From Arbacia lixula (taxonomy: Eukaryota > Echinodermata > Echinoidea > Arbacioida > Arbaciidae): DNA of 64,000 nucleotides. A program made the translations under genes and the position numbers. The notes beneath the pieces were generated by a model that searched no databases, was not told where the DNA came from, and saw only the letters and a list, made by a program, of their open reading frames with translations. The stretch is taken from positions 19,367,736-19,431,735 of the forward strand of contig OZ022580.1 of the NCBI GenBank assembly GCA_963669155.1, written 5' to 3'. Position 1 is the first letter of the stretch. Every line of letters starts with the position of its first letter. Shown here in pieces: positions 1 to 64,000 of the stretch.

Positions 1-3000
1 TTTACATGCCAGAATAGTTGCAAAAAAGCTCAAGTCATTTATATGCAATAACTGTCATGCAAAAAATTCCAATTGCTATGACAACACCATGATGTCAAAA
101 ATACCGAAATTACTGAATTATAAGAAAATGTCATATATTTCTCATATGGTTGCTTAAAAACAGGAAAATATGTGTCTAGGTAAACATTTACCATTGTGCA
201 CAGTTGGTTCTGATTGTAATCTAATTCATTAGAGATCACAATTGTGCCTAAAAATGGTTGTTGCCATAGAAACGCTGTGAACAAAAAAAGGCAATTTTGT
301 AAGAAAAACATTCAAATGATGTAGACCATGGGCCACAAACCGAGAAGGTCCCCCCCCCCCCTTAGCCACAATTTCAAACCATGTTTTTTATGTTAGGCAG
401 GACCCTCAGCTGTCAGAGTCTGCCTGTTTGCCATTGCACTGGTGGTGGGTGCGGCCTCCAGGGCTGTTACCATGGTAACATGTCAATGAAATTTTGGAAT
501 TTGAGGAAGTTACAAAATTGCCATATATTTCTGAAATAGTAACATAAAAAAACAAAATTTGTGTCTAAGTATACATTTCACAAGTTCCCCAGTTGATTCT
601 GATAGGAAACTAAGCCATTTAATGACAAGATCATGCATAAAAACTGGTTATTGCCATGGAAACGATCAGAAAAAGGGCATTTTTTAGTTAATCATTAAAA
701 AATATGTTAATAGCCAACTCAAAGCCAAATCCCCGCTTCTAAAAGTGTAAATATTAAGATATCAGACTCATATCAATGAACACTGAGGTATTTTTAAGTG
801 CCAATAGTCATGCATAAGAGCACCGTTGCTATGACAACACCATGGTGCAAGAAATATTAAAATTACAGAACTATATGAAATTGCTATATATTTATTATAT
901 GGCGACCTAAAAGCACAGACTTAGTAAACGAGTATACATTTATTAATGTGCCCAGTTGATTCAGATTGGAATTTAGTTTATAACAGATCATAAGATGCCT
1001 AAAATGGTAGTTGCCATGGAAACGATACGAGCCAAAAAGGCAATTTTGTTAGAAAACTATTCAAATATATGTAAATACATCGTCTGAAACCTAACCCTAG
1101 TTTATAGTGTTATGATTATTTACATGCCAAAATGGTAGTAATCATGATCGAATTATTTCTAAGTGATAATTGTCATACCTCGAATGACTGCTGTTATGAC
1201 AAAACCATGGCGGTAAAAATTATAATTGATATGCTAAGCACATACAAAGCGATACCAAGGTGATGTGACGCACTTTCATCTTTTGTGCTTTCTAATTGCC
1301 TTGGCCAATGTATCTCGTTATCTGTGTGTTTTCTTTTCAACTGGATGTTGGATGTTGGTGTTAGGCCATTGTCATGGTATCTCATCATGGTACATGTATG
1401 TTGCATGCTCAGGATGAGGATGTCCAGCATACTAAGATACATGTTTTACAATGTGCAGGAAGAGTTTGTGGATGGTGACAGTGATGAAGTTGACAATTAA
1501 AATTGAATTGTATGGTATTATGTTTTCACTTTACTATTGAGTTTATAAAACTACGTATGTATATGTATAAAACATAAATGTAGCATAATACATCATATCC
1601 TGGTATAATACATTCAATGTTTTGCACCAGTTTATTTACATTGTAACTGGTTATTATGCATGACCTTGACAATCTTGAATTTCAAGGTCTTATGTACAAT
1701 CAGAAGCACAGTTAAAAAAGTCATATACATGTACCTTCTTACTTTTTATATGTTTTGTGATGTTTCCTAGGTTGAATTCTCAAATAATTCGTATTTTTGT
1801 TATGTATTTGCTAAAGCAACAATATTTGTCATGACCAGGACCATAATCGACAACAAATCTTGAAGGCATTCGTCTGGAAAGCTTGGAATTCATAGCTCTA
1901 TACACTTTCAGTTTCTTTTGGTGCTAAAGTGGGTGAGATGTATATATTTCAGTGCTACATTGCGCATGCTAACAACCAACTAGTTCACAATGATTAAAAA
2001 TAGGAATGACCATAAACACCTAAGAGTTCAATAATATTGATTCATATCATTTGAAAATATATGTCATCATAATACTGCAAACTGGGATTAAGTTTTGTGC
2101 TACCCTTTTGCACTAAAATCACCCTTTTTTCGGATCGTTACCATAGAAATACACATTTTTTGACCGTGAACCTGACCTTAAATGACTAAGATTTCAATCA
2201 GAATCAACTGGGTACCTTGCAAAATGTATGCTTAGACGCTAGTATTGTGTTTTTATGTTACCATTTGAGAAATATATGGCACTTTCTTATATTTCTGAAA
2301 GTTCAATATTTTCAGTACCATGGTGTTGTCATAGCAACAGTCATCTTATTGGTGACAGTTATCACTTAGAAATGACTCGAGCCTGATTGCTACTATTGTG
2401 GCATCTAAATATTCATCAAAATATAAACTAGGATTAGGTTTTTTGCTGTGTAATTACACATATTTGAATGGTTTTCTAAAAGAAAATACACTTAATATAT
2501 ATCGTTTCCATGACAACCACAATTTCTAGGTATGATCATGACCTTATATGACTTAGATTCCAATCAGAATCAACTGGGCACCTTGATAAATGTATACTTG
2601 GACGCAAATATTGTGTTTTTATCTTACCATTTGAGAAATATATGGCACTTTCTTATATTTCTGTAAGTTCAATATTTTTGGTACCATGGTGTTGTTATAG
2701 CAACAGTCATCTTATGGGTGATAGTTATCACTTAGAAATTACTTAATCTTGACTGCTACTATTCTGCCATCTAAATATTCATAAAACTATACACTAGGGT
2801 TAGGTTTTTTGCTGTGTATTTACATATATTTGAATGGTTTTCTAACAAAATTGCCTTTTTGGTTCATATCGTTTCCATGGCAACTACCATTTTTTGGCAT
2901 CATCGTGATCTGTTACAACTTAAATTCCAATCTGAATCAACTGGGCACGTTCATAAATGTATACTTGAACACTAATTTTGTGCTTTTATGTCGCCATATG

Positions 3001-3566
3001 ATAAATGTATGGCAATTTCTTATTTTTCTGTAATTTCAGTATTTCTTGAACCATGGTGTTGTCATAGCAACGGTGCTCTTATACATGACTGTTCGCACTT
3101 AAAAATACCTCAGTCCTCATTGATATGAGTTTGATATCTTAATATTCACACTTTTAGAAGTGGGGATTTGGCTTTGACTTGGCTATTAACATATATTTGA
3201 ATTGTTAACTAAAAAAAATGCCTTTTTGCTTATCGTTTCCATGGCAATAACCATTTTTATGCATGATCTTGTCCTTAACTGGCTTAGATTCATATCAGAA
3301 TCAACTGGGCAACTTGTAAAATGTATAGTTAGACACTAATTTCGTATTTATATGTTAAAATTTGAGAGGAGGATGGCAATTTCTAAAATTCCAATATTTC
3401 ACTGATGCGTTCCCATGGCAACGGCTCTGTAGGCCACACCCACCACCAGCACAATGGCAAACAGGCAGATTCTGATAGCTGAGGGTCCTGGCTAAGATAA
3501 AACCCCCCAAAAAAATTGTGGCTAAGGGGGGGGGGATGGGGGGTCTAGGTAGCCCACAGTCTATTT
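1..3566. repeat. Large imperfect foldback repeat built from ~365-bp units
   Basis: Positions 322-1060 read, in reverse complement, as 2840-3566 (axis near 1943). For example the block with TGCCTGTTTGCCATTGCACT near 430-450 reappears inverted near 3452-3476, next to a poly-C run on one side and poly-G on the other. Each arm is itself made of tandem units: a marker word (GTTGTCATAGCAAC with ACCATGG) recurs at about 2318, 2682 and 3051, and inverted at about 73, 828 and 1193, i.e. every ~365 bp or a multiple. No transposase is visible. The spacer around 1230-2100 is AT-rich and unrelated. Looks like a foldback-type or satellite-derived transposable element. Confidence 0.8.
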
Positions 3567-3978
3567 GCACAAAGTATGGGTCTGCAGTATACCAGAGCTG
3601 AAAAGTGTACGAATGCACATGAACATGTAGGGCAGTTCACACTGTACATGTTTTTGTAAACAAAGTAACAAACACATGGCTTCCTTTGTGGCAGGGTTGA
3701 AAGGGCTGTCACCATTCACTGCAGTGCACATTAACATTGTTCATGTACAGAAAGTTCAAATAAAATTGATCTAAATTGTTGATGATTTTCATGCAAGTAC
3801 ATGAACCTAATACTGATTGTTGAACATAATACAACGTGTATTACAAGTTCACTTCACACTGTGATAATAGCACTGTATATACTATACTGTACATTATTTG
3901 TAAACAAAGTAAACAATGGCTGCCTTTTGTGGCAGTGTTGAAAGGGCTATTTTGTTGGATTTTCATTTATGTATGTAC

Positions 3979-4202
3979 ACTACAGCTCAAAGGAATTGGC
4001 ATAGGGAAGAAAGGGAAGGAGCCGCAGTTTTAGACCGCGGTATATTTTGTCTAGTTTAGCATGAAACACAATGCTTTAGCGTACATGTGAAAAGCATCAT
4101 GTTTCATGCTGAACTAGACAAAATATACCAGGGTTTAAAACTGCGGCTCCTTCCCCTTTTTCCCTTTCCCTTTTTCTATGCCAATTCTTTTGAGCTGTAG
4201 TG
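3979..4202. mobile_element. Palindromic MITE, copy 1
   Basis: Starts CACTACAGCTCAAAGGAATT and ends in its imperfect reverse complement (CCAATTC..GAGCTGTAGTG). Inner arms TTTTGTCTAGTTTAGCATGA and TCATGCTGAACTAGACAAAA face each other across a short loop. The whole element is one hairpin of ~224 bp without coding capacity. The same family occurs at 5789-6014. Confidence 0.85.
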
Positions 4203-5788
4203 TATGAATGTTGGCATTGTGTGTTCATACTGTACAGAACTGTACATGTACCTCTCATTCCATTAATTTGTTGATGAGTTTCATGCATTTGTGTATGAAT
4301 CCATTGTCATGTCAGTCTTTGAGAGCAATACAGTGTACATGTATGTATGTACACTGTACCAGTATTTTTTGTTTGTGAACAAACATACAAACATGTTTGT
4401 AAACATACATACATGTACCTACATGTATTGGGTGCAGTGATGAAAGGACTGCCATCACTTTGTAGATGTACTGCCAGTGCAGATCAACATTTCCAAAAGA
4501 AGTACCTTCCATCAATTGATTAATTTGTTGATGATTTCCCGTGTACAAGTATATGTACATGTAATTGTACACGTACATGTGCAGTATGCTGAATATTGAT
4601 TGTTTAACATGATATGCCTGACAAATTGACTGTGGAGTAGACCTACGTGCATGTACATACAAACATACACTAAGTGCATGGGGGATACAGTAGTGTACTG
4701 TAGCACACAGCACTTTTACAGTACAAGACTGTGTTAAGATTAAAGTGTGAAGATCAGTTTAGTTGTACTTGTACTGCATTTTATAAAGGGTTTCATTGTG
4801 CATGATATGACAGCTGTGCAATGTACACTGTACAGTACATAAGAAGCTACAGTATTGGGCACAATGTACATGTACTTTGCTGGTATTGGTAATTCAATCT
4901 CAATCACTAACTGGTACAGAATGCTGCACAGCTTGCCTACAGCACAGTAATGACTTTGTACTGTATTTGCACTGTAAGCCCACAGTACAAGTTTATAGTC
5001 TAATATTTTGTACACCTGTACATGGAGTAGAGTGGGAGTTGACTGATGATTGTTCATGGCTGACTGCATCAGGGAGTGATTGAGTGGGTTGTATGATCAC
5101 TGGGCTAATAAAGCTACACTACACTGTAGACCCTGTGAATAACACCTGCGTCTCAAAGGAATGTGGATCTAGACAGGTACCCTTACCACAAACCACCAAG
5201 TGCTATTTATGTGACCACTGGACATTGTGTGTACTTTTTGTGTTTACAAGTGAATGTGTACAGTACATATACTGAACATAAAAATGTACTGTACATGTAC
5301 ATACTGTATGAACTTTGCAAGTAAAGAAACTGTACAAAGCACTTGTACATGTCACTGTACATGTAGCATACATGTACATGTGTACATGTATGTATTATCA
5401 ATGACAAATAGTACTAATGTGATTAACCTAACATGACATGGACATAAATTTGGGTCATTCTCTTATGAGGAACTGTGGGCACATCCAGCTATCATTAGTT
5501 GAAAACTGATTTGGCTATAGTTGGTAATTGTATCTTAATTAAAAAAAAAAAACAATGTTAGAGAAACGATACTGCCCCAGTACATCAACTGCGTACAGAG
5601 ATCATCTAAATGTATGTGTTCGTATGTGACATGTTCTCTTGCTTACAGTGAAATGTAGGGGTAATATAGTGTCTTTTTTTTTGTCATGTGTTGTGAAGAA
5701 GAACTGTGCACATGTGTACCCGTAAATGTTGAAGACACACATTGAGTTGTGAACTGCTCATTCAGCAATACTGGTACAATACAACGTA

Positions 5789-6014
5789 CACTACAGCTCA
5801 AAGGAATTGGCATAGGGAAAGAGAAAGAGCAAACCGCAGTATAATGTATGTATTTTGTCCACTTCAGCATGAAACATGATGCTTTAGCCTAAGTAAAAAG
5901 CATCATGTTTCATGCTGAACTGGACAAAATATACCGCGATTTAAAAATGAGGCCCCTTAACTTTCTTCCCTTTCCCTTTCCCTGTGCCAATTCCTTTGAT
6001 ATGTGCATGTAGTG
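5789..6014. mobile_element. Palindromic MITE, copy 2
   Basis: Same family as 3979-4202: starts CACTACAGCTCAAAGGAATT, has inner arms CAGCATGAAACATGATGC / GCATCATGTTTCATGCTG, and a degraded right end at GTAGTG. Both copies are flanked by GTA/TAC-rich sequence, so a target duplication cannot be told from the local TGTAC bias. Confidence 0.82.
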
Positions 6015-6550
6015 TACATACGTAAACATGTGCCAAGATGACTCTGAAACTTGTACAAGCAGTCTACTGTATCTCTACATGTAGGTATGCCAACACCTCG
6101 TAGTAGGGTTCATGGTACAATTGACTTAGAAATTGTGAATGGACAGTGCCCAGTTTCTGCATCAACTGTTTATATTACCAAGGCGTTACTGATTACATAA
6201 TGAATTTAAAAGTAAATTTTCAGTTTCACTTACTCAGTGTAGTCAAGTCTACATTCACAACCTTACAGTCTAAAGCTGGCAGTGCTGTCACTGCTATGTG
6301 TGACGATTGTATTGCTGCTGTTGGCATCATGTGGTTCCGTTGTACAGTGGTATGACATCAGTAAAACAACACAATGATCTCTTTGACCATGACCCCTTGA
6401 TATGATACAGATGTGTGTGCTCATTTTGAAATAGAGAAAGTGTACTGTAATCTGTTCTGTAGTCGTACTGATACCACTGAATATGTACTGTGCAATATCT
6501 GTACATTCTCAAAGACATCCATGAGATCTCAACCTTGAGAGAAAGAAGCC

Positions 6551-7079
6551 TTAAAGATTGTCCGTCCCTTTTGCAAGCTTAAAATTTGAAATCGTCTATC
6601 ACGATCGTAAATTGAAGAAAGTGTGATTCAAGACCATTTCTAAGAATATAGCATGTTCAAGCTTTCTGTATATGTAAAAAAAATTCAGCCAATAAATTTC
6701 AAACCGACTTTTTTCGTACTACGAAAAAAGTATTAGTCTTTGTTACAGTATCTATGTGGTTATTATGCATGTGTGAAATCCTAATTTTATGAGTTATTAC
6801 CAAACTTTGGAGATGATTTCTTCAATAGAACAATTTTTTTCATAATGCGTTTTATAATTTGATAAACAGATTAATCAGTAAAGCAGATATTTCAACACAA
6901 ACTTCTTAGAGCCTGAGGTAAAGACTATTAATCAGACGTTGTTTACGTGCATTATTTGAATTTTACACTACGTATCAGTTTCAAATTATGAATATACAGC
7001 TTGCTAACACTTCTTTGTATGTTTTGCCAATGTTTCGATGGTTTTGTGGTGATCTGAAAAAGGGACGGGCTGTCTTTAA
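6551..7079. mobile_element. TTAA-flanked non-autonomous element (piggyBac/Kolobok-like ends)
   Basis: Bounded by TTAA at 6551-6554 and 7076-7079. Ends are inverted repeats: AGATTGTCCGTCCCTTTT on the left, and AAAAGGGACGGGCTGTCT on the right. The 0.5-kb interior is AT-rich with no ORF of note. TTAA target sites are typical of piggyBac and Kolobok transposons; which one cannot be decided without a transposase. Confidence 0.75.
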
Positions 7080-7824
7080 GTAATTATCCAGCACTGCAGA
7101 TAAATGCTGTGCATAAAGTTAAAATGTGCTTTTGTATTCCAGTCTGTACCCTTCATGCATAATGTTTGCATTTGCAGACATTCACATTGTGATCTATATG
7201 TATGTGTACATTGTACACATGTACATGTAGTACAGTAAATCATGGCCATCAAATGCATTTGTTCAGTATCTGCCAAGTCTACCTTATGTTCTACATGTAG
7301 CACCTGTCACCCATATGCCCTAGGGTTAGGCCTTTACAGTAGTACATGTATGATCTAGATTTCTATCTCTGTGATGTAAACACAGTATATTACACAGTGC
7401 TTGGAGGGTCTTCTTACTCAAGATTGATGTCCGAGATGTGTTTATTAACTGTGTAGATCTATAGGACAAAGTTCATTGTACAACGTTCAGTTTTAGAGCC
7501 CTCTGAAAAATTGAAAGAATGCAGTGTATTCTGTATACCGATAAGTGCATTCTTATTGCTGTTCTTATTGACCACTATTGTAAAATTGTGGGCAACATAC
7601 TGTACAAACCTGTCATTTCCAGCAGATCTAGACATGTGGCGTGTATACAGTATACTGGTACATGTTTGTTCATTTTTTTACATTTGTACAGTATGGGTTT
7701 TAATTAGCATTTTAACCATGGCTGGGATGAAATTGTGAAGAAAAATGATGTCCTACATGTACATGTAATATTTTAGATGAGTAATATTTACAGTACATGT
7801 GCCTTGCAAAAGTTAACATGTACA

Positions 7825-9031
7825 GAAAATGAAGATGCACATACTGTACTGTACATGTATGTACACTTTTAGTTTTATGTTGTATTCAACTTTGGACACA
7901 CATTACAGTCACAATGTGTTCATGTCCACTGTATAATGTATGTAGTACATTACATGTTGAAACTTCCCTAGAAACTGCGATACAAAGTATGGAAGATATG
8001 AGGAGCAGTTGAATTCCAGCTTGGACAATACTGTACTTAGGCTAACATACTTGCCCCTGGGAAGACCTCTGGATATCATACAAGCAGGCATCATCATGAA
8101 GCTGTGTCTGGTGATGTACTTTACACTATAATGTGTGTCATAAAAAATATGCTGATTTCTTTTGCTATGGGATTAGCAGCTGGTACAGGCACTGACAGAT
8201 GTATCCCTTATTGTGGGAGCCTGCAAATATCACTGAGTTACAGCATATCATATGCTACAAGGTGTGTCATTAAACAATTTATAGTCAGATGTTTTCTTTA
8301 TTTACAGAAGCTGGGACAGGCACTCACAGAATTGTCTCTTACATTGGAGATGTATTAATACCATTGATTTATACATGTGTGGTAATGTTGCTTATACTAG
8401 AAACATAACAAGGTGTGCTGATAGACGAAAATGAAGATGCACATACTGTACTGTACATGTATGTACACTTTTAGTTTTATGTTGTATTCAACTTTGGACA
8501 CACATTACAGTCACAATGTGTTCATGTCCACTGTATAATGTATGTAGTACATTACATGTTGAAACTTCCCTAGAAACTGCGATACAAAGTATGGAAGATA
8601 TGAGGAGCAGTTGAATTCCAGCTTGGACAATACTGTACTTAGGCTAACATACTTGCCCCTGGGAAGACCTCTGGATATCATACAAGCAGGCATCATCATG
8701 AAGCTGTGTCTGGTGATGTACTTTACACTATAATGTGTGTCATAAAAAATATGCTGATTTCTTTTGCTATGGGATTAGCAGCTGGTACAGGCACTGACAG
8801 ATGTATCCCTTATTGTGGGAGCCTGCAAATATCACTGAGTTACAGCATATCATATGCTACAAGGTGTGTCATTAAACAATTTATAGTCAGATGTTTTCTT
8901 TATTTACAGAAGCTGGGACAGGCACTCACAGAATTGTCTCTTACATTGGAGATGTATTAATACCATTGATTTATACATGTGTGGTAATGTTGCTTATACT
9001 AGAAACATAACAAGGTGTGCTGATAGACGAA
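7825..9031. repeat. Exact 602-bp tandem duplication
   Basis: The stretch starting GAAAATGAAGATGCACATAC at 7825 starts again at 8427, and all sequence compared between the two copies (through GCTGATAGACGAA) is identical. Each copy contains two decayed versions of the acceptor edge of the Hook exon at 9200. Perfect identity means either a very recent duplication or an assembly artefact. Confidence 0.92.
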
Positions 9032-9199
9032 TTTTTCATTTTTCTACAGGAGCTGGGACATGGGCGCATACAATTACAATGTACATGTACTATAGAATTA
9101 TAAAATATAGTATGATGTATGTAGATAAATAAATGTACAGCATGTATTTAATACTACAAGGTATGTCATAAAAACGATGCTGTTTTTCTGTTTGTGCAG
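8150..9199 (+). repeat. Array of decayed acceptor-edge copies of Hook exon a
   Basis: The real edge is CTGTTTTTCTGTTTGTGCAG followed by GAGCTGGGCCAGGAGCTGAC. Related edges occur with AG at 8179 (CTGGTACAGGCACTGACAGA follows), 8307 (AAGCTGGGACAGGCACTCAC follows), the 602-bp duplicates of both at 8781 and 8909, and 9049 (GAGCTGGGACATGGGCGCAT follows). Neighbouring units lie 128-150 bp apart and share intronic text such as ACAAGGTRTGTCATAAAA. Only the last copy continues into a full exon. Confidence 0.82.
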
Positions 9200-9332
9200 G
9201 AGCTGGGCCAGGAGCTGACAGATTTCCCGCTGCCAGACCTGGGCAGCATAGGGGAGCATGCAAACACTGTGGAGCTGGGGAGGCTACTACAGCTGGTGCT
9301 GGGCTGTGCAGTCAACTGTGACCATAAGGAGG
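9200..9332 (+). CDS. hook: Hook exon a: end of the Hook domain
   Basis: Acceptor TTTGTGCAG ends at 9199 and donor GGTAAG follows 9332; the exon is 133 nt, entering in phase 0 and leaving with one base of a Glu codon. It encodes ELGQELTDFPLPDLGSIGEH and then the VELGRLLQLVLGCAVNC segment, the last helices of the Hook (CH-like) domain. It is preceded by at least five decayed copies of its own acceptor edge (AG at 8179, 8307, 8781, 8909, 9049). Upstream exons for the first ~95-100 residues were not found in 1-9199. Confidence 0.95.
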
Positions 9333-12300
9333 GTAAGAAACTACCCCCCCCCCCCCTCCTCCAATGCAAAAAACAAGCCCCTATATGGTGAAAAAATAAC
9401 ACAAGTCAAGTCCTTGGTATTTGAATGTCTTCACACGTAACATTGACCTTGTCCTGTATCTTGTAATTAAATAACAAACATTATTTTTAGACAATTTATA
9501 TTGAGCATTTATGGTCGTTGAAGTACAAACATACATGTTTACATGTATGTGAATGTACAATATCTCTCCTTGCATGTTTTTTGTTTTCTTTTTGTTTAGT
9601 ACTGGGGCCATAGTAAATAAAACTAGTATTAGCCTCGTTGCTAACAATGCCTGTGCTAACGTATGTACTGTATAGTAACTTGCTAGGCTTAGTTTATTTT
9701 ATGAACATGGCCTCAGATTGTGTGTTTTCAAGAATGAAACAAAGAAAGTGCATTTTTTTTTTAGTTTGAGTTCATTCTTGATACACACCTTTTAGGAATG
9801 TGTACAAAAGTATGGCAACAAATGGTCATTTCCACTTTAAAAACCACAGCTTTTGTGAAAGTTGCTTGATTGTTATACTGACAGTACTTGAGGGGATTAT
9901 AGAGGGGTGTTTGGGGGGAATAAATACCTGTAAATTTACCTCTATAAATAGGTCAGCCATACTCATGGAGACTGGGTAGGTATTGATCCAGGCTTTGCAT
10001 TACAATACACAGGTTCAGTGTAATGAATAGGAGTGTTATAACAAGAAGAAAATCCCTCCCTGTTGTTAGTCAGTGAACCATTCATCTCATTAACTTGTGG
10101 ATGGTTTATCTGGGATAATAATACACTGCATTATTCACTTCACTGTGGAAGTGATATCCTGTTGACACAAAGGAGACTTCCAACTCCAATCCCAGCATCA
10201 TACTGGACTTGCAAGTCTTGTACAGTACAGCTGTACATACTGTACCGTATGTATGGCAGCCTTTAAGGGATAGAGAGGCACATTGAATGGAGTATGAAAG
10301 ATTGCCCTTGAATGTACAGTGTATTGTATCAAGGGAAACATATTGTACATTACACATTTGACACAAATTGGCAAAGGACAATATGCTGTACATACTCTTT
10401 ACATCTGAAGCATACTACTCTCCCTTTGACATTAATGAAGTCAGAATGTTCTGTAGGCCTATGCACTATACATGTACATGTATTGTACATATGTACACTG
10501 TAGATGATGACAAAAAATCATGTGGAAAAAAAAAAGGTTACAGCTGCTTTTCCAAACTTCTATTTCTTTCAACTACATACAGTGTATAGTTGAATGGATA
10601 AATTAAATTGTCGAGCAGAAGTTTGATTATAAGTGAAATGGTACAATGGATCCGTCATGCAAGTTTCCTGTTTAAAATATTCAGCTTCCTCCATAGGTGT
10701 TTAATTCATTCATTTTTGAAAATATGGATATGATCTGTTAAAAGAATGTGAAACCCTGTCATTGATAAGTGGTCATCTTTGCAGCATTACATTTTTACAT
10801 TATTACTGTACACCAAATGAAGTACTAAGGTTGCATACATGTACAGTTGGGGGTGCGGGGGGGGGGGGGGTGTGTGAGGGAGGGGTGAGGGGGCAGGGGG
10901 GAGGAGAGGGAAAAGGGGAGGGTGTACTGTTGTTACTGCCTAGGGCATTTTCAAACATGTTTTCACATAACAGACACACTAAAAACATACTGTGCTTTAT
11001 CATTGTCATTTTGTGACCATTTCTTTTTACAGGGGCTTTTTCATTATTTGCAGTGGCTCATTTTTGCATTGCGCCCTGAGATTCACTGCAGAGTTGATCA
11101 AGATCCTAAATAAAGAAAAAATCTTCCCCTTATGTACAACACGTCAAATTAAAGATCATAAGATATTAAACAATTTAAGAAATTTCTTCAATTGTTTAAT
11201 ATCTTATGATCCTTAATTTGACTTTCTACTGAATACAAACTATTTCAGTAAATCACAATTTCAATACCATGATATGAACTTGAAATCTTCAAATCTTAGA
11301 TCGACACCTCACGCTAAAATGATGTCTGGTGAGTGGATTAACATAGTCCATTTTATGAAATGCTAAGGGCTTAAGTGGATATATCCAGGAAGATCTAGAC
11401 GTAAGCAAGATTAAATTTGACAGCCCAGCTCAGACATCTTTTCCTGTGTTCGAATCAAACTTCCTGAATTAGGTTGAGCATACAAATATACTGTAGAAAT
11501 ACATGTACATAGTAGGCCATGCAATATTTAACCCAAAATAATCATTAGTAGAATGGTCCATTGAACGAAAAAATATTGCTTAGAGAAATGCATCTATAAC
11601 TGAACAACAAGGACATCAATATGTCTTTTCACTATTTTTATACTCAATGTGGACAATTAGTTTAAATAAGATGGATTGAAGGATTTCTTTTTCCAAACAA
11701 ATGCTTATGTATTGCATGCATACACAGTGTGTACTGTAAATTTACTTTCTTTTATGGTGTGGTGTTATTGTGTTGCCCACAATATAAGAGTCTCTCCTTG
11801 TCTCCATGTCTTGAGGACACTACAGCATTGATTCTGTAATGTTGCAGATATCAACAGTCTGATAATATTGTGTGTGCAGTGTGTGTGTGTGTTTGTGTGT
11901 GTGTGAGAGAGAGAGAGAAGAGAAAGTAGCGTAACCTCTCTTGGTTCCTGTCCATCTGTGTGTTGGTTATCAGATTTAGTAAAAGGAAACTCATTAGAGG
12001 GAAATGACTTTCACCTTTTGCTATATACTGAAACTTGTTGCTTACAAATGAATTTTCATTGTGATAAAAAATATACTGCAAAGAGAAACAGAAAAAAAAT
12101 ATGTGCTTTTAGGTAATTTTCTTGCTTCGAGCTCACAAAGGCACATTGTAAATCCCATTTCTCCTTCTTCCTCTTCCTCTTTTCTGTTATTCTCTTCTTG
12201 CTCTTTATATTCTTGTCCTTATGTCCTTTGTGGATGCTTTATGTACATGTACTTTGTGTGGTGAAACTTGTGTAAAGACCTTTCAATGGAGAAGAGAAAT

Positions 12301-15300
12301 GCAGTCTTCGGAAAGGTGGTCATTAATGCAAGTTTTCCTGTATATTTGATTTCACAGAGTACATCAACACCATCATGGGGCTGGAGGAGTCCGTCCAACA
12401 CGTTGTCATGGGAGCCATCCAGGAGCTCATGACCAAAGAGATCCCCTCCAATACCCCGCCCCCAGAGGCCTTCTCAGAGGTCGAAGGTCAACTCACGAGG
12501 ACAAAAGCAGAAAAGGACGAGGCCCTGCAGAGATGTCATGAGTTAGACCAGCAGGTATTGGAGAGAGTTGGTGTGCAAGGGAGTGAGAGAAGGGAGGAGA
12601 AAACAATCTTGGAGAAATGGAAGGTGGGAGATGAGACAGGGAGAGGAGGTCAACTGAATCTAGAATGAAAGCAAAACGAAGTTGGATAGATGAACTAGAT
12701 CAGAAGATATTAAGAAGGCATTTTGTACAAGCAAGGGGGAAATTAGAGGAAGGGAAGAAGTGTGTGTTCATAAGTGTGATGAGTGTGTTTTCATAAGTGG
12801 AGGTCAAATGAAGAAGCAAGACACCCACAGTGTTATTGCAAACTAGATTGTGTACATGCTAGAGAGTTGTAGAGGAAAAGAGGTGAAGGCATGGAGACAG
12901 AGAAAATATGATAATGCGACAAAGTGAAGGAATAAAGTGAGAAAGAAAGAATGAGAGAGGGTGAGATAGATAGAGAGAAGGGGGTAGTAGTTATTCAGAA
13001 GTGGAGGCGAGGTCAAGAAGATAATGTAGGAGCAAGCCGCCCTACAGTGATGGCATGAACTTAATCAGGGGGTGTGCTAGAAATTAAAATGGGATAGGGC
13101 AAAGAGAAAGAGAAAGCTAGAGATAGAGGGAGGTGGAGAGATGTTGAGGAGAGAAGGAGAGATGGGTGGAAGACTAATGAGGGCAATGGGGGAGAAAGGT
13201 GAAATGCTGCAGAGGCATCATTATTAAGCTCAGCAGGTGTCCTAGACAGATGGGGTGAACGAGGAGACACAGAGAGGCAGGAGGGGACAGAGAATGGGAA
13301 GACAGAAATCAAACTCAGGGTTCACCCTATCAGTACCACAGGGACATGGCATGTGAAATAAATCAATGGGCTTTTCCTGCCTTGGCATTGAGAGGTTTAA
13401 CGCTCTCAGTGCCACAGGAGCATGGCATGTATGATAAGTCAATGGGCTTTTTCTGGCTGGGTTCAGATTAATTTAAGGACCCAGAGTAAATTTGTATGTG
13501 AGGGTGAAATAACAAGTGGAAGGGGTGGGGTACACATTAGATACTTAGTGATTGAAAGGTTGCCCTGATTCTACATTTTGACATAGATTACTTCCATAGA
13601 CGTTTGCCTCCAGGTTGTTGAATCCTATACAAATTCTGAAATTGTTTCTTCCTTAGAGTAATTATATTAAGGGCTTGCCTTGGTAAATTTACCACCAATT
13701 TGTAGACATTACGAAAACTACAAGCACTGAGTGAATTACATGGATATAGATTTTTAGTAAATGATAGATAATGATAATGTAATCCTAAATATGTTACTCG
13801 TTGCGGATAATTCACTAGCGATAATCATTTATCTCGCAATGTGTGGTCAACGGAATCTAAAAAAGATCACATTTCATGCGCCGCTGCAACACCTCATCAG
13901 TCGTGATACAAAATCATAATGTATTTACATTCTTATTGTCAGGTGGCCTCGTTACTTGAGGAGAAGAACGCCTTACAAGCAGAGAATGAACACCTCACAC
14001 TTAAACTTGATCAAGGAGATACATTTGGAGATCCAAGGTGAGATTTTGAAGTACTCTCTACATGTAAGTGTAACCCTTTTATAAAAAGAAAAAGAAATAT
14101 CTTTAATTGACTATTATATCTTTAGAAGCTTTGTTTTTTATCATTTTTTTTGCAAAATTTCAAAAAATTTGAGGGCAACTCTATACAAAATCCTGTACTC
14201 TGCTCTTTTTTAAAGGTGATACTTATAGGAAATGAAATCAAATAAATATATTTTATTTTATAATTGAATGAGTCATTAAAGCAATTTATGCAGCTAACAT
14301 GCCATGAAAGTGACCTATGAAATCGCCCAAGGGAAAGTGGCTTTGTGTGTACGTCACAGCCAGGATATGCTTCACAATGACTATTGTGTATCACACCTGT
14401 TAATCCACTAGTAACTGCCATCACAGTGTCATTAACAATGCATGATGCTTCTGGCGGAAAAGAAGCTGCGGATTGGCATGTGCGATGCACAGTAACGCCT
14501 CCCTTTTCTTACGTCAGACCTAAAGGCCGTTTTGGATGACAGTAGGGAAAATTTGTCCCCGAGAATAGGGTGATTGTTTTCATCCTAATTTCGCTTTTTT
14601 TTGAAGTGATATATTCTTTGAATGTCATCCAAGCTCATTGTATGGCTCATAAGCTTTCTGTAGCTAAATATCTTCATATTTTTGGATTTTCTATGAATAT
14701 CACCTCTAAGTTCTAAGGAATAATGAAAAAATAAGACACGAGATATTTGTATTGACTGATTTCTTCACTTTTCGACATTTTGGGCATTTGTGGTATTCAA
14801 TCATTGTAAATCTTATGTTGTGCATTCTCATTAACAGTGTTTGCGTGCAACTGAGATGTTTTACTTGAAACACTAGTTTCTTTATGTTTGCTGAATTATG
14901 TTATGCTCATGGAGACATTGATGGATTTCACAGAACTGGACAAACAAAATGAGCCTCTTTTGTTCTCGCAGAGAAACTGTTCCTACATAGTCATGTTCAT
15001 AATTGATAAAACACCTGGAAAGCACATGTTGAGAACACATAACTGATCGGTGACATGAACATGGGGTCAAAGGAAGAAGATTGAGTCATATCCTTCCATG
15101 TAGTATTACATGTATGTTCTATGATTTTGTCTAGCACATCTGCATATAGGTTTTCAATTATTGTAACTTACCATCAATAGTTACTACCATAGCAACAGCC
15201 AATGAGCTCTCTTTATTGCACCTGTTGCCATGGTCATTACCATCGATGGTATGTTACACTAATTGAAAACCTATATGCCACATGGCTCAGAAGGAGTAAA

Positions 15301-18300
15301 CTCAACACAAGCCACTGACTCATTTCTGCACCTGTAGACACACAAATCCTCTTTATCAGTACACAGTATTATGTCTGGGATAAGAGAAGTTAAGGAATTG
15401 TATGATTCTGTACAGCACACCTGCAGGGAGAAGGTATCAACAGCTGCAGGTATCGGTCGACCAGCTGCAGGAGGAGATGTACCGCATGGAGAGCACACGG
15501 GATGATTACCGCATCAAGGTGGATATGCTGGAGAGGGAGAACTTGGAGCTTGTCCACAAGGTGGGTCATCATGCAGGTTATCAGGTAGTGAGTGGTGGGG
15601 AGGGGGGAGGGGTTGGTTAAAGAATAAGGAAGGGGGGTAGGTCATCAGGATACGTAATATGGGGACTATTAGGGGTGACTACCGCATCTAGGTGGATATG
15701 CTGGAGAGAGAGAACTTGGAGCTTGTCCACAAGGTGGGTCATCATGCAGGTTATCAGGTTGTGAGTGGTGGGGGGGGGGGGAGGGGGTGGTTTGAGAATA
15801 AGGAAGGGGGAGTTGGGGGGGGGGGGGAGGTCATCAGGATACGTAGCACGGGGACCATTAGGGATGACTACCGCATCAAGGTGGATATGCTGGAGAGGGA
15901 GAACTTGGAGCTTGTCCACAAGGTGGGTCATCATGCAGGTTATCAGGTAGTGAGTGGTGGGGAGGGGGAGGGGGTGGTTAAAGAATAAGGAAGGGGGGGA
16001 GGTCATCAGGATACGTAATATGGGGACCATTAGGGATGACTACCGCATCAAGGTGGATATGCTGGAGAGAGAGAACTTGGAGCTTGTCCACAAGGTGGGT
16101 CATCATGCAGGTTATCAGGTAGTGAGTGGTGGGGAGGGAGGAGGGGGTGGTTAAAGAATAAGGAAGGGGGTGGAGGAGAGAGGGGGGGGGTCATCAGGAT
16201 ATGTAGCACAAGGACCATAAGGGATGACTACCACATCAAGGTGGACATGCTGGAGAGAGAGAGCTTGGAGCGAGGACATGAGGTGGGCCATTACTGGAGT
16301 AGTCTGAGAGGGGAATGGGTGTGGGTAGGAGTGATGGTGGGGATTATGAGAGGGGAATCCTTATCATAATGAGGGAGAGAAGCTAGAGCTAGTCCACAAG
16401 GGGGTCATTACTAGGGTAAGCTGGAAGAGATGGGGTGGGGTGGGGTGAGGGAGATGACGTCATGAGGATAGGGGGTTGGGGGGGGATCATTAAGATGTGA
16501 AGGATGAGGACCATTATAGATGACTACTTCATAAGGGTGGACATGCTAGGAGGACCTAGAGCTACATTTAGTTGGGTTGTTAACTCTCAACTTGCCAGTG
16601 GTAAAATCCCTCTGTGCCTTAGGTTTTCTCTATTGCAAAAATGCAACAGCAGTAGGTTAAGCGTTAAAGGGATAAGCTAAAAGCAGGCATGAGAATTTTC
16701 CGATTTTTATCGGAATTCCGATTTTTTTACATCAAAATCTGTGGTCGCCGAGTTCGATGTGAATTTGAAATAATATTTGGGGGGTAGGGTCTGGGGGGTC
16801 AAGTCATTTTTACACTCAGAAACTATAAAAGTACTTCACCATTTCGAGTGAAATCATTGCGTAGCGAGTCACCGCGAGGCTGAATCCTTACCGGGCCGCG
16901 CCCCGGGAACGCGCCTCACTGATCGATTTGTTCGCACGGAGCGCGAGATTGCACCGCAGATGCACACCACACGAGCTTCGGTCGCACCACTGCACTGATC
17001 GTGCGAGCCACTGAACTGATTCAGTGGTGCGAGCGCGACCGAAAATCGTGTAGCATGTGTGCGGTGGCTTTCAGTCTCATAAACAGCCGTAATGATGCTG
17101 TTTTTCGTTACACTCCACAATGTTCGCATCTTGGAGAGAAATTGACAGCATCGTAACGGCTGGTCTTTCAGACTATGCAGTATCAAAATGGCGGCATCCA
17201 CGCCGAAGTTCGTTGATCGCGATGGGGGAGAAGCGGACCCGAAAGAGATAGATAAATCCGTCAAAAATAGATGGAACTGGTCGTGGTGTGACCGTGTATT
17301 TTTGGAAGGCACTCCTGATCAACATTTAGTTGGGGATTGTTTTCGTAAGCTGTACAATCCCGGTGAAGCTTGGTGCTTATGGTGCAATGACGGCATAAGG
17401 TATGGCAACGGAGGTCTTAAAACACTGCGTCAGCATGCCACTGGAGACAAACACAAGAAGAGATACCGTGAAAGAAGGACCAACTACTGCCTAAACTTTG
17501 GTAATTTGAATACTTTGTTTGTGAATAATTACTGTACATGACATTCATTTTAAAGTTAAGCTTACTAACTTCGTGAACTTTATCTTTATTGATGATTATG
17601 ATTGAATGATAAGTCTAGATCTTGATCTTATTAATTTGATGTTGGGCTTCATCAATGACAATGACTAGTCTATGTTTTAAGTTTATCATTGTTTTGCCAC
17701 CACCCTTGGGGCAAGTCACGATGGTCCGAGGTATGGAGTGACACAAGCCCCAGGGGTGAGCCAGACTACCAAGCCATCGGGTGGTCTGTAAGGGCATGAA
17801 TGATTGATGGGTACCCAAGGGCATAGTCTAGACTGGGGCCCAGGCCAGGGTGCACCACTATGGGTTCCTTTTTCTATCACATTGGTACTCCAGAATGGCT
17901 TCCTATACCCCCTTAAAATGCTAAAACCCAGGAGCTTCAGGGGCGCTGCCCCTGAACCCCCGCCGTTGGTTTAATTTACTTTCAGATATTTTTAAAGAAA
18001 GTCATTCTCATGCCTGTAAAAGGGAAGTCATCCTTTAACCAATTTACTATGGTAACCAAGTTTACACAGTCCCAAGAAATGTGCAGTATTTTTTAACTAT
18101 ATTTTAAGTACTTTTTCAGAACATTTTAATGGTGTTGATTTGTGCTACTAATAGTTCAGTAGTTACTTACTTGGAGAAATATATTTTTGAAAAGGATTTT
18201 TACTTAACATTGTAAATCCCCTTTGGAAGGAAATACCACAGTATGCAGGAACACAATGCAAAGTGTACAGTAGACACATGGGCCAGTGAGTAAGCAGTAC

Positions 18301-21300
18301 GATAGCTGTTTATCAATAGAGCACACTCGCCTGTACAGCGGCTGAATGTGCTAAAAATAATCACGTTCCAGGCTTCTAGCGCTGGTCTTGAAGCAAAAGA
18401 GTTATCTCTTTGCGTGCCAGATATGTATTTATTCACCCGCGATACACACGATTCCATAGAGCACAAGTTTACCTGGCACACCAAGGGTTAAGTGATGAGG
18501 AGAGAGAGCTCAGTGCAGCCCAACAGACCATAGCACTCACCATCTGCTTCAAGCCACAGCATGTTTTTTGCTGCCATGCTAACAATCTACATTTTGATAC
18601 AACCAACCATAGTTTATGGTTCCTTCCTTGCTACTACCATCTCACATTGCTTTATATATTTATATCTTTTGCATTTGTTAATTTTCTATTAATTGTTAAT
18701 TAATTTTTAGTGAGAAAACTTGAACTTGAACTTATACTTGAACCATAGTTTACATGTATCTGTATGGCAGGTACATGTAACATTTGATTCAATGTACAGC
18801 CACTATTGATAAAAAATATTGCACATTTGTTCAATTGATCATGTCGCGTTGTAAGGGTTTTAAACATTTTAAAGCTCACATTGCTCATCTGAACATTTTG
18901 TTTGTAATCCTGACTGATAATTCTATTTGAATGAAATTGTCTTCACCTCATGAGTCATTCTAAACTCCAGCATATGGCATACATAACAGTACAGTTCATA
19001 TTACTCTACACTTGAATTTACATGTACAGTGTAAGAACTATGGAAAAGCTGCCATTGTTCAGACTCTTTTTAAAACCATTTGTGGTAGTCATGATTGCCG
19101 GTAAGGTACAAGCATTTTAAACCTTCTTTTCCTGATTGTGTCAAACTGCAGCATTGGGAAGTGATAGTTAGTGCATTGTGTATGGCTCCCCTAAGAAAGT
19201 TGAATGTTTTGTAGATTGGGGACAAAATGAATATCCTTCTCTGGTATTCCGTGGTTGAGGTGTCGTGGTGTAGTGGTTGTGAACTGTGACTGAAGATCTC
19301 GAGGTCCAAGTTCCAGCCCATCCATGTTACTTGTGTACTTAAGCGAAAATACTAAATCCACATTGCTGCTCTCAACCCAGGTTTATAACTGGGTACCCTG
19401 TCAGAATGGAATGAGTGCGCCTTAGTGGCTGTCATGATTCTGAATGATTCCTTTGGGATTGGACAGTGTCACAAACACTTACAAGCATCCAATCCAATGA
19501 CAGGGGTAATGATGTTGTGAAGCACTTGGAAATTATGTGGTTTCATGTTGAGTGGTATATAAAAACTGTGTATTATTATCATTATTATTATTATTCCTAC
19601 TCTTGTCAGAACGACGAGCTGCAGAGTCTGGCGGAAGAGGCACGGTCATTGAAGGACGAGATGGACATCTTGAGGCACACATCGGACAAGGTCACCAAGT
19701 ACGAGGCCACGATCGGCACGCTGAAGAAGAAACTAGAGGAGCTTGGGGATCTGAAGAGGCAGGTCAAGATACTGGAGGACAAAAACACCATGTACATGCA
19801 GAACACCATGGAGCTTGAAGAGGTGAGAGGAGGAGGGGGGGGGGGTGGGAGGAGGGGGGGGGTGGGAGGAGGGGGGGGTGGGAGGAGGGGGTGGGAGGAG
19901 GGGGGGGGGTGGGAGGAGGGGGTGGGAGGAGGGAAGGAGGAGGAGGGGTAGGGAGGAGGAAGAGAGGAGAAAGAGTAGGCAAAAAGTACTGATGACAATG
20001 TTGAGACAGAAAAAGAATGACGGTCAAGAACCATGTACATACAGAACACCATGCAGCTTGAAGAGGTGAGAGGAGGAGGAGGGGAGGGAGGAGGAAGAGA
20101 GGAGAAAGAGTAGGCGAATAGTACTGATGACAATGTTGAGACAGAAAAAGAATGACGGTCAAGAACCATGTACATACAGAACACCATGCAGCTTGAAGAA
20201 GTGAGAGGAGAACTAGGAGGTGGGGAGGAGGAAACGAGAAGGAAGAGTGGGCGAATGGTGCTGATGACGATGTTGAGACAGAGAAAGAGAATGACGGTCA
20301 AGAATACCATGTAGATACAGGACAATATTGAGTTGGAAGAATGAAAGAATGATGATGATGGTGGTGATGATAATAGCAAGACAGGTTGAGACATTGTGTG
20401 GTATTTTAAACTAATCTTCTGAAACTCCACCTTTCTAGGAGCTCAAGAAAGCCAATGCTCTGAAGAGTCAGATAGAGTCGTACAAACGCCAAGTCCAAGA
20501 GCTGCACTCCAGCATGTCAGGGGAGACGCGACGAGCAGACAAGTCAGAGTTTGAAGCAAAGAGAGCGCAGGAGAAGATGACACAGCTACAGGCAGAGTCC
20601 GAGGTAAACATGTTGCACCTTCTTTATAGAGTGCTGAAGTGGGCATGTGGTTGAGACAAGTGGTTCTAAACTATGCGGGTAGAGCAAACATCGGTGATCA
20701 TAACGGGAACTCTCATTGGGAGTACCTGACACTCGCCTGCTAGACTTTGTGGACCAGTGAAAGTCTCACTTAAGTGATGTTCTTAAGAACCAGAAGCCGG
20801 TGCAACAATAGATATGATGACACCACCTCGTTATTGTATTGGACTGTGATGGTCCTCACACTGGCGTTATCATCGTGATTAATAAGTGCTTTCGCTTTCT
20901 TTGAACGAGACGGCGATGTAAACTGAGAGCAAACGCTCCTTCCAAGCCCATCTATTGTTATCCTGATGTCATACTCACAAACAATCATGGCAAATACACC
21001 TAATATACATTACACAGTCCAATGTCTGTTCTAGTGTTTTCAGTATTTTGGATTGAGTAGATTTTATGCTTCTGTTCGGTTTGAATGCGTGTAGCAATAC
21101 TGACTTCCAGTTTGACAGAGAAAGGTAAACAGTACATACAATCTACACTCATAAGTTGTCTATTTCAGCTGAAAACTGTCCTCTTTATGATCATGACTGA
21201 GGGAATGTGCAATACACATATGTGCAGCTCGACATTTCTCTCTAATTACCATCCTCTGCGCATTCTGTTGTTTTTACGGAAGCACCTTATTGTGCCCCAG

Positions 21301-24300
21301 TTTCATTGCATCACTGTCTGTTTGTTCTGCTGCTCAGAGATTGCGGGTGGAGAGGGATTCCTTGAAGGAGACAAATGAGGAGCTGACGTTAAACCAGCTA
21401 CATGGGTCAGCCATGGGGGACATAGACGGGCCAGAGCTGGGGTCTCCGGGATTGACAGCCATGCTCCCACCAGAAGTTAGGTAAGAAGTCAGCTATTAAA
21501 CTCTCTCTTTATTTTCTCTCCTTTCCCCTTTCTCTCTCTCTCTCCCTCACACTCTCTCTATATCTCTCCCTGTGCTCCCTCTCTCCTTTATCTCATTTTC
21601 ACCTTTCTCTCTCTCTCTCCCTCACACTCTCTTTATATACATGTACATTCATCTCTCCCCTCCTCCCTCTCTCATTTTCACCTTTCTCTCTCTCACACTC
21701 TCTCTATATACATGTACATTCATCTCTCCCCTCCTCCCTCTCTCATTTTCATCTTTCTCTCTCTCACACTCTCTCTATATACATGTACATTCATCTCTCC
21801 CCTCCTCCCTCTCTCATTTTCACCTTTCTCTCCCTCACACTCTCTTTATATACATGTACATGCATCTCTCCCCTCTTCCCTTTCTCATTTTCACCTTTGT
21901 CTCTCCCTCACACTCTCTATTTCTCTCCCCTTCCTTCCCTCTCTCTCTCTCCCAATCCATTCTATCCACCTTTGTACGTTATTCAAAAAGGCTGCCACCT
22001 TTAGAAATCAAACTCATTCAAACTACGCGTTTAATTGGCATGGCAAGGGTTTTAGTAATGTTCTTGAGAAATGGAATTATGAGGGTGGTTGTGTCTAATT
22101 ACATTTTATTTCAAATTATGTCAAATTGAGTCGTCTTCTTCTTTTCCTTCTATGTGTTGTTCTCATCTTCAGAGAGAAGATGATCCGGTTGCAGCACGAG
22201 AACAAGATGCTGAAGATGAAGCAGGGAGAGGACGCAGACGCCAACACACAGCTCCTCCAGAGCCTACTAGAGGATGCCAACAGCAGGAAAAATGACCTCG
22301 AGTCAGAAAACAGGTCAGGAAGCCAACTGTTTGTTGATCCCACACACAGAGTTTCTACTCCTATGCAAGACGATTTTTTGCCCCTTGAAAAAGGATTCTC
22401 TCTAAACCCGGTCAAAGTGCCATAAACGTGCATGGAATTGTGGGACAGCTTTGCAGCATATTTATATATGTTACATCTCACCACTGCGACCGCTGCGCCA
22501 GTAAAGTTCACATAGAATCGCTTTTGCTCGGATAGTTCATGGTCACAATCCTTCATTTCACTTCTATTAGATGGTATCTATCTGTCAGACAAGAATTGTT
22601 TGAGTTTTCAGAACCATTTTACTGCAATATTGTTATACATGTAGATTTGTACGTACCAGAAGGGGTTAAATGACCCGCAAAGTGGAAAATGATATTGCCT
22701 TACAAAGTTTGAACATATTTGCGGTGGTGAGAATTGCTCCTCAATGAGATATTTGTGTAATAATGTAAGCAAAGGACAAATAAATACAGAGAGACAAAGA
22801 AAACTCCATTTTGCCACAATTGTGCTGCCGTGGGGACCTAAGACTGGAAATGTGACGTCACCTAACTTGCACAAATCCCATGACCAAGTTGAGCAATCCA
22901 GCCAATCGCAGAGTCGTACAACTGATCGGATCTTGTCATCTGCATCTTCTTCTTCTTTCTTGTGAGTTAGTAGTACTGTATATCAGGCTATTTCTTGGAG
23001 CTGTGTAAGCCAGTTGATTTTTGTCATCTACAGTGCCTTCAGAGGTCCTGTTTGTTACGTATTTCCCTCACTGGGCTCCTATCTGTTTTCCACTGCAGAA
23101 TCAACAACCAACGTATTCTAGCACTACAAGCAGAAATCGAGGAGCTGAAACAGCAACAGCAACAAGAAGGATTGTCATCAAACGTCGTAGGAGAGGTAAG
23201 CATTATCCCTGTCAGTCCCAAACCTTGGAAACGATGTGGGCGTATACATACATGTGTACCTGCTCCATAAACCTCTGCTCTTTCATTCAAGAGATGTTAC
23301 TAGTAGCCACTGACGTCTTTCCTAATGTTCTCTTTCTTGACAATCTCTTTGTTTAAAACCTGTAATGCTGATGGAAGCATGCGGTGTGTAGTTTTTGAAT
23401 GTGAATAAATTAAGAATTGTATTTTTTTTCACTTGAATGCACATTGTAAAATGCAGAGTGGGCCAGTATGTCTATGATGTGGTTTTTGCATTTATGCTAT
23501 CTGTCATAATCGTAGAATAGAGATATCTTAACATATTGAATAATCCAATAGATTACACCTTATTTATTTGGACCATTCTAAAGTTGACAAATTATTAATT
23601 TGGTAAAAATGAGGTATTCATCCATATATCCATTGCCAAATATGTTGCTAATGCATTGGTTCAGGATCATTACTAATACATCCCCATATTGTATAGAATT
23701 CTGTCCTCAAAAAAGGTGTATATCTGCTACTGTATTACAACCCCACTATATCCTCCCTCTCTTTTTGGCCAAGTTCCCATACATTCTTGTCAATCTTCTT
23801 ATAACCAATGCATAAGTATATTATCCTTATTCAAAGGTTATCTAATGAATGTGGTTATGTACTCCGTACCTCTCTTTCTCTTCTGACAGACCATTGAAAA
23901 TGTTATAAGCAGCACAGGGAGATGTGAAGACTGGAATGTGTAACCAAATTTTTAACTCATTCTGAGTAAAGATAAAGGTCAGAAATGGTGACAGGAATTT
24001 GGTACGGGCTAGTAAGGGACAAGCATGGCATTGTCAGGGTAGATTCAGCAATGCTAATGTGTAATGGCAATACCCTTTGGCTCTATTATATCAGTAGAAA
24101 TCAATCAATCAACCTTTGTCTTTACAAGTCAAACAGGCTACTGACTTATTATTAACACATGTGCACATATTAGGTTGTAGTACTAGATTGTGTTTTTATG
24201 GCAACAAAATGTATCACAAATTGAATGTTTAACACAGAATCGTAAGGTTCAGTGTATATACTAGCATGTACAGTGTTCTAGAATTGACATACAGTCTGTG

Positions 24301-27300
24301 AAACCTGTCGTGTTTACGGAGCATGTCATGGATCTACTGTTTATCTCGTTGGCCTGCTCTTGGCCACTAACCTGAGAGTTTAATATCTTCCCCCAAACCT
24401 ACCGCCCACTCACTTGCAGTCTTCCCCCGGAAAGTATCCACCATCTTCATCATCATCATCATCGGTGAATGCAGAAATATCTAATGAGGTACACCATCTG
24501 AGTTTTGCCCCCCCCCCCCCAAGCCCTCCCCTGCCCCCTTCCCTTTTACACATAATTCACACACTCTATATGAAGCTTCATTGAGGCATGCATTTTGTTT
24601 GAGCTGTGCATTTTGATGACTGACTGTACTAACTCCACACGTTTAAAATACTGATTGAGTTTTTACCTTTTCATCACAACAGTTTTACAGAGGTTGAATA
24701 ATTTGATTAACATAATAAGCAACTTCCTTTTTTTTGTAACCACATCACACAATGATGCATACATGGCACACACACTTAAATACATACAGTGTGTAGCTTA
24801 ATTGGAATAACTACAGTGCTACTACAGATGAGACTTGTTATGTAATTTGCTTTTGCCATTTAAGTACCGGTAAGGGCAACCATGATGCCATCTGAGAACT
24901 GACCAATGTTTATTGAATTGGTTTCCCAAGATGGACATTACTGCTGATTTGATGAGTGAGAATTTAAGTTGGAACTTCAAAGAACCATGTTCTCGTTTGG
25001 CTTGTGTGCAAAATATCACAGATTCGGTTGTTGTTGTTTTTTTCATTTTTCTGTTCAGCTTTCTTATCATCTTGTTTGTCTCTCTTGTTCCTTTTTGTCC
25101 TCCTTGTTTACCATAACTCTTCTTGATCCTGATATTTTTCATTTAGTCTTCTTAGAGGATAAGAAATAAGTTAAACAGAAAAATGATAGGAATAATAAGA
25201 TTTTTTTCTTTTCTTTGTCCTCTTCCTTCTAATCTGTCTCTATAAAACAATATTAATCAAGTTTTTGCTAAAAAAAATCAACAAAAGACAGTCAATTTTA
25301 GTATGTCAGTAGCATATATATCAAATAAATTGATTTGAAAAGTAGATCAAATCAAATCAAATTATTTTTATGCTCAGAAAATCAACAGAAGACAATTTTT
25401 TTTTAGTATATCGATATCATGTATTGAAATATCAGCATGGCCTTGACATCTTTACACCGTGACTTCTGTAAACCCACCTCGAAAAAATATGATTTTCTCC
25501 TGCATCCTTCATTTGATACGAAACAAAGCAGTCTTTGATGAAATCATTAGTCCCATGTGGTTGATTTGAATGTAGGACTGATAGCATGGTACTCCTGTGT
25601 AATAGCTTCACACGATCCAAGGTAGACAGTGTGACGTGCATGTACAGGGATTTTTATTAAGTGATCTATCGGATTAACAGGGTTTCACTTTCTTTCCATC
25701 TATAGTAATGTTCTTAGTGAAAGGGCTTTCTGGGGTAATTACATTTTGAACAGAAATGTGAGGCTTACACCTAATAGAAGTAGCTCCATCTTATAAACGA
25801 ATGGGAAACAAGTCAGACAAAGATCTTGGCATCATAAGGATTTGAACCTTTTTTCATTAATCACTAAATGGTGTTGCTGTTCGTTATAAGACATGAGCAC
25901 TATTACAAATACTTACTTTGGAATCAATTTTCACTAATACGGGTCCATTACATGTATGTTGTTTGAGGTGAAAATCAGTTATCGTTTATTCAAAGTAATT
26001 TTTCTGCTGCACAATTTTCCTTCTTTTATTGATAGTAATGTTCTTCTGAATTGTTTTAAGTTGTAAGTCATGAGTTCTGCAATATTTATTTTAGAATTGA
26101 TTTTGACTCATAAGGGTTAATTCCACGTTCCTTATGGGAAATTTCTGTTTCACTGTGTGTATAATACTGTGATAACTACATGTATGCACTATTTCAGGAT
26201 TTGATTTGTTTAATATGAAATAGCAGATTTACTTCTTTTAGTACACTGAAAGTTTTCATTTGACCAGTGTTTCCCTTCAGAACTTCTATGCCACATGAGT
26301 TGAAAGCTTTGCAGTTTTAAGACAAGTGCTAAAATTGGCAGTTATATCGGGCTGTAATTATGGCAGAACCTTTATGTCATTATCATTGTGTCCGGATTTT
26401 GATAATTTTCAAGGATTTTATGATTTTTAGATGATTTTATCTGGTGTCCTGAAATCGAACAAGGATGGAACTCATGTTCATGGCAGAATGTCACTCCATT
26501 GATACCGGTTCCTGTAGTCTATACCACTACTACCTTGTACCTAGTGGAAAGGAACTCTGAAAGAATACAATAGGCAAGGTTTGATGATTGGGTCAAGAGA
26601 TTCACAATTTCCAATTGTTTGCGAATGATACAGAGAGGAAAGTTGTCCCATGATGCACTGTGCACATTTTGGTTTTGTTCACAGTCATGTCGCTTCTGAT
26701 CTCATACACTAGACCGGAAACAGACATGACAGCGCACGACTGCACTCATCTCCAAATGTGACTTTGCGGTACATCATAGGATGACTTTTCCTTGTATATG
26801 ATATGGAGAGAATTTAAAGTATACATTCTTTTGTGACAGCAGAGATGACATTATATGACCAGGTCCAAAACCAGCAGGAATGTTTGTATTCCTAAAACTT
26901 CCAGAGTGTATTGCAAATAGCCTCCTGCTTTCAGCTCCCCAGAATGCATTTTCTGTGCTTCTGAGCCCCTCTATAGAAACGACAGCACATTTATTTATTT
27001 ATTTATCCACAGGATTGACTGGAGTAGAGTGCTTGCTGTTCATGCATTTTGTTTTTATTTTGTCAGCATGAAACTTAAAGGTTGTGTGTCCCTTTCACAG
27101 ATAACAAACATGTCACTACCTGAGTGTACATGGAGGAAAATGCTGTTTCAGATCATGAAATAATCCAAAAGTGATTTTGAAAAGGGTTTAAACTGACAAT
27201 TACATTTCACCTGGAACATTGACCAGGCTGTCTACAAGTATAGTGTAATACTTGAAAACACTTCCACTGAAAAACATACAAGTATCTTGAACAGCAGAAT

Positions 27301-30300
27301 CTAAGAAACTCAGTGAGATCAAGGCTCCAACCTAAGAATAGGTCTTGTCATCTGTGTGATAAGGGCAGATTATGCAAGAAAAATTGTGATTTGATTGATA
27401 CCTCCAACTTCATTTTTCATTTGAAAAAAAAAAAATAAGCTTGAGAGACAAAATACAAACTAATGCATATTTTATGCTGTACGTGAATTCCACTTCACTG
27501 TCTGTTTCATATTTCACAAACTGGACCTACCCATTCTACTTGTGGTCCATGCAATGTTTTACTGAATTTGATTTTGTCTACGAAAGGGGTGCACTACCTT
27601 AAATATACCTTGAGTTGACCATGGGACACACTAACTTCATCCACTTGTCCAACTGTTTTCATTTATTTACAGGAAAACTAACAACCATTCTGCTGCAAGT
27701 TTGGACTTGAAGTCACTGTGCATGTTCTTATTATTTGACTAATTGTGTTTCCATGAGATACTGACATGCATTTATATTTTCCCCCATTTATCTATACCCC
27801 CCTTTCCTCGCATCTCCCTTCTTTCCCAATTTTTTTTCCCGACTGCATCCATTTTATTGTATGTCCATCTACCCCTCTCTTCAATAAATCAGTTTGTGAG
27901 TATGACTTGACATTTTATGATTTGATTTGGCAATTTGCATTTTGCTTTTCCGGCTGCAGGCTTTTTGTGCGCTTTGAAGTATGTGTGTGCCGTGAAAATA
28001 GATCCTTTCATTTTAGCAATTTTATTTGCATTCTTCTTCAATTTCCAATTATGGATGATAAGCCACATTGGGCCATGTTGCATACATTTGTTAAACTACT
28101 GCTACTTATTATTGATGGTAACTACCATGGCAAGAGCAGTAAAGGGAGCCCATTGGTTGCTACCATGGTAGTTACCATTAATGGTAAGTTACAACAATTG
28201 AAAGTATGCAACAGTGTCCTAGTTGTAAGAGAATCATAAAAGGAGCTAAAAATTGCCAAGATTTTTTTACCTCTCCTTCAGTTTGCCATCAGTTACAAGA
28301 AACACAATTTGCACTTATTTGATATGCTGTCTATCACTTTTGTCTTCTCATTTACATTCAACTCTCAAGTTTAGAACCACAAGGTTGCCCTATGACTAAT
28401 GGCAGATTTGTAGGGAAAGATGATCATAATATCAATTGTGTTTTCCAACAGACATATTAGTTCATTTTTTTCAGCTTGTGTAACATCATGACTTTATTTC
28501 TATGCTTCTCTTCTCAAACTCTGCTGACAAGTTCTGGATAGTTGGTTGCATCTTGATAACATTCCCTTTGCATTACAATTGCATGCTTTCAATACCGCCA
28601 GCAATGTCTAGTTTGACTGCATTTCCCCCTAATTATACGAATATAGCCTGCTGCTTTCTGTATCATCAAAGTAACCTTTAAAATGTGTCTGATCATTCAC
28701 ATTTGTTTATGTGTCAACTCTTAATACTACCCACAAAAGATTATATGATCTTTCACTGTGTTGTCACAAGAGTGGTACCTATTATTTCATGCATTACAGA
28801 GATTATTTTCAACACTCTTCCTTCCATGAATAAGAATAACTTATCATTTCAAAGGAAAAGCAATACCAGCTTTATATTCAACTTCTCTGGCAGAAAAGGA
28901 TATCTTAATAGTTTGACCATAAATAGTATTGTATCCTCAGGGAAATCACTACATGTTGTGTTTTATTCAGAAGTGAATTTACTGCATTTGTCTGTGGCAT
29001 TTCTAAATCTTTCATTGTTTTCTCCGGAAGGATGCTACATGTATATTGTAGTTCAGAAATTACTGATTTTGACAGCATTTATATGCAGTATGTGTATAGT
29101 GTTAGTTAAGGTGATATAATTAGTAAATATATCAGTACTCATTATACATGTATGTGATTAGCTTCTTTCTTATAGACTATACTCACATTTACAACTGGGC
29201 ATATTGTGGTACAGCACTCCAGTGCTTAGAGATAATGTGACATGCAGTGATAAAGGAATGGCATCATATTGCATCATGTTCTTACACTCTTGTTACTGAA
29301 CATTGGTAGATTACATCTCTGCATTGTGTGATCAACAGCGTGAAGTCATGTACAGTATGTACATGTTTCAAGCTATCATCAAGTTCTCACCCACTATATT
29401 GTGCAATGTGTATTTTACATACATTTACAAGTAACTGCGATAAGAATTCCCACTCAATGTTCATAGTAAATTCATGTGAAATGATGTGATTACCATTCAA
29501 CATCTCCCCCTCGGTTGACCAAATTCATAAATTAATATTTGTATTGAGAAAGAATTTGTAAATACACTCCCTGTATGTGCATTAATTTTGCTTTGTGCTG
29601 TGTTCATTTCAAGCTAAAGTTTCCTTTTCCTTTTGCAGTTTTTCAAGCTACACTGTAGTATTTTGTATTCCTCTGTCATTTATTTCTTGAAAAACATTGA
29701 TAGGAGCATCTCCTATTTTTCTTTAAGTTGAAGGATATTATTATGTTAGGTTTTAAAATGGCAACACTACAGATACAAAACAGACTGTTATCCTCAAACT
29801 GAGCATGCATTCCATTGAAAACTAATTAAATGACAACAAATACAATTTAGATATGATGTTTTGGAAAATAGAAGAGCAAGAGTGCAATAAACAATTCCAG
29901 CATGAAGGTTAAGTGGTCATTCATGTTAGTTTTGCATTTAAAAATCATACTACCTCTGTGCTTTATCTGTATCATTTGAACTACTTTATTCATTTTACGT
30001 TATGTACTTCAGATGAAATTCCCAAATGTATTATTCTTAATATTTAAATGAAAATCAGATTGAACCAGAAGATTTTAAAGTCAAGATTGATCATGATACC
30101 TTAAGAGTTAAACATGTGAAATAGTTTTACTCGAAACAACAAAAGATGTGCATATTTTTGCAGGATAGAATTATGAACTAGAAACAATTGAAATCTGCCT
30201 GTGATATTTCATTTCTACAACTTGTGGATGTTATTTCATATTTTCATCCTACAGTAAATTTCATTGCTGATGACGTGTTTTATCAATTTCTCTTTTTGTG

Positions 30301-33189
30301 AATTTATAGAATCAAGAGTTGAGGAAGAAGCTACAAGAACACAAGTGAGTATGGAGTATGGAATATGACATCTATTTCATAGTCTGTAGATCTATGGCTT
30401 ATGAGTTAAAATGAAAAACATTACATGTTGTATAAATATCATCTTCATGTTGTACTGAGAGCGGTACTTGAGTGGTACTCCGTTATCAAATATAGAAAAA
30501 TGTTTTGGTTGCAAAGTAATTGTTGCCATAAATACTTTCTAATCAAGCTTGGTTTGAGGGACATGATAAAAAAAAAAATTGTGGGGGGCAGGCATGGAGC
30601 AGCCTTGGGAAATATATGGTGGACAACATTAAGTAGAAGTTGTCAAGCAACAATCATGATTAATCTCAGACTGAATTATGTGGATCAGTTCCAGTTGACT
30701 AAACCTTTCTTGTATTTGTATGCATCTATTCTCAGAGAGAAGCTACGAGAGAGTGAGACCGAACTTCAGCGAAAGAAAGCTCACATCGACGACCTGGAGC
30801 CAAAGTTCACAACGACGAGTAAGTCCTCATACAGCTTGCGTTAAACCTCTGTGTGCCAATCAGGAGCCATGAATACAAATCCATACAGGAGCATTGTTGT
30901 CTGATACATTCAGGTTTGACTAAGAATTATCCTTCCCCACAGCTTTCAATATTAGCACTCATATCTCCCACCAACCTTCTAATGATATTTCTTATCATGG
31001 GGCAAGTAGGAAGCAAATACATTTCCCAAGAATCCCTCTAACCATGAACCATGTAATGGGGACCATGATCTTACTTTGGATACAAAGAAGAAGGAGGAGG
31101 AAGAGAAAGTTCCACTATCTGTGGTCATATGACACACTTTAACCAGTCAGTGAACAAAAATGATATTACCTGTGCCCACCCCCCCCCCCCCCCTTGATTC
31201 CTTCCATACAGATGTCCAGGTGTTGAACGTAGGACATCCTCCAGAAGAAGAAGGAAGAAATATTTGAACTATTTGTGGTCATGTGACATACTTCAGCCAA
31301 TTAATGAAGAGAAATGATATCATTCATACTCACCCGCCCCCCTCCTCCTCCACATCCCTCCCTTACAGGTGCCCAGGTGGTGACCCTCAGGGACGTCCTC
31401 CAGAAGAAGGAGGATGAGATGCGCAACATGGAGGAGCGCTACCGCAAGTACCTGGAGAAGGCCAAGTCAGTGATCCGCACCCTGGACCCCAAGCACTCCA
31501 GCACCGCCTCCTCCTCCGAGATCCAGCTGCTCCGCAACCAGCTCCAGGAGAAGCAGAAGCTCATCGAGCATCTTGAGGTGAGGAAGGTTGCTGTTGTTGT
31601 TGTTGTTTCTGTTCGGACTGTTGCTATCGGCAATACTGTGTCATCCCCGCCGCAATATACCCAGGGCATGGAAAGGAGAGATTCTGGAGGGTGTCACCAC
31701 TGCTTAGAGTGTGTGCCAAGCAATACAATGAATACAATACAGGCAAATGTGCTGTCATATCTCACAAGTATGAGCAAATGTGATCGTATGACTAGGTTAC
31801 ATTTACATTGTTCTTTGGTGCATGAAGAAGTGCATGCATGCAGTGGTGTTTGCAATACAAGATTCTGACATTGCGGACACCACAGTGGTGTCCATATACA
31901 ATTTCTTCTATTTATCATGAGTTTTTAATCAATACTGATTATGCACTTGCTGGCATTGGTGGAGGAATTCTTGTTCCCAGAGTATCACTAAACAATATGT
32001 ATTGTTATAGGATAGTTTTGTTTTTTTTAATTTGAGCATTCATTGTAAACTGGTATTCCATACCAGTGGTCTTGTGTAAAGGAGAGTTGAGGGATATGAG
32101 CTTATTACTTATGGGCTGAAACTGACTAGATTTGCATGTGCCTATCATTGACAAGTTCACACATCAGTGCCTCCATTCATCTTTGTTGACAGCATGAGAG
32201 AGATAAGTCCAAGGTGACCAGAGATATGGAGGAGAAACTGGTGGTCTCAGCGTGGTATAACCTGGTAAGTCAATCACTTTCTGCTTCTTTCTTTTGTTTA
32301 ACTCTTTAAGTGCCATGTGTGGGTTTTTCCACCGTTAGAAACAGGGTTGCCGTTTTACAAAAGTCATGAAACCTGGCATGGGTCAGCAGTCTACCCAAAC
32401 GACAACTTGTATTAAATCTGACAGTCATAGATTCGTGGACCATTTCATGAAAAGTGAAAAAGTGAAAAGTGAATACAACCACGTGGTGTCACTGAAAGTT
32501 TTACTATTTTCTACATATCGTTTAGTGAAAAACTATTGTTGTTAAACATTTGAAACATAGCGACCATAGTCTAAGATCGTAATCGTATTGTCCCTGTCAG
32601 GCTCTTAGCATTGCTCCCTGTGAATGATGATATATGACAGGCAAAAATATATGTATTCAAGTTTGGATAAGGTAGGTCAAAGGTTAAAGGTCAGAGGTCA
32701 AGGTTAATCCGTAAAATGTCACGTTTTACAAGTACATGATAACTCGGGTAAGGAGCAGGGCAACTCCCACGTTATCTGCTGGATGGACCACAGGCTATGA
32801 ATCAACTTCAAATGCCTTACAGAGTGCAATTAAGCAACACGCCTTTGATTACTGCAGTTCTATGGCAATATTCCACATCCTAACTGGACTAGGAGGGTTC
32901 ACGAAGCAGGAAAGTCTAACCGTGAGCAACGGGTTGAGAAGGCTGGTCCGAATGCACCCTTGGTTATAAGAAAGGGCTTGGGGAGGAGAAACACTGCCCT
33001 GTGTCATCTATTTCTTTATTTCCCCCCCCCCCCTCTCCTCATTCACAGGGCATGCAGCTACACCGGAAGGCAGCGGAGGACAGGTTGTCCCAGACCAGCG
33101 GGGGTCAGTCCTTCCTGGCGAGGCAGAGGCAAGCCTCCAGCCGGCGATCGCAAGCCATCCTCAACAACAGTGCCAACACGTCCAGATAA
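9200..33189 (+). CDS. hook: Hook-family dynein-dynactin adaptor gene (3' part; exons joined)
   Basis: Joined CDS: 9200-9332, 12358-12554, 13943-14037, 15416-15560, 19610-19822, 20439-20603, 21338-21480, 22173-22313, 23099-23195, (24420-24488 cassette), 30310-30344, 30736-30818, 31369-31577, 32193-32264, 33049-33189. Every intron is GT..AG and all phases agree, giving 622 residues without the cassette. The sequence aligns along its whole length with human HOOK proteins: GEHANTVELGRLLQLVLGC near the start, then EESVQHVVMGAIQELM, RLQHENKMLK, YLEKAKSVIRTLDPK and VSAWYNL/GMQLHRKAAEDRL. HOOK3 is 718 residues, so about 95-100 N-terminal residues are missing. Known of the family: cytoplasmic homodimeric coiled-coil adaptors that link dynein-dynactin (via the light intermediate chain) to FTS/FHIP-marked endosomal cargo and act in endosome motility. 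Inferred here from homology. Which vertebrate paralogue it is closest to cannot be settled by eye; invertebrates usually have a single Hook. Confidence 0.96.
10847..10922 (+). repeat. G-rich tract in Hook intron
   Basis: About 75 nt consisting almost only of G runs of 3-13 separated by single T, A or C, on the sense strand, so the nascent RNA would carry it. It has the spacing expected of G-quadruplex-forming sequence. ORFs read across it are compositional artefacts. Confidence 0.75.
11143..11222. repeat. Near-perfect 33-bp-arm hairpin (MITE-like)
   Basis: Arms 11143-11175 and 11190-11222 are reverse complements with one mismatch (GTCAAATTAAAGATCATAAG... against ...CTTATGATCCTTAATTTGAC) around a 14-nt loop. 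No coding content. Probably a tiny MITE or the relic of one. Confidence 0.85.
12358..12554 (+). CDS. hook: Hook exon b: dynein LIC-binding helix and start of coiled coil
   Basis: Acceptor TTTCACAG ends at 12357, donor CAG/GTATTG follows 12554; 197 nt. It completes a Glu codon and continues YINTIMGLEESVQHVVMGAI and QELMTKE. This is the conserved helix of Hook proteins that contacts the helix of dynein light intermediate chain; the Gln of VQHV and the Ile of GAIQEL, which match HOOK3 Q147 and I154 known to matter for that contact, are both present. A charged coiled-coil start (EVEGQLTRTKAEKDEALQRC) follows. The 3' edge of this exon is repeated in old, decayed form in the next intron. Confidence 0.95.
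12643..13245 (+). repeat. Old array of donor-edge copies of Hook exon b
   Basis: The end of exon b (GAGGTCGAAGGTCAACTC ... CCCTGCAGAGATGTCATGAG ... CAG/GTATTGG) recurs in decayed form: ~12643-12715 (GGTCAACTGAATCTAGAATG), ~12800-12870 (CCCACAGTGTTATTGCAAAC), ~13002-13085 (GCCCTACAGTGATGGCATGA) and ~13180-13245 (CTGCAGAGGCATCATTATTA then CAGCAG/GTGTCC). Marker spacing is 217 then 165 bp. Most copies have lost the donor GT; the last keeps one at 13237. Confidence 0.65.
13319..13470. repeat. Two-copy 76-bp tandem repeat
   Basis: CCACAGGGACATGGCATGTG at 13336 is repeated as CCACAGGAGCATGGCATGTA at 13412, each followed by TCAATGGGCTTTT. The spacer word GGTTTAACGCTCTCAGTGCC resembles short words near 32297 and 58987, so it probably belongs to a dispersed family. 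Confidence 0.7.
13943..14037 (+). CDS. hook: Hook exon c: coiled coil
   Basis: Acceptor TTGTCAG ends at 13942, donor AG/GTGAGA follows 14037; 95 nt, leaving two bases (AG) of a Ser codon completed in the next exon. It encodes VASLLEEKNALQAENEHLTL and KLDQGDTFGDP, aligning with the HOOK3 segment VAALQEEKSSLLAENQ and the DP(N)SPAGRR linker that follows. No repeats of its edges were seen. Confidence 0.93.
14038..15415 (+). other. Hook intron c-d
   Basis: 1.4-kb AT-rich intron. Its only recognisable element is the hairpin MITE at 15142-15278, about 140 nt before the acceptor of exon d. Nothing else is seen. Confidence 0.8.
15142..15278. mobile_element. Hairpin MITE with TTACCATC arms, copy 1
   Basis: 137 bp. 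GCATATAGGTTTTCAATTAT at the left faces AATTGAAAACCTATATGC at the right; further in, TTACCATCAATAG and GTTGCCATGGTC repeat the symmetry. Relatives are at 28081-28210 and, partially, 37985-38096. Confidence 0.82.
15416..15560 (+). CDS. hook: Hook exon d: coiled coil
   Basis: Acceptor CTGTACAG ends at 15415, donor AAG/GTGGGT follows 15560; 145 nt. It encodes STPAGRRYQQLQVSVDQLQE, then EMYRMESTRDDYRIKVDMLE and RENLELVHK, aligning with HOOK3 SPAGRRHLQLQ..DDYRIRCEELEKE. The last ~60 nt plus the donor and ~110 nt of intron are tandemly repeated from 15666 to about 16560. The exon body is continuous only with the first donor, so that one is taken as functional. Confidence 0.95.
15666..16560 (+). repeat. 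Young tandem array of the donor edge of Hook exon d
   Basis: The last ~60 nt of exon d (GACTACCGCATCAAGGTGGA through CTTGTCCACAAG), its donor GTGGGT and ~110 nt of G-rich intron are repeated. Donor GT positions: real 15561, copies 15734, 15923, 16095 and 16283, then a copy at 16401 with the GT lost and a last trace near 16515-16565. Spacing is 173, 189, 172, 188 bp. Exonic parts of copies 2 and 3 are still open and encode the same residues as the exon; copy 1 has AAG changed to TAG. No pyrimidine-rich acceptor precedes any copy, so they are not complete exons. Confidence 0.92.
16865..17240 (+). promoter_or_regulatory. CpG-dense, promoter-like segment of the transposon
   Basis: Base composition changes sharply from the AT-rich intron to a stretch with many CG dinucleotides (for example ACCGGGCCGCGCCCCGGGAA) just upstream of the ATG at 17188. 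No TATA box is obvious. Position and composition suggest the element's own promoter; activity is not shown. Confidence 0.4.
17188..17541 (+). CDS. Zinc-finger first exon of a transposon-derived protein
   Basis: ATG at 17188 opens MAASTPKFVDRDGGEADPKE, followed by the conserved-looking block WNWSWCDRVFL and a finger-like CLWCNDGIRYGNGGLKTLRQ then H-ATGDK-H: C-x2-C ... H-x5-H, as in BED or U1-type DNA-binding fingers found at the N terminus of hAT-type transposases. A possible donor (CTTTG/GTAATTT, GT at 17501-17502) suggests the true exon ends at about 17500 and that residues after CLNFG are read-through. It lies inside the transposon 16684-18016 and in the same orientation as hook. No downstream transposase exons exist in the window, so this is either a relic or a promoter with a first exon that could splice into hook exons. 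Confidence 0.55.
   Translation: MAASTPKFVDRDGGEADPKEIDKSVKNRWNWSWCDRVFLEGTPDQHLVGDCFRKLYNPGEAWCLWCNDGIRYGNGGLKTLRQHATGDKHKKRYRERRTNYCLNFGNLNTLFVNNYCT
19255..19596 (+). mobile_element. tRNA-derived SINE abutting exon e
   Basis: Begins with a tRNA-like head: box A-like TGGTGTAGTGG at 19264-19274 and box B-like CAAGTTCCAGCCC near 19308-19320, about 35 nt apart. It continues with a SINE-type body and ends in GTGGTATATAAAAACTGTGT and (ATT)n to about 19596. The acceptor of Hook exon e is at 19608-19609, so the tail occupies the place of the branch point and pyrimidine tract. Confidence 0.65.
19610..19822 (+). CDS. hook: Hook exon e: coiled coil
   Basis: Acceptor CTCTTGTCAG ends at 19609, donor GAG/GTGAGA follows 19822; 213 nt, phase 0 at both ends. 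It encodes NDELQSLAEEARSLKDEMDI, then LRHTSDKVTKYE and LGDLKRQVKILEDKNTMYMQ, one of the best conserved parts of the Hook coiled coil. The acceptor sits about 14 nt beyond the (ATT)n tail of a SINE. The 3' edge is copied three times further into the intron. Confidence 0.96.
19823..20345 (+). repeat. Donor-edge array of Hook exon e with G-rich minisatellite
   Basis: The end of exon e (ACCATGTACATGCAGAACAC, CATGGAGCTTGAAGAG, donor GTGAGAGG) recurs with donors at 20066 (GAG/GTGAGA), 20201 (GAA/GTGAGA) and 20341 (GT changed to AT). Spacing is 243, 135 and 140 bp. Between the real donor and copy 1 lies a GGGAGGAGGGGG-type minisatellite (about 19826-19980). The shared intronic text includes ACTGATGACAATGTTGAGAC and AGAATGACGGTCAAGAA. 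Confidence 0.9.
20439..20603 (+). CDS. hook: Hook exon f: coiled coil
   Basis: Acceptor CCTTTCTAG ends at 20438, donor GAG/GTAAAC follows 20603; 165 nt, phase 0 at both ends. It encodes ELKKANALKSQIESYKRQVQ and a charged heptad-rich stretch ending QLQAESE, aligning with HOOK3 EELRKANAARSQLETYKRQV. No edge repeats were seen. Confidence 0.95.
20645..20802. repeat. Dispersed repeat family (MITE-like), intron copy
   Basis: The block from TGGTTCTAAACTATGCGG to TTCTTAAGAACCAGAAG matches, inverted, 33507-33645 (ACTGGTTCTAAACTATGGTG, TCAAATAGTGGTGATCA and so on in reverse complement). The ends (TGGTTCT / AGAACCA) are weakly inverted, as in a MITE. Confidence 0.6.
21338..21480 (+). CDS. hook: Hook exon g: coiled coil and flexible linker
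   Basis: Acceptor CTGCTCAG ends at 21337, donor AG/GTAAGA follows 21480; 143 nt. It encodes RLRVERDSLKETNEEL, a Gly/Pro-rich linker (GPELGSPGLTAMLPPE) and VR shared with the next exon; the same break in the coiled coil occurs in HOOK3 between RDSLKETIEEL and TPEIREKLIRLQ. A CT-rich 71-bp minisatellite begins about 100 nt downstream. Confidence 0.95.
21490..21960 (+). repeat. CT-rich minisatellite, 71-bp period
   Basis: Repeating unit contains ACTCTCTCTATATACATGTA, CATTCATCTCTCCCCTCC and CTCTCTCATTTTCACCTTTC. Units recur at 71 bp (for example 21712 and 21783). All three sense frames stay open because the unit lacks stops, so the long ORFs here are artefacts. It lies in the intron directly after exon g. 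Confidence 0.88.
22173..22313 (+). CDS. hook: Hook exon h: coiled coil, RLQHENKMLK motif
   Basis: Acceptor CATCTTCAG ends at 22172, donor AG/GTCAGG follows 22313; 141 nt. It encodes EKMIRLQHENKMLKMKQGED and a segment ending LLEDANSRKNDLESEN, nearly identical to HOOK3 REKLIRLQHENKMLK..LLQSLLDDANLRKNELETEN. It ends with AG of an Arg codon completed in the next exon. Confidence 0.96.
22314..23098 (+). other. Hook intron h-i
   Basis: 0.8-kb intron. 22798-22945 belongs to a dispersed repeat family that also occurs, inverted, at the right end of the window (63735-63870). Nothing else is recognised. Confidence 0.75.
22798..22945 (-). repeat. Dispersed repeat family, copy 1
   Basis: Read on the - strand it gives GATCCGATCAGTTGTACGAC, then GGCTGGATTGCTCAA and GGATTTGTGCAAGTTAGGTG, ACGTCACATTTC, matching 63735-63870 on the + strand over about 130 bp. 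Not seen elsewhere in the window. Class unknown. Confidence 0.7.
23099..23195 (+). CDS. hook: Hook exon i: coiled coil
   Basis: Acceptor CCACTGCAG ends at 23098, donor GAG/GTAAGC follows 23195; 97 nt, leaving in phase 0. It encodes RINNQRILALQAEIEELKQQ, more Gln residues and GLSSNVVGE, aligning with HOOK3 RLVNQRLLEVQSQVEELQKS. The Gln run is encoded by a short CAG/CAA repeat. Confidence 0.93.
24420..24488 (+). CDS. hook: Probable Ser-rich cassette exon of hook
   Basis: Acceptor CACTTGCAG ends at 24419 and a GTACAC donor follows 24488; 69 nt, open, phase 0 at both ends, so it can be spliced in or skipped without changing the frame. It encodes SSPGKYPPSSSSSSSVNAEI and SNE. A second in-frame donor (TCG/GTGAAT) at 24465 would give a 45-nt version. 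The Ser run comes from a (TCA)n microsatellite. Vertebrate Hook proteins have no such run here, only a variable linker. Existence is inferred from splice signals and phase alone. Confidence 0.5.
24489..30309 (+). other. Long Hook intron before micro-exon j
   Basis: 5.8-kb AT-rich intron. It holds a poly-C run at 24507-24521, a diverged ~106-bp duplication near 25270-25430 (ATCAACARAAGACA words) and a hairpin MITE at 28081-28210. Long open frames at 27766-28239 and 28685-29119 show no protein-like composition or splice context and are not called genes. Confidence 0.75.
28081..28210. mobile_element. Hairpin MITE with TTACCATT arms, copy 2
   Basis: Inner arms ATTGATGGTAACTACCATGG and CCATGGTAGTTACCATTAAT face each other; outer ends are CATACATTTG and CAATTGAAAGTATG. 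Same family as 15142-15278. Confidence 0.8.
30310..30344 (+). CDS. hook: Hook micro-exon j: coiled coil
   Basis: Acceptor TTTATAG ends at 30309, donor AA/GTGAGT follows 30344; only 35 nt. It encodes NQELRKKLQEH and two bases of a Lys codon, aligning with HOOK3 LLKKKLEEH. It lies after a 5.8-kb intron. Its identity rests on homology plus exact phase with the next exon. Confidence 0.88.
30736..30818 (+). CDS. hook: Hook exon k: coiled coil, DDLEPKF motif
   Basis: Acceptor ATTCTCAG ends at 30735, donor GA/GTAAGT follows 30818; 83 nt. It encodes KEKLRESETELQRKKAHIDD and LEPKFTTT, aligning with HOOK3 LEKLHEANNELQKKRAIIEDLEPRF. The final A is completed to a Ser codon in the next exon. Confidence 0.94.
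31050..31368 (+). repeat. Acceptor-edge copies of Hook exon l
   Basis: The real edge is TCCCTTACAG followed by GTGCCCAGGTGG...GTCCTCCAGAAGAAG. A copy with AG at 31211 reads CTTCCATACAG then ATGTCCAGGTGTTGAACGTA...CATCCTCCAGAAGAAG, with one base deleted so the frame is lost and a TGA follows. An older trace (AAAGAAGAAGGAGGAGGAAG) is at about 31083. Intronic GTGGTCATATGACACACTTT at 31121 recurs as GTGGTCATGTGACATACTTC at 31275 (154-157 bp period). Confidence 0.85.
31369..31577 (+). CDS. hook: Hook exon l: C-terminal coiled coil
   Basis: Acceptor CCTTACAG ends at 31368, donor GAG/GTGAGG follows 31577; 209 nt. It encodes AQVVTLRDVLQKKEDEMRNM, then EERYRKYLEKAKSVIRTLDP and EIQLLRNQLQEKQKLIEHLE. 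YLEKAKSVIRTLDPK is identical to HOOK3. Its acceptor edge has a frameshifted copy 157 nt upstream (AG at 31211) and a trace of an older copy about 155 nt before that. Confidence 0.96.
32193..32264 (+). CDS. hook: Hook exon m: conserved C-terminal motif
   Basis: Acceptor GTTGACAG ends at 32192, donor CTG/GTAAGT follows 32264; 72 nt, phase 0 at both ends. It encodes HERDKSKVTRDMEEKLVVSA and WYNL, matching HOOK3 REMEEKYIVSAWYNM at the start of the C-terminal region that in this family binds the FTS/FHIP cargo complex. Confidence 0.95.
32674..32706 (+). repeat. Short array of AGGTCA-type half-sites
   Basis: AGGTCA, AGGTTA, AGGTCA and AGGTCA in direct orientation spaced by one base, then AGGTTA directly adjacent. 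Spacing of one base is the DR1 arrangement used by HNF4/RXR-type nuclear receptors, but it could equally be a degenerate 7-bp microsatellite. It lies in the last Hook intron. Confidence 0.5.
33049..33189 (+). CDS. hook: Hook last coding exon n with stop codon
   Basis: Acceptor ATTCACAG ends at 33048, preceded by a poly-C tract; 141 nt including stop TAA at 33187-33189. It encodes GMQLHRKAAEDRLSQ, the conserved GQSFLARQRQASSRR motif and a short Ser/Asn-rich tail ending TSR. HOOK3 reads GMTLHKKAAEDRL..GQSFLARQRQATSTRR here. The 3' UTR begins at 33190; its end could not be fixed. Confidence 0.96.
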   Translation, partial: GMQLHRKAAEDRLSQTSGGQSFLARQRQASSRRSQAILNNSANTSR

Positions 33190-33506
33190 CCAGGGCAGAA
33201 CTCTTCTTAACCGTAGCTTTCTAGATAGCACAAGTGGGTGTTTTTTAGCAGTCCATATTTTTAATATTTGATGATTTTCATCTCTTGTGTAGATGATTAG
33301 TGGATAGGGCATTGTTGACTTAGCGTGGAACAAGTGTCTTGAAAAGTGAAATTTGTTTGCCATCAGATTAAGACTGTTCTCCAAATTAACACGAACTCTT
33401 TATGGCAATCATGGAGAATGAGTATGATAAATTGTGCTCAAAATAAGTGTTTTTAAAATGTTTTTTGCTTACAGACATCCTACAGAGTACGAAGTGGTGT
33501 CTTGGT

Positions 33507-33645
33507 CTGCAGGTTGCTAGTTCTAAACATAAAGTGAAAGTTTCACTAGACATTTTCTAGTGGGCTGGTATAGGGCACTTCCAGGGAGAGGCCCTGCTGT
33601 GATCACCACTATTTGATCTACCACCATAGTTTAGAACCAGTTGTC
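33507..33645. repeat. Dispersed repeat family (MITE-like), 3' UTR copy
   Basis: Inverted relative of 20645-20802: CATAGTTTAGAACCAGT at 33626-33642 mirrors the left end of the other copy, and TTTCACTAGACATTTTCTAG mirrors CTAGACTTTGTGGACCAGTG. Lies about 320 bp after the Hook stop codon. Confidence 0.6.
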
Positions 33646-36282
33646 TTGACAACATGCTCACATGATGTCACATTCCAGTACCAAGGCAGCGCTTATCAGG
33701 CTTATTTTGATCCCCCTTTGCCCCATTACCCTCATCACTTCCCTTTATTCCATCGTGTTTAGAGACACAATCTCCATTTCCATCCCTATTACATAACCAT
33801 GCATCTCCTCCCTCCCTACCAATAAGCCAGTTTGTAGTTGCAATGTGCTCGTGGGCAGATTATTCCTGGTAAAGATGGCCTCGGGTCAATCATACCACTC
33901 ACAGAGTTCAAGGGAAATGCATTTGATGGTCGACCATTTTATACCTATTATCAAGCACACCTGTTCAGCTCTGAGAATGTAGTGAAAAAATTCCACCTTG
34001 TGCACGTGCTTCTACTGTTGTTATGGGCACGCTGTAAACTGCCTCTTTATCTATCAGCCAACACAGCTTAATGAGCAGATCCCAGTCTAGTCGTATTTCA
34101 TTCAGTTGATTGTCCGACCATGGTGTAACTTCAAACTGGCTTATCATAAAAGACTTGATTAATGAATTTATATATATTCAAATTACATAATTGTGCACTC
34201 GCTCCCTACCAATACCTTCATTGGAACTATATTAACCTGGTGTGTGCTAGATCAATGTACATAATAAGGTTATAACACAGGGGCTCCCCTCTCCCCACAC
34301 TGAGTGGGTTAAATGCCTCTAATTGGAGCTTCCAGGTGACTGAAGTGCTGGGTCACATCAATATGTACAGACAGTGCAGAGTACTGAAATGAGCAGACTT
34401 CAGGAATTCACATCCTTCTAGTTTCTGTCTCTCAAAATAGTTTTGTTTCTTGAGGATAGCAAAGGTATTGTGGTTGTCTATTCTCATATGTTGCATCGTG
34501 TGTGCATTGTACATTGGCAAGTCCAGTTGTAAAACTCTAGATGATTGGTGCACATTTACTATCACAGGCATTTCTCGTCAAGTCCATAGTGTGCACATGT
34601 ATATGAAAGCACCCATCTATATTGTGTCATGTTTTTAGGAAAGATGATGTCATGTTAATTTTGTTATTTTTGTGGTGCTGCTTTAAGTGTTTGCTGCTTG
34701 CTATGTAATACTTAATCTTGTGGGGTATTTTTTAGCCATTCGCCTCAAGCACTGTGCTCAAATGTTAGATATTTGCCCTGTCTTGTTACTCTTATATTTC
34801 TTACATCTGTACAGATTAAGTTAGTCTAATGGAAAGTCCTTTATGACTTTTATGTCAGTGTGTCCATTTAAGCTGACTGTTTTTTTTTCTTAATGTATTC
34901 ACTTTCTGTTCTTTGTGACATATCCTCAGTTATGCATCTAGCTGCACTTCAGAAAGTTTGCCCAGTTTCTCATATTTTATTGGATGTGTGCTTATTTGGA
35001 AGCTTGTTATTTACTTTAATAGTAATTTATAGAGAGGACACTGATCTGAATCATTTCCTTTGGCATGTGTTGACTGTACCCTGGCTGTTATGAATGATGA
35101 AAACATGTGAAATTTTACCCACCTACCTTCTTATAATGAACATGCAAGTCACAAATATTTAGAGTTTCAGAATTGAAACATGAAAGATTAGGATCTTGTT
35201 TGATTACTATAACAATGATTTGTAACTACCTCAAATCCCCATTCCTCATTTATTTTTGATTTACTAAAGAAGAAAAGAAATGCAAATAACAGAAAAATAT
35301 TACACCACAAGAGTAAAATGCTATTTATGTGTTTGGTAGAAAGTATGTTGTTGTTTTTTAGAGTAACAATGTTGATATGGTAGATTCCGGAGATGTTTTC
35401 AGTTCTTCATATGCCAGCATTGCCTTCATGTTTGATCTGAAATCTTTTAGATGAGACACAGCTAATTCTTGATGTTATTGAGTGAATGATGAAGGAGTTA
35501 CTTAATGTGACACTGAAGAAGGGAAGATTGTGCCCTTGAGCAAGAATGAACATTGGATTTTACTTTTGTAAGCTTGTTTTGGTCATGATGTTTCACTAAT
35601 TTGTTCCTTTAGTGTCAACCTGTACAAACGATATGTAGTACCGGTACACATGAAATCCATATTTCTGAATGTCTCCTAAATACATTCAAATTTAAACCAA
35701 TTCATAACACATACAGTAGTAAATGTACACACAATGATATCAAAAAGTAGAGACCAGTTGAGCAATCTTGTTTTTTATATCTTGTTATTTCTGCATTTTT
35801 AATGTCCTCTGTCCAATAATGTAAGTTGATATTAGCGTTTAGGCAGCTATGTACGTATACTACCCCAAGACAGCAAGGAAGTGGCAAGCTAGTAAACACA
35901 TTTTATATTTATGGACTTCGCATTTTGAAGGAAAATAAAACTCCCACCTGGACAGCAATTCTGTTTATGTCAGCAACAGCATTGCCCTTGAATGGATCAA
36001 CCAGAAAATGTATGTTGTGACATGATGATGCTGCAATTTCAACAAGATTATATACTTTGAAAAGGTACTATTATAAAGTGCATCTGCAGTGTTTGATAAT
36101 GCAGAAGTAAAATAATTTATCTTGAGATTAACATTTTGAGTATGTGATGTGATCAATATCTTCTTGTAATCCTGGTTTATATTGAACAACTGAAATTGAG
36201 ATCAAAGATTTCATTTTGTTTATGCCTGTTACACTTTCTAGTTGCATTGCAGCCCATCCTTTTGATTTCTTTGGTCTATTCT

Positions 36283-36655
36283 TTAAAGGGCATATACTGT
36301 ACTGGGAAGGCAAAAAAGCCTTCAAAAGGTTATTGTTAGCAATCTTCTTGCCAATGGTCTTAAATTCATGTTGTGTCTATTTTAGAAGCTTGCTGAAAGT
36401 TAGTTGCCCTCAAATGATCCACATATGGAGTAATTAATGATTAATGATTAAATCCTCAAAATGTTCGGGCTGAACATTTTGAGGATTTGTGATTTAATCA
36501 CTTATTACTCCAAATGTAGATCATTTGAGGGCAAATAACTTTCAGCAAGCTTCTAAAATAGACAATACGTCAAGTTAAGACCACTGGCAAGAAGATTGCT
36601 AACAATTACATTTTGAAGGCTTTTTTCCATTCCCAGTACAGTATATGCCCTTTAA
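36283..36655. mobile_element. TTAA-flanked palindromic MITE
   Basis: Nearly perfect inverted repeat with ~180-bp arms around an axis at 36469 (AATGTTC GGGC TGAACATT at the centre). Ends are TTAA/AGGGCATATACTGTACTG and CAGTACAGTATATGCCCT/TTAA. No coding content. The TTAA target fits piggyBac/Kolobok-type mobilisation. Confidence 0.9.
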
Positions 36656-37984
36656 ATGATTTGTGAGTATGACAATCTTTTCCAAACTTCTGTAATTCCT
36701 TCCATCATTAATAATACATGGTAAATTTTCAGAATTGGATTCTTTAGATAGAGTAGGATTTTAACAGGTCATTGCTTTTCCTGTGTTTCTAGTTGTCATT
36801 TCTCATTTTGTCTCAAAGTTTTGTTCTCATCTTCTCATCTTATTTAGTTATAATGCTTGGTTTAGAGATTAATAAACAAAGCAAGAAAACAGCCCTGGTT
36901 ATATTGAAATTCCACAGTATGATTAACCTGTAATGGAGACATGTTTTAAATAGTACCTGTGATTCAATGATAAGAAATGACTTGTTTTGTATCACCTACA
37001 ATGTAGGGAAACATCCACTCTGTTATTGAAGGAGTCCTATCACAGCTCTATTTGAATGGTTGTAATTTGTTTTTCGATAGTAAATGTAATTTTTAGATAG
37101 GTGTATGTTATTAATGTTACAGCGATTTTTAAATTGATCTTTGTACATAGCGAAATAGAAACTGTGATGAGTTAAATTTGTTGTTTTATACATATTTATG
37201 ATAGGATCTAATTTTAAAGTGTAATTGAGGCTTTGGTGAAATGCTTATTACTATAAGGACAAGAAAATATGGTGCTTTGTAAAAAGTTGTATTATAAGAT
37301 ATTGTATCGTATCAATACATTGTAGATTAGAATATTTTGAAGTTGTATGTCTCCTTGGCATTTGATGTTATCGCATTATCCATGTCTCTCATACTGTGAA
37401 AGCCATTAGTTCAATAGGCAAACAATGCTGAAACTGGCAGGAGCGATTGAAAAGACTGTTATAAGAAAATCCCAAATTCACTAAGTAACAAAAAATTCTT
37501 ATTTAATTATAAGGGTGCATGATCTTCGAGCTGATGGATGAACTGTTGAAAATTGTATCAGTATAGAAAATAGAAATATGCAAGAAACGTCCTTGATTGT
37601 ACTTCTCAATGCCTTCTTTGCTGCTTGAGCATTATGTTGGAAAAAGGAAAGGGCGATACGATTTTGTTGTCTATTTCTGTATTATTGTTGCAAAAAAAAA
37701 TAGATTATGATCACCAGCACAGTTCACTTTGTATTCCCATCTTACTGTTCCTCATCAAATATCAAACAGATCTTTTTTCAATTGTATAACTTTATTTTGT
37801 GTATATCTATGTATACTTTAAATGTCTTCACAGAACTGAATTTCTTTTGAATGTTGTCCACGGCATAATGTACGAGTCTCAAGCTACAACATGTAAGATC
37901 AGCACATATCTGCTGAATTTCCAAAATGTCAATCTCTTGTTCACATCTCTGGCACATGGTGTTTAGAACCTTTCAGTTGTTTCA

Positions 37985-38096
37985 GTAACTTGCAATTAAG
38001 GGTAGTCACCCCGGCAAAGGCCAATCAATGTGAGCATTGGGGCTGCTATCTTGGTTACCATCAATCGTAAGCTACATTAATTCAAGAGCTTTATGT
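37985..38096. mobile_element. Partial TTACCAT hairpin MITE, copy 3
   Basis: GGTTACCATCAATCGTAAGC and TACATTAATTCAAGAGC resemble the right arm of 15142-15278; the left arm is strongly degraded. Assigned by similarity to the two better copies. Confidence 0.45.
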
Positions 38097-39075
38097 AACT
38101 GGACATTCATATTTTCATTACCGGTACTCGTATTACGCCAAGAGGGATACCAGACCTTTAAACAGTATTAACCCGACTAAATGTGTACAAATGTAAAAAC
38201 TGTATATACTAAATAGCTTACTCTGCAATTTGGAAGGATTCTATTTTAGAACGCATGTGTATTTTCTCATATTATCAATGCAGTAGTCTAAGACTATGAG
38301 TGGTCGATGCAGAATTATCAGAATTGAATGATAATAGTACAATTATTTAATGTTGACGACTTAAGACTGTGTAATGTACACAATTTTATTCACTTGCAAA
38401 GCAGCCTCTGTCTTACTGTGCTGTATTTAAGATTGTCTAAGTATCGTGAAGACAGTATTGTAACCCCTGAACTACTTCAGGTATCAATATTCAAAACCTA
38501 CGTCACTCAGCTACTATTAATCTAAAAATGCGTATCATAAAATGATTTATTTAAATCTTAATGCATCTGACTAAGGATTGTACTGTACAAAGCGATATTT
38601 AACTGCAAATACACCTAAATTGGTGTTCCTGCTCTGTTGTAATTGTAATTGTTTTGATAAGAGTTCCTGAACATGTGACTTGTTATTGCTATTTAATACT
38701 AAAAACTATCATCCGGAAACTGCTAAAACAAAAAATAAGTGCATTTCACCTGATTTGAATTATTAATATTTTCCTTTTGCTTTGATACTTCTCGTACTCG
38801 ACATGTAGTTTAATATTGGTGTTGAAATGTGGGATTATTTTGTGTAAGCCCCATGCAATCCCCAGCTTGCTTGTAGATTGTATTTTGTATGTCACAAGCA
38901 AGAACTACGAGCTGATGAACAAGTATTAAAGCGGGCGACACGAGGTTTAGAAACTACTTTGGAGCCTGTGGGATGACTAGTCGCTCAGATGAACTAACAC
39001 TGTACATTCAACATATTTCTATACGAATATACGTAGGAATGTCTCTCTATGCTGGACATGTGTACGTATACGGTG

Positions 39076-39306
39076 TACAATACAAATATTTTATACAAGA
39101 ACGGATTGTGTCTTGAGTGTTCTATGTTTGTATATGTGACTGTGGCATTGTTTGTATTCGTGTGATTGTTTCAGTAGGTATTTTTTAATGTTGAATGTGC
39201 ACAGTACAAATATTTTATAGAGGAACATAATCTAATTTCTTGTGTGTTTTATGTTTGGATGCAGATATGCGGCATTGTGTGAATTCGCGCGATTGTGTCA
39301 GCGCGT
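39076..39306. repeat. Diverged 124-bp tandem duplication
   Basis: TACAAATATTTTATACAAGA at 39081 and TACAAATATTTTATAGAGGA at 39205, followed in both by TGTGTT/CTTG words, GGCATTGT and CGNGTGATTGT/CGCGATTGTGTCAG. No coding potential. Confidence 0.7.
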
Positions 39307-39917
39307 ATGTTTTTGACGAGAAACATATATATCGTAAACTCGTTCTACAAGGAGAGACTGAGTCTCGTACCTTCCATTCCACTCTCACAAATGACATGTA
39401 TCTGCAACCATAAAACAAATACACTCTGTATTGTAAAATATGGGAGATTTTTTTTTTCGTGCCATTATAGCAATTTTAATTCGCGATGTAATCGTATATG
39501 CTTTACAATCGCACATTTTACATTCTATTTTACTTGTGTGGTTTTTTAATAATGTTTTCCCCTTTATTGAGATTTTCATAATTCAAAAATATACAAAATG
39601 ATAAAAAGAGGACGATGATTGTTAAACATAGTACATTGTCCCATACATTATAAGTACAACCATATTTACAAAAACATTTTCCATAAGTAACTACACTAAT
39701 ATGCTACATATTCAATCGAGTATACAAATTCTTATACAATTCTGCAAATTGGCAGGGGAAAATCCATATAAAAATGAAAGGGTGACTGTAATACTTCGTA
39801 TTATTTAAAAAAAAAAAAAAAAGGAACAATTTTTATGGTATAAACATATCTTCTATACAAATTGTATTAGTTCAATATAAATTAACCATCTGAATAAAGA
39901 TTTTTTTTATATATATA

Positions 39918-40371
39918 CAGTATGTCCCAGAAAAAAGGAAACCTGTTTGTGGAGGTCGATAACGTAATCATAAAATGTATTATTCTAAAAATGACAGTAA
40001 TATTGAGAGTTAAGTATCTTCTTTCATTTGGTACCTAATTCACGATCAATTGTTCACGCATGACTGATTTAAAGCAATTACAAGTGCTCGATGTCAGAAA
40101 CGTTTTGCGCAGAATAATGAATGTTGTTTGCACTACGTTGATGCTTCCTTACAAATCTTGACCATTTGTCCTGCGCAACTTGATTTTGACAATTATTTTT
40201 TAAACACCGGTTGCTCCTCAACGCATGATTCTTATCTATCATGTTAGGTGTCAAATGAAAGAAGAAACATCATGCTTTCTAACGATGGGTATAATATTCC
40301 ATGATTTTTTTCTCAGTCAACTAGAGAAATAAGACAGAATCTCGGATTCCTTTTTTTTCTGGGACACACTG
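39918..40371. mobile_element. Mariner/Tc1-type MITE
   Basis: Starts CAGTATGTCCCAGAAAAAAG and ends with CTTTTTTTTCTGGGACACACTG-type inverted sequence; flanked by TA on both sides (39916-39917 and 40372-40373). 454 bp, no transposase ORF. CAGT..GTCCC(A) termini with TA duplication are typical of mariner/Tc1 families. Confidence 0.85.
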
Positions 40372-40373
40372 TA

Positions 40374-41520
40374 TATACAAAAGGTATAAGGTGAAGGTGC
40401 TGCTTCATAACCAATAATAAACCAATCTGTTATATTTACATAGAAAGACATGGTGCCTTTTTTTTAAACTCTAATTGTATGTGGGTCCGATTGTATCGGT
40501 TATGTGGAGGTCTGCAATATAATGTTTTATATCAATGATGTTAACAGCGCCATCTCGTGTGTACATTTTTTTTCTGGCCAGATCGAAATTGTTTTCATTG
40601 ACAATGTGGATAATAATGATTTTAGGGTTGTATCGGTGTACATGTTGTACTGTGTACTTGTGTACATGTTGTAATTCCATGGCATTGTGGTGATATCCTT
40701 GCAGAACACATCCTCGTAGCGTCGGATTCACCCATACGCGCGTACACACACACACACACACACACACGCACATCATCTTAACGTTCATGAAACTCATGTC
40801 CCAACTACCCAACCAAGTTAGGCAGATGCATGAGGTTACATATTACCGAGGTTGTCATATTAAGGTGATCCATAACCCGCCTTCCAAGCATCAACGTGTA
40901 AAATTACGAAAATCTCTCGTTACAGACCAACCCCTCCTCTATAATACGGAAATAATTTATATGTACAAAAAATTGTACATCAGTTGGAATTGAAAAAAAA
41001 AACACGATTTGGTTATCTCATTAGAATCTCGTTAGAAGTGATGTTGGAAACCCTAAATTCCTCAGTGCCGAGTTGAGCGGTTTTCCTGTTCGGTGAAGGC
41101 CACGGTGTTGGGTCACAGCTTTTTTGAAACAAGATAATTGTACTATTAATATGGTGTATCTATTATAAGACCTAAAACTCGTAGGTGTACCTCTACTTTG
41201 TTCATTTACATTGTCATTTCTCTCAAATTGTATCATCGTATTTCTGCATTATTTGTATTTGTATCGAGTGGAAAAATAAAACAACAGATCATTTCAATTC
41301 AATTCATTTAAAATTATTCAAAATTTATCTAACGTTATATCCTGGCAAATTTGTTGCTTTTAGACAAAAGTGAACAATTAGGTCCATATATTGAGCTATG
41401 CCGCTGGACTATGACTAATTCGAAAAAGATAGTATTATGTATAATATATGCATTTGTCTGTGGGTACATGTGTGTCTCGGCCATTCTTCAGTCCCCCTCC
41501 CATAACACAATCTCAACCTA
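40374..41520. other. Intergenic DNA
   Basis: AT-rich, with an (AC)n microsatellite at 40744-40767 and short TGTACATGTTG repeats near 40637-40672. No gene recognised. Confidence 0.6.
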
Positions 41521-41522
41521 TC

Positions 41523-41576
<54 letters not shown>

Positions 41577-41880
41577 CTCCTCTTTATCCCTTGCCCACCA
41601 CCTTCCCTCGCTCATCTATTTCCCATAACACAATCTCAACCTCTCCCCCCCCCCCTCTCTCTCTCTCTCTCTGTCTCTCTCCCTCCTCTCTATCCCTTGA
41701 CCTCACCTTCCCTCTGACTCATCTATCTATTCCCTCTCATTTGATGTTCTTCCCGTTTTCCATATTCAATTTCATCTCGTCCACATCTTTCTACTCCGTG
41801 TGCCCTCAGTCCTAAATTGTGCATTATTGCCCCCCCCCTTTCTTTCTCTCTTTCTCTCTCTCTCTCTACAACATTTCTGC
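41521..41880. repeat. (TC)n and CT-rich tract
   Basis: Long TC dinucleotide run at about 41531-41574, shorter runs near 41655 and 41838-41868, and a CCATAACACAATCTCAACC word duplicated at 41500 and 41624. Open frames through it (Ser/Leu repeats) are artefacts. Confidence 0.9.
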
Positions 41881-44630
41881 CTTTCCGTTTTAATGCCGGC
41901 CTTTTCCCCTGCATCAATATTCATCTTTCTTCTCCGTGTGCCTTCGGCTCAGTCCTACATTTTGCACTGCATTTTCCAAAAAACACACAATGCAGATAAG
42001 TTGACATTCATCTAAATGATGCAAGAATTATATGACCGATTCATTAATGGCATTTAGCTTACTTATAAAATACAGTCGAATCATAGACGTCTTTGGTACT
42101 TTTGAGAGGTTGATTATTTTAAGGCACAAAACTGTTTTGACATAATTTCAGGATCTACCCACTCTATGATGCGAAAAAAATGGTTGATCATTTGTTTTGC
42201 AGAACCAGATAAATAAAGCTAACGTAAACGCTTTCACACGTCATGACCAATTTCCGATAGTCGCATATGATTTGGAATCCAATTAGACAGGCCTATATAG
42301 ACCCCTTTTCGAGATATTAGCATGATCAATTGCCGCTTGGGATGCTCGCCTCAAAGGTTTCTGTTTTGACTCTTATATGAAAGATCTCAACTCTTGCATC
42401 GCCTTGATTCAGTCAAACAAATTGTTTTATTAAGAATGTAAATATCAGAGTACGTCATGGTAGACGTCTTCATATCCATAGCACCAATCTGTGAGGCATT
42501 CAACGGATAAGGTGAGCCATGACGTGAACAAGAGCGTAAGAGATAAATGGCAATTCCTTCCTCAGTCCCACACATATCCATCTGCGTCCTGTTACACTTG
42601 GCGTAACTCTGGAGCTGTCACGCCGCGCGTTATTTTGCTTTCATTTCACTTCTGTCTCTGCCGATCATCCTCACCCTCTCTTTACAGCTGCCAATCTTTA
42701 CCCGCACTAACAGCCTCGGCAGATGTCCAACATAAAAGCTGATAACGACCAATCATCCAGGACGATCGCTCTCTCCTCTGGATCTCTGTGTTCCAGAGCT
42801 CTGTTCTAATATTGTATGCTGTCATGTATACTGCCGTAGTGTAAACACAAGCGAGGTGATAGGAACCGTACACTGACTTCTCTGCGTGTGTTCTTGATTT
42901 GAGGTGTCATTATTTAGATGGCAATGATAGCTTAAAAGTACAGCTACTTTGTTCTCTGTGTTCAGTCTGTTTCTTCTATGGACTGACGATGTGGGCCAGT
43001 TCTATTTCCGGTTATGATAGGCCAGTCATTTCTTATCATCATAGTTACTGATAGCCTAAAGTTGTGCATAATCTAAAGACCGTCCCCGTCCACTTTTTTG
43101 TTTGATTGACAGTGGGCATATATTTTCTGTTATCAATGTTGGATTTATAATGTACATGCTCGCACAATAGATAAAAAGAAACCATACAAATCTTGACGGG
43201 TCTATAATTACTAAAGGCACAAAGTAATCTCATAACTATGAATAATCCTGACATGCCTGAGGCGTAGCCAAGGGTCATGGTACGTAAAGATCACTGTGTG
43301 CCTGAAATCTAGCAATACTGAAAGACGTCAATGAGCGTATGTTGCTCATATATTACGTGGACATGGTGGACATGTTATGAAGATTTTTTTTCGCATTACA
43401 TGGGCAGGAAATGATGAAATGGAATCACTTTCCCGCCCGTTGGTTATTAACACGATAGCACGATTAGCACATTAGAGACTACACCCTTGAAATAGATCCA
43501 AGGCCGGCATCAGCACCGGACGAAATCCAAGAATGATATAGATGGAAGATGAGGAGAAGAAGAAAGGGGAAGGAAAAACATACGATGAAGAAAGGGAAAC
43601 ACAAGATGGAGAAAAATAAAGAGAAGATGAAGAAATGTGAAAAAGGACAAAAAACAGAGGCATCTGGAAAAAGAACAGCGGAAATAATTATTAGGATGAT
43701 AATTAATGATAACCATGAGTGATTGACCGAAGAAGACATACTCTTGATATCGGCATAACAGCGCGTCCCCAAAGCGGTGTCTAAAGAGCATGGCAAGTAG
43801 AAATAATTAGGTTCCGGGCAACACCACCGTGATATATGTGCAAAGTAACCTGTTTAAAACAAAAAAAAAACAAATATATGAGATCAAAACGTATGCCTGA
43901 CCTTAATCATGAACCTAATCCTAACCCTAACCCTTGACCTAATCTTCGCCTATTAGCCAAAAAATGATTTCGAGGTCATCCTGCTTCATTGCACAGAAAA
44001 ATCGATATCGCGGCGATCACTTCATACGCCTGGTACGTGTATTAGCGCACACTGTGCACAGTGTTAGCTCCAACGCAAGATTCTGGCATGACAGTGGTAT
44101 CGGTATTCACTACATGACTTGATTTAAGATGGTATAAACATGTTTTCATAATGAAGCAAAAAAATGAGAGAACACAAGTTCAGAAAGACAAATCCCGCAT
44201 GAATAAAGAAAAAGAAAATGTTATCGAGCTCAGGCAAAGATCATTCTATAACTGATCATTCTATACCGCTCGCGACCAATCGCCCCAGATACTCGACGCA
44301 TCTCACTGGCCAGCGGGCTCGCTGTCAGGGGCGCTGACTTCTTTCTCTCCAGCCCGCTGGACACGGCAGGGATTGGGATCAGAGATGGTCATTTATCCCA
44401 TCAAATTTGAGTGGGCACGGTTCGTTACACTTCATGTCAGCCCCGAAATTACTGTAAACATGCAAGAAAAAACAGCTCAGATTGGCAAGCGGCGTCCCGC
44501 CGTGCAGAACAGTGCCCCCTTCACATGAGATAGTTAAGTTCAACTGAAGAGCGTCTCCGGAGATCCAGGTCAATATATAGACGTGACGTACGTGATTCTG
44601 AAGTTCTTCCAAAGTTGGCACCCCATTTTC
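41881..44630. other. Intergenic DNA
   Basis: No gene recognised. Contains a purine-rich stretch (43530-43640), a short CCTAACCCTAACCC word near 43920, and a small hairpin GCCAGCGGGCTCG / CAGCCCGCTGG at 44311-44363. Confidence 0.55.
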
Positions 44631-44632
44631 AA

Positions 44633-44790
<158 letters not shown>

Positions 44791-45663
44791 CTATGAATCC
44801 CTGTCTATTCTGCTTCCTAAATTTCGTGTTGTAATCATTGCTCACACCTTTTCGATATGAGTGGGTTACTTAAACAACAGTTAGGTCATATTTCACTTTT
44901 ACTTCGTTTATTTAATCTACAAAGATGTTTCATTCCAAATTATGTATTAAGTTGCAGGTCTAACCCTAAACTTGATGACTAAAATGATGTAAAACTTATC
45001 ATTAAAGCATGTTAAACGTTATACCACTAAACGTCGGCTTGAACGCATTGATTGCAGAGGGAAAAATACTATTATACATGGATTGATTTATAAATGTGAA
45101 GTGACCCGTTGATCTCTCTGGGTTTCGCAGCTCCGAACCCACTGTTCTCCTACGGGGAAGCAAATGGCAGCATTTAGGCGAATCACCGCACACCGGTATT
45201 ACTGCTGCAAAACTGCCAAACCCAATCACGACGTAAGCGTGTCTCAAGCCGTGATTGAACCTGACAAGCCCGTCCTCACGCTTTGCATGACGGGATTGTC
45301 TTCTCAAACACACCGATATCCAATCCGCTCTTAGATGGTTGTTTGTTTGTTGTTGTGTTTTTATACGTTTATTTTCATTCTGGATGGTTCTACGTCATGA
45401 AATCTTTATTTGTCCTCCCTTTTTCTTAATATCTGCTTCTTGATATTTTTTTTTCCTCTGGGTCTGACAGCGTTGGTTTTAATCATCTTCATGAAGTTCT
45501 TTTGCCTCGTTCCTCCGCCCCAATTGTCAAATCTCGACAGGCAGCCATTTATTTTGTCATCACGTGGTGCGTTTCTGTCACTTCTTGTCATTTGCCAATT
45601 TATCATAGGCGTACTCGTAGTACGTATATGTAGTAGCATTGTTATCACTAAATGTAGTATAAG
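44791..45663. other. Intergenic DNA
   Basis: Moderate composition; open frames on both strands lack recognisable domains or splice signals. Nothing supportable is seen. Confidence 0.5.
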
Positions 45664-45767
45664 TAGCAGTGGTATTACTATTAGTACAACTAATAGCAGT
45701 AGTAGCAGTAGTAGGATTAGTAGTAAAAGTGGAAGTAGTAGTAGTAGTAGTAGTAGTTGTAGTAGTT

Positions 45768-45800
<33 letters not shown>

Positions 45801-45801
45801 A

Positions 45802-45869
<68 letters not shown>

Positions 45870-45880
45870 TTGGTAGTAAA
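45664..45880. repeat. (GTA/TAG)n microsatellite, first array
   Basis: More than 200 bp of TAG trinucleotides, with interruptions at the left flank (TATTACTA, AAAGTGGAAG). It produces long homopolymer-like ORFs (Ser, Val, Leu, Tyr) in several frames, all artefacts. Confidence 0.95.
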
Positions 45881-46224
45881 GTAGAATTGATATTAATTTC
45901 ATATTGAGCAACAAATTCTTTTCCTTGCTTCAGTGGTAACCTCTGAATTTTGACAATAATCATAATCATTTTGTTAATACATGCACATTTCAACATAACA
46001 GACAAAAAAAGTATTTTAACATCTAACTTAGATATCGCACCAATGATTGGTAATTAACGAACGCCCAGTGCAATAAATCATCGTTGTCAAACTTTATTTT
46101 CTCTCTTTTTTTCTACGTTCCTGTCATTTACTCCTTAGCTTAAACTATTCACCAGAGACATGATCAAATGATTCTCACAATAAAATTGAGGTAGACGTTC
46201 TCGCGTAGAAAGCAGTCCAAGATT

Positions 46225-46435
46225 AGCCTGGATTCAAGACTGTTGGCCATTTCTAATCCATTTTTTTAATAAACGGGCCTGGCTACAGTAGACTAATGAT
46301 CAACAATTCCTTCGGCGGTTTCCTCAAACATGTAGAACGGGCTTAGATAAGAGGTGCACGAGAGGTGACTGGTCTTGTGAGTACCAGACTCTGCTTGTTC
46401 AGTTCGGATTAAAAACGGCCAACAGCCTGGTTGCT
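46225..46435. repeat. Hairpin-like dispersed repeat, copy 1
   Basis: Ends GACTGTTGGCCATTTCTAATCC and its imperfect complement AATTAAAAACGGCCAACAGCC form inverted termini. The inner block AAACGGGCCTGGCTACAGTA and TGACTGGTCTTGTGA occurs in opposite orientation at 50411-50570. Confidence 0.65.
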
Positions 46436-46920
46436 ACGCTAGTCCAAGTTCGGGATCAACCCCTGTGCACTTGATTGGCTGAGACAAAAGCTGGAAGGTT
46501 GAAGGTGGAATTCTTCCAGAGTTTCCTAATAGGCCTGCACCCTTTGACAGTAGCTTATCACATTCATGGTCAGGGGTACGGGCGTCTCCCCCGGGGTGCC
46601 AGCGCTCCCGCGGGGCTGACGTAGGTTGGTTTTCCACCCCTTATGAGATCGCTGGTAGGAGCGTAGGCTTCATCATCAGACACATAATGTTCTTTTCCAA
46701 ATATTGTTATTTCTTCCCTGATACTATGAAGTAATATGACTTGTACTTGTTTACTTTAAAACAAAGTTACGGTGGTGTATACGAATTTGGTAAAGAATGC
46801 ATGCGTTAAGTTAGGTGACAATCTTCTGACCGGGTACCATGAACTTAGATTAGGAAGATGTCATGCGAAGAAACGTGAATTATTAACAAGGAAATACAAT
46901 AACAACAATATAATGTTGAT
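46436..46920. other. Intergenic DNA, GC-richer patch
   Basis: A more GC-rich segment near 46560-46640 gives a 67-codon frame on the - strand without recognisable domain. Not called a gene. Confidence 0.4.
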
Positions 46921-47064
46921 CATGATGATGATGATCATGTTGTTGTTGATGATGATGATGATGATGATGATGGTGACGATGATGATAAGGATAGGGGTAG
47001 TGGCGGTGGTGGTGGTAAAGGTGGGATGGTGGTGGTGGTTGTGAGGATGGTGGTGGTGGTAGGG

Positions 47065-47149
<85 letters not shown>

Positions 47150-47152
47150 AAA

Positions 47153-47184
<32 letters not shown>

Positions 47185-47190
47185 ACCATT
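46921..47190. repeat. (GAT)n, (GGT)n and second (GTA)n microsatellite
   Basis: GAT/ATG trinucleotides 46920-46985, GGT-rich 46995-47065, then uninterrupted TAG/GTA from about 47067 to 47183 with one AAATAG break. Long Tyr/Thr/Leu/Val runs read across it are artefacts. Confidence 0.95.
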
Positions 47191-47558
47191 TTGGTGACAA
47201 TGCAGGTAGCGGTAGTACGTTTGGTAGTAAAATATCAAATATTTGCTGAAAATACACGATAAGAAGAATAAGAGAAGAGAAAAAGTAAATTTATATGTTA
47301 AATGAAAAAAATCATTCGACATCATAGCCCACAGCGTGAAAATGGACTATATTAGTTCCTGAAAATAAGACTACTGCCATCATCTTCCCCTACAATTCTG
47401 ATTTCCATCTCAATATTGATATGAGCTGGTCTGTTTGTGTAACCCTGGCCTCACACTGGGCAGGTCCGATCTCCCCCAAATAAGCTGCCAAAATCGAAGA
47501 GTCCACTTCGAGCTCACTTCCTTCCTCCTAAATGCACTTTTAATGATAGTGTGTGTAT

Positions 47559-47567
47559 CTCTCTCTC

Positions 47568-47620
<53 letters not shown>
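47559..47620. repeat. (CT)n microsatellite
   Basis: About 60 bp of almost pure CT dinucleotides with one CA interruption. Confidence 0.95.
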
Positions 47621-47623
<3 letters not shown>

Positions 47624-49766
47624 TTAAACCTCTATGCTTAACCCTATAACCATGATAACCAATAACTGTATATCTTTTGTCATATACAACAGGGCCTATG
47701 GTCTCTTCTGTTCTGATTTTAAAAATATATCGTAAACTTACACATAATCTCTCTCCCTAGTAATATCTTACCTTCCCTCCTTACGATCAAACTTTTCTTT
47801 CGTGAGTCTATTCTCTGCCTCCCACCCCCCCCCCCCTTATCCCTCCACCCTCCACCCCCGCCCAAACCCCATCCCCACCCCCGTTTAATCCTTCTCTGAT
47901 CTGTTTCGCGTCGCTGCCAACATCTATTTCACCTCACTCTTTTGTTGCTCTTGAACATGTCACCTCCAAAATGTCAGGAAGTCTCCCATTTCTGCCAATG
48001 TTTTGAGAGCAATATGAATCGTTTAAGATCCTGGTGTGAGAAACCACATTAACGCATCTGAAATGGTTCCCACTGGGTCATGTAATTGTTTGAAAGGATA
48101 GGGTTAGAATGAGAGCACATGAACGAAGTCGTGGTGGAAAGGTTCATGTGAATTAAACTATTCATGTCATTCAAATGAAAAATCAGTCAGAAATAGTGCT
48201 TGCTGCCCTGCCGAATATTATCATAAGCTCTTAAAACAATACAACACAGAGGGAACTGGATCAACATATTTTTGATGTTCATATTTCATTTCGTTCATCA
48301 TTTCTTACCATAAACTTATGCTAAATCATTTAAACTATTCAAAGCCACTTATACCCAGAGTGTGACCAGATCAGTTTCAATAGGGAGCAACATGGCGCGT
48401 GTTGCTTTGTTAGGCAAGCAAATAACAAAAGAATATGCGCCATGTTGCTACCTACTGAAACCGAGTTGGCCAAACTTTGTGCCTGGATGGTTCTGAAACT
48501 AACTTTGAAATATCGCCCCCTATTTTATGTATGTTTGACCTTGTGAAATCATACAATTGTACATATTCTATTTAATTGAAAGTGCTTCATTTATATTTTC
48601 TAGCTTATATAATCTCATTACAGCATATGATTTGTTTTGGTTTTCTAATTTTCAACAGTAGGGTGATATGAAGGAAAGCACACTAATTGAGCAAAGTGTT
48701 GTTATGTTAACTTATCATTTAATTTTGTTTCATAAAAAAAACTTGAATTGCTAGACTAGACATGTGACAGAACTATTAAGACTAACATAATTTGACTTTT
48801 TTTGACTACCTGGTAAAGTATTTACTTATTTATATCAGTCATTATGAAGTAAAACTCAACGGTAAGTCGGACCAAAATATCTACTTGACTTCAGAGTGTA
48901 GTCTACGAACGATCATTTGAACAATTGCTTCAAATGTTTATTTTATTGAATAAAAAAACACACAACTCAAGTCGCAGCGGAGTTACATTATGTTTTACAA
49001 TGTGTAAACTAAAATAGACAAGATGCAAAATAACATGTAATTGTATAGATAAAGTATACATTTCACATCGTCTGAAACATTATGATTTGATGGAGCTTGA
49101 TTCTCAGCATCAAAATGGGTATGTAAAAAGTGGATAGTGCATGGATCATGGTGGGGGGGGGGGGGGGCATGTAACTTGGCGAATTTTGGCACACCACCCC
49201 CAGCAACTTACCGCAAATGATAAACAAACATTGATTGGTCGAGTTCAACGGGACTCCAGAAGCTCTTCCCATGGTGTCTAAGCCATATCTGTAGCAGTTT
49301 CTGTTTTTTGTGTCCTTTTTCCTATCTGACATTCTTTAATAAATTTCGGGAAATGCTGTCAAAATGCTGCTTTGTACGGAAATATCACACAAAAATCGGT
49401 ACTATGTATTATTTTTTTCATATGTACATTCATTTTAGTTACTTATACCATATACAAACATGCAAATTCGCAATGTTTGAGATAAAATGACGAGATTACA
49501 GCCTCATGCTAGAGAAAACACCGACATCCAATATTACCCTCCTCATTGACCGTGACTACATGTCATTATAAACAATTCATACAACACTCAATCGAGCTAC
49601 GTATCAATGGATTATTTAAAATATGTACTAGCACGGTCGCCGTGTCTTTGTTTTGCATCGCTATTGAGTCCTGAACATGCTCAAAGGAGTTAGGAACTAT
49701 TGAAGCAGAGGAGACGAAGAATGTGAAAGAACTAGAAGAAGAAGGAGAAGAAGAATAATAAGGAGA
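47621..49766. other. Intergenic DNA
   Basis: C-rich patch at 47818-47885, a hairpin element at 48353-48490 and a poly-G run at 49144-49158. No gene recognised. Confidence 0.55.
48353..48490. mobile_element. Imperfect hairpin MITE
   Basis: GTTTCAATAGGGAGCAACAT/GGCGC faces GCGCC/ATGTTGCTACCTACTGAAAC; the symmetry continues outward through CCAGAGTGTGACCAGATCAG and TTGGCCAAACTTTGTGCCTGG. No ORF. Confidence 0.75.
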
Positions 49767-49930
49767 AGATGAGGAAGAAGATGAAGAAGAAGAAGAAGAA
49801 GAAGAAGAAGAAGAAGAAGAAGAAGAAGAAGAAGAAGAAGAAGAAGAAGAAGAAGAAGAAGGAGAAGAACAAGGAGGAGGAGGAGGAGGAGAAGAAGAAG
49901 GAGAAGAAGAAGAAGAAGAAACAGAAGAAG
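49767..49930. repeat. (GAA)n microsatellite
   Basis: About 160 bp of GAA triplets with GGA interruptions near 49860-49910; gives poly-Lys and poly-Ser frames that are artefacts. Long GAA runs can form triplex DNA. Confidence 0.95.
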
Positions 49931-49975
49931 AATTCATTCTTAAATTATATAAATAAACAAAAAAAATACCATACA

Positions 49976-50194
49976 TTGCGAGACAAACGATTATCACTAG
50001 CGAAATACCCGCAATGAGTAACATATTTAGCCAAGAAAAAAGTATTTATGTCAAAAAATTGAATTTCTTAAATTCCTGTGTAAATTCCTTGCGAGACAAA
50101 CGATTATCACTAACGAAATACCCGCAATGAGTAACATATTTAGCCAAGAAAAAAAGTATTTATGTCAAAAAATTGAATTTCTTAAATTCCTGTG
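49976..50194. repeat. Recent 113-bp tandem duplication
   Basis: TTGCGAGACAAACGATTATC at 49976 recurs at 50089; the copies differ by one substitution (CACTAGCG / CACTAACG) and one extra A in a poly-A run. Confidence 0.92.
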
Positions 50195-52300
50195 GCCCCG
50201 GGGCCTGCGCATCAAGAATGAAGGACATGTTCTTTCGGGGTTTCTCATCGTTCCATACGCCTATAGTTTGCTTGTAACATCAGTGGGTTGACGAGATCGT
50301 AATCGCACACATCACGTGGTATTTTTTGTCACCCTTCCCCTCTTAATGAGAATAAACATTCAAACTACTGACTAGTTTGGATGGCAGGCTTTTGAATGTC
50401 TCTATTTCAACCTTTAAAAGTAGAGTCCGATAATCACAAGACTAGTCACTTTCATTTTCCATTTCCTCCCTCCAAGCCAGATAAGGTAATGATAATGATT
50501 AGTCTACTGTAGCCAGACCCGTTTACTAAATATTGCTGTTTGGACTGAAAATATTAATAGCCTCGAAGCCAGGCGAAACACTAACTGGCATGGCGCAGTA
50601 ATGAGTGTGATATCGCTTGTTCAAATGTTATTTCAAGAATGACCTATGTCTGTTGACCATCATTTAGTGTAGAATTTATTTACAGTGATTTTGGAGGTGG
50701 TTTACATGTACTCTGCAAATAAAAACTTTTAAACATGTCATTTTATCAGTGAGTTGTGCTCGATTTTTTCGAGAGTTGCATGTAAAATTTACCCTTATTA
50801 CATTTTTTTCTAAAGACAAAACCTTTGATAATAGGGTGATTAGAGAAGACAATAAAGACTAAAGGAGCTAATCGCAAAAAGGGGGAAGGAATGACGTGGG
50901 GAGGGGGGGGGGGTAGGGGCGACTGGGATTATTTCCTAAGACATTAAAAAGGTCCACATGCAGATGAGACAGAGAAATAAATAATGACTTCAACTGCTTC
51001 ACTTGCATCCCCAAGAAAAGAGGAGGAAAAGTCTTAACAAAAGAGGCTGAAACCCCTATACTCACACGGCCCTGTCGATATCAGCCATTCATGTTTGCTT
51101 TACCAGCACGGGAGAAATTCTTTCGCAGCTTCGCACCTGTTCCTGAAAATGTCGCGGGCCAGAGCTGAAAATTATTATAGTCATCATTTTTTTTTTTTAT
51201 CCATCGCCCGCAGTCCATCAAAATGACTTCCAGAGCTCCTTAGCTCATGTATCCCTCCGAAACGCCGTAAGAAAATAAATAATTTCCAGGCTTGTTTGTG
51301 ATCTGCCTATAATGGTCGTGAAACATATTTTAAAAAGCGGTAAAAAGGGGAATTAGATGGGTGTTAGATGTGTCAATCATGCGTACATAAAGCGGATGTG
51401 GTATATGTTACTGGCTTCGGGTATACAATGTGGTCGCTTTGAGATTCATGAGGACGCCCTTGATGTATGGGGTTTTTTTTTGGGGGGGGGGGTGCATTGC
51501 TAATAACGTAAAAAAAACGTGGTAGTTTTGATATCTTAATATATCTTTTAAATTACTTTGAAGGTTTGCTTGATTAAATCGCTCCTCATTCAAGTAACAT
51601 TGGACAGTAAATGTTTTAATTTAGATAACCGAACCGAACATGAAATATGCTACATGTATATGAAAAGTGTGCTTTTATTTTCTTGTCCAGCAAGGTCAAC
51701 TTTTTTTTTTTTTTTATATAGGCCTATATAGGCCTAGCGACTTATATAATTTCGGTCACTATCTGTACAACGGCTCTTTCAGGCTGTATAGCTGCATCAG
51801 TGAATAATACAAATAATGTCAATCTCCTAAAGTATTAAGAAACGCTCATTATCTTTCCTTGCTCTGCCCACCCCCCCCCCATCCCCCTCCAGTCTCCGAT
51901 GTTCCTCCGCTCCCCCCCCCCCCCCCCCCCTCCTCTAAAAAGTGATTTTTATATGCATTTCTCTGCCCCATTTTATCTCTTGTGAATGAAAACTTTGCGG
52001 GTTCTTCCTTAAACATTTCAGCAGGTGAATCGTTTTACCCATCCGTTTATAATTATTGTTTCCTTCTCTTTATTATTCTAGCACCACCTCCCAAAATATC
52101 TATAAAACTTTCGATTTTCCCACCATCATAGAGATATAAAACACTTTTTCTTCTTCTTTTCTCTTCTTCTCATCAGTGGGGATTTTCTAAACAGTGTTTG
52201 TCACCTCGTTTCCAGAAACTTCCTGAGGCTACGTCACTAACCGCTCCTCGTCCGTCTGCATTCCACCCGCGTACTTTGCTCGGCCCAAGACCTGTCAATC
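50195..52300. other. Intergenic DNA
   Basis: No gene. Includes an inverted copy of the 46225 repeat (50411-50570), poly-G/C runs at 50903-50913, 51481-51492, 51871-51880 and 51914-51930, and a small palindrome with ATAGGCCTATATAGGCCTAG near 51718. Confidence 0.6.
50411..50570 (-). repeat. Hairpin-like dispersed repeat, copy 2
   Basis: On the - strand it reads AAACGGGTCTGGCTACAGTA, GACTAATCATTATC and TGACTAGTCTTGTGATTATC, matching 46263-46390 on the + strand. Confidence 0.65.
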
Positions 52301-52620
52301 AAAGTATATGGAGGGAGTTGGCGATGGGCCACGGGGGGGAGGGTGGGTTGGGGAGGGGTATTGAGAGGATGTAAAGGAGGGAGAGAGTAAGAGACAGACA
52401 AGCAGAGAGAGGGAAGAAGGAAAATGAGAGAGAGGGAGGGGAGAGGGGGGTAAAAAGAGATAAGAAAGAGAAAGCGAGAAAAAAATGAACGAGAGAGAAG
52501 GAGGGATGTATGGAAAGAGAAAAGGGCAAGGATAGGGGCAAGGAAAGATAGACAGGGATGAGAAAGAGAGAGGGAAGGAAATAGAGGGGAGAGAGAAGGG
52601 AGAGAGAACGTCAGACATAA
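52301..52620. repeat. Purine-rich low-complexity tract
   Basis: Nearly all A and G on the + strand (GAGAGAGGGAGGGGAGAG-type), over 300 bp. The long - strand frames rich in Ser, Leu, Phe and Pro arise from this composition. Confidence 0.85.
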
Positions 52621-53601
52621 AGACATAAATATAAAGAAAGTAAAATAGACAGCTCGATGAAGTAGGTGATAGGGAAAGACGGCTAAGAATATACAAAGAA
52701 GCAAAATTAAGAAAACACGGGTGGACTAGATACACGATTTGATATTTTAAAGCGTTTACCCTCCATTTGACGAAGAGAAAATTAAAATGTTCTATATTTG
52801 CATAGATAGAAATATTTATTTATTCGTCTGCTGTATCATTTCATATTTTCACCCCTCTTTGCTACACTCATGCCCTTTTTCAGCATGTCCCCCTCTACGG
52901 CAATTTTATCGCAAACGAGAGAAAAGTAGTGTTCGCGTAAAAAGCAATTCTGACTGTCCTTATGCTTACCACACTTCAATCTGTTTGCTTCCCTTTATCT
53001 TCCTACAGTGTACATGGCTGAAACAAATTGATCGAAAATTCCTTCTAAATGCAGATGTGAAATATATATCCTCCTACTTACAATATATGTCTGGGAAATG
53101 TGCGATATATGGCATAGTTAATAGTGCCTAGACAAATAATAAAGTATTTCTTTGAATAAGACCTTTCACCTTAGAAAACTTCAGTACTTTTAATATGAAG
53201 GGGGCAAGTCCTTAACCTAAGTCTTTTAATCACGTGATTAAACTGTCATCCACTAATCGTTGCTTTATCGTTCACGACAAATATAAAAAATGGTCGAACC
53301 TCTTTTTTCATTTTTACATCACTTGTCAAATTCGGCTTGTCTTTACGACATCGTAAACCTGACTTTTATCGCCGAAGTGTTGAAATCAAGTCCGGTTTTA
53401 TGTAGTCGTAAAGTGATGGGCCCACACGTTATTATTCATGTGAGGTCTTATGGTGAAGGCTTATTAGTTTCGGTGTGGTGGCATGATTACTTTTTTGTTG
53501 TTGTCTTTTTTCCATGTTTCTCGCTATATTGCATCATATTGATTGGAGGCATCAATACATGTAGATACTTTGAGAATATTTTTGAATGGATAGGGCTTGT
53601 A

Positions 53602-53650
<49 letters not shown>

Positions 53651-56576
53651 AAACATGACAATTGTGCAATATCAAAACAACGAAACTACTCGTTTTCCAT
53701 ACTTTGATTTTATGACACGACTCCGAATAAGAGGAGCGAATTTTCGAGAAGGTGTGAAAATCCCCCGTTCCCATATCGAAGACCAAGGGCGATTTCATGA
53801 CGTCATCATGTGTATGAGGATCACATAAACTAACATGTTCCCATGAAAATAAAAAGTCTTGACTTAAATATCCAGATTGCCTAGAATGACTTAGGAGGCC
53901 AGCTGAAATTTATTGCCTTTGTCAATATCTTGGTACAGCATACATAGGTTAATTCAAAACACGTTTTCAACGTTACCATCTTGGAAGTGATAACATATGG
54001 GTAATGAGGTAAAGATCTTCGCATTTTTAAGTGGCTATAAAATGAGTCTATAAAGTGTTTGAAAAACATCAACCATGGAAATAAGTCTTCTGAGAGAAGA
54101 GGGGGATTATTGTAACTCGATAGCCATTGTAACCACCCCTCTCTCCCATTTACCACCACCCGTGTACATGGTGTATATAGTTTAGTAGTAGTCTCCATTC
54201 ACTTTGCACTGAGATATAATGTTGTTAAATCAAAAACCAGCTCACGAATTTGAATAACTAAATACAAATGCACATCAAGTAACAGCTTTGCTATAGAAAA
54301 TTGATAGGGTTTGGACTAAGCACCCTTGATGGTAACGTGAACACCAAAACGAGATAAATTCAGTTTCCTTCATCCTGAATTCAAAGTGGTCAGCATGAAT
54401 ACTGACTCGTGTACTGAGTATACAATCAGACGGTGATGATAATTGAAGTTTATGCTGATGATAGTGATTAGCAAGAAGAAGATGAAAAACATGACACCAG
54501 ACAAAGCGGAAGCACAGAAGGAGAAGAAGAAGAAGACAGTGTAAATGGAAATGTGAAGGTGGTGGCAATGACGAGGAGGTAGAGAAAACACATGTTGAAT
54601 GTCACCGCTCCAAGAGCAAACCTTTGCGGTGTCTAATGGAAATTGTATAATTCTACAGTACTACAGGTGATTAATGGGGCTAAATACTAACAAATATCCC
54701 CTTATTAACCTACCATTACCAACGTAACATCATGACTAAACATGACATTAAAAAACAAGGGCGTAAAAACGCACTCTCTGTGCAGCGATGTCAGTGTTAA
54801 CCAGCCGCATCATCAATCACTTCCAATGAACAATAGGCCGCTAAACCGAGCAATCACTCAGAGAAAACCACAACCAAAACACACCAATCGGTTTCCTATT
54901 CACTCCCGCAAAGTGTAACAGTTTTTCCCTCGCGCAACCCCCCTCTTGATTCCTTAACAAAAGCCATTTTTAATATTGACCTGAAAATGGCTAATAAGGG
55001 AGCGCTTTATTTCGCTATCAATAACGATGTTTTCCGTCGGCGGCGACTTCAAAGGACTCGAGTGTATTGCCATCGCCACTACCGTTTCTCCGATTTGGTG
55101 GGTATGAAGTAAATAGGTGTAGCTTGTATTTTATATTTGAATGGACTGGACGAATTGGTAAGTTCTTCCCTAATCACCTTCTCAATAGGCGATTGCCACA
55201 ACCCGGAAACATATTAAGTATTTCTGTTTGGATGAACTTGTACTTTTCTTTCTCGCATCTTCAAGTTTCTTTGCGATCTGTTTTTCAGCGAAACGGATAT
55301 TTTGGGTTAGCATTGACCTCATAATCCCTTATCGTTTATTCACGGATTCATTAATTCCAAGAGGGTCCAACCGAGATATGATTCTAGCTAACCCTCTGCG
55401 TTTCACACAACGCGCTCTTCAATTTGACATGGATGCGAGTCATGTCATTAGCGCAAACGCGTGACCATAGCAACGTGGGAGTTAAGGGAACAGAAGTAAA
55501 AATATACGCTTTCTTAACTCACACTTTGAGAAGTAGTTGACTGAAATACGATGGAAGTGATTCATACATGATTCGTTGTAAATTCAATCAAATATGGCAA
55601 TCTTGTTTGGCAAATCCCTATCAATGATGTATGCAAATGAACATGTGAGCATGCATGTATTCGCGGTACATTAGCGTCGAAGTGGAACGCATTATGCTAT
55701 GAGATTATTTAAGTAACTCTATTCCGTTATATATAGCATCCATTTTACACTTCTTATTACTTTATCACAGGTAGTTTTCTGTACATTGCTGGTACAAACA
55801 TGAGGCGGTGGCACGGCAACATCTCAAGTTCAAGTTTATATTATTTTCACCTATTTCAAAGTACAACGCTCGTGATTGGTCAGTCAATATGACATTCACA
55901 ACAACAACGTAGAAACAAATCAAACACATATTCACGATGCGCATGTAGTATGTGTGTCGTTATGTCGGGCATGCCTCGGTGTCTTGTGTAGAGGGTACAC
56001 AAGAACGAAGAGTGCATCACTGTGGACGTGCATGTTAAATCATGATTTAGGACGTAATAGTTTTGTCTTCTTTTTTTTTATTTGATTTTGATTTTATATA
56101 GCTTATTAGGTATTCAATGGTAGCAGAAGTCAAATTGGAAGAATATCTACATGCTATATGTATACTACCATAAAAAAAATATAAAACATCCGTATAAAAA
56201 ACATACACGATTACACGATAATCATATTAAATTAATTGCAGAGGAGGCTTTAGCATACGAATAAATAATTTCAGAAAGGAGAAAAAAAGTGCATGGTTTT
56301 AAGAGCGACTAAAATCAATATTATGAGGTAATGCAACATCAGAATCGAATTGGCTATGAAGAAATATGATTTCAAATTTTCATGATAATATCTTTATCAT
56401 ATATTTTATTTTTTTGGCAAGGCGCTTCCGGTCTGTTTCTCTGATTTATCTTATTGTATTCAAATCAATTAATTAGTAGGTTTGCATTACCCTGTCAAAT
56501 GTATTACTAATGGTTAATTTACCCCACCCCACCCTCATCACCACCCCTCCCCACCATCACTCACTCTCTCCTCCCT

Positions 56577-56578
<2 letters not shown>
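52621..56578. other. Intergenic DNA
   Basis: AT-rich. Contains a (GT)n microsatellite at 53606-53647 and GAA/GAT-rich short stretches near 54475-54540. Frames at 52787-53131, 53290-53652 and 55067-55324 lack recognisable domains or splice context. Nothing supportable is seen. Confidence 0.5.
53606..53647. repeat. (GT)n microsatellite
   Basis: About 21 GT units. Confidence 0.97.

Positions 56579-56632
<54 letters not shown>
56579..56632. repeat. (CT)n microsatellite
   Basis: About 26 uninterrupted CT units after a C-rich stretch. Confidence 0.97.
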
Positions 56633-56635
<3 letters not shown>

Positions 56636-58450
56636 TCTATATACGGTAGGCCTATATACGCACACGTGTCGCATAGGACTTTAAATAGTTAATGGAACTA
56701 TAAGCGCATTGGTTGCCGTATGAAATCCCGCCTTAAGAATTGATGCTCTCTCTGATACAATTGTCAAGGAACCTACCCATTAATTAACTGAATCGCAATA
56801 GCGTGGAGATCAACAACAACAGCAAAGTAAAAGATAGAAATGAAATTATATTATATCCTAGAAAAAATAAAATTTGCGTCACCTCCGGATAACTTACTGT
56901 AAAATCCAATTCCATGATTATTGCTAAATCCCCGAAAATAACGCATACAAAACACCGAGATAATAAAATCTACGGATTCAAACCGAAAAATTGATCAGAA
57001 TACTGATAGGGGACACCTTGCACGTGCGATATTTGCCGGCATATTTCCCTTTGCCGCTCTATTCATCGCATCGCTCGCGGTGCTCTTGTTTCTTTTCGCG
57101 TTCGCTTTTGTCCAAACTCTCGTGCGGTGAGAACAAATCTGGATAATAGAATCGGATATTTTTGTGTGTTGCACTTTAGTCCAAATAATATTCATCTGTT
57201 CCTCACTCACACTCCAGCGTGGATCGTGGATCGCGCAACAGCTTGGAAGTGCCTGGGCCATATTCATGGTTGAAGGCTTTATTGTAATAATTATTTTCTG
57301 CTTGGGTGGCGACTGTCAGTTCGCTTAATAATGAATGTTTTCAGCGTTCATGTGCTCTCTTTTTATTGGTGCTAGTTCTCTTTTTTTTTCTTTGCTCTGT
57401 GGTTGAGTTTTTGCGGCCAGATTTTGCTTTCTGGGAATTCATTCTCTCGTGTCTATGGATAAATATTGTGATTTAGCCACATGATTTAAAGCGTTCTCCC
57501 TTTAATGTGCAATAATTATTGTATACAACTTTCAACACATATGGACTACATGACCTCTAGCACTTCTGCCTTACAGAGATCTAACAGTCTACAGCTATAA
57601 CTCTATCATCCCAGATTCGCTCTTGGGTTTCTGAAATCTCCTCTTCTTCATTTTACCCTCTCCCTCTCTTCTTGTAAAGTGCCGCTGTCATACTAACATA
57701 ACAGTATTTGAGATATCTCAGAATCGCACACGAAGCCTCCTCTTTTTGTTTAACCTTGTGCTGTTCTACATTAGTTGCGCATCCTATTGGTGCAAAAGGG
57801 ACTAGAACAGGAATACATATGGAGTTAAGACCCGCCACATCCCTCATCTACATTTGTCTTGCTTCAGCTGTTTATTTATTTTACAATATTCCCGCTAATT
57901 CCTTAATTAGCGGACAGGTGGCAGACCGTAATAAAAAGGCGGGAAAGAGGGGTGCCAGAAACGAGCGAGAAGATGCGCACGTTACATTAAAAAAAAAAAA
58001 GAGAAAATATGTCGGCACCCTCATTCTCACAGTCGGATTTCAATTTCTGAAATAGGATTACGCTTGCTTGCGTTAAAATAACATCTTTATTTTCTTCGAA
58101 TGCGAGTCGGGATTTCATCCATCTTTTGAGTTTCTCTGAGAAGGAAAGCAAGGGTGGCTTGACCTTGACTCGTTGTCATTGACGTAGAAAAAAAAATCAA
58201 CAGATTCGCGATCAACCGAGGAAGACACATTTTCATCTTCCCGCCAAAATGAAGAGGGATCTTGGAGGGTCCGACGCGTCTTCCTTCATCAGGTGACCTA
58301 GAAAAGTGCTAGTCTTCGCTTGCAGACCAAACGTGCTGAGATGATGGTATCCAGTCACGTGACAAGCCATGTCATAGCATGGACCCTACCACGAATGTGA
58401 GAGCACATGAATCAAAAGGGAAATGTGCGGGCCGCCCGTGTGGTTCAACT
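56633..58450. other. Intergenic DNA
   Basis: No gene recognised. The 115-codon + frame at 57708-58055 and the 90-codon - frame at 56995-57267 have no motif, start context or splice support. Confidence 0.5.
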
Positions 58451-58454
58451 CCTT

Positions 58455-58760
58455 AGGCGTGAACATGGTAAGCCAAAGGGGTTCTCAAGGCCTTGTGATG
58501 TAAAGGTTAACTCTCTCATTACCATTAGGCGTTAACTTGTATAATACGCCAACATGGTTCCCAAGGGTTAAAAGGCCTGATAATATAAGGGTTAACTCTC
58601 TCATTACCACTGTCATGACTGTCATGAACATGTGTAGTAATCCAAGGGGGTTATCAAGGCCTTGTGATGTAAGGGTTAACCCTCTCATTACCATTGGCAT
58701 GACGATATGTAGTAAGCCAAAGTGGTTCTCAAGGCCTAGTAATATAGGGGTTATATAGGC
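58455..58760. repeat. Four-copy ~84-bp tandem repeat
   Basis: Unit contains CAAGGCCTTGTGATGTAAGG, GTTAACTCTCTCATTACCA and TAAGCCAAAGGGGTTCTC. The AAGGCC marker lies at 58487, 58572, 58656 and 58731. Copies are moderately diverged. Confidence 0.85.
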
Positions 58761-59439
58761 ACCTCTCTACCATTATACCGTCAAAGGCCACATAATTAAT
58801 AGTATTGGTAGAGATTACTACTCCCGTAATCGTGGCAGATCTGTTCCCATTCTCGTTTCCATTTCAGAATGTCGTGGAGGAATCACCTCAACATGATCAA
58901 GTCGTTTAAATCAAAACGAGAGCGGTACCCGTGATGACGTGCCATGAATATGGGTCCCGCAATCTCTACCCCTACTACCTTATACCTTTAACTCTTTACG
59001 TGCCACCCGAGTGATTTCATCATCGATACGCATAAATGCCGTAGAGATTAAGAGTTAAGAAGGGTTAGTGGTTGCAAAAGAGTTGGTAGCGAGGAGAGGG
59101 GAGAGGAGGGGGGGGGGGGGGGAGGGTCCTTGGTTAAGTTGGGCCTTTAAAAGTTCCATTAATGTTTTCCTTTATACAGGTGAGTGGGGGAAGGGCGGTT
59201 ACCATGACAATGTTCCCTCGTTGAACGTTTGCCCCACCCTAACACCCTCTTGAGACTTCACAAAATGTGAACATGTTGTTTGATTGTGGAGAGGTGAGAG
59301 AAAAGACAAATCGAAACAGAGTTTCCATTTTATGATGAGTGATTCCAAGAATATTAGCAACGATTAAGGTGTAAGAGAATGAAGCGGGTAAAAGAAAAGG
59401 GACGCACATAATAGTACTAAAACAATTTTTGAATAGTAA

Positions 59440-59597
59440 GCAAATAATCAGCGTTGGTGAGGGTGATGGGACGAACTATAACTTCCGAGGCGATCTGGAT
59501 GTATCTTTCCGAAGCGCAGCTGAGGAAAGATAGCGTATACATTCAGATCGAAGTGATAGCTCGTCTCATTGCTTGAAACCAAACGTTGATTATTTGC
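59440..59597. mobile_element. Hairpin MITE with ~75-bp arms
   Basis: GCAAATAATCAGCGTTGG at the left faces CCAAACGTTGATTATTTGC at the right; inside, GATCTGGATGTATCTTTCC faces GGAAAGATAGCGTATACATT/CAGATC. Axis near 59519. No ORF. Confidence 0.8.
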
Positions 59598-59705
59598 TTT
59601 ATATTCCACATCTGAAACCAACTATCTATACCAAAAATGACAATTTGACGTAAAAACGTAATGTTTACTTATCTCCATAACCCCGAGCCGCTGCCATGGG
59701 GAACA

Positions 59706-59795
59706 CGCGTTAGGACGCGCATTAGGACGCGTATTAGGACGCGTATTAGGACGCGCATTAGGACGTGCGTTAGGACGCGCGTTAGGACGCGTTAG
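59706..59795. repeat. 12-bp CpG-rich minisatellite
   Basis: About seven units of TTAGGACGCGYR, several containing ACGCGT. The following ~110 bp holds a diverged duplication (AGTGTAACGCACTTTTATT at about 59813 and AGTGTAACGAACTTTTATT at about 59916). Confidence 0.88.
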
Positions 59796-59929
59796 ATGTC
59801 AAGTGATAGTCCGAGTGTAACGCACTTTTATTTCGCGCGTACTCAAAATATTAATCACGCATTAGGACTGTGAGGAGTGAAGAGAACAGCGAAACCAAAA
59901 AGTACTATCACTTAGAGTGTAACGAACTT

Positions 59930-61952
59930 TTATTCTCAGGTGACCTGATAGGAAAAACTACGCCATATCAAATCCTATGGGACACTAACTGCGCGTGCGT
60001 TCCGCGCGTGTCTACCACTCTATGGAAATACTATTGGAAATTTCATGTTTTGTTACAAATTTTGTCATTCCTGAAAAAAAGTTTCCATATGTATCGCTAG
60101 TTCCAATGATATAATGCTGATGATATCATATTATTTCCATTAAATAATTAAGATTTTTGCAAATATGTTAATTACATTCGCGTTTTGGGGTCAAAAACAT
60201 CCCTTTCATATCAAAAATAGGATAAAACTCAACGTAAAATCCCACTGTATGTAACCACAAACGATTTCCCACTCGATCCAATTTCGCTTTATGGTGTCTT
60301 ACAGCTTAGTTCCCATGAGTCATTTTGCAGTTTTTTCTAAGCTTTACGATGATATAAGAATGATGGTCATTGGTCAAACTTTGCGTTCGCGTTTTAGCTT
60401 TAAATAAACATGTGTCAGACCACAAGCCAATGGCAAAAGTTGTCATATTCGGGGCGGGCGCGGACTGTACCTCACACGCATATCACCATGCCCGCATATC
60501 ACCGGGCCAGGGCCGGCCGCGCTGGCACGCACTGCATGCATTGTTATGCAGCGCGCACTTATAGCGATCGAGGTTAGAACAATTATTATCGGTCTAGATC
60601 TAATGTAGATCTAGTTCTGGTTCTAGTTGAATGCTGCATGCATGCACACAACGCTCTGGTCAGGCTAAGTGGGCTATGGAATTCAAGGAATAGATATAGG
60701 AGACATTTATGGCAGCAACAGTATGATTTTGGGCAAGGTCATGTCCACATAAAGTTTGCTGTAAACAACAAAAACAAAATGCATTGCAGTAGTGCTCAGC
60801 AGGCACGCGCACGCGTGGCCGGCCGCGGCCGCCGCGCGCGCCCTAGCGTATAGCCCTACCCGGGCTGCACTTGCGCGACTGTGCGTGCGCCGCTGAGCAT
60901 TGGCGCGCACAAGGGGTCCAAACGGCCTAAAAGGACTTGATATGCTCATCACGTGATCAACTCTTGACCAATCATATAGCAACATTCTTAGTATGTGGAA
61001 TATAATACATTATAATAATGTAGTTTACTATGACAATGAGACGATCTAGGAAAGAAGCGAATAAAACAAACAAAAAAAACGAAGATTGGTAGATATTGTG
61101 AGAAAGATACATAACATCAACATTTTCTTTAATTGTGGGCTGTAATACATGCGTATGCACCTACTGCACATCTGTCAGCTCATATCCAGTAATGTATGTG
61201 GATTTTATGGTTATTCGTTCATTATTTGTGAAATTAGATTATGTTATAATTATTCATATAAGCCTTAGTATTTGCACTTTAGGACAACTATCATGAAAAT
61301 ACACCCACAGATTGAAGAAATTCTCTTAATTTTCATCATAGTCATTTATTTATTTTCATGAATAATTATTACAAAAAATAACACAATATTTTCACCTTAC
61401 GATATAACAAATAAGTAACAAATATTGGTCAAAGCAAATGCACGACGACTTAATGACTAGACTACCTGCGCTGTATTGAATTTGTCATCCTAGATATAAT
61501 TCATGGTTGGACTGATTCGGATAAATTCTCATTACAGAATGCCCAGTGATGTTTCATGTGCCAGAAAGATGTCGCCGCCAATATGTACAATACGACGATA
61601 TTACAGCCTAGATGATTGCACATACAAATAGGCCTACCAATTAACGGACGGACGGGCTTGGGAGGGGGGGGGGGCGTTGTGTAGGGGAGGGGTGCTGATT
61701 GTGGAAGGGAGTGGGGGTCTTCGCGGGGAGTTCGGGAGAGGTGCCTCAACCAGCATTGGGTTCGTGAGGGGGACTTGTGACATGATTGTTTTTTTTCCTT
61801 GTGTTCCCATGCAGAATAGATTATCATGGTAAATCATGGGAAAGAGAAGGAGATCGAAGGCGTTAAGTGAGGGAGAGAGAGAGAGGGGAGGGGGTAGGGA
61901 TAAAAATTGTCAAAAGAAGGGAGAAAAGATAGATACGGTGTGCGTTTAGAAT
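59930..61952. other. Intergenic DNA with CpG-dense patch
   Basis: AT-rich except for 60440-60920. A poly-G run lies at 61663-61673. No gene recognised. Confidence 0.5.
60440..60920. promoter_or_regulatory. CpG-dense segment, CpG-island-like
   Basis: Clusters of CG-rich words (GGCCGGCCGCGGCCGCCGCG at about 60820) in otherwise AT-rich DNA, with two blocks at about 60455-60565 and 60800-60915. Invertebrate genomes usually show CpG clusters at unmethylated promoters or young repeats; no adjacent first exon was found on either strand. Confidence 0.3.
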
Positions 61953-61965
61953 GATGATAATAATG

Positions 61966-62010
<45 letters not shown>

Positions 62011-62260
62011 TTTATAACAATGATAACAATAATAATAATAAACCCTTTTTTATATAGCGCATAACACATACATAAGAATGTCTCTATGCGCTTTACGGAA
62101 AAAGGAAAAAGAGAAATTAGGCTACTGAGTTCTTTAATTCACTTGACATTTGGAATAAGTGTGTTTTAAGTGCAGACTTAAACTTATCTATGGTGTTAAT
62201 ATTTCTAAGAGTGTCAGGAGGCTATTCCATAAAACTGGAGCAACATGGGCAAATGAACGA
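61953..62260 (-). repeat. (AAT)n and adjoining dispersed-repeat remnant
   Basis: AAT trinucleotides 61953-62040 followed by TTTTATATAGCGCATAACAC and a ~200-bp body. Read on the - strand, a body ending in GCGC-TATATAAAA and (ATT)n has the layout of a SINE or short LINE 3' end, like the SINE at 19255-19596. Confidence 0.55.
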
Positions 62261-63734
62261 TCACCATATGTCCGTGTGTGTAAGTCTAGGATGTATCATG
62301 TGCTGTATGTGTATGTATGCGGGTGTATGTGACTGTGTATATGAATATATGTGTATGTGCGAATGATGTGTATGTGTGAATGATTATATGTGTATGTGTG
62401 TGTATAATTGTAAGGGTGTGTCTGTATGTGTGTATGTTATATGTCTGCATATTACTACTTCTGTATGTACGTATGTGTCTTTGTATTGAATATTCTTCTG
62501 ATATCATGAACAGAGCATAAGACATCAATAATACTACCTCAAAATATTTGGTGACATTCTGATCATTTTCCATATTTGGGGACACGCTGGGACAAGGTCG
62601 TGAAACGCCATATCATTTTTAGTACCATAGGCAAGTGAAATATGTATCAAATCAATGGGTTTTTTTGTTTAGTACTGTAAAGGTTAATCGAAACATGTTT
62701 ATTGGGAATCAAACATGCGGAAATAACGGCACACGTGTGAATATGGATGTCAACAACACACTTTATGTGTTCACATGCTCGTCAACGTTGACCTAATTAG
62801 TACAAGAAAAGAAATTAAATCACATTCATTGTTGTGTGTTAAACATTACACATCGGCCCTCAGTAGGAAAGCGTGCGACGGGGTGAGATAAGAGATCAGA
62901 GTAACGCTTATTGGAGTGTTACTTATCAGGCCATGAATCCATATTTTTAATTTTCTTTGTACATTATTTCCCCTTGAATGCCGAGCGCTTAGGCCACATA
63001 AAACATCCTCATATACGTCATGTTCGTACGCACGTACGCTCGCACGCACGCACACGTACAACATCGCTGTTTCGTACAATCACACGCGCGCGCACACAAA
63101 CACACACACGCACACGCGCACACCCACTCCCATACACACACTCACAGCCACACATGCGCAGAAAGCGCTCATACAAATTATGTTTATCTCCGGGATCTTA
63201 TTATGTTTGTGTACAAGCCCGTTATAGTCCCATATGGCAATGTATGGCCTAAGCCTAGGAGTGAAATGTGTACCAAAAAGTTTTTTTTTATTTTGAAAGA
63301 AACGACGTAAAAAAAAAACTTGCGTCACAATGTAGTCAATCCAAAATTATTGGAATCAGTGATATTACACCACTACGTTTATCCCTGCTTTGATTGCAGA
63401 AACACAATTCTTTGTGATATGCATTTAACAAATTGATTATTATTTTTAAAAAGTTAGTTTAGTGCATGGAGTCGGTTGGTTCTTATTCTCTTTCAAGAAT
63501 AAGGAAACGGTCTATTAGCTATTTATGCGTGTGTGTTCAGGAATCACATAATTATATTGTACCCATTAGTGTGTGGGAGGGGGTATGTGTGTGTGTGTGT
63601 GTCTGTGTGTGGGGGTGTGCGTACATGTATGTATCTGTTTGTGTGTGTGTGAGAGAGAGAGGGGGAGCCCATTTTTCAGCATAATGTTCTTTTTATATGA
63701 CGCACAACCTTGAACACACAAGCAATGTACTCAC
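62261..63734. other. Intergenic DNA rich in TG/CA repeats
   Basis: TGTATGTGTGTA-type repeats 62270-62480, CA/CG-rich 63020-63135, and GT/GA repeats 63580-63665. No gene recognised. Confidence 0.6.
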
Positions 63735-63870
63735 ACGACACGATCCGATCAGCTGTACGATTGCGCGACTGGCTGAATCGCAGGACCCGGTCAATGGATT
63801 TGTGCAAAGAAGGTGACATCACATTTCAATTTGCAGGCCCTTGCGACAGTAGAATCGTGGTAACATCGCG
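63735..63870 (+). repeat. Dispersed repeat family, copy 2
   Basis: GATCCGATCAGCTGTACGAT, CGACTGGCTGAATCGCA and GGATTTGTGCAAAGAAGGTG, ACATCACATTTC match the reverse complement of 22798-22945. The 74-codon frame across it has no support as a gene. Confidence 0.7.
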
Positions 63871-64000
63871 TCGTTTAACGGGGGCCCTTACATCACTTCA
63901 TTTCAAAAGGAAAACGAGAGCCGATTATGCCTAAAATAAGAGCAAAATTAAATGAGAGCGACAAGGCCTGTTCATGAGTATTTGATTTTCGCATATTAAT

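Follow-up and report, generated by a model that had tools for sequence, protein, structure and literature searches.

Five exon-intron junctions of a single Hook gene in the echinoderm Arbacia lixula are accompanied by tandem, variously decayed copies of themselves, and the same pattern recurs in other genes of this genome. The arrays are probably splice-junction minisatellites of the kind named 'mirages', born frequently, tolerated at junctions and purged from exons. They lie in a window of 64,000 bp (contig OZ022580.1 of assembly GCA_963669155.1, positions 19,367,736 to 19,431,735), to which all coordinates refer unless another stretch is named. The initial annotation of this window had suggested that five affected junctions in one gene may call for a special explanation.

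The 3' part of the Hook gene occupies 9200-33189 on the forward strand, as modelled from reading frames, splice sites and Pfam matches. The model comprises 14 exons plus one optional in-frame exon, is open up to its last codon and has AG/GT at every intron. The predicted protein matches PF05622, the HOOK coiled-coil domain (E 2.4e-184, positions 1-512 of 514), the last 66 positions of PF19047, HOOK_N (E 2.6e-26, positions 81-146 of 146), and PDB chains of Hook homolog 1 and Hook homolog 3. Judged by its predicted protein, which belongs to both the HOOK coiled-coil and the HOOK_N families, the gene is Hook. E1 (9200-9332), the first exon modelled, encodes the end of HOOK_N and supplies, with its acceptor edge, the authentic copy of the first array; E14 (33049-33189), the last exon, carries the stop codon. 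The donor edges of E2 (12358-12554), E4 (15416-15560) and E5 (19610-19822) are copied downstream, and the acceptor edge of E12 (31369-31577) is copied upstream; all of these exons are on the forward strand. The candidate optional exon (24420-24488) is 69 nt long, in-frame (SSPGKYPPSSSSSSSVNAEISNE) and bounded by AG and GT. A search for Hook relatives in a viral contig collection gave nine pattern matches and no true relatives, and searches of the window against Rfam (gathering thresholds) and for tRNAs gave no matches.

Other features of the window were noted in passing. At 345-3540 there are two tracts of ~366-bp tandem units (54-1077 and 2115-3390) whose outer ends resemble, by eye, inverted copies of each other, in the style of a fold-back element, and a stretch of ~220 bp occurs in two copies, 80% alike and hairpin-like by eye, at 3975-4193 and 5786-5999. 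The following were recognised by eye. The intron between E4 and E5 holds a probable DNA transposon (16690-18010) with ends CAGGCATGAG and CTCATGCCTG and a short open frame starting MAASTPKF. A short palindromic element is present in two introns (15150-15285 and 28085-28215), with a similar stretch at ~7400-8150 of the surveyed locus L016, and a large imperfect inverted repeat lies downstream of Hook at 36280-36660.

We took 70+70 nt probes from all 29 junctions of the model, including those of the optional exon, compared each with as much as 2 kb of sequence in either direction, and assessed significance from 60 dinucleotide shuffles with a fitted extreme-value tail. Significant junction-spanning tandem copies were found at five junctions and at no other: three donors (exon ends 12554, P 2e-4; 15560, P ~0; and 19822, P 1e-5) and two acceptors (exon starts 9200, P 9e-6; and 31369, P 2e-9). 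These are exactly the five junctions that had been named at the outset, and their coordinates all proved exact in the open gene model with its AG/GT introns. Among the remaining 24 junctions, 23 had P values of at least 0.046. The donor at 21480 (P 4e-4) was not counted, its sole match being a pyrimidine array confined to the intron, where it begins at a distance of 20 nt from the junction.

An unsupervised scan of 7.7-33.2 kb yielded seven arrays, four of which contain a junction (E1, E4, E5 and E12). Two more lie in the intron after E2: a 76-bp pair at 13325-13471 and, distinct from it, an array at 12773-13128 that overlaps the E2 copies. The junction crossing of the E2 copies was visible by the targeted test only, not by the scan. 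The seventh, a 71-bp pyrimidine-rich array (21501-21920), begins 20 nt downstream of the E7 donor, which it does not cross.

The five arrays, all on the forward strand, differ widely in preservation. Upstream of E1, decayed acceptor copies at 8114-8237, 8239-8343, 8716-8839, 8841-8945 and 8986-9077 (65-67% identity) represent three distinct kinds, two of which are repeated through a perfect 602-bp tandem duplication (7825-9031; 605/605) that includes part of the array. This duplication arose very recently, or else it is an assembly artefact that joins two haplotypes; within this one assembly it hints at a recent change in array length. The E2 donor is followed by four to five very decayed copies (12647-12759, 12800-12930, 13008-13161 and 13173-13301, at 62-65% identity, with a weak one at 12936-13007). 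Six copies follow the E4 donor (15659-15845, 15848-16021, 16022-16205, 16213-16370, 16371-16496 and 16504-16602), with identities to the authentic edge, in order of place, of 83, 94, 86, 68, 70 and 58%. The three exon-proximal copies are 90-95% like the authentic edge and one another and the three distal ones only 61-69% like these, from which it follows that the youngest copies adjoin the exon. A two-unit repeat of 361 bp fits the E4 array better than a single unit (93 vs 85% matches). Beyond the E5 donor, three copies (19999-20366; 80, 76 and 66%) come after a G-rich expansion at 19827-19969, and E12 is preceded by one clear acceptor copy (31089-31261; 111/152 columns, 73%, at a shift of ~155). 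We take weaker matches, at 54-58% identity, as chance or unclear. Images of the Hook junctions are spaced 99-243 bp apart, most of them 118-189 bp.

Every unit was initially described as straddling its junction, but the full exon part is not in every copy: that at 16371-16496 has 30 nt of it and that at 12936-13007 has 14 nt. The placement of each array on the intronic side was described correctly, yet it is forced, because whichever copy continues into the remainder of the exon is the authentic one by definition. Lastly, the arrays do differ in age, with identities from 58 to 94%, a two-unit repeat within the E4 array and a renewed duplication within that of E1; five junction-crossing arrays of different ages therefore bear out the view that the process is recurrent.

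To place Hook within its genome, we surveyed exons of three unrelated families identified by profile search, which gave 73 myosin, 60 chaperonin and 126 kinesin matches from the best-scoring 65 of 186 myosin, 84 of 84 chaperonin and 122 of 211 kinesin candidates. Chosen by position and exon density, 42 of the 73 listed myosin exons and 41 of the 186 listed kinesin and chaperonin exons (14 kinesin, 27 chaperonin) were examined, with edges taken as profile ends rather than verified splice sites. At P<1e-3, 12 of 84 myosin edges were positive, and nine were kept after the alignments were read. Dropped were L025 579, where the copy was 1.8 kb away on the exon side; L016 8155, which matched a mobile-element-like intron stretch; and L022 4616, which was weak in the exon. 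Three of the kept myosin edges (L013, L014 and L028 right) adjoin simple repeats and were retained for their exon part, and three others (L019 right, L010 right and L017 left) rest on the initial survey coordinates, their realignment having matched them to themselves. At the same threshold, eight of 82 kinesin and chaperonin edges were positive, and four (L033 4649, L034 2230, L033 2825 and L037 6394) were dropped. Clear junction-spanning copies, at donors and acceptors alike, were thus present at 9/84 myosin and 4/82 kinesin/chaperonin edges, or 13/166.

The cleanest case is a kinesin gene on contig C21, picked because its profile matches repeated and kept outside the survey counts, in which six near-identical decoy acceptor units, each a pyrimidine tract, CAG and ~60 nt of exon, stand at 105-111 bp spacing ahead of the true exon. 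Two observations were made in passing. Near this kinesin acceptor array, repeats around an upstream exon of the same gene (L029, 1900-2200) resemble, by eye, a donor-side array, and several myosin exon matches at C15:19562915-19567669 share one open frame of 1629 aa despite their exon-like spacing.

Hook does not stand out within this genome: the difference between its 5/29 junctions and the 13/166 surveyed edges has a Fisher P of 0.15. Other genes show the same pattern at a comparable rate, which leaves the step from five Hook cases to a special mechanism unsupported. Nor, in this sample of myosin, kinesin and chaperonin genes, did exon edges lie in arrays more often, position for position, than sites away from known exons. 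With a cut-off of P<1e-4 and no inspection of the alignments, 13/166 survey edges (nine myosin, four others) were positive. The same cut-off was passed by 215/1819 control positions (P 0.16), made up of 109/1163 drawn at random in the myosin stretches and 106/656 spaced on a grid in the other stretches. The control positions were all >250 nt from known exons, though some may sit at exons that the profiles missed; 1163 of 1200 random positions were used, the other 37 containing N.

Counted per array, the picture differs. The survey yielded 62 clusters, of which four single matches and six simple-sequence clusters were set aside to leave 52 complex arrays. Under a neutral placement model, in which seeds of 150 bp land randomly anywhere but in exon interiors and each junction is assumed to offer a 110-nt target, 4.2 of the 52 should cross a known exon edge; 14 did (P 3e-5), or 11 without three doubtful arrays (L016, L022 and L033; P 2e-3). 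Plain random birth does not give this 2.6- to 3.3-fold excess. Hook itself, a gene chosen for its arrays, gave 4/7 (P 3e-3), or 5/6 (P 6e-5) when the E2 pieces are treated as one array. Unit lengths were 100-200 bp in 32 of the 52 arrays and did not differ detectably between the 14 junction and 38 intronic arrays (KS P 0.37). Nucleosome-length units were considered and rejected: most Hook spacings are ~120-190 bp, but survey units range over 72-368 bp at junctions and 72-856 bp in introns.

The per-array excess is what would be expected if junctions were hot spots, where splice-site sequence, G-rich donors, chromatin or transcription-linked breaks start duplications preferentially at edges. 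Among arrays with a strong best match, 6/24 cross an edge against 1.8 expected (P 0.006; 5/24, P 0.027, without the doubtful L016), and in three of the five Hook arrays G/C runs make up 0.073-0.151 of the bases, compared with 0.017 in other introns. The E1 and E2 arrays, however, are poor in such runs (0.005 and 0.031), the kinesin/chaperonin half of the survey has only 5/16 edge-crossing arrays against 2.6 expected (P 0.10), and the absence of any per-position excess also speaks against a hot spot. The expected number hangs, moreover, on the assumed target size, and old junction arrays stay visible for longer because their exon copy is conserved, although the continuing excess among strong-match arrays suggests that longer visibility may not fully account for it. 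Enrichment measured by plain overlap was discarded as a test: when the Hook junctions were shifted circularly, P was 0.22 for 4/7 arrays and 0.049 for 5/6 with E2 merged, weak values that arise because the arrays are long. A stricter statistic, requiring that an array end inside one exon edge and contain no whole exon, was matched by no shift tested, yet selection alone would yield the same. We therefore regard junction hot spots as a rather unlikely cause of the arrays. A two- to three-fold junction preference is possible in a survey that is small and whose expectation depends on the assumed target.

The copies fill the Hook introns with decoy splice sites, as had been supposed from the first inspection. 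With copies doubled by the 602-bp duplication counted once, 13 of 18 retain the core AG/GT; overall identity predicts 9.1 (P 0.047), which hints weakly at constraint. By predicted U1 pairing, three E4 decoys are as strong as their authentic donor (-9.9 kcal/mol), and the first E5 decoy is as strong as the authentic E5 donor (-9.7 kcal/mol). Ten decoy donor positions were tested, nine of them with GT, and each is predicted from the reading frame to bring a premature stop if used, as is the E12 decoy acceptor; at the three E1 decoy acceptors examined, entry in E1 phase likewise runs into stops. Because decoy use would lead to a premature stop, it should be selected against; we expect that it is harmful and that the authentic, outermost site normally wins. 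Normal splicing of Hook is assumed throughout.

These same properties would suit decoy clusters kept for function, delaying or tuning splicing or sending part of the transcript to decay: several decoys match authentic donors in predicted strength, AG/GT is retained somewhat above expectation, and use of any tested decoy donor is predicted to bring a premature stop. The copies nevertheless decay, down to 58% identity, the first E4 copy has, by eye in the alignment, an in-frame stop codon within its exon part, and the lancelet data, as far as the available text of PMC3087553 goes, suggest regular splicing. Selection for such a role is, in our judgement, very improbable. That the copies are an assembly error or chance similarity is scarcely credible: the letter-perfect 602-bp duplication could be two haplotypes set end to end, but other copies differ by 6-42% from the authentic edge, beyond what any assembly step makes, the five junctions lie far above dinucleotide shuffles, as the initial annotation had required of true copies, and the same pattern occurs on other contigs.

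The reading of the arrays as tolerated junction minisatellites would account for these results in the following way. Tandem duplications, mostly of 100-200 bp units, would arise often in and around the introns of this echinoderm genome, through slippage or repair. Where the duplicated segment lies across a junction, the outermost site (the most upstream donor or the most downstream acceptor) should still give a normal mRNA. A duplication straddling a junction would then be nearly neutral and could drift, re-duplicate and decay, whereas one within a coding exon would alter the protein and be lost. The sparing of exon interiors, initially seen as a puzzle for simple minisatellite birth, is thus a prediction of purifying selection.

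The echinoderm identity of the host agrees with the mitochondrial sequences of the same assembly, which comprises 590 contigs totalling 607 Mb and includes a mitochondrial genome of 15,740 bases (contig C590). In COX1, AAA stands where Asn is expected and TGA is used as Trp, and the tRNA-Lys has the anticodon CTT; we take Asn at these AAA positions to be conserved. On the strands seen, the tRNA order (Glu, Pro, Gln, Leu, Ala, Val, Leu(UUR), Ile, then COX1, Arg, Lys) is of the sea urchin/sea cucumber type and differs from the orders typical of sea stars and lancelets.

Tandem duplications of exon-intron boundaries were described, and named mirages, in the Adh3 gene and the globins BflGb6 and BflGb9 of the lancelet (amphioxus). 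The available part of that report describes 150-160 bp units at an acceptor of BflGb6 (three or six copies, depending on the haplotype, at 81-100% identity), a donor-side unit of 157 bp in BflGb9, effects on both 5' and 3' boundaries with AG/GT in many but not all copies, and splicing that is apparently regular by RT-PCR despite the arrays; a role in intron gain was proposed (PMC3087553). An excerpt of a second report adds lancelet PGBD5, with imperfect repeats of 60 and 108 bp, and names troponin C as a further mirage case (PMC3902484). So far as these accounts go, the Hook arrays are alike in their minisatellite-like units across the junction, their spacing of mostly 118-189 bp, their occurrence at donors and acceptors (5' and 3' boundaries both affected) and their retention of AG/GT in many but not all copies. 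They differ in the echinoderm host, in the involvement of five junctions in one gene and in their older, more decayed copies, and the Adh3 units are shorter, at 10-72 bp (PMC3087553). The host of the known mirages is a lancelet and that of the Hook arrays is not; the lancelet is where mirages were discovered and is no part of their definition.

Two other systems bear comparison, in what is accessible of their descriptions. In the AGGT model of intron gain, tandem genomic duplication turns an exonic segment with AGGT into a new intron (PMC3443670). Splice-site sequence is likewise copied by tandem duplication here, but the Hook copies lie inside existing introns of an intact model, in which no new intron is seen. 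In recent human duplicates, minisatellite repeats at exon-intron boundaries can alter splicing, with units of ~30 bp on average in segmental-duplication genes (PMC2812944); the boundary position is shared, whereas most units here are 100-200 bp. A limited search of open-licence literature, in which sea urchins were the only echinoderms named, found no earlier report from an echinoderm, a weak negative. What is added here is the presence of mirage-type arrays outside lancelets, in an echinoderm, and the survey suggests that they are common in its genome.

A broader reading, which we offer tentatively, is that in sea-urchin-like genomes duplication across junctions may be pervasive and ongoing, with a mild edge preference (~8% of sampled edges). 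A considerable share of introns would then carry surplus splice sites and exon ends, on which changes of exon length and the gain of introns could draw at any time, in echinoderms and lancelets alike. If ~8% of edges do carry spare copies, the mirages of lancelets are no cephalochordate oddity, and the introns of this animal would provide natural test beds for how the spliceosome chooses among identical splice sites and for the rate at which tandem duplication moves exon ends or gives rise to introns.
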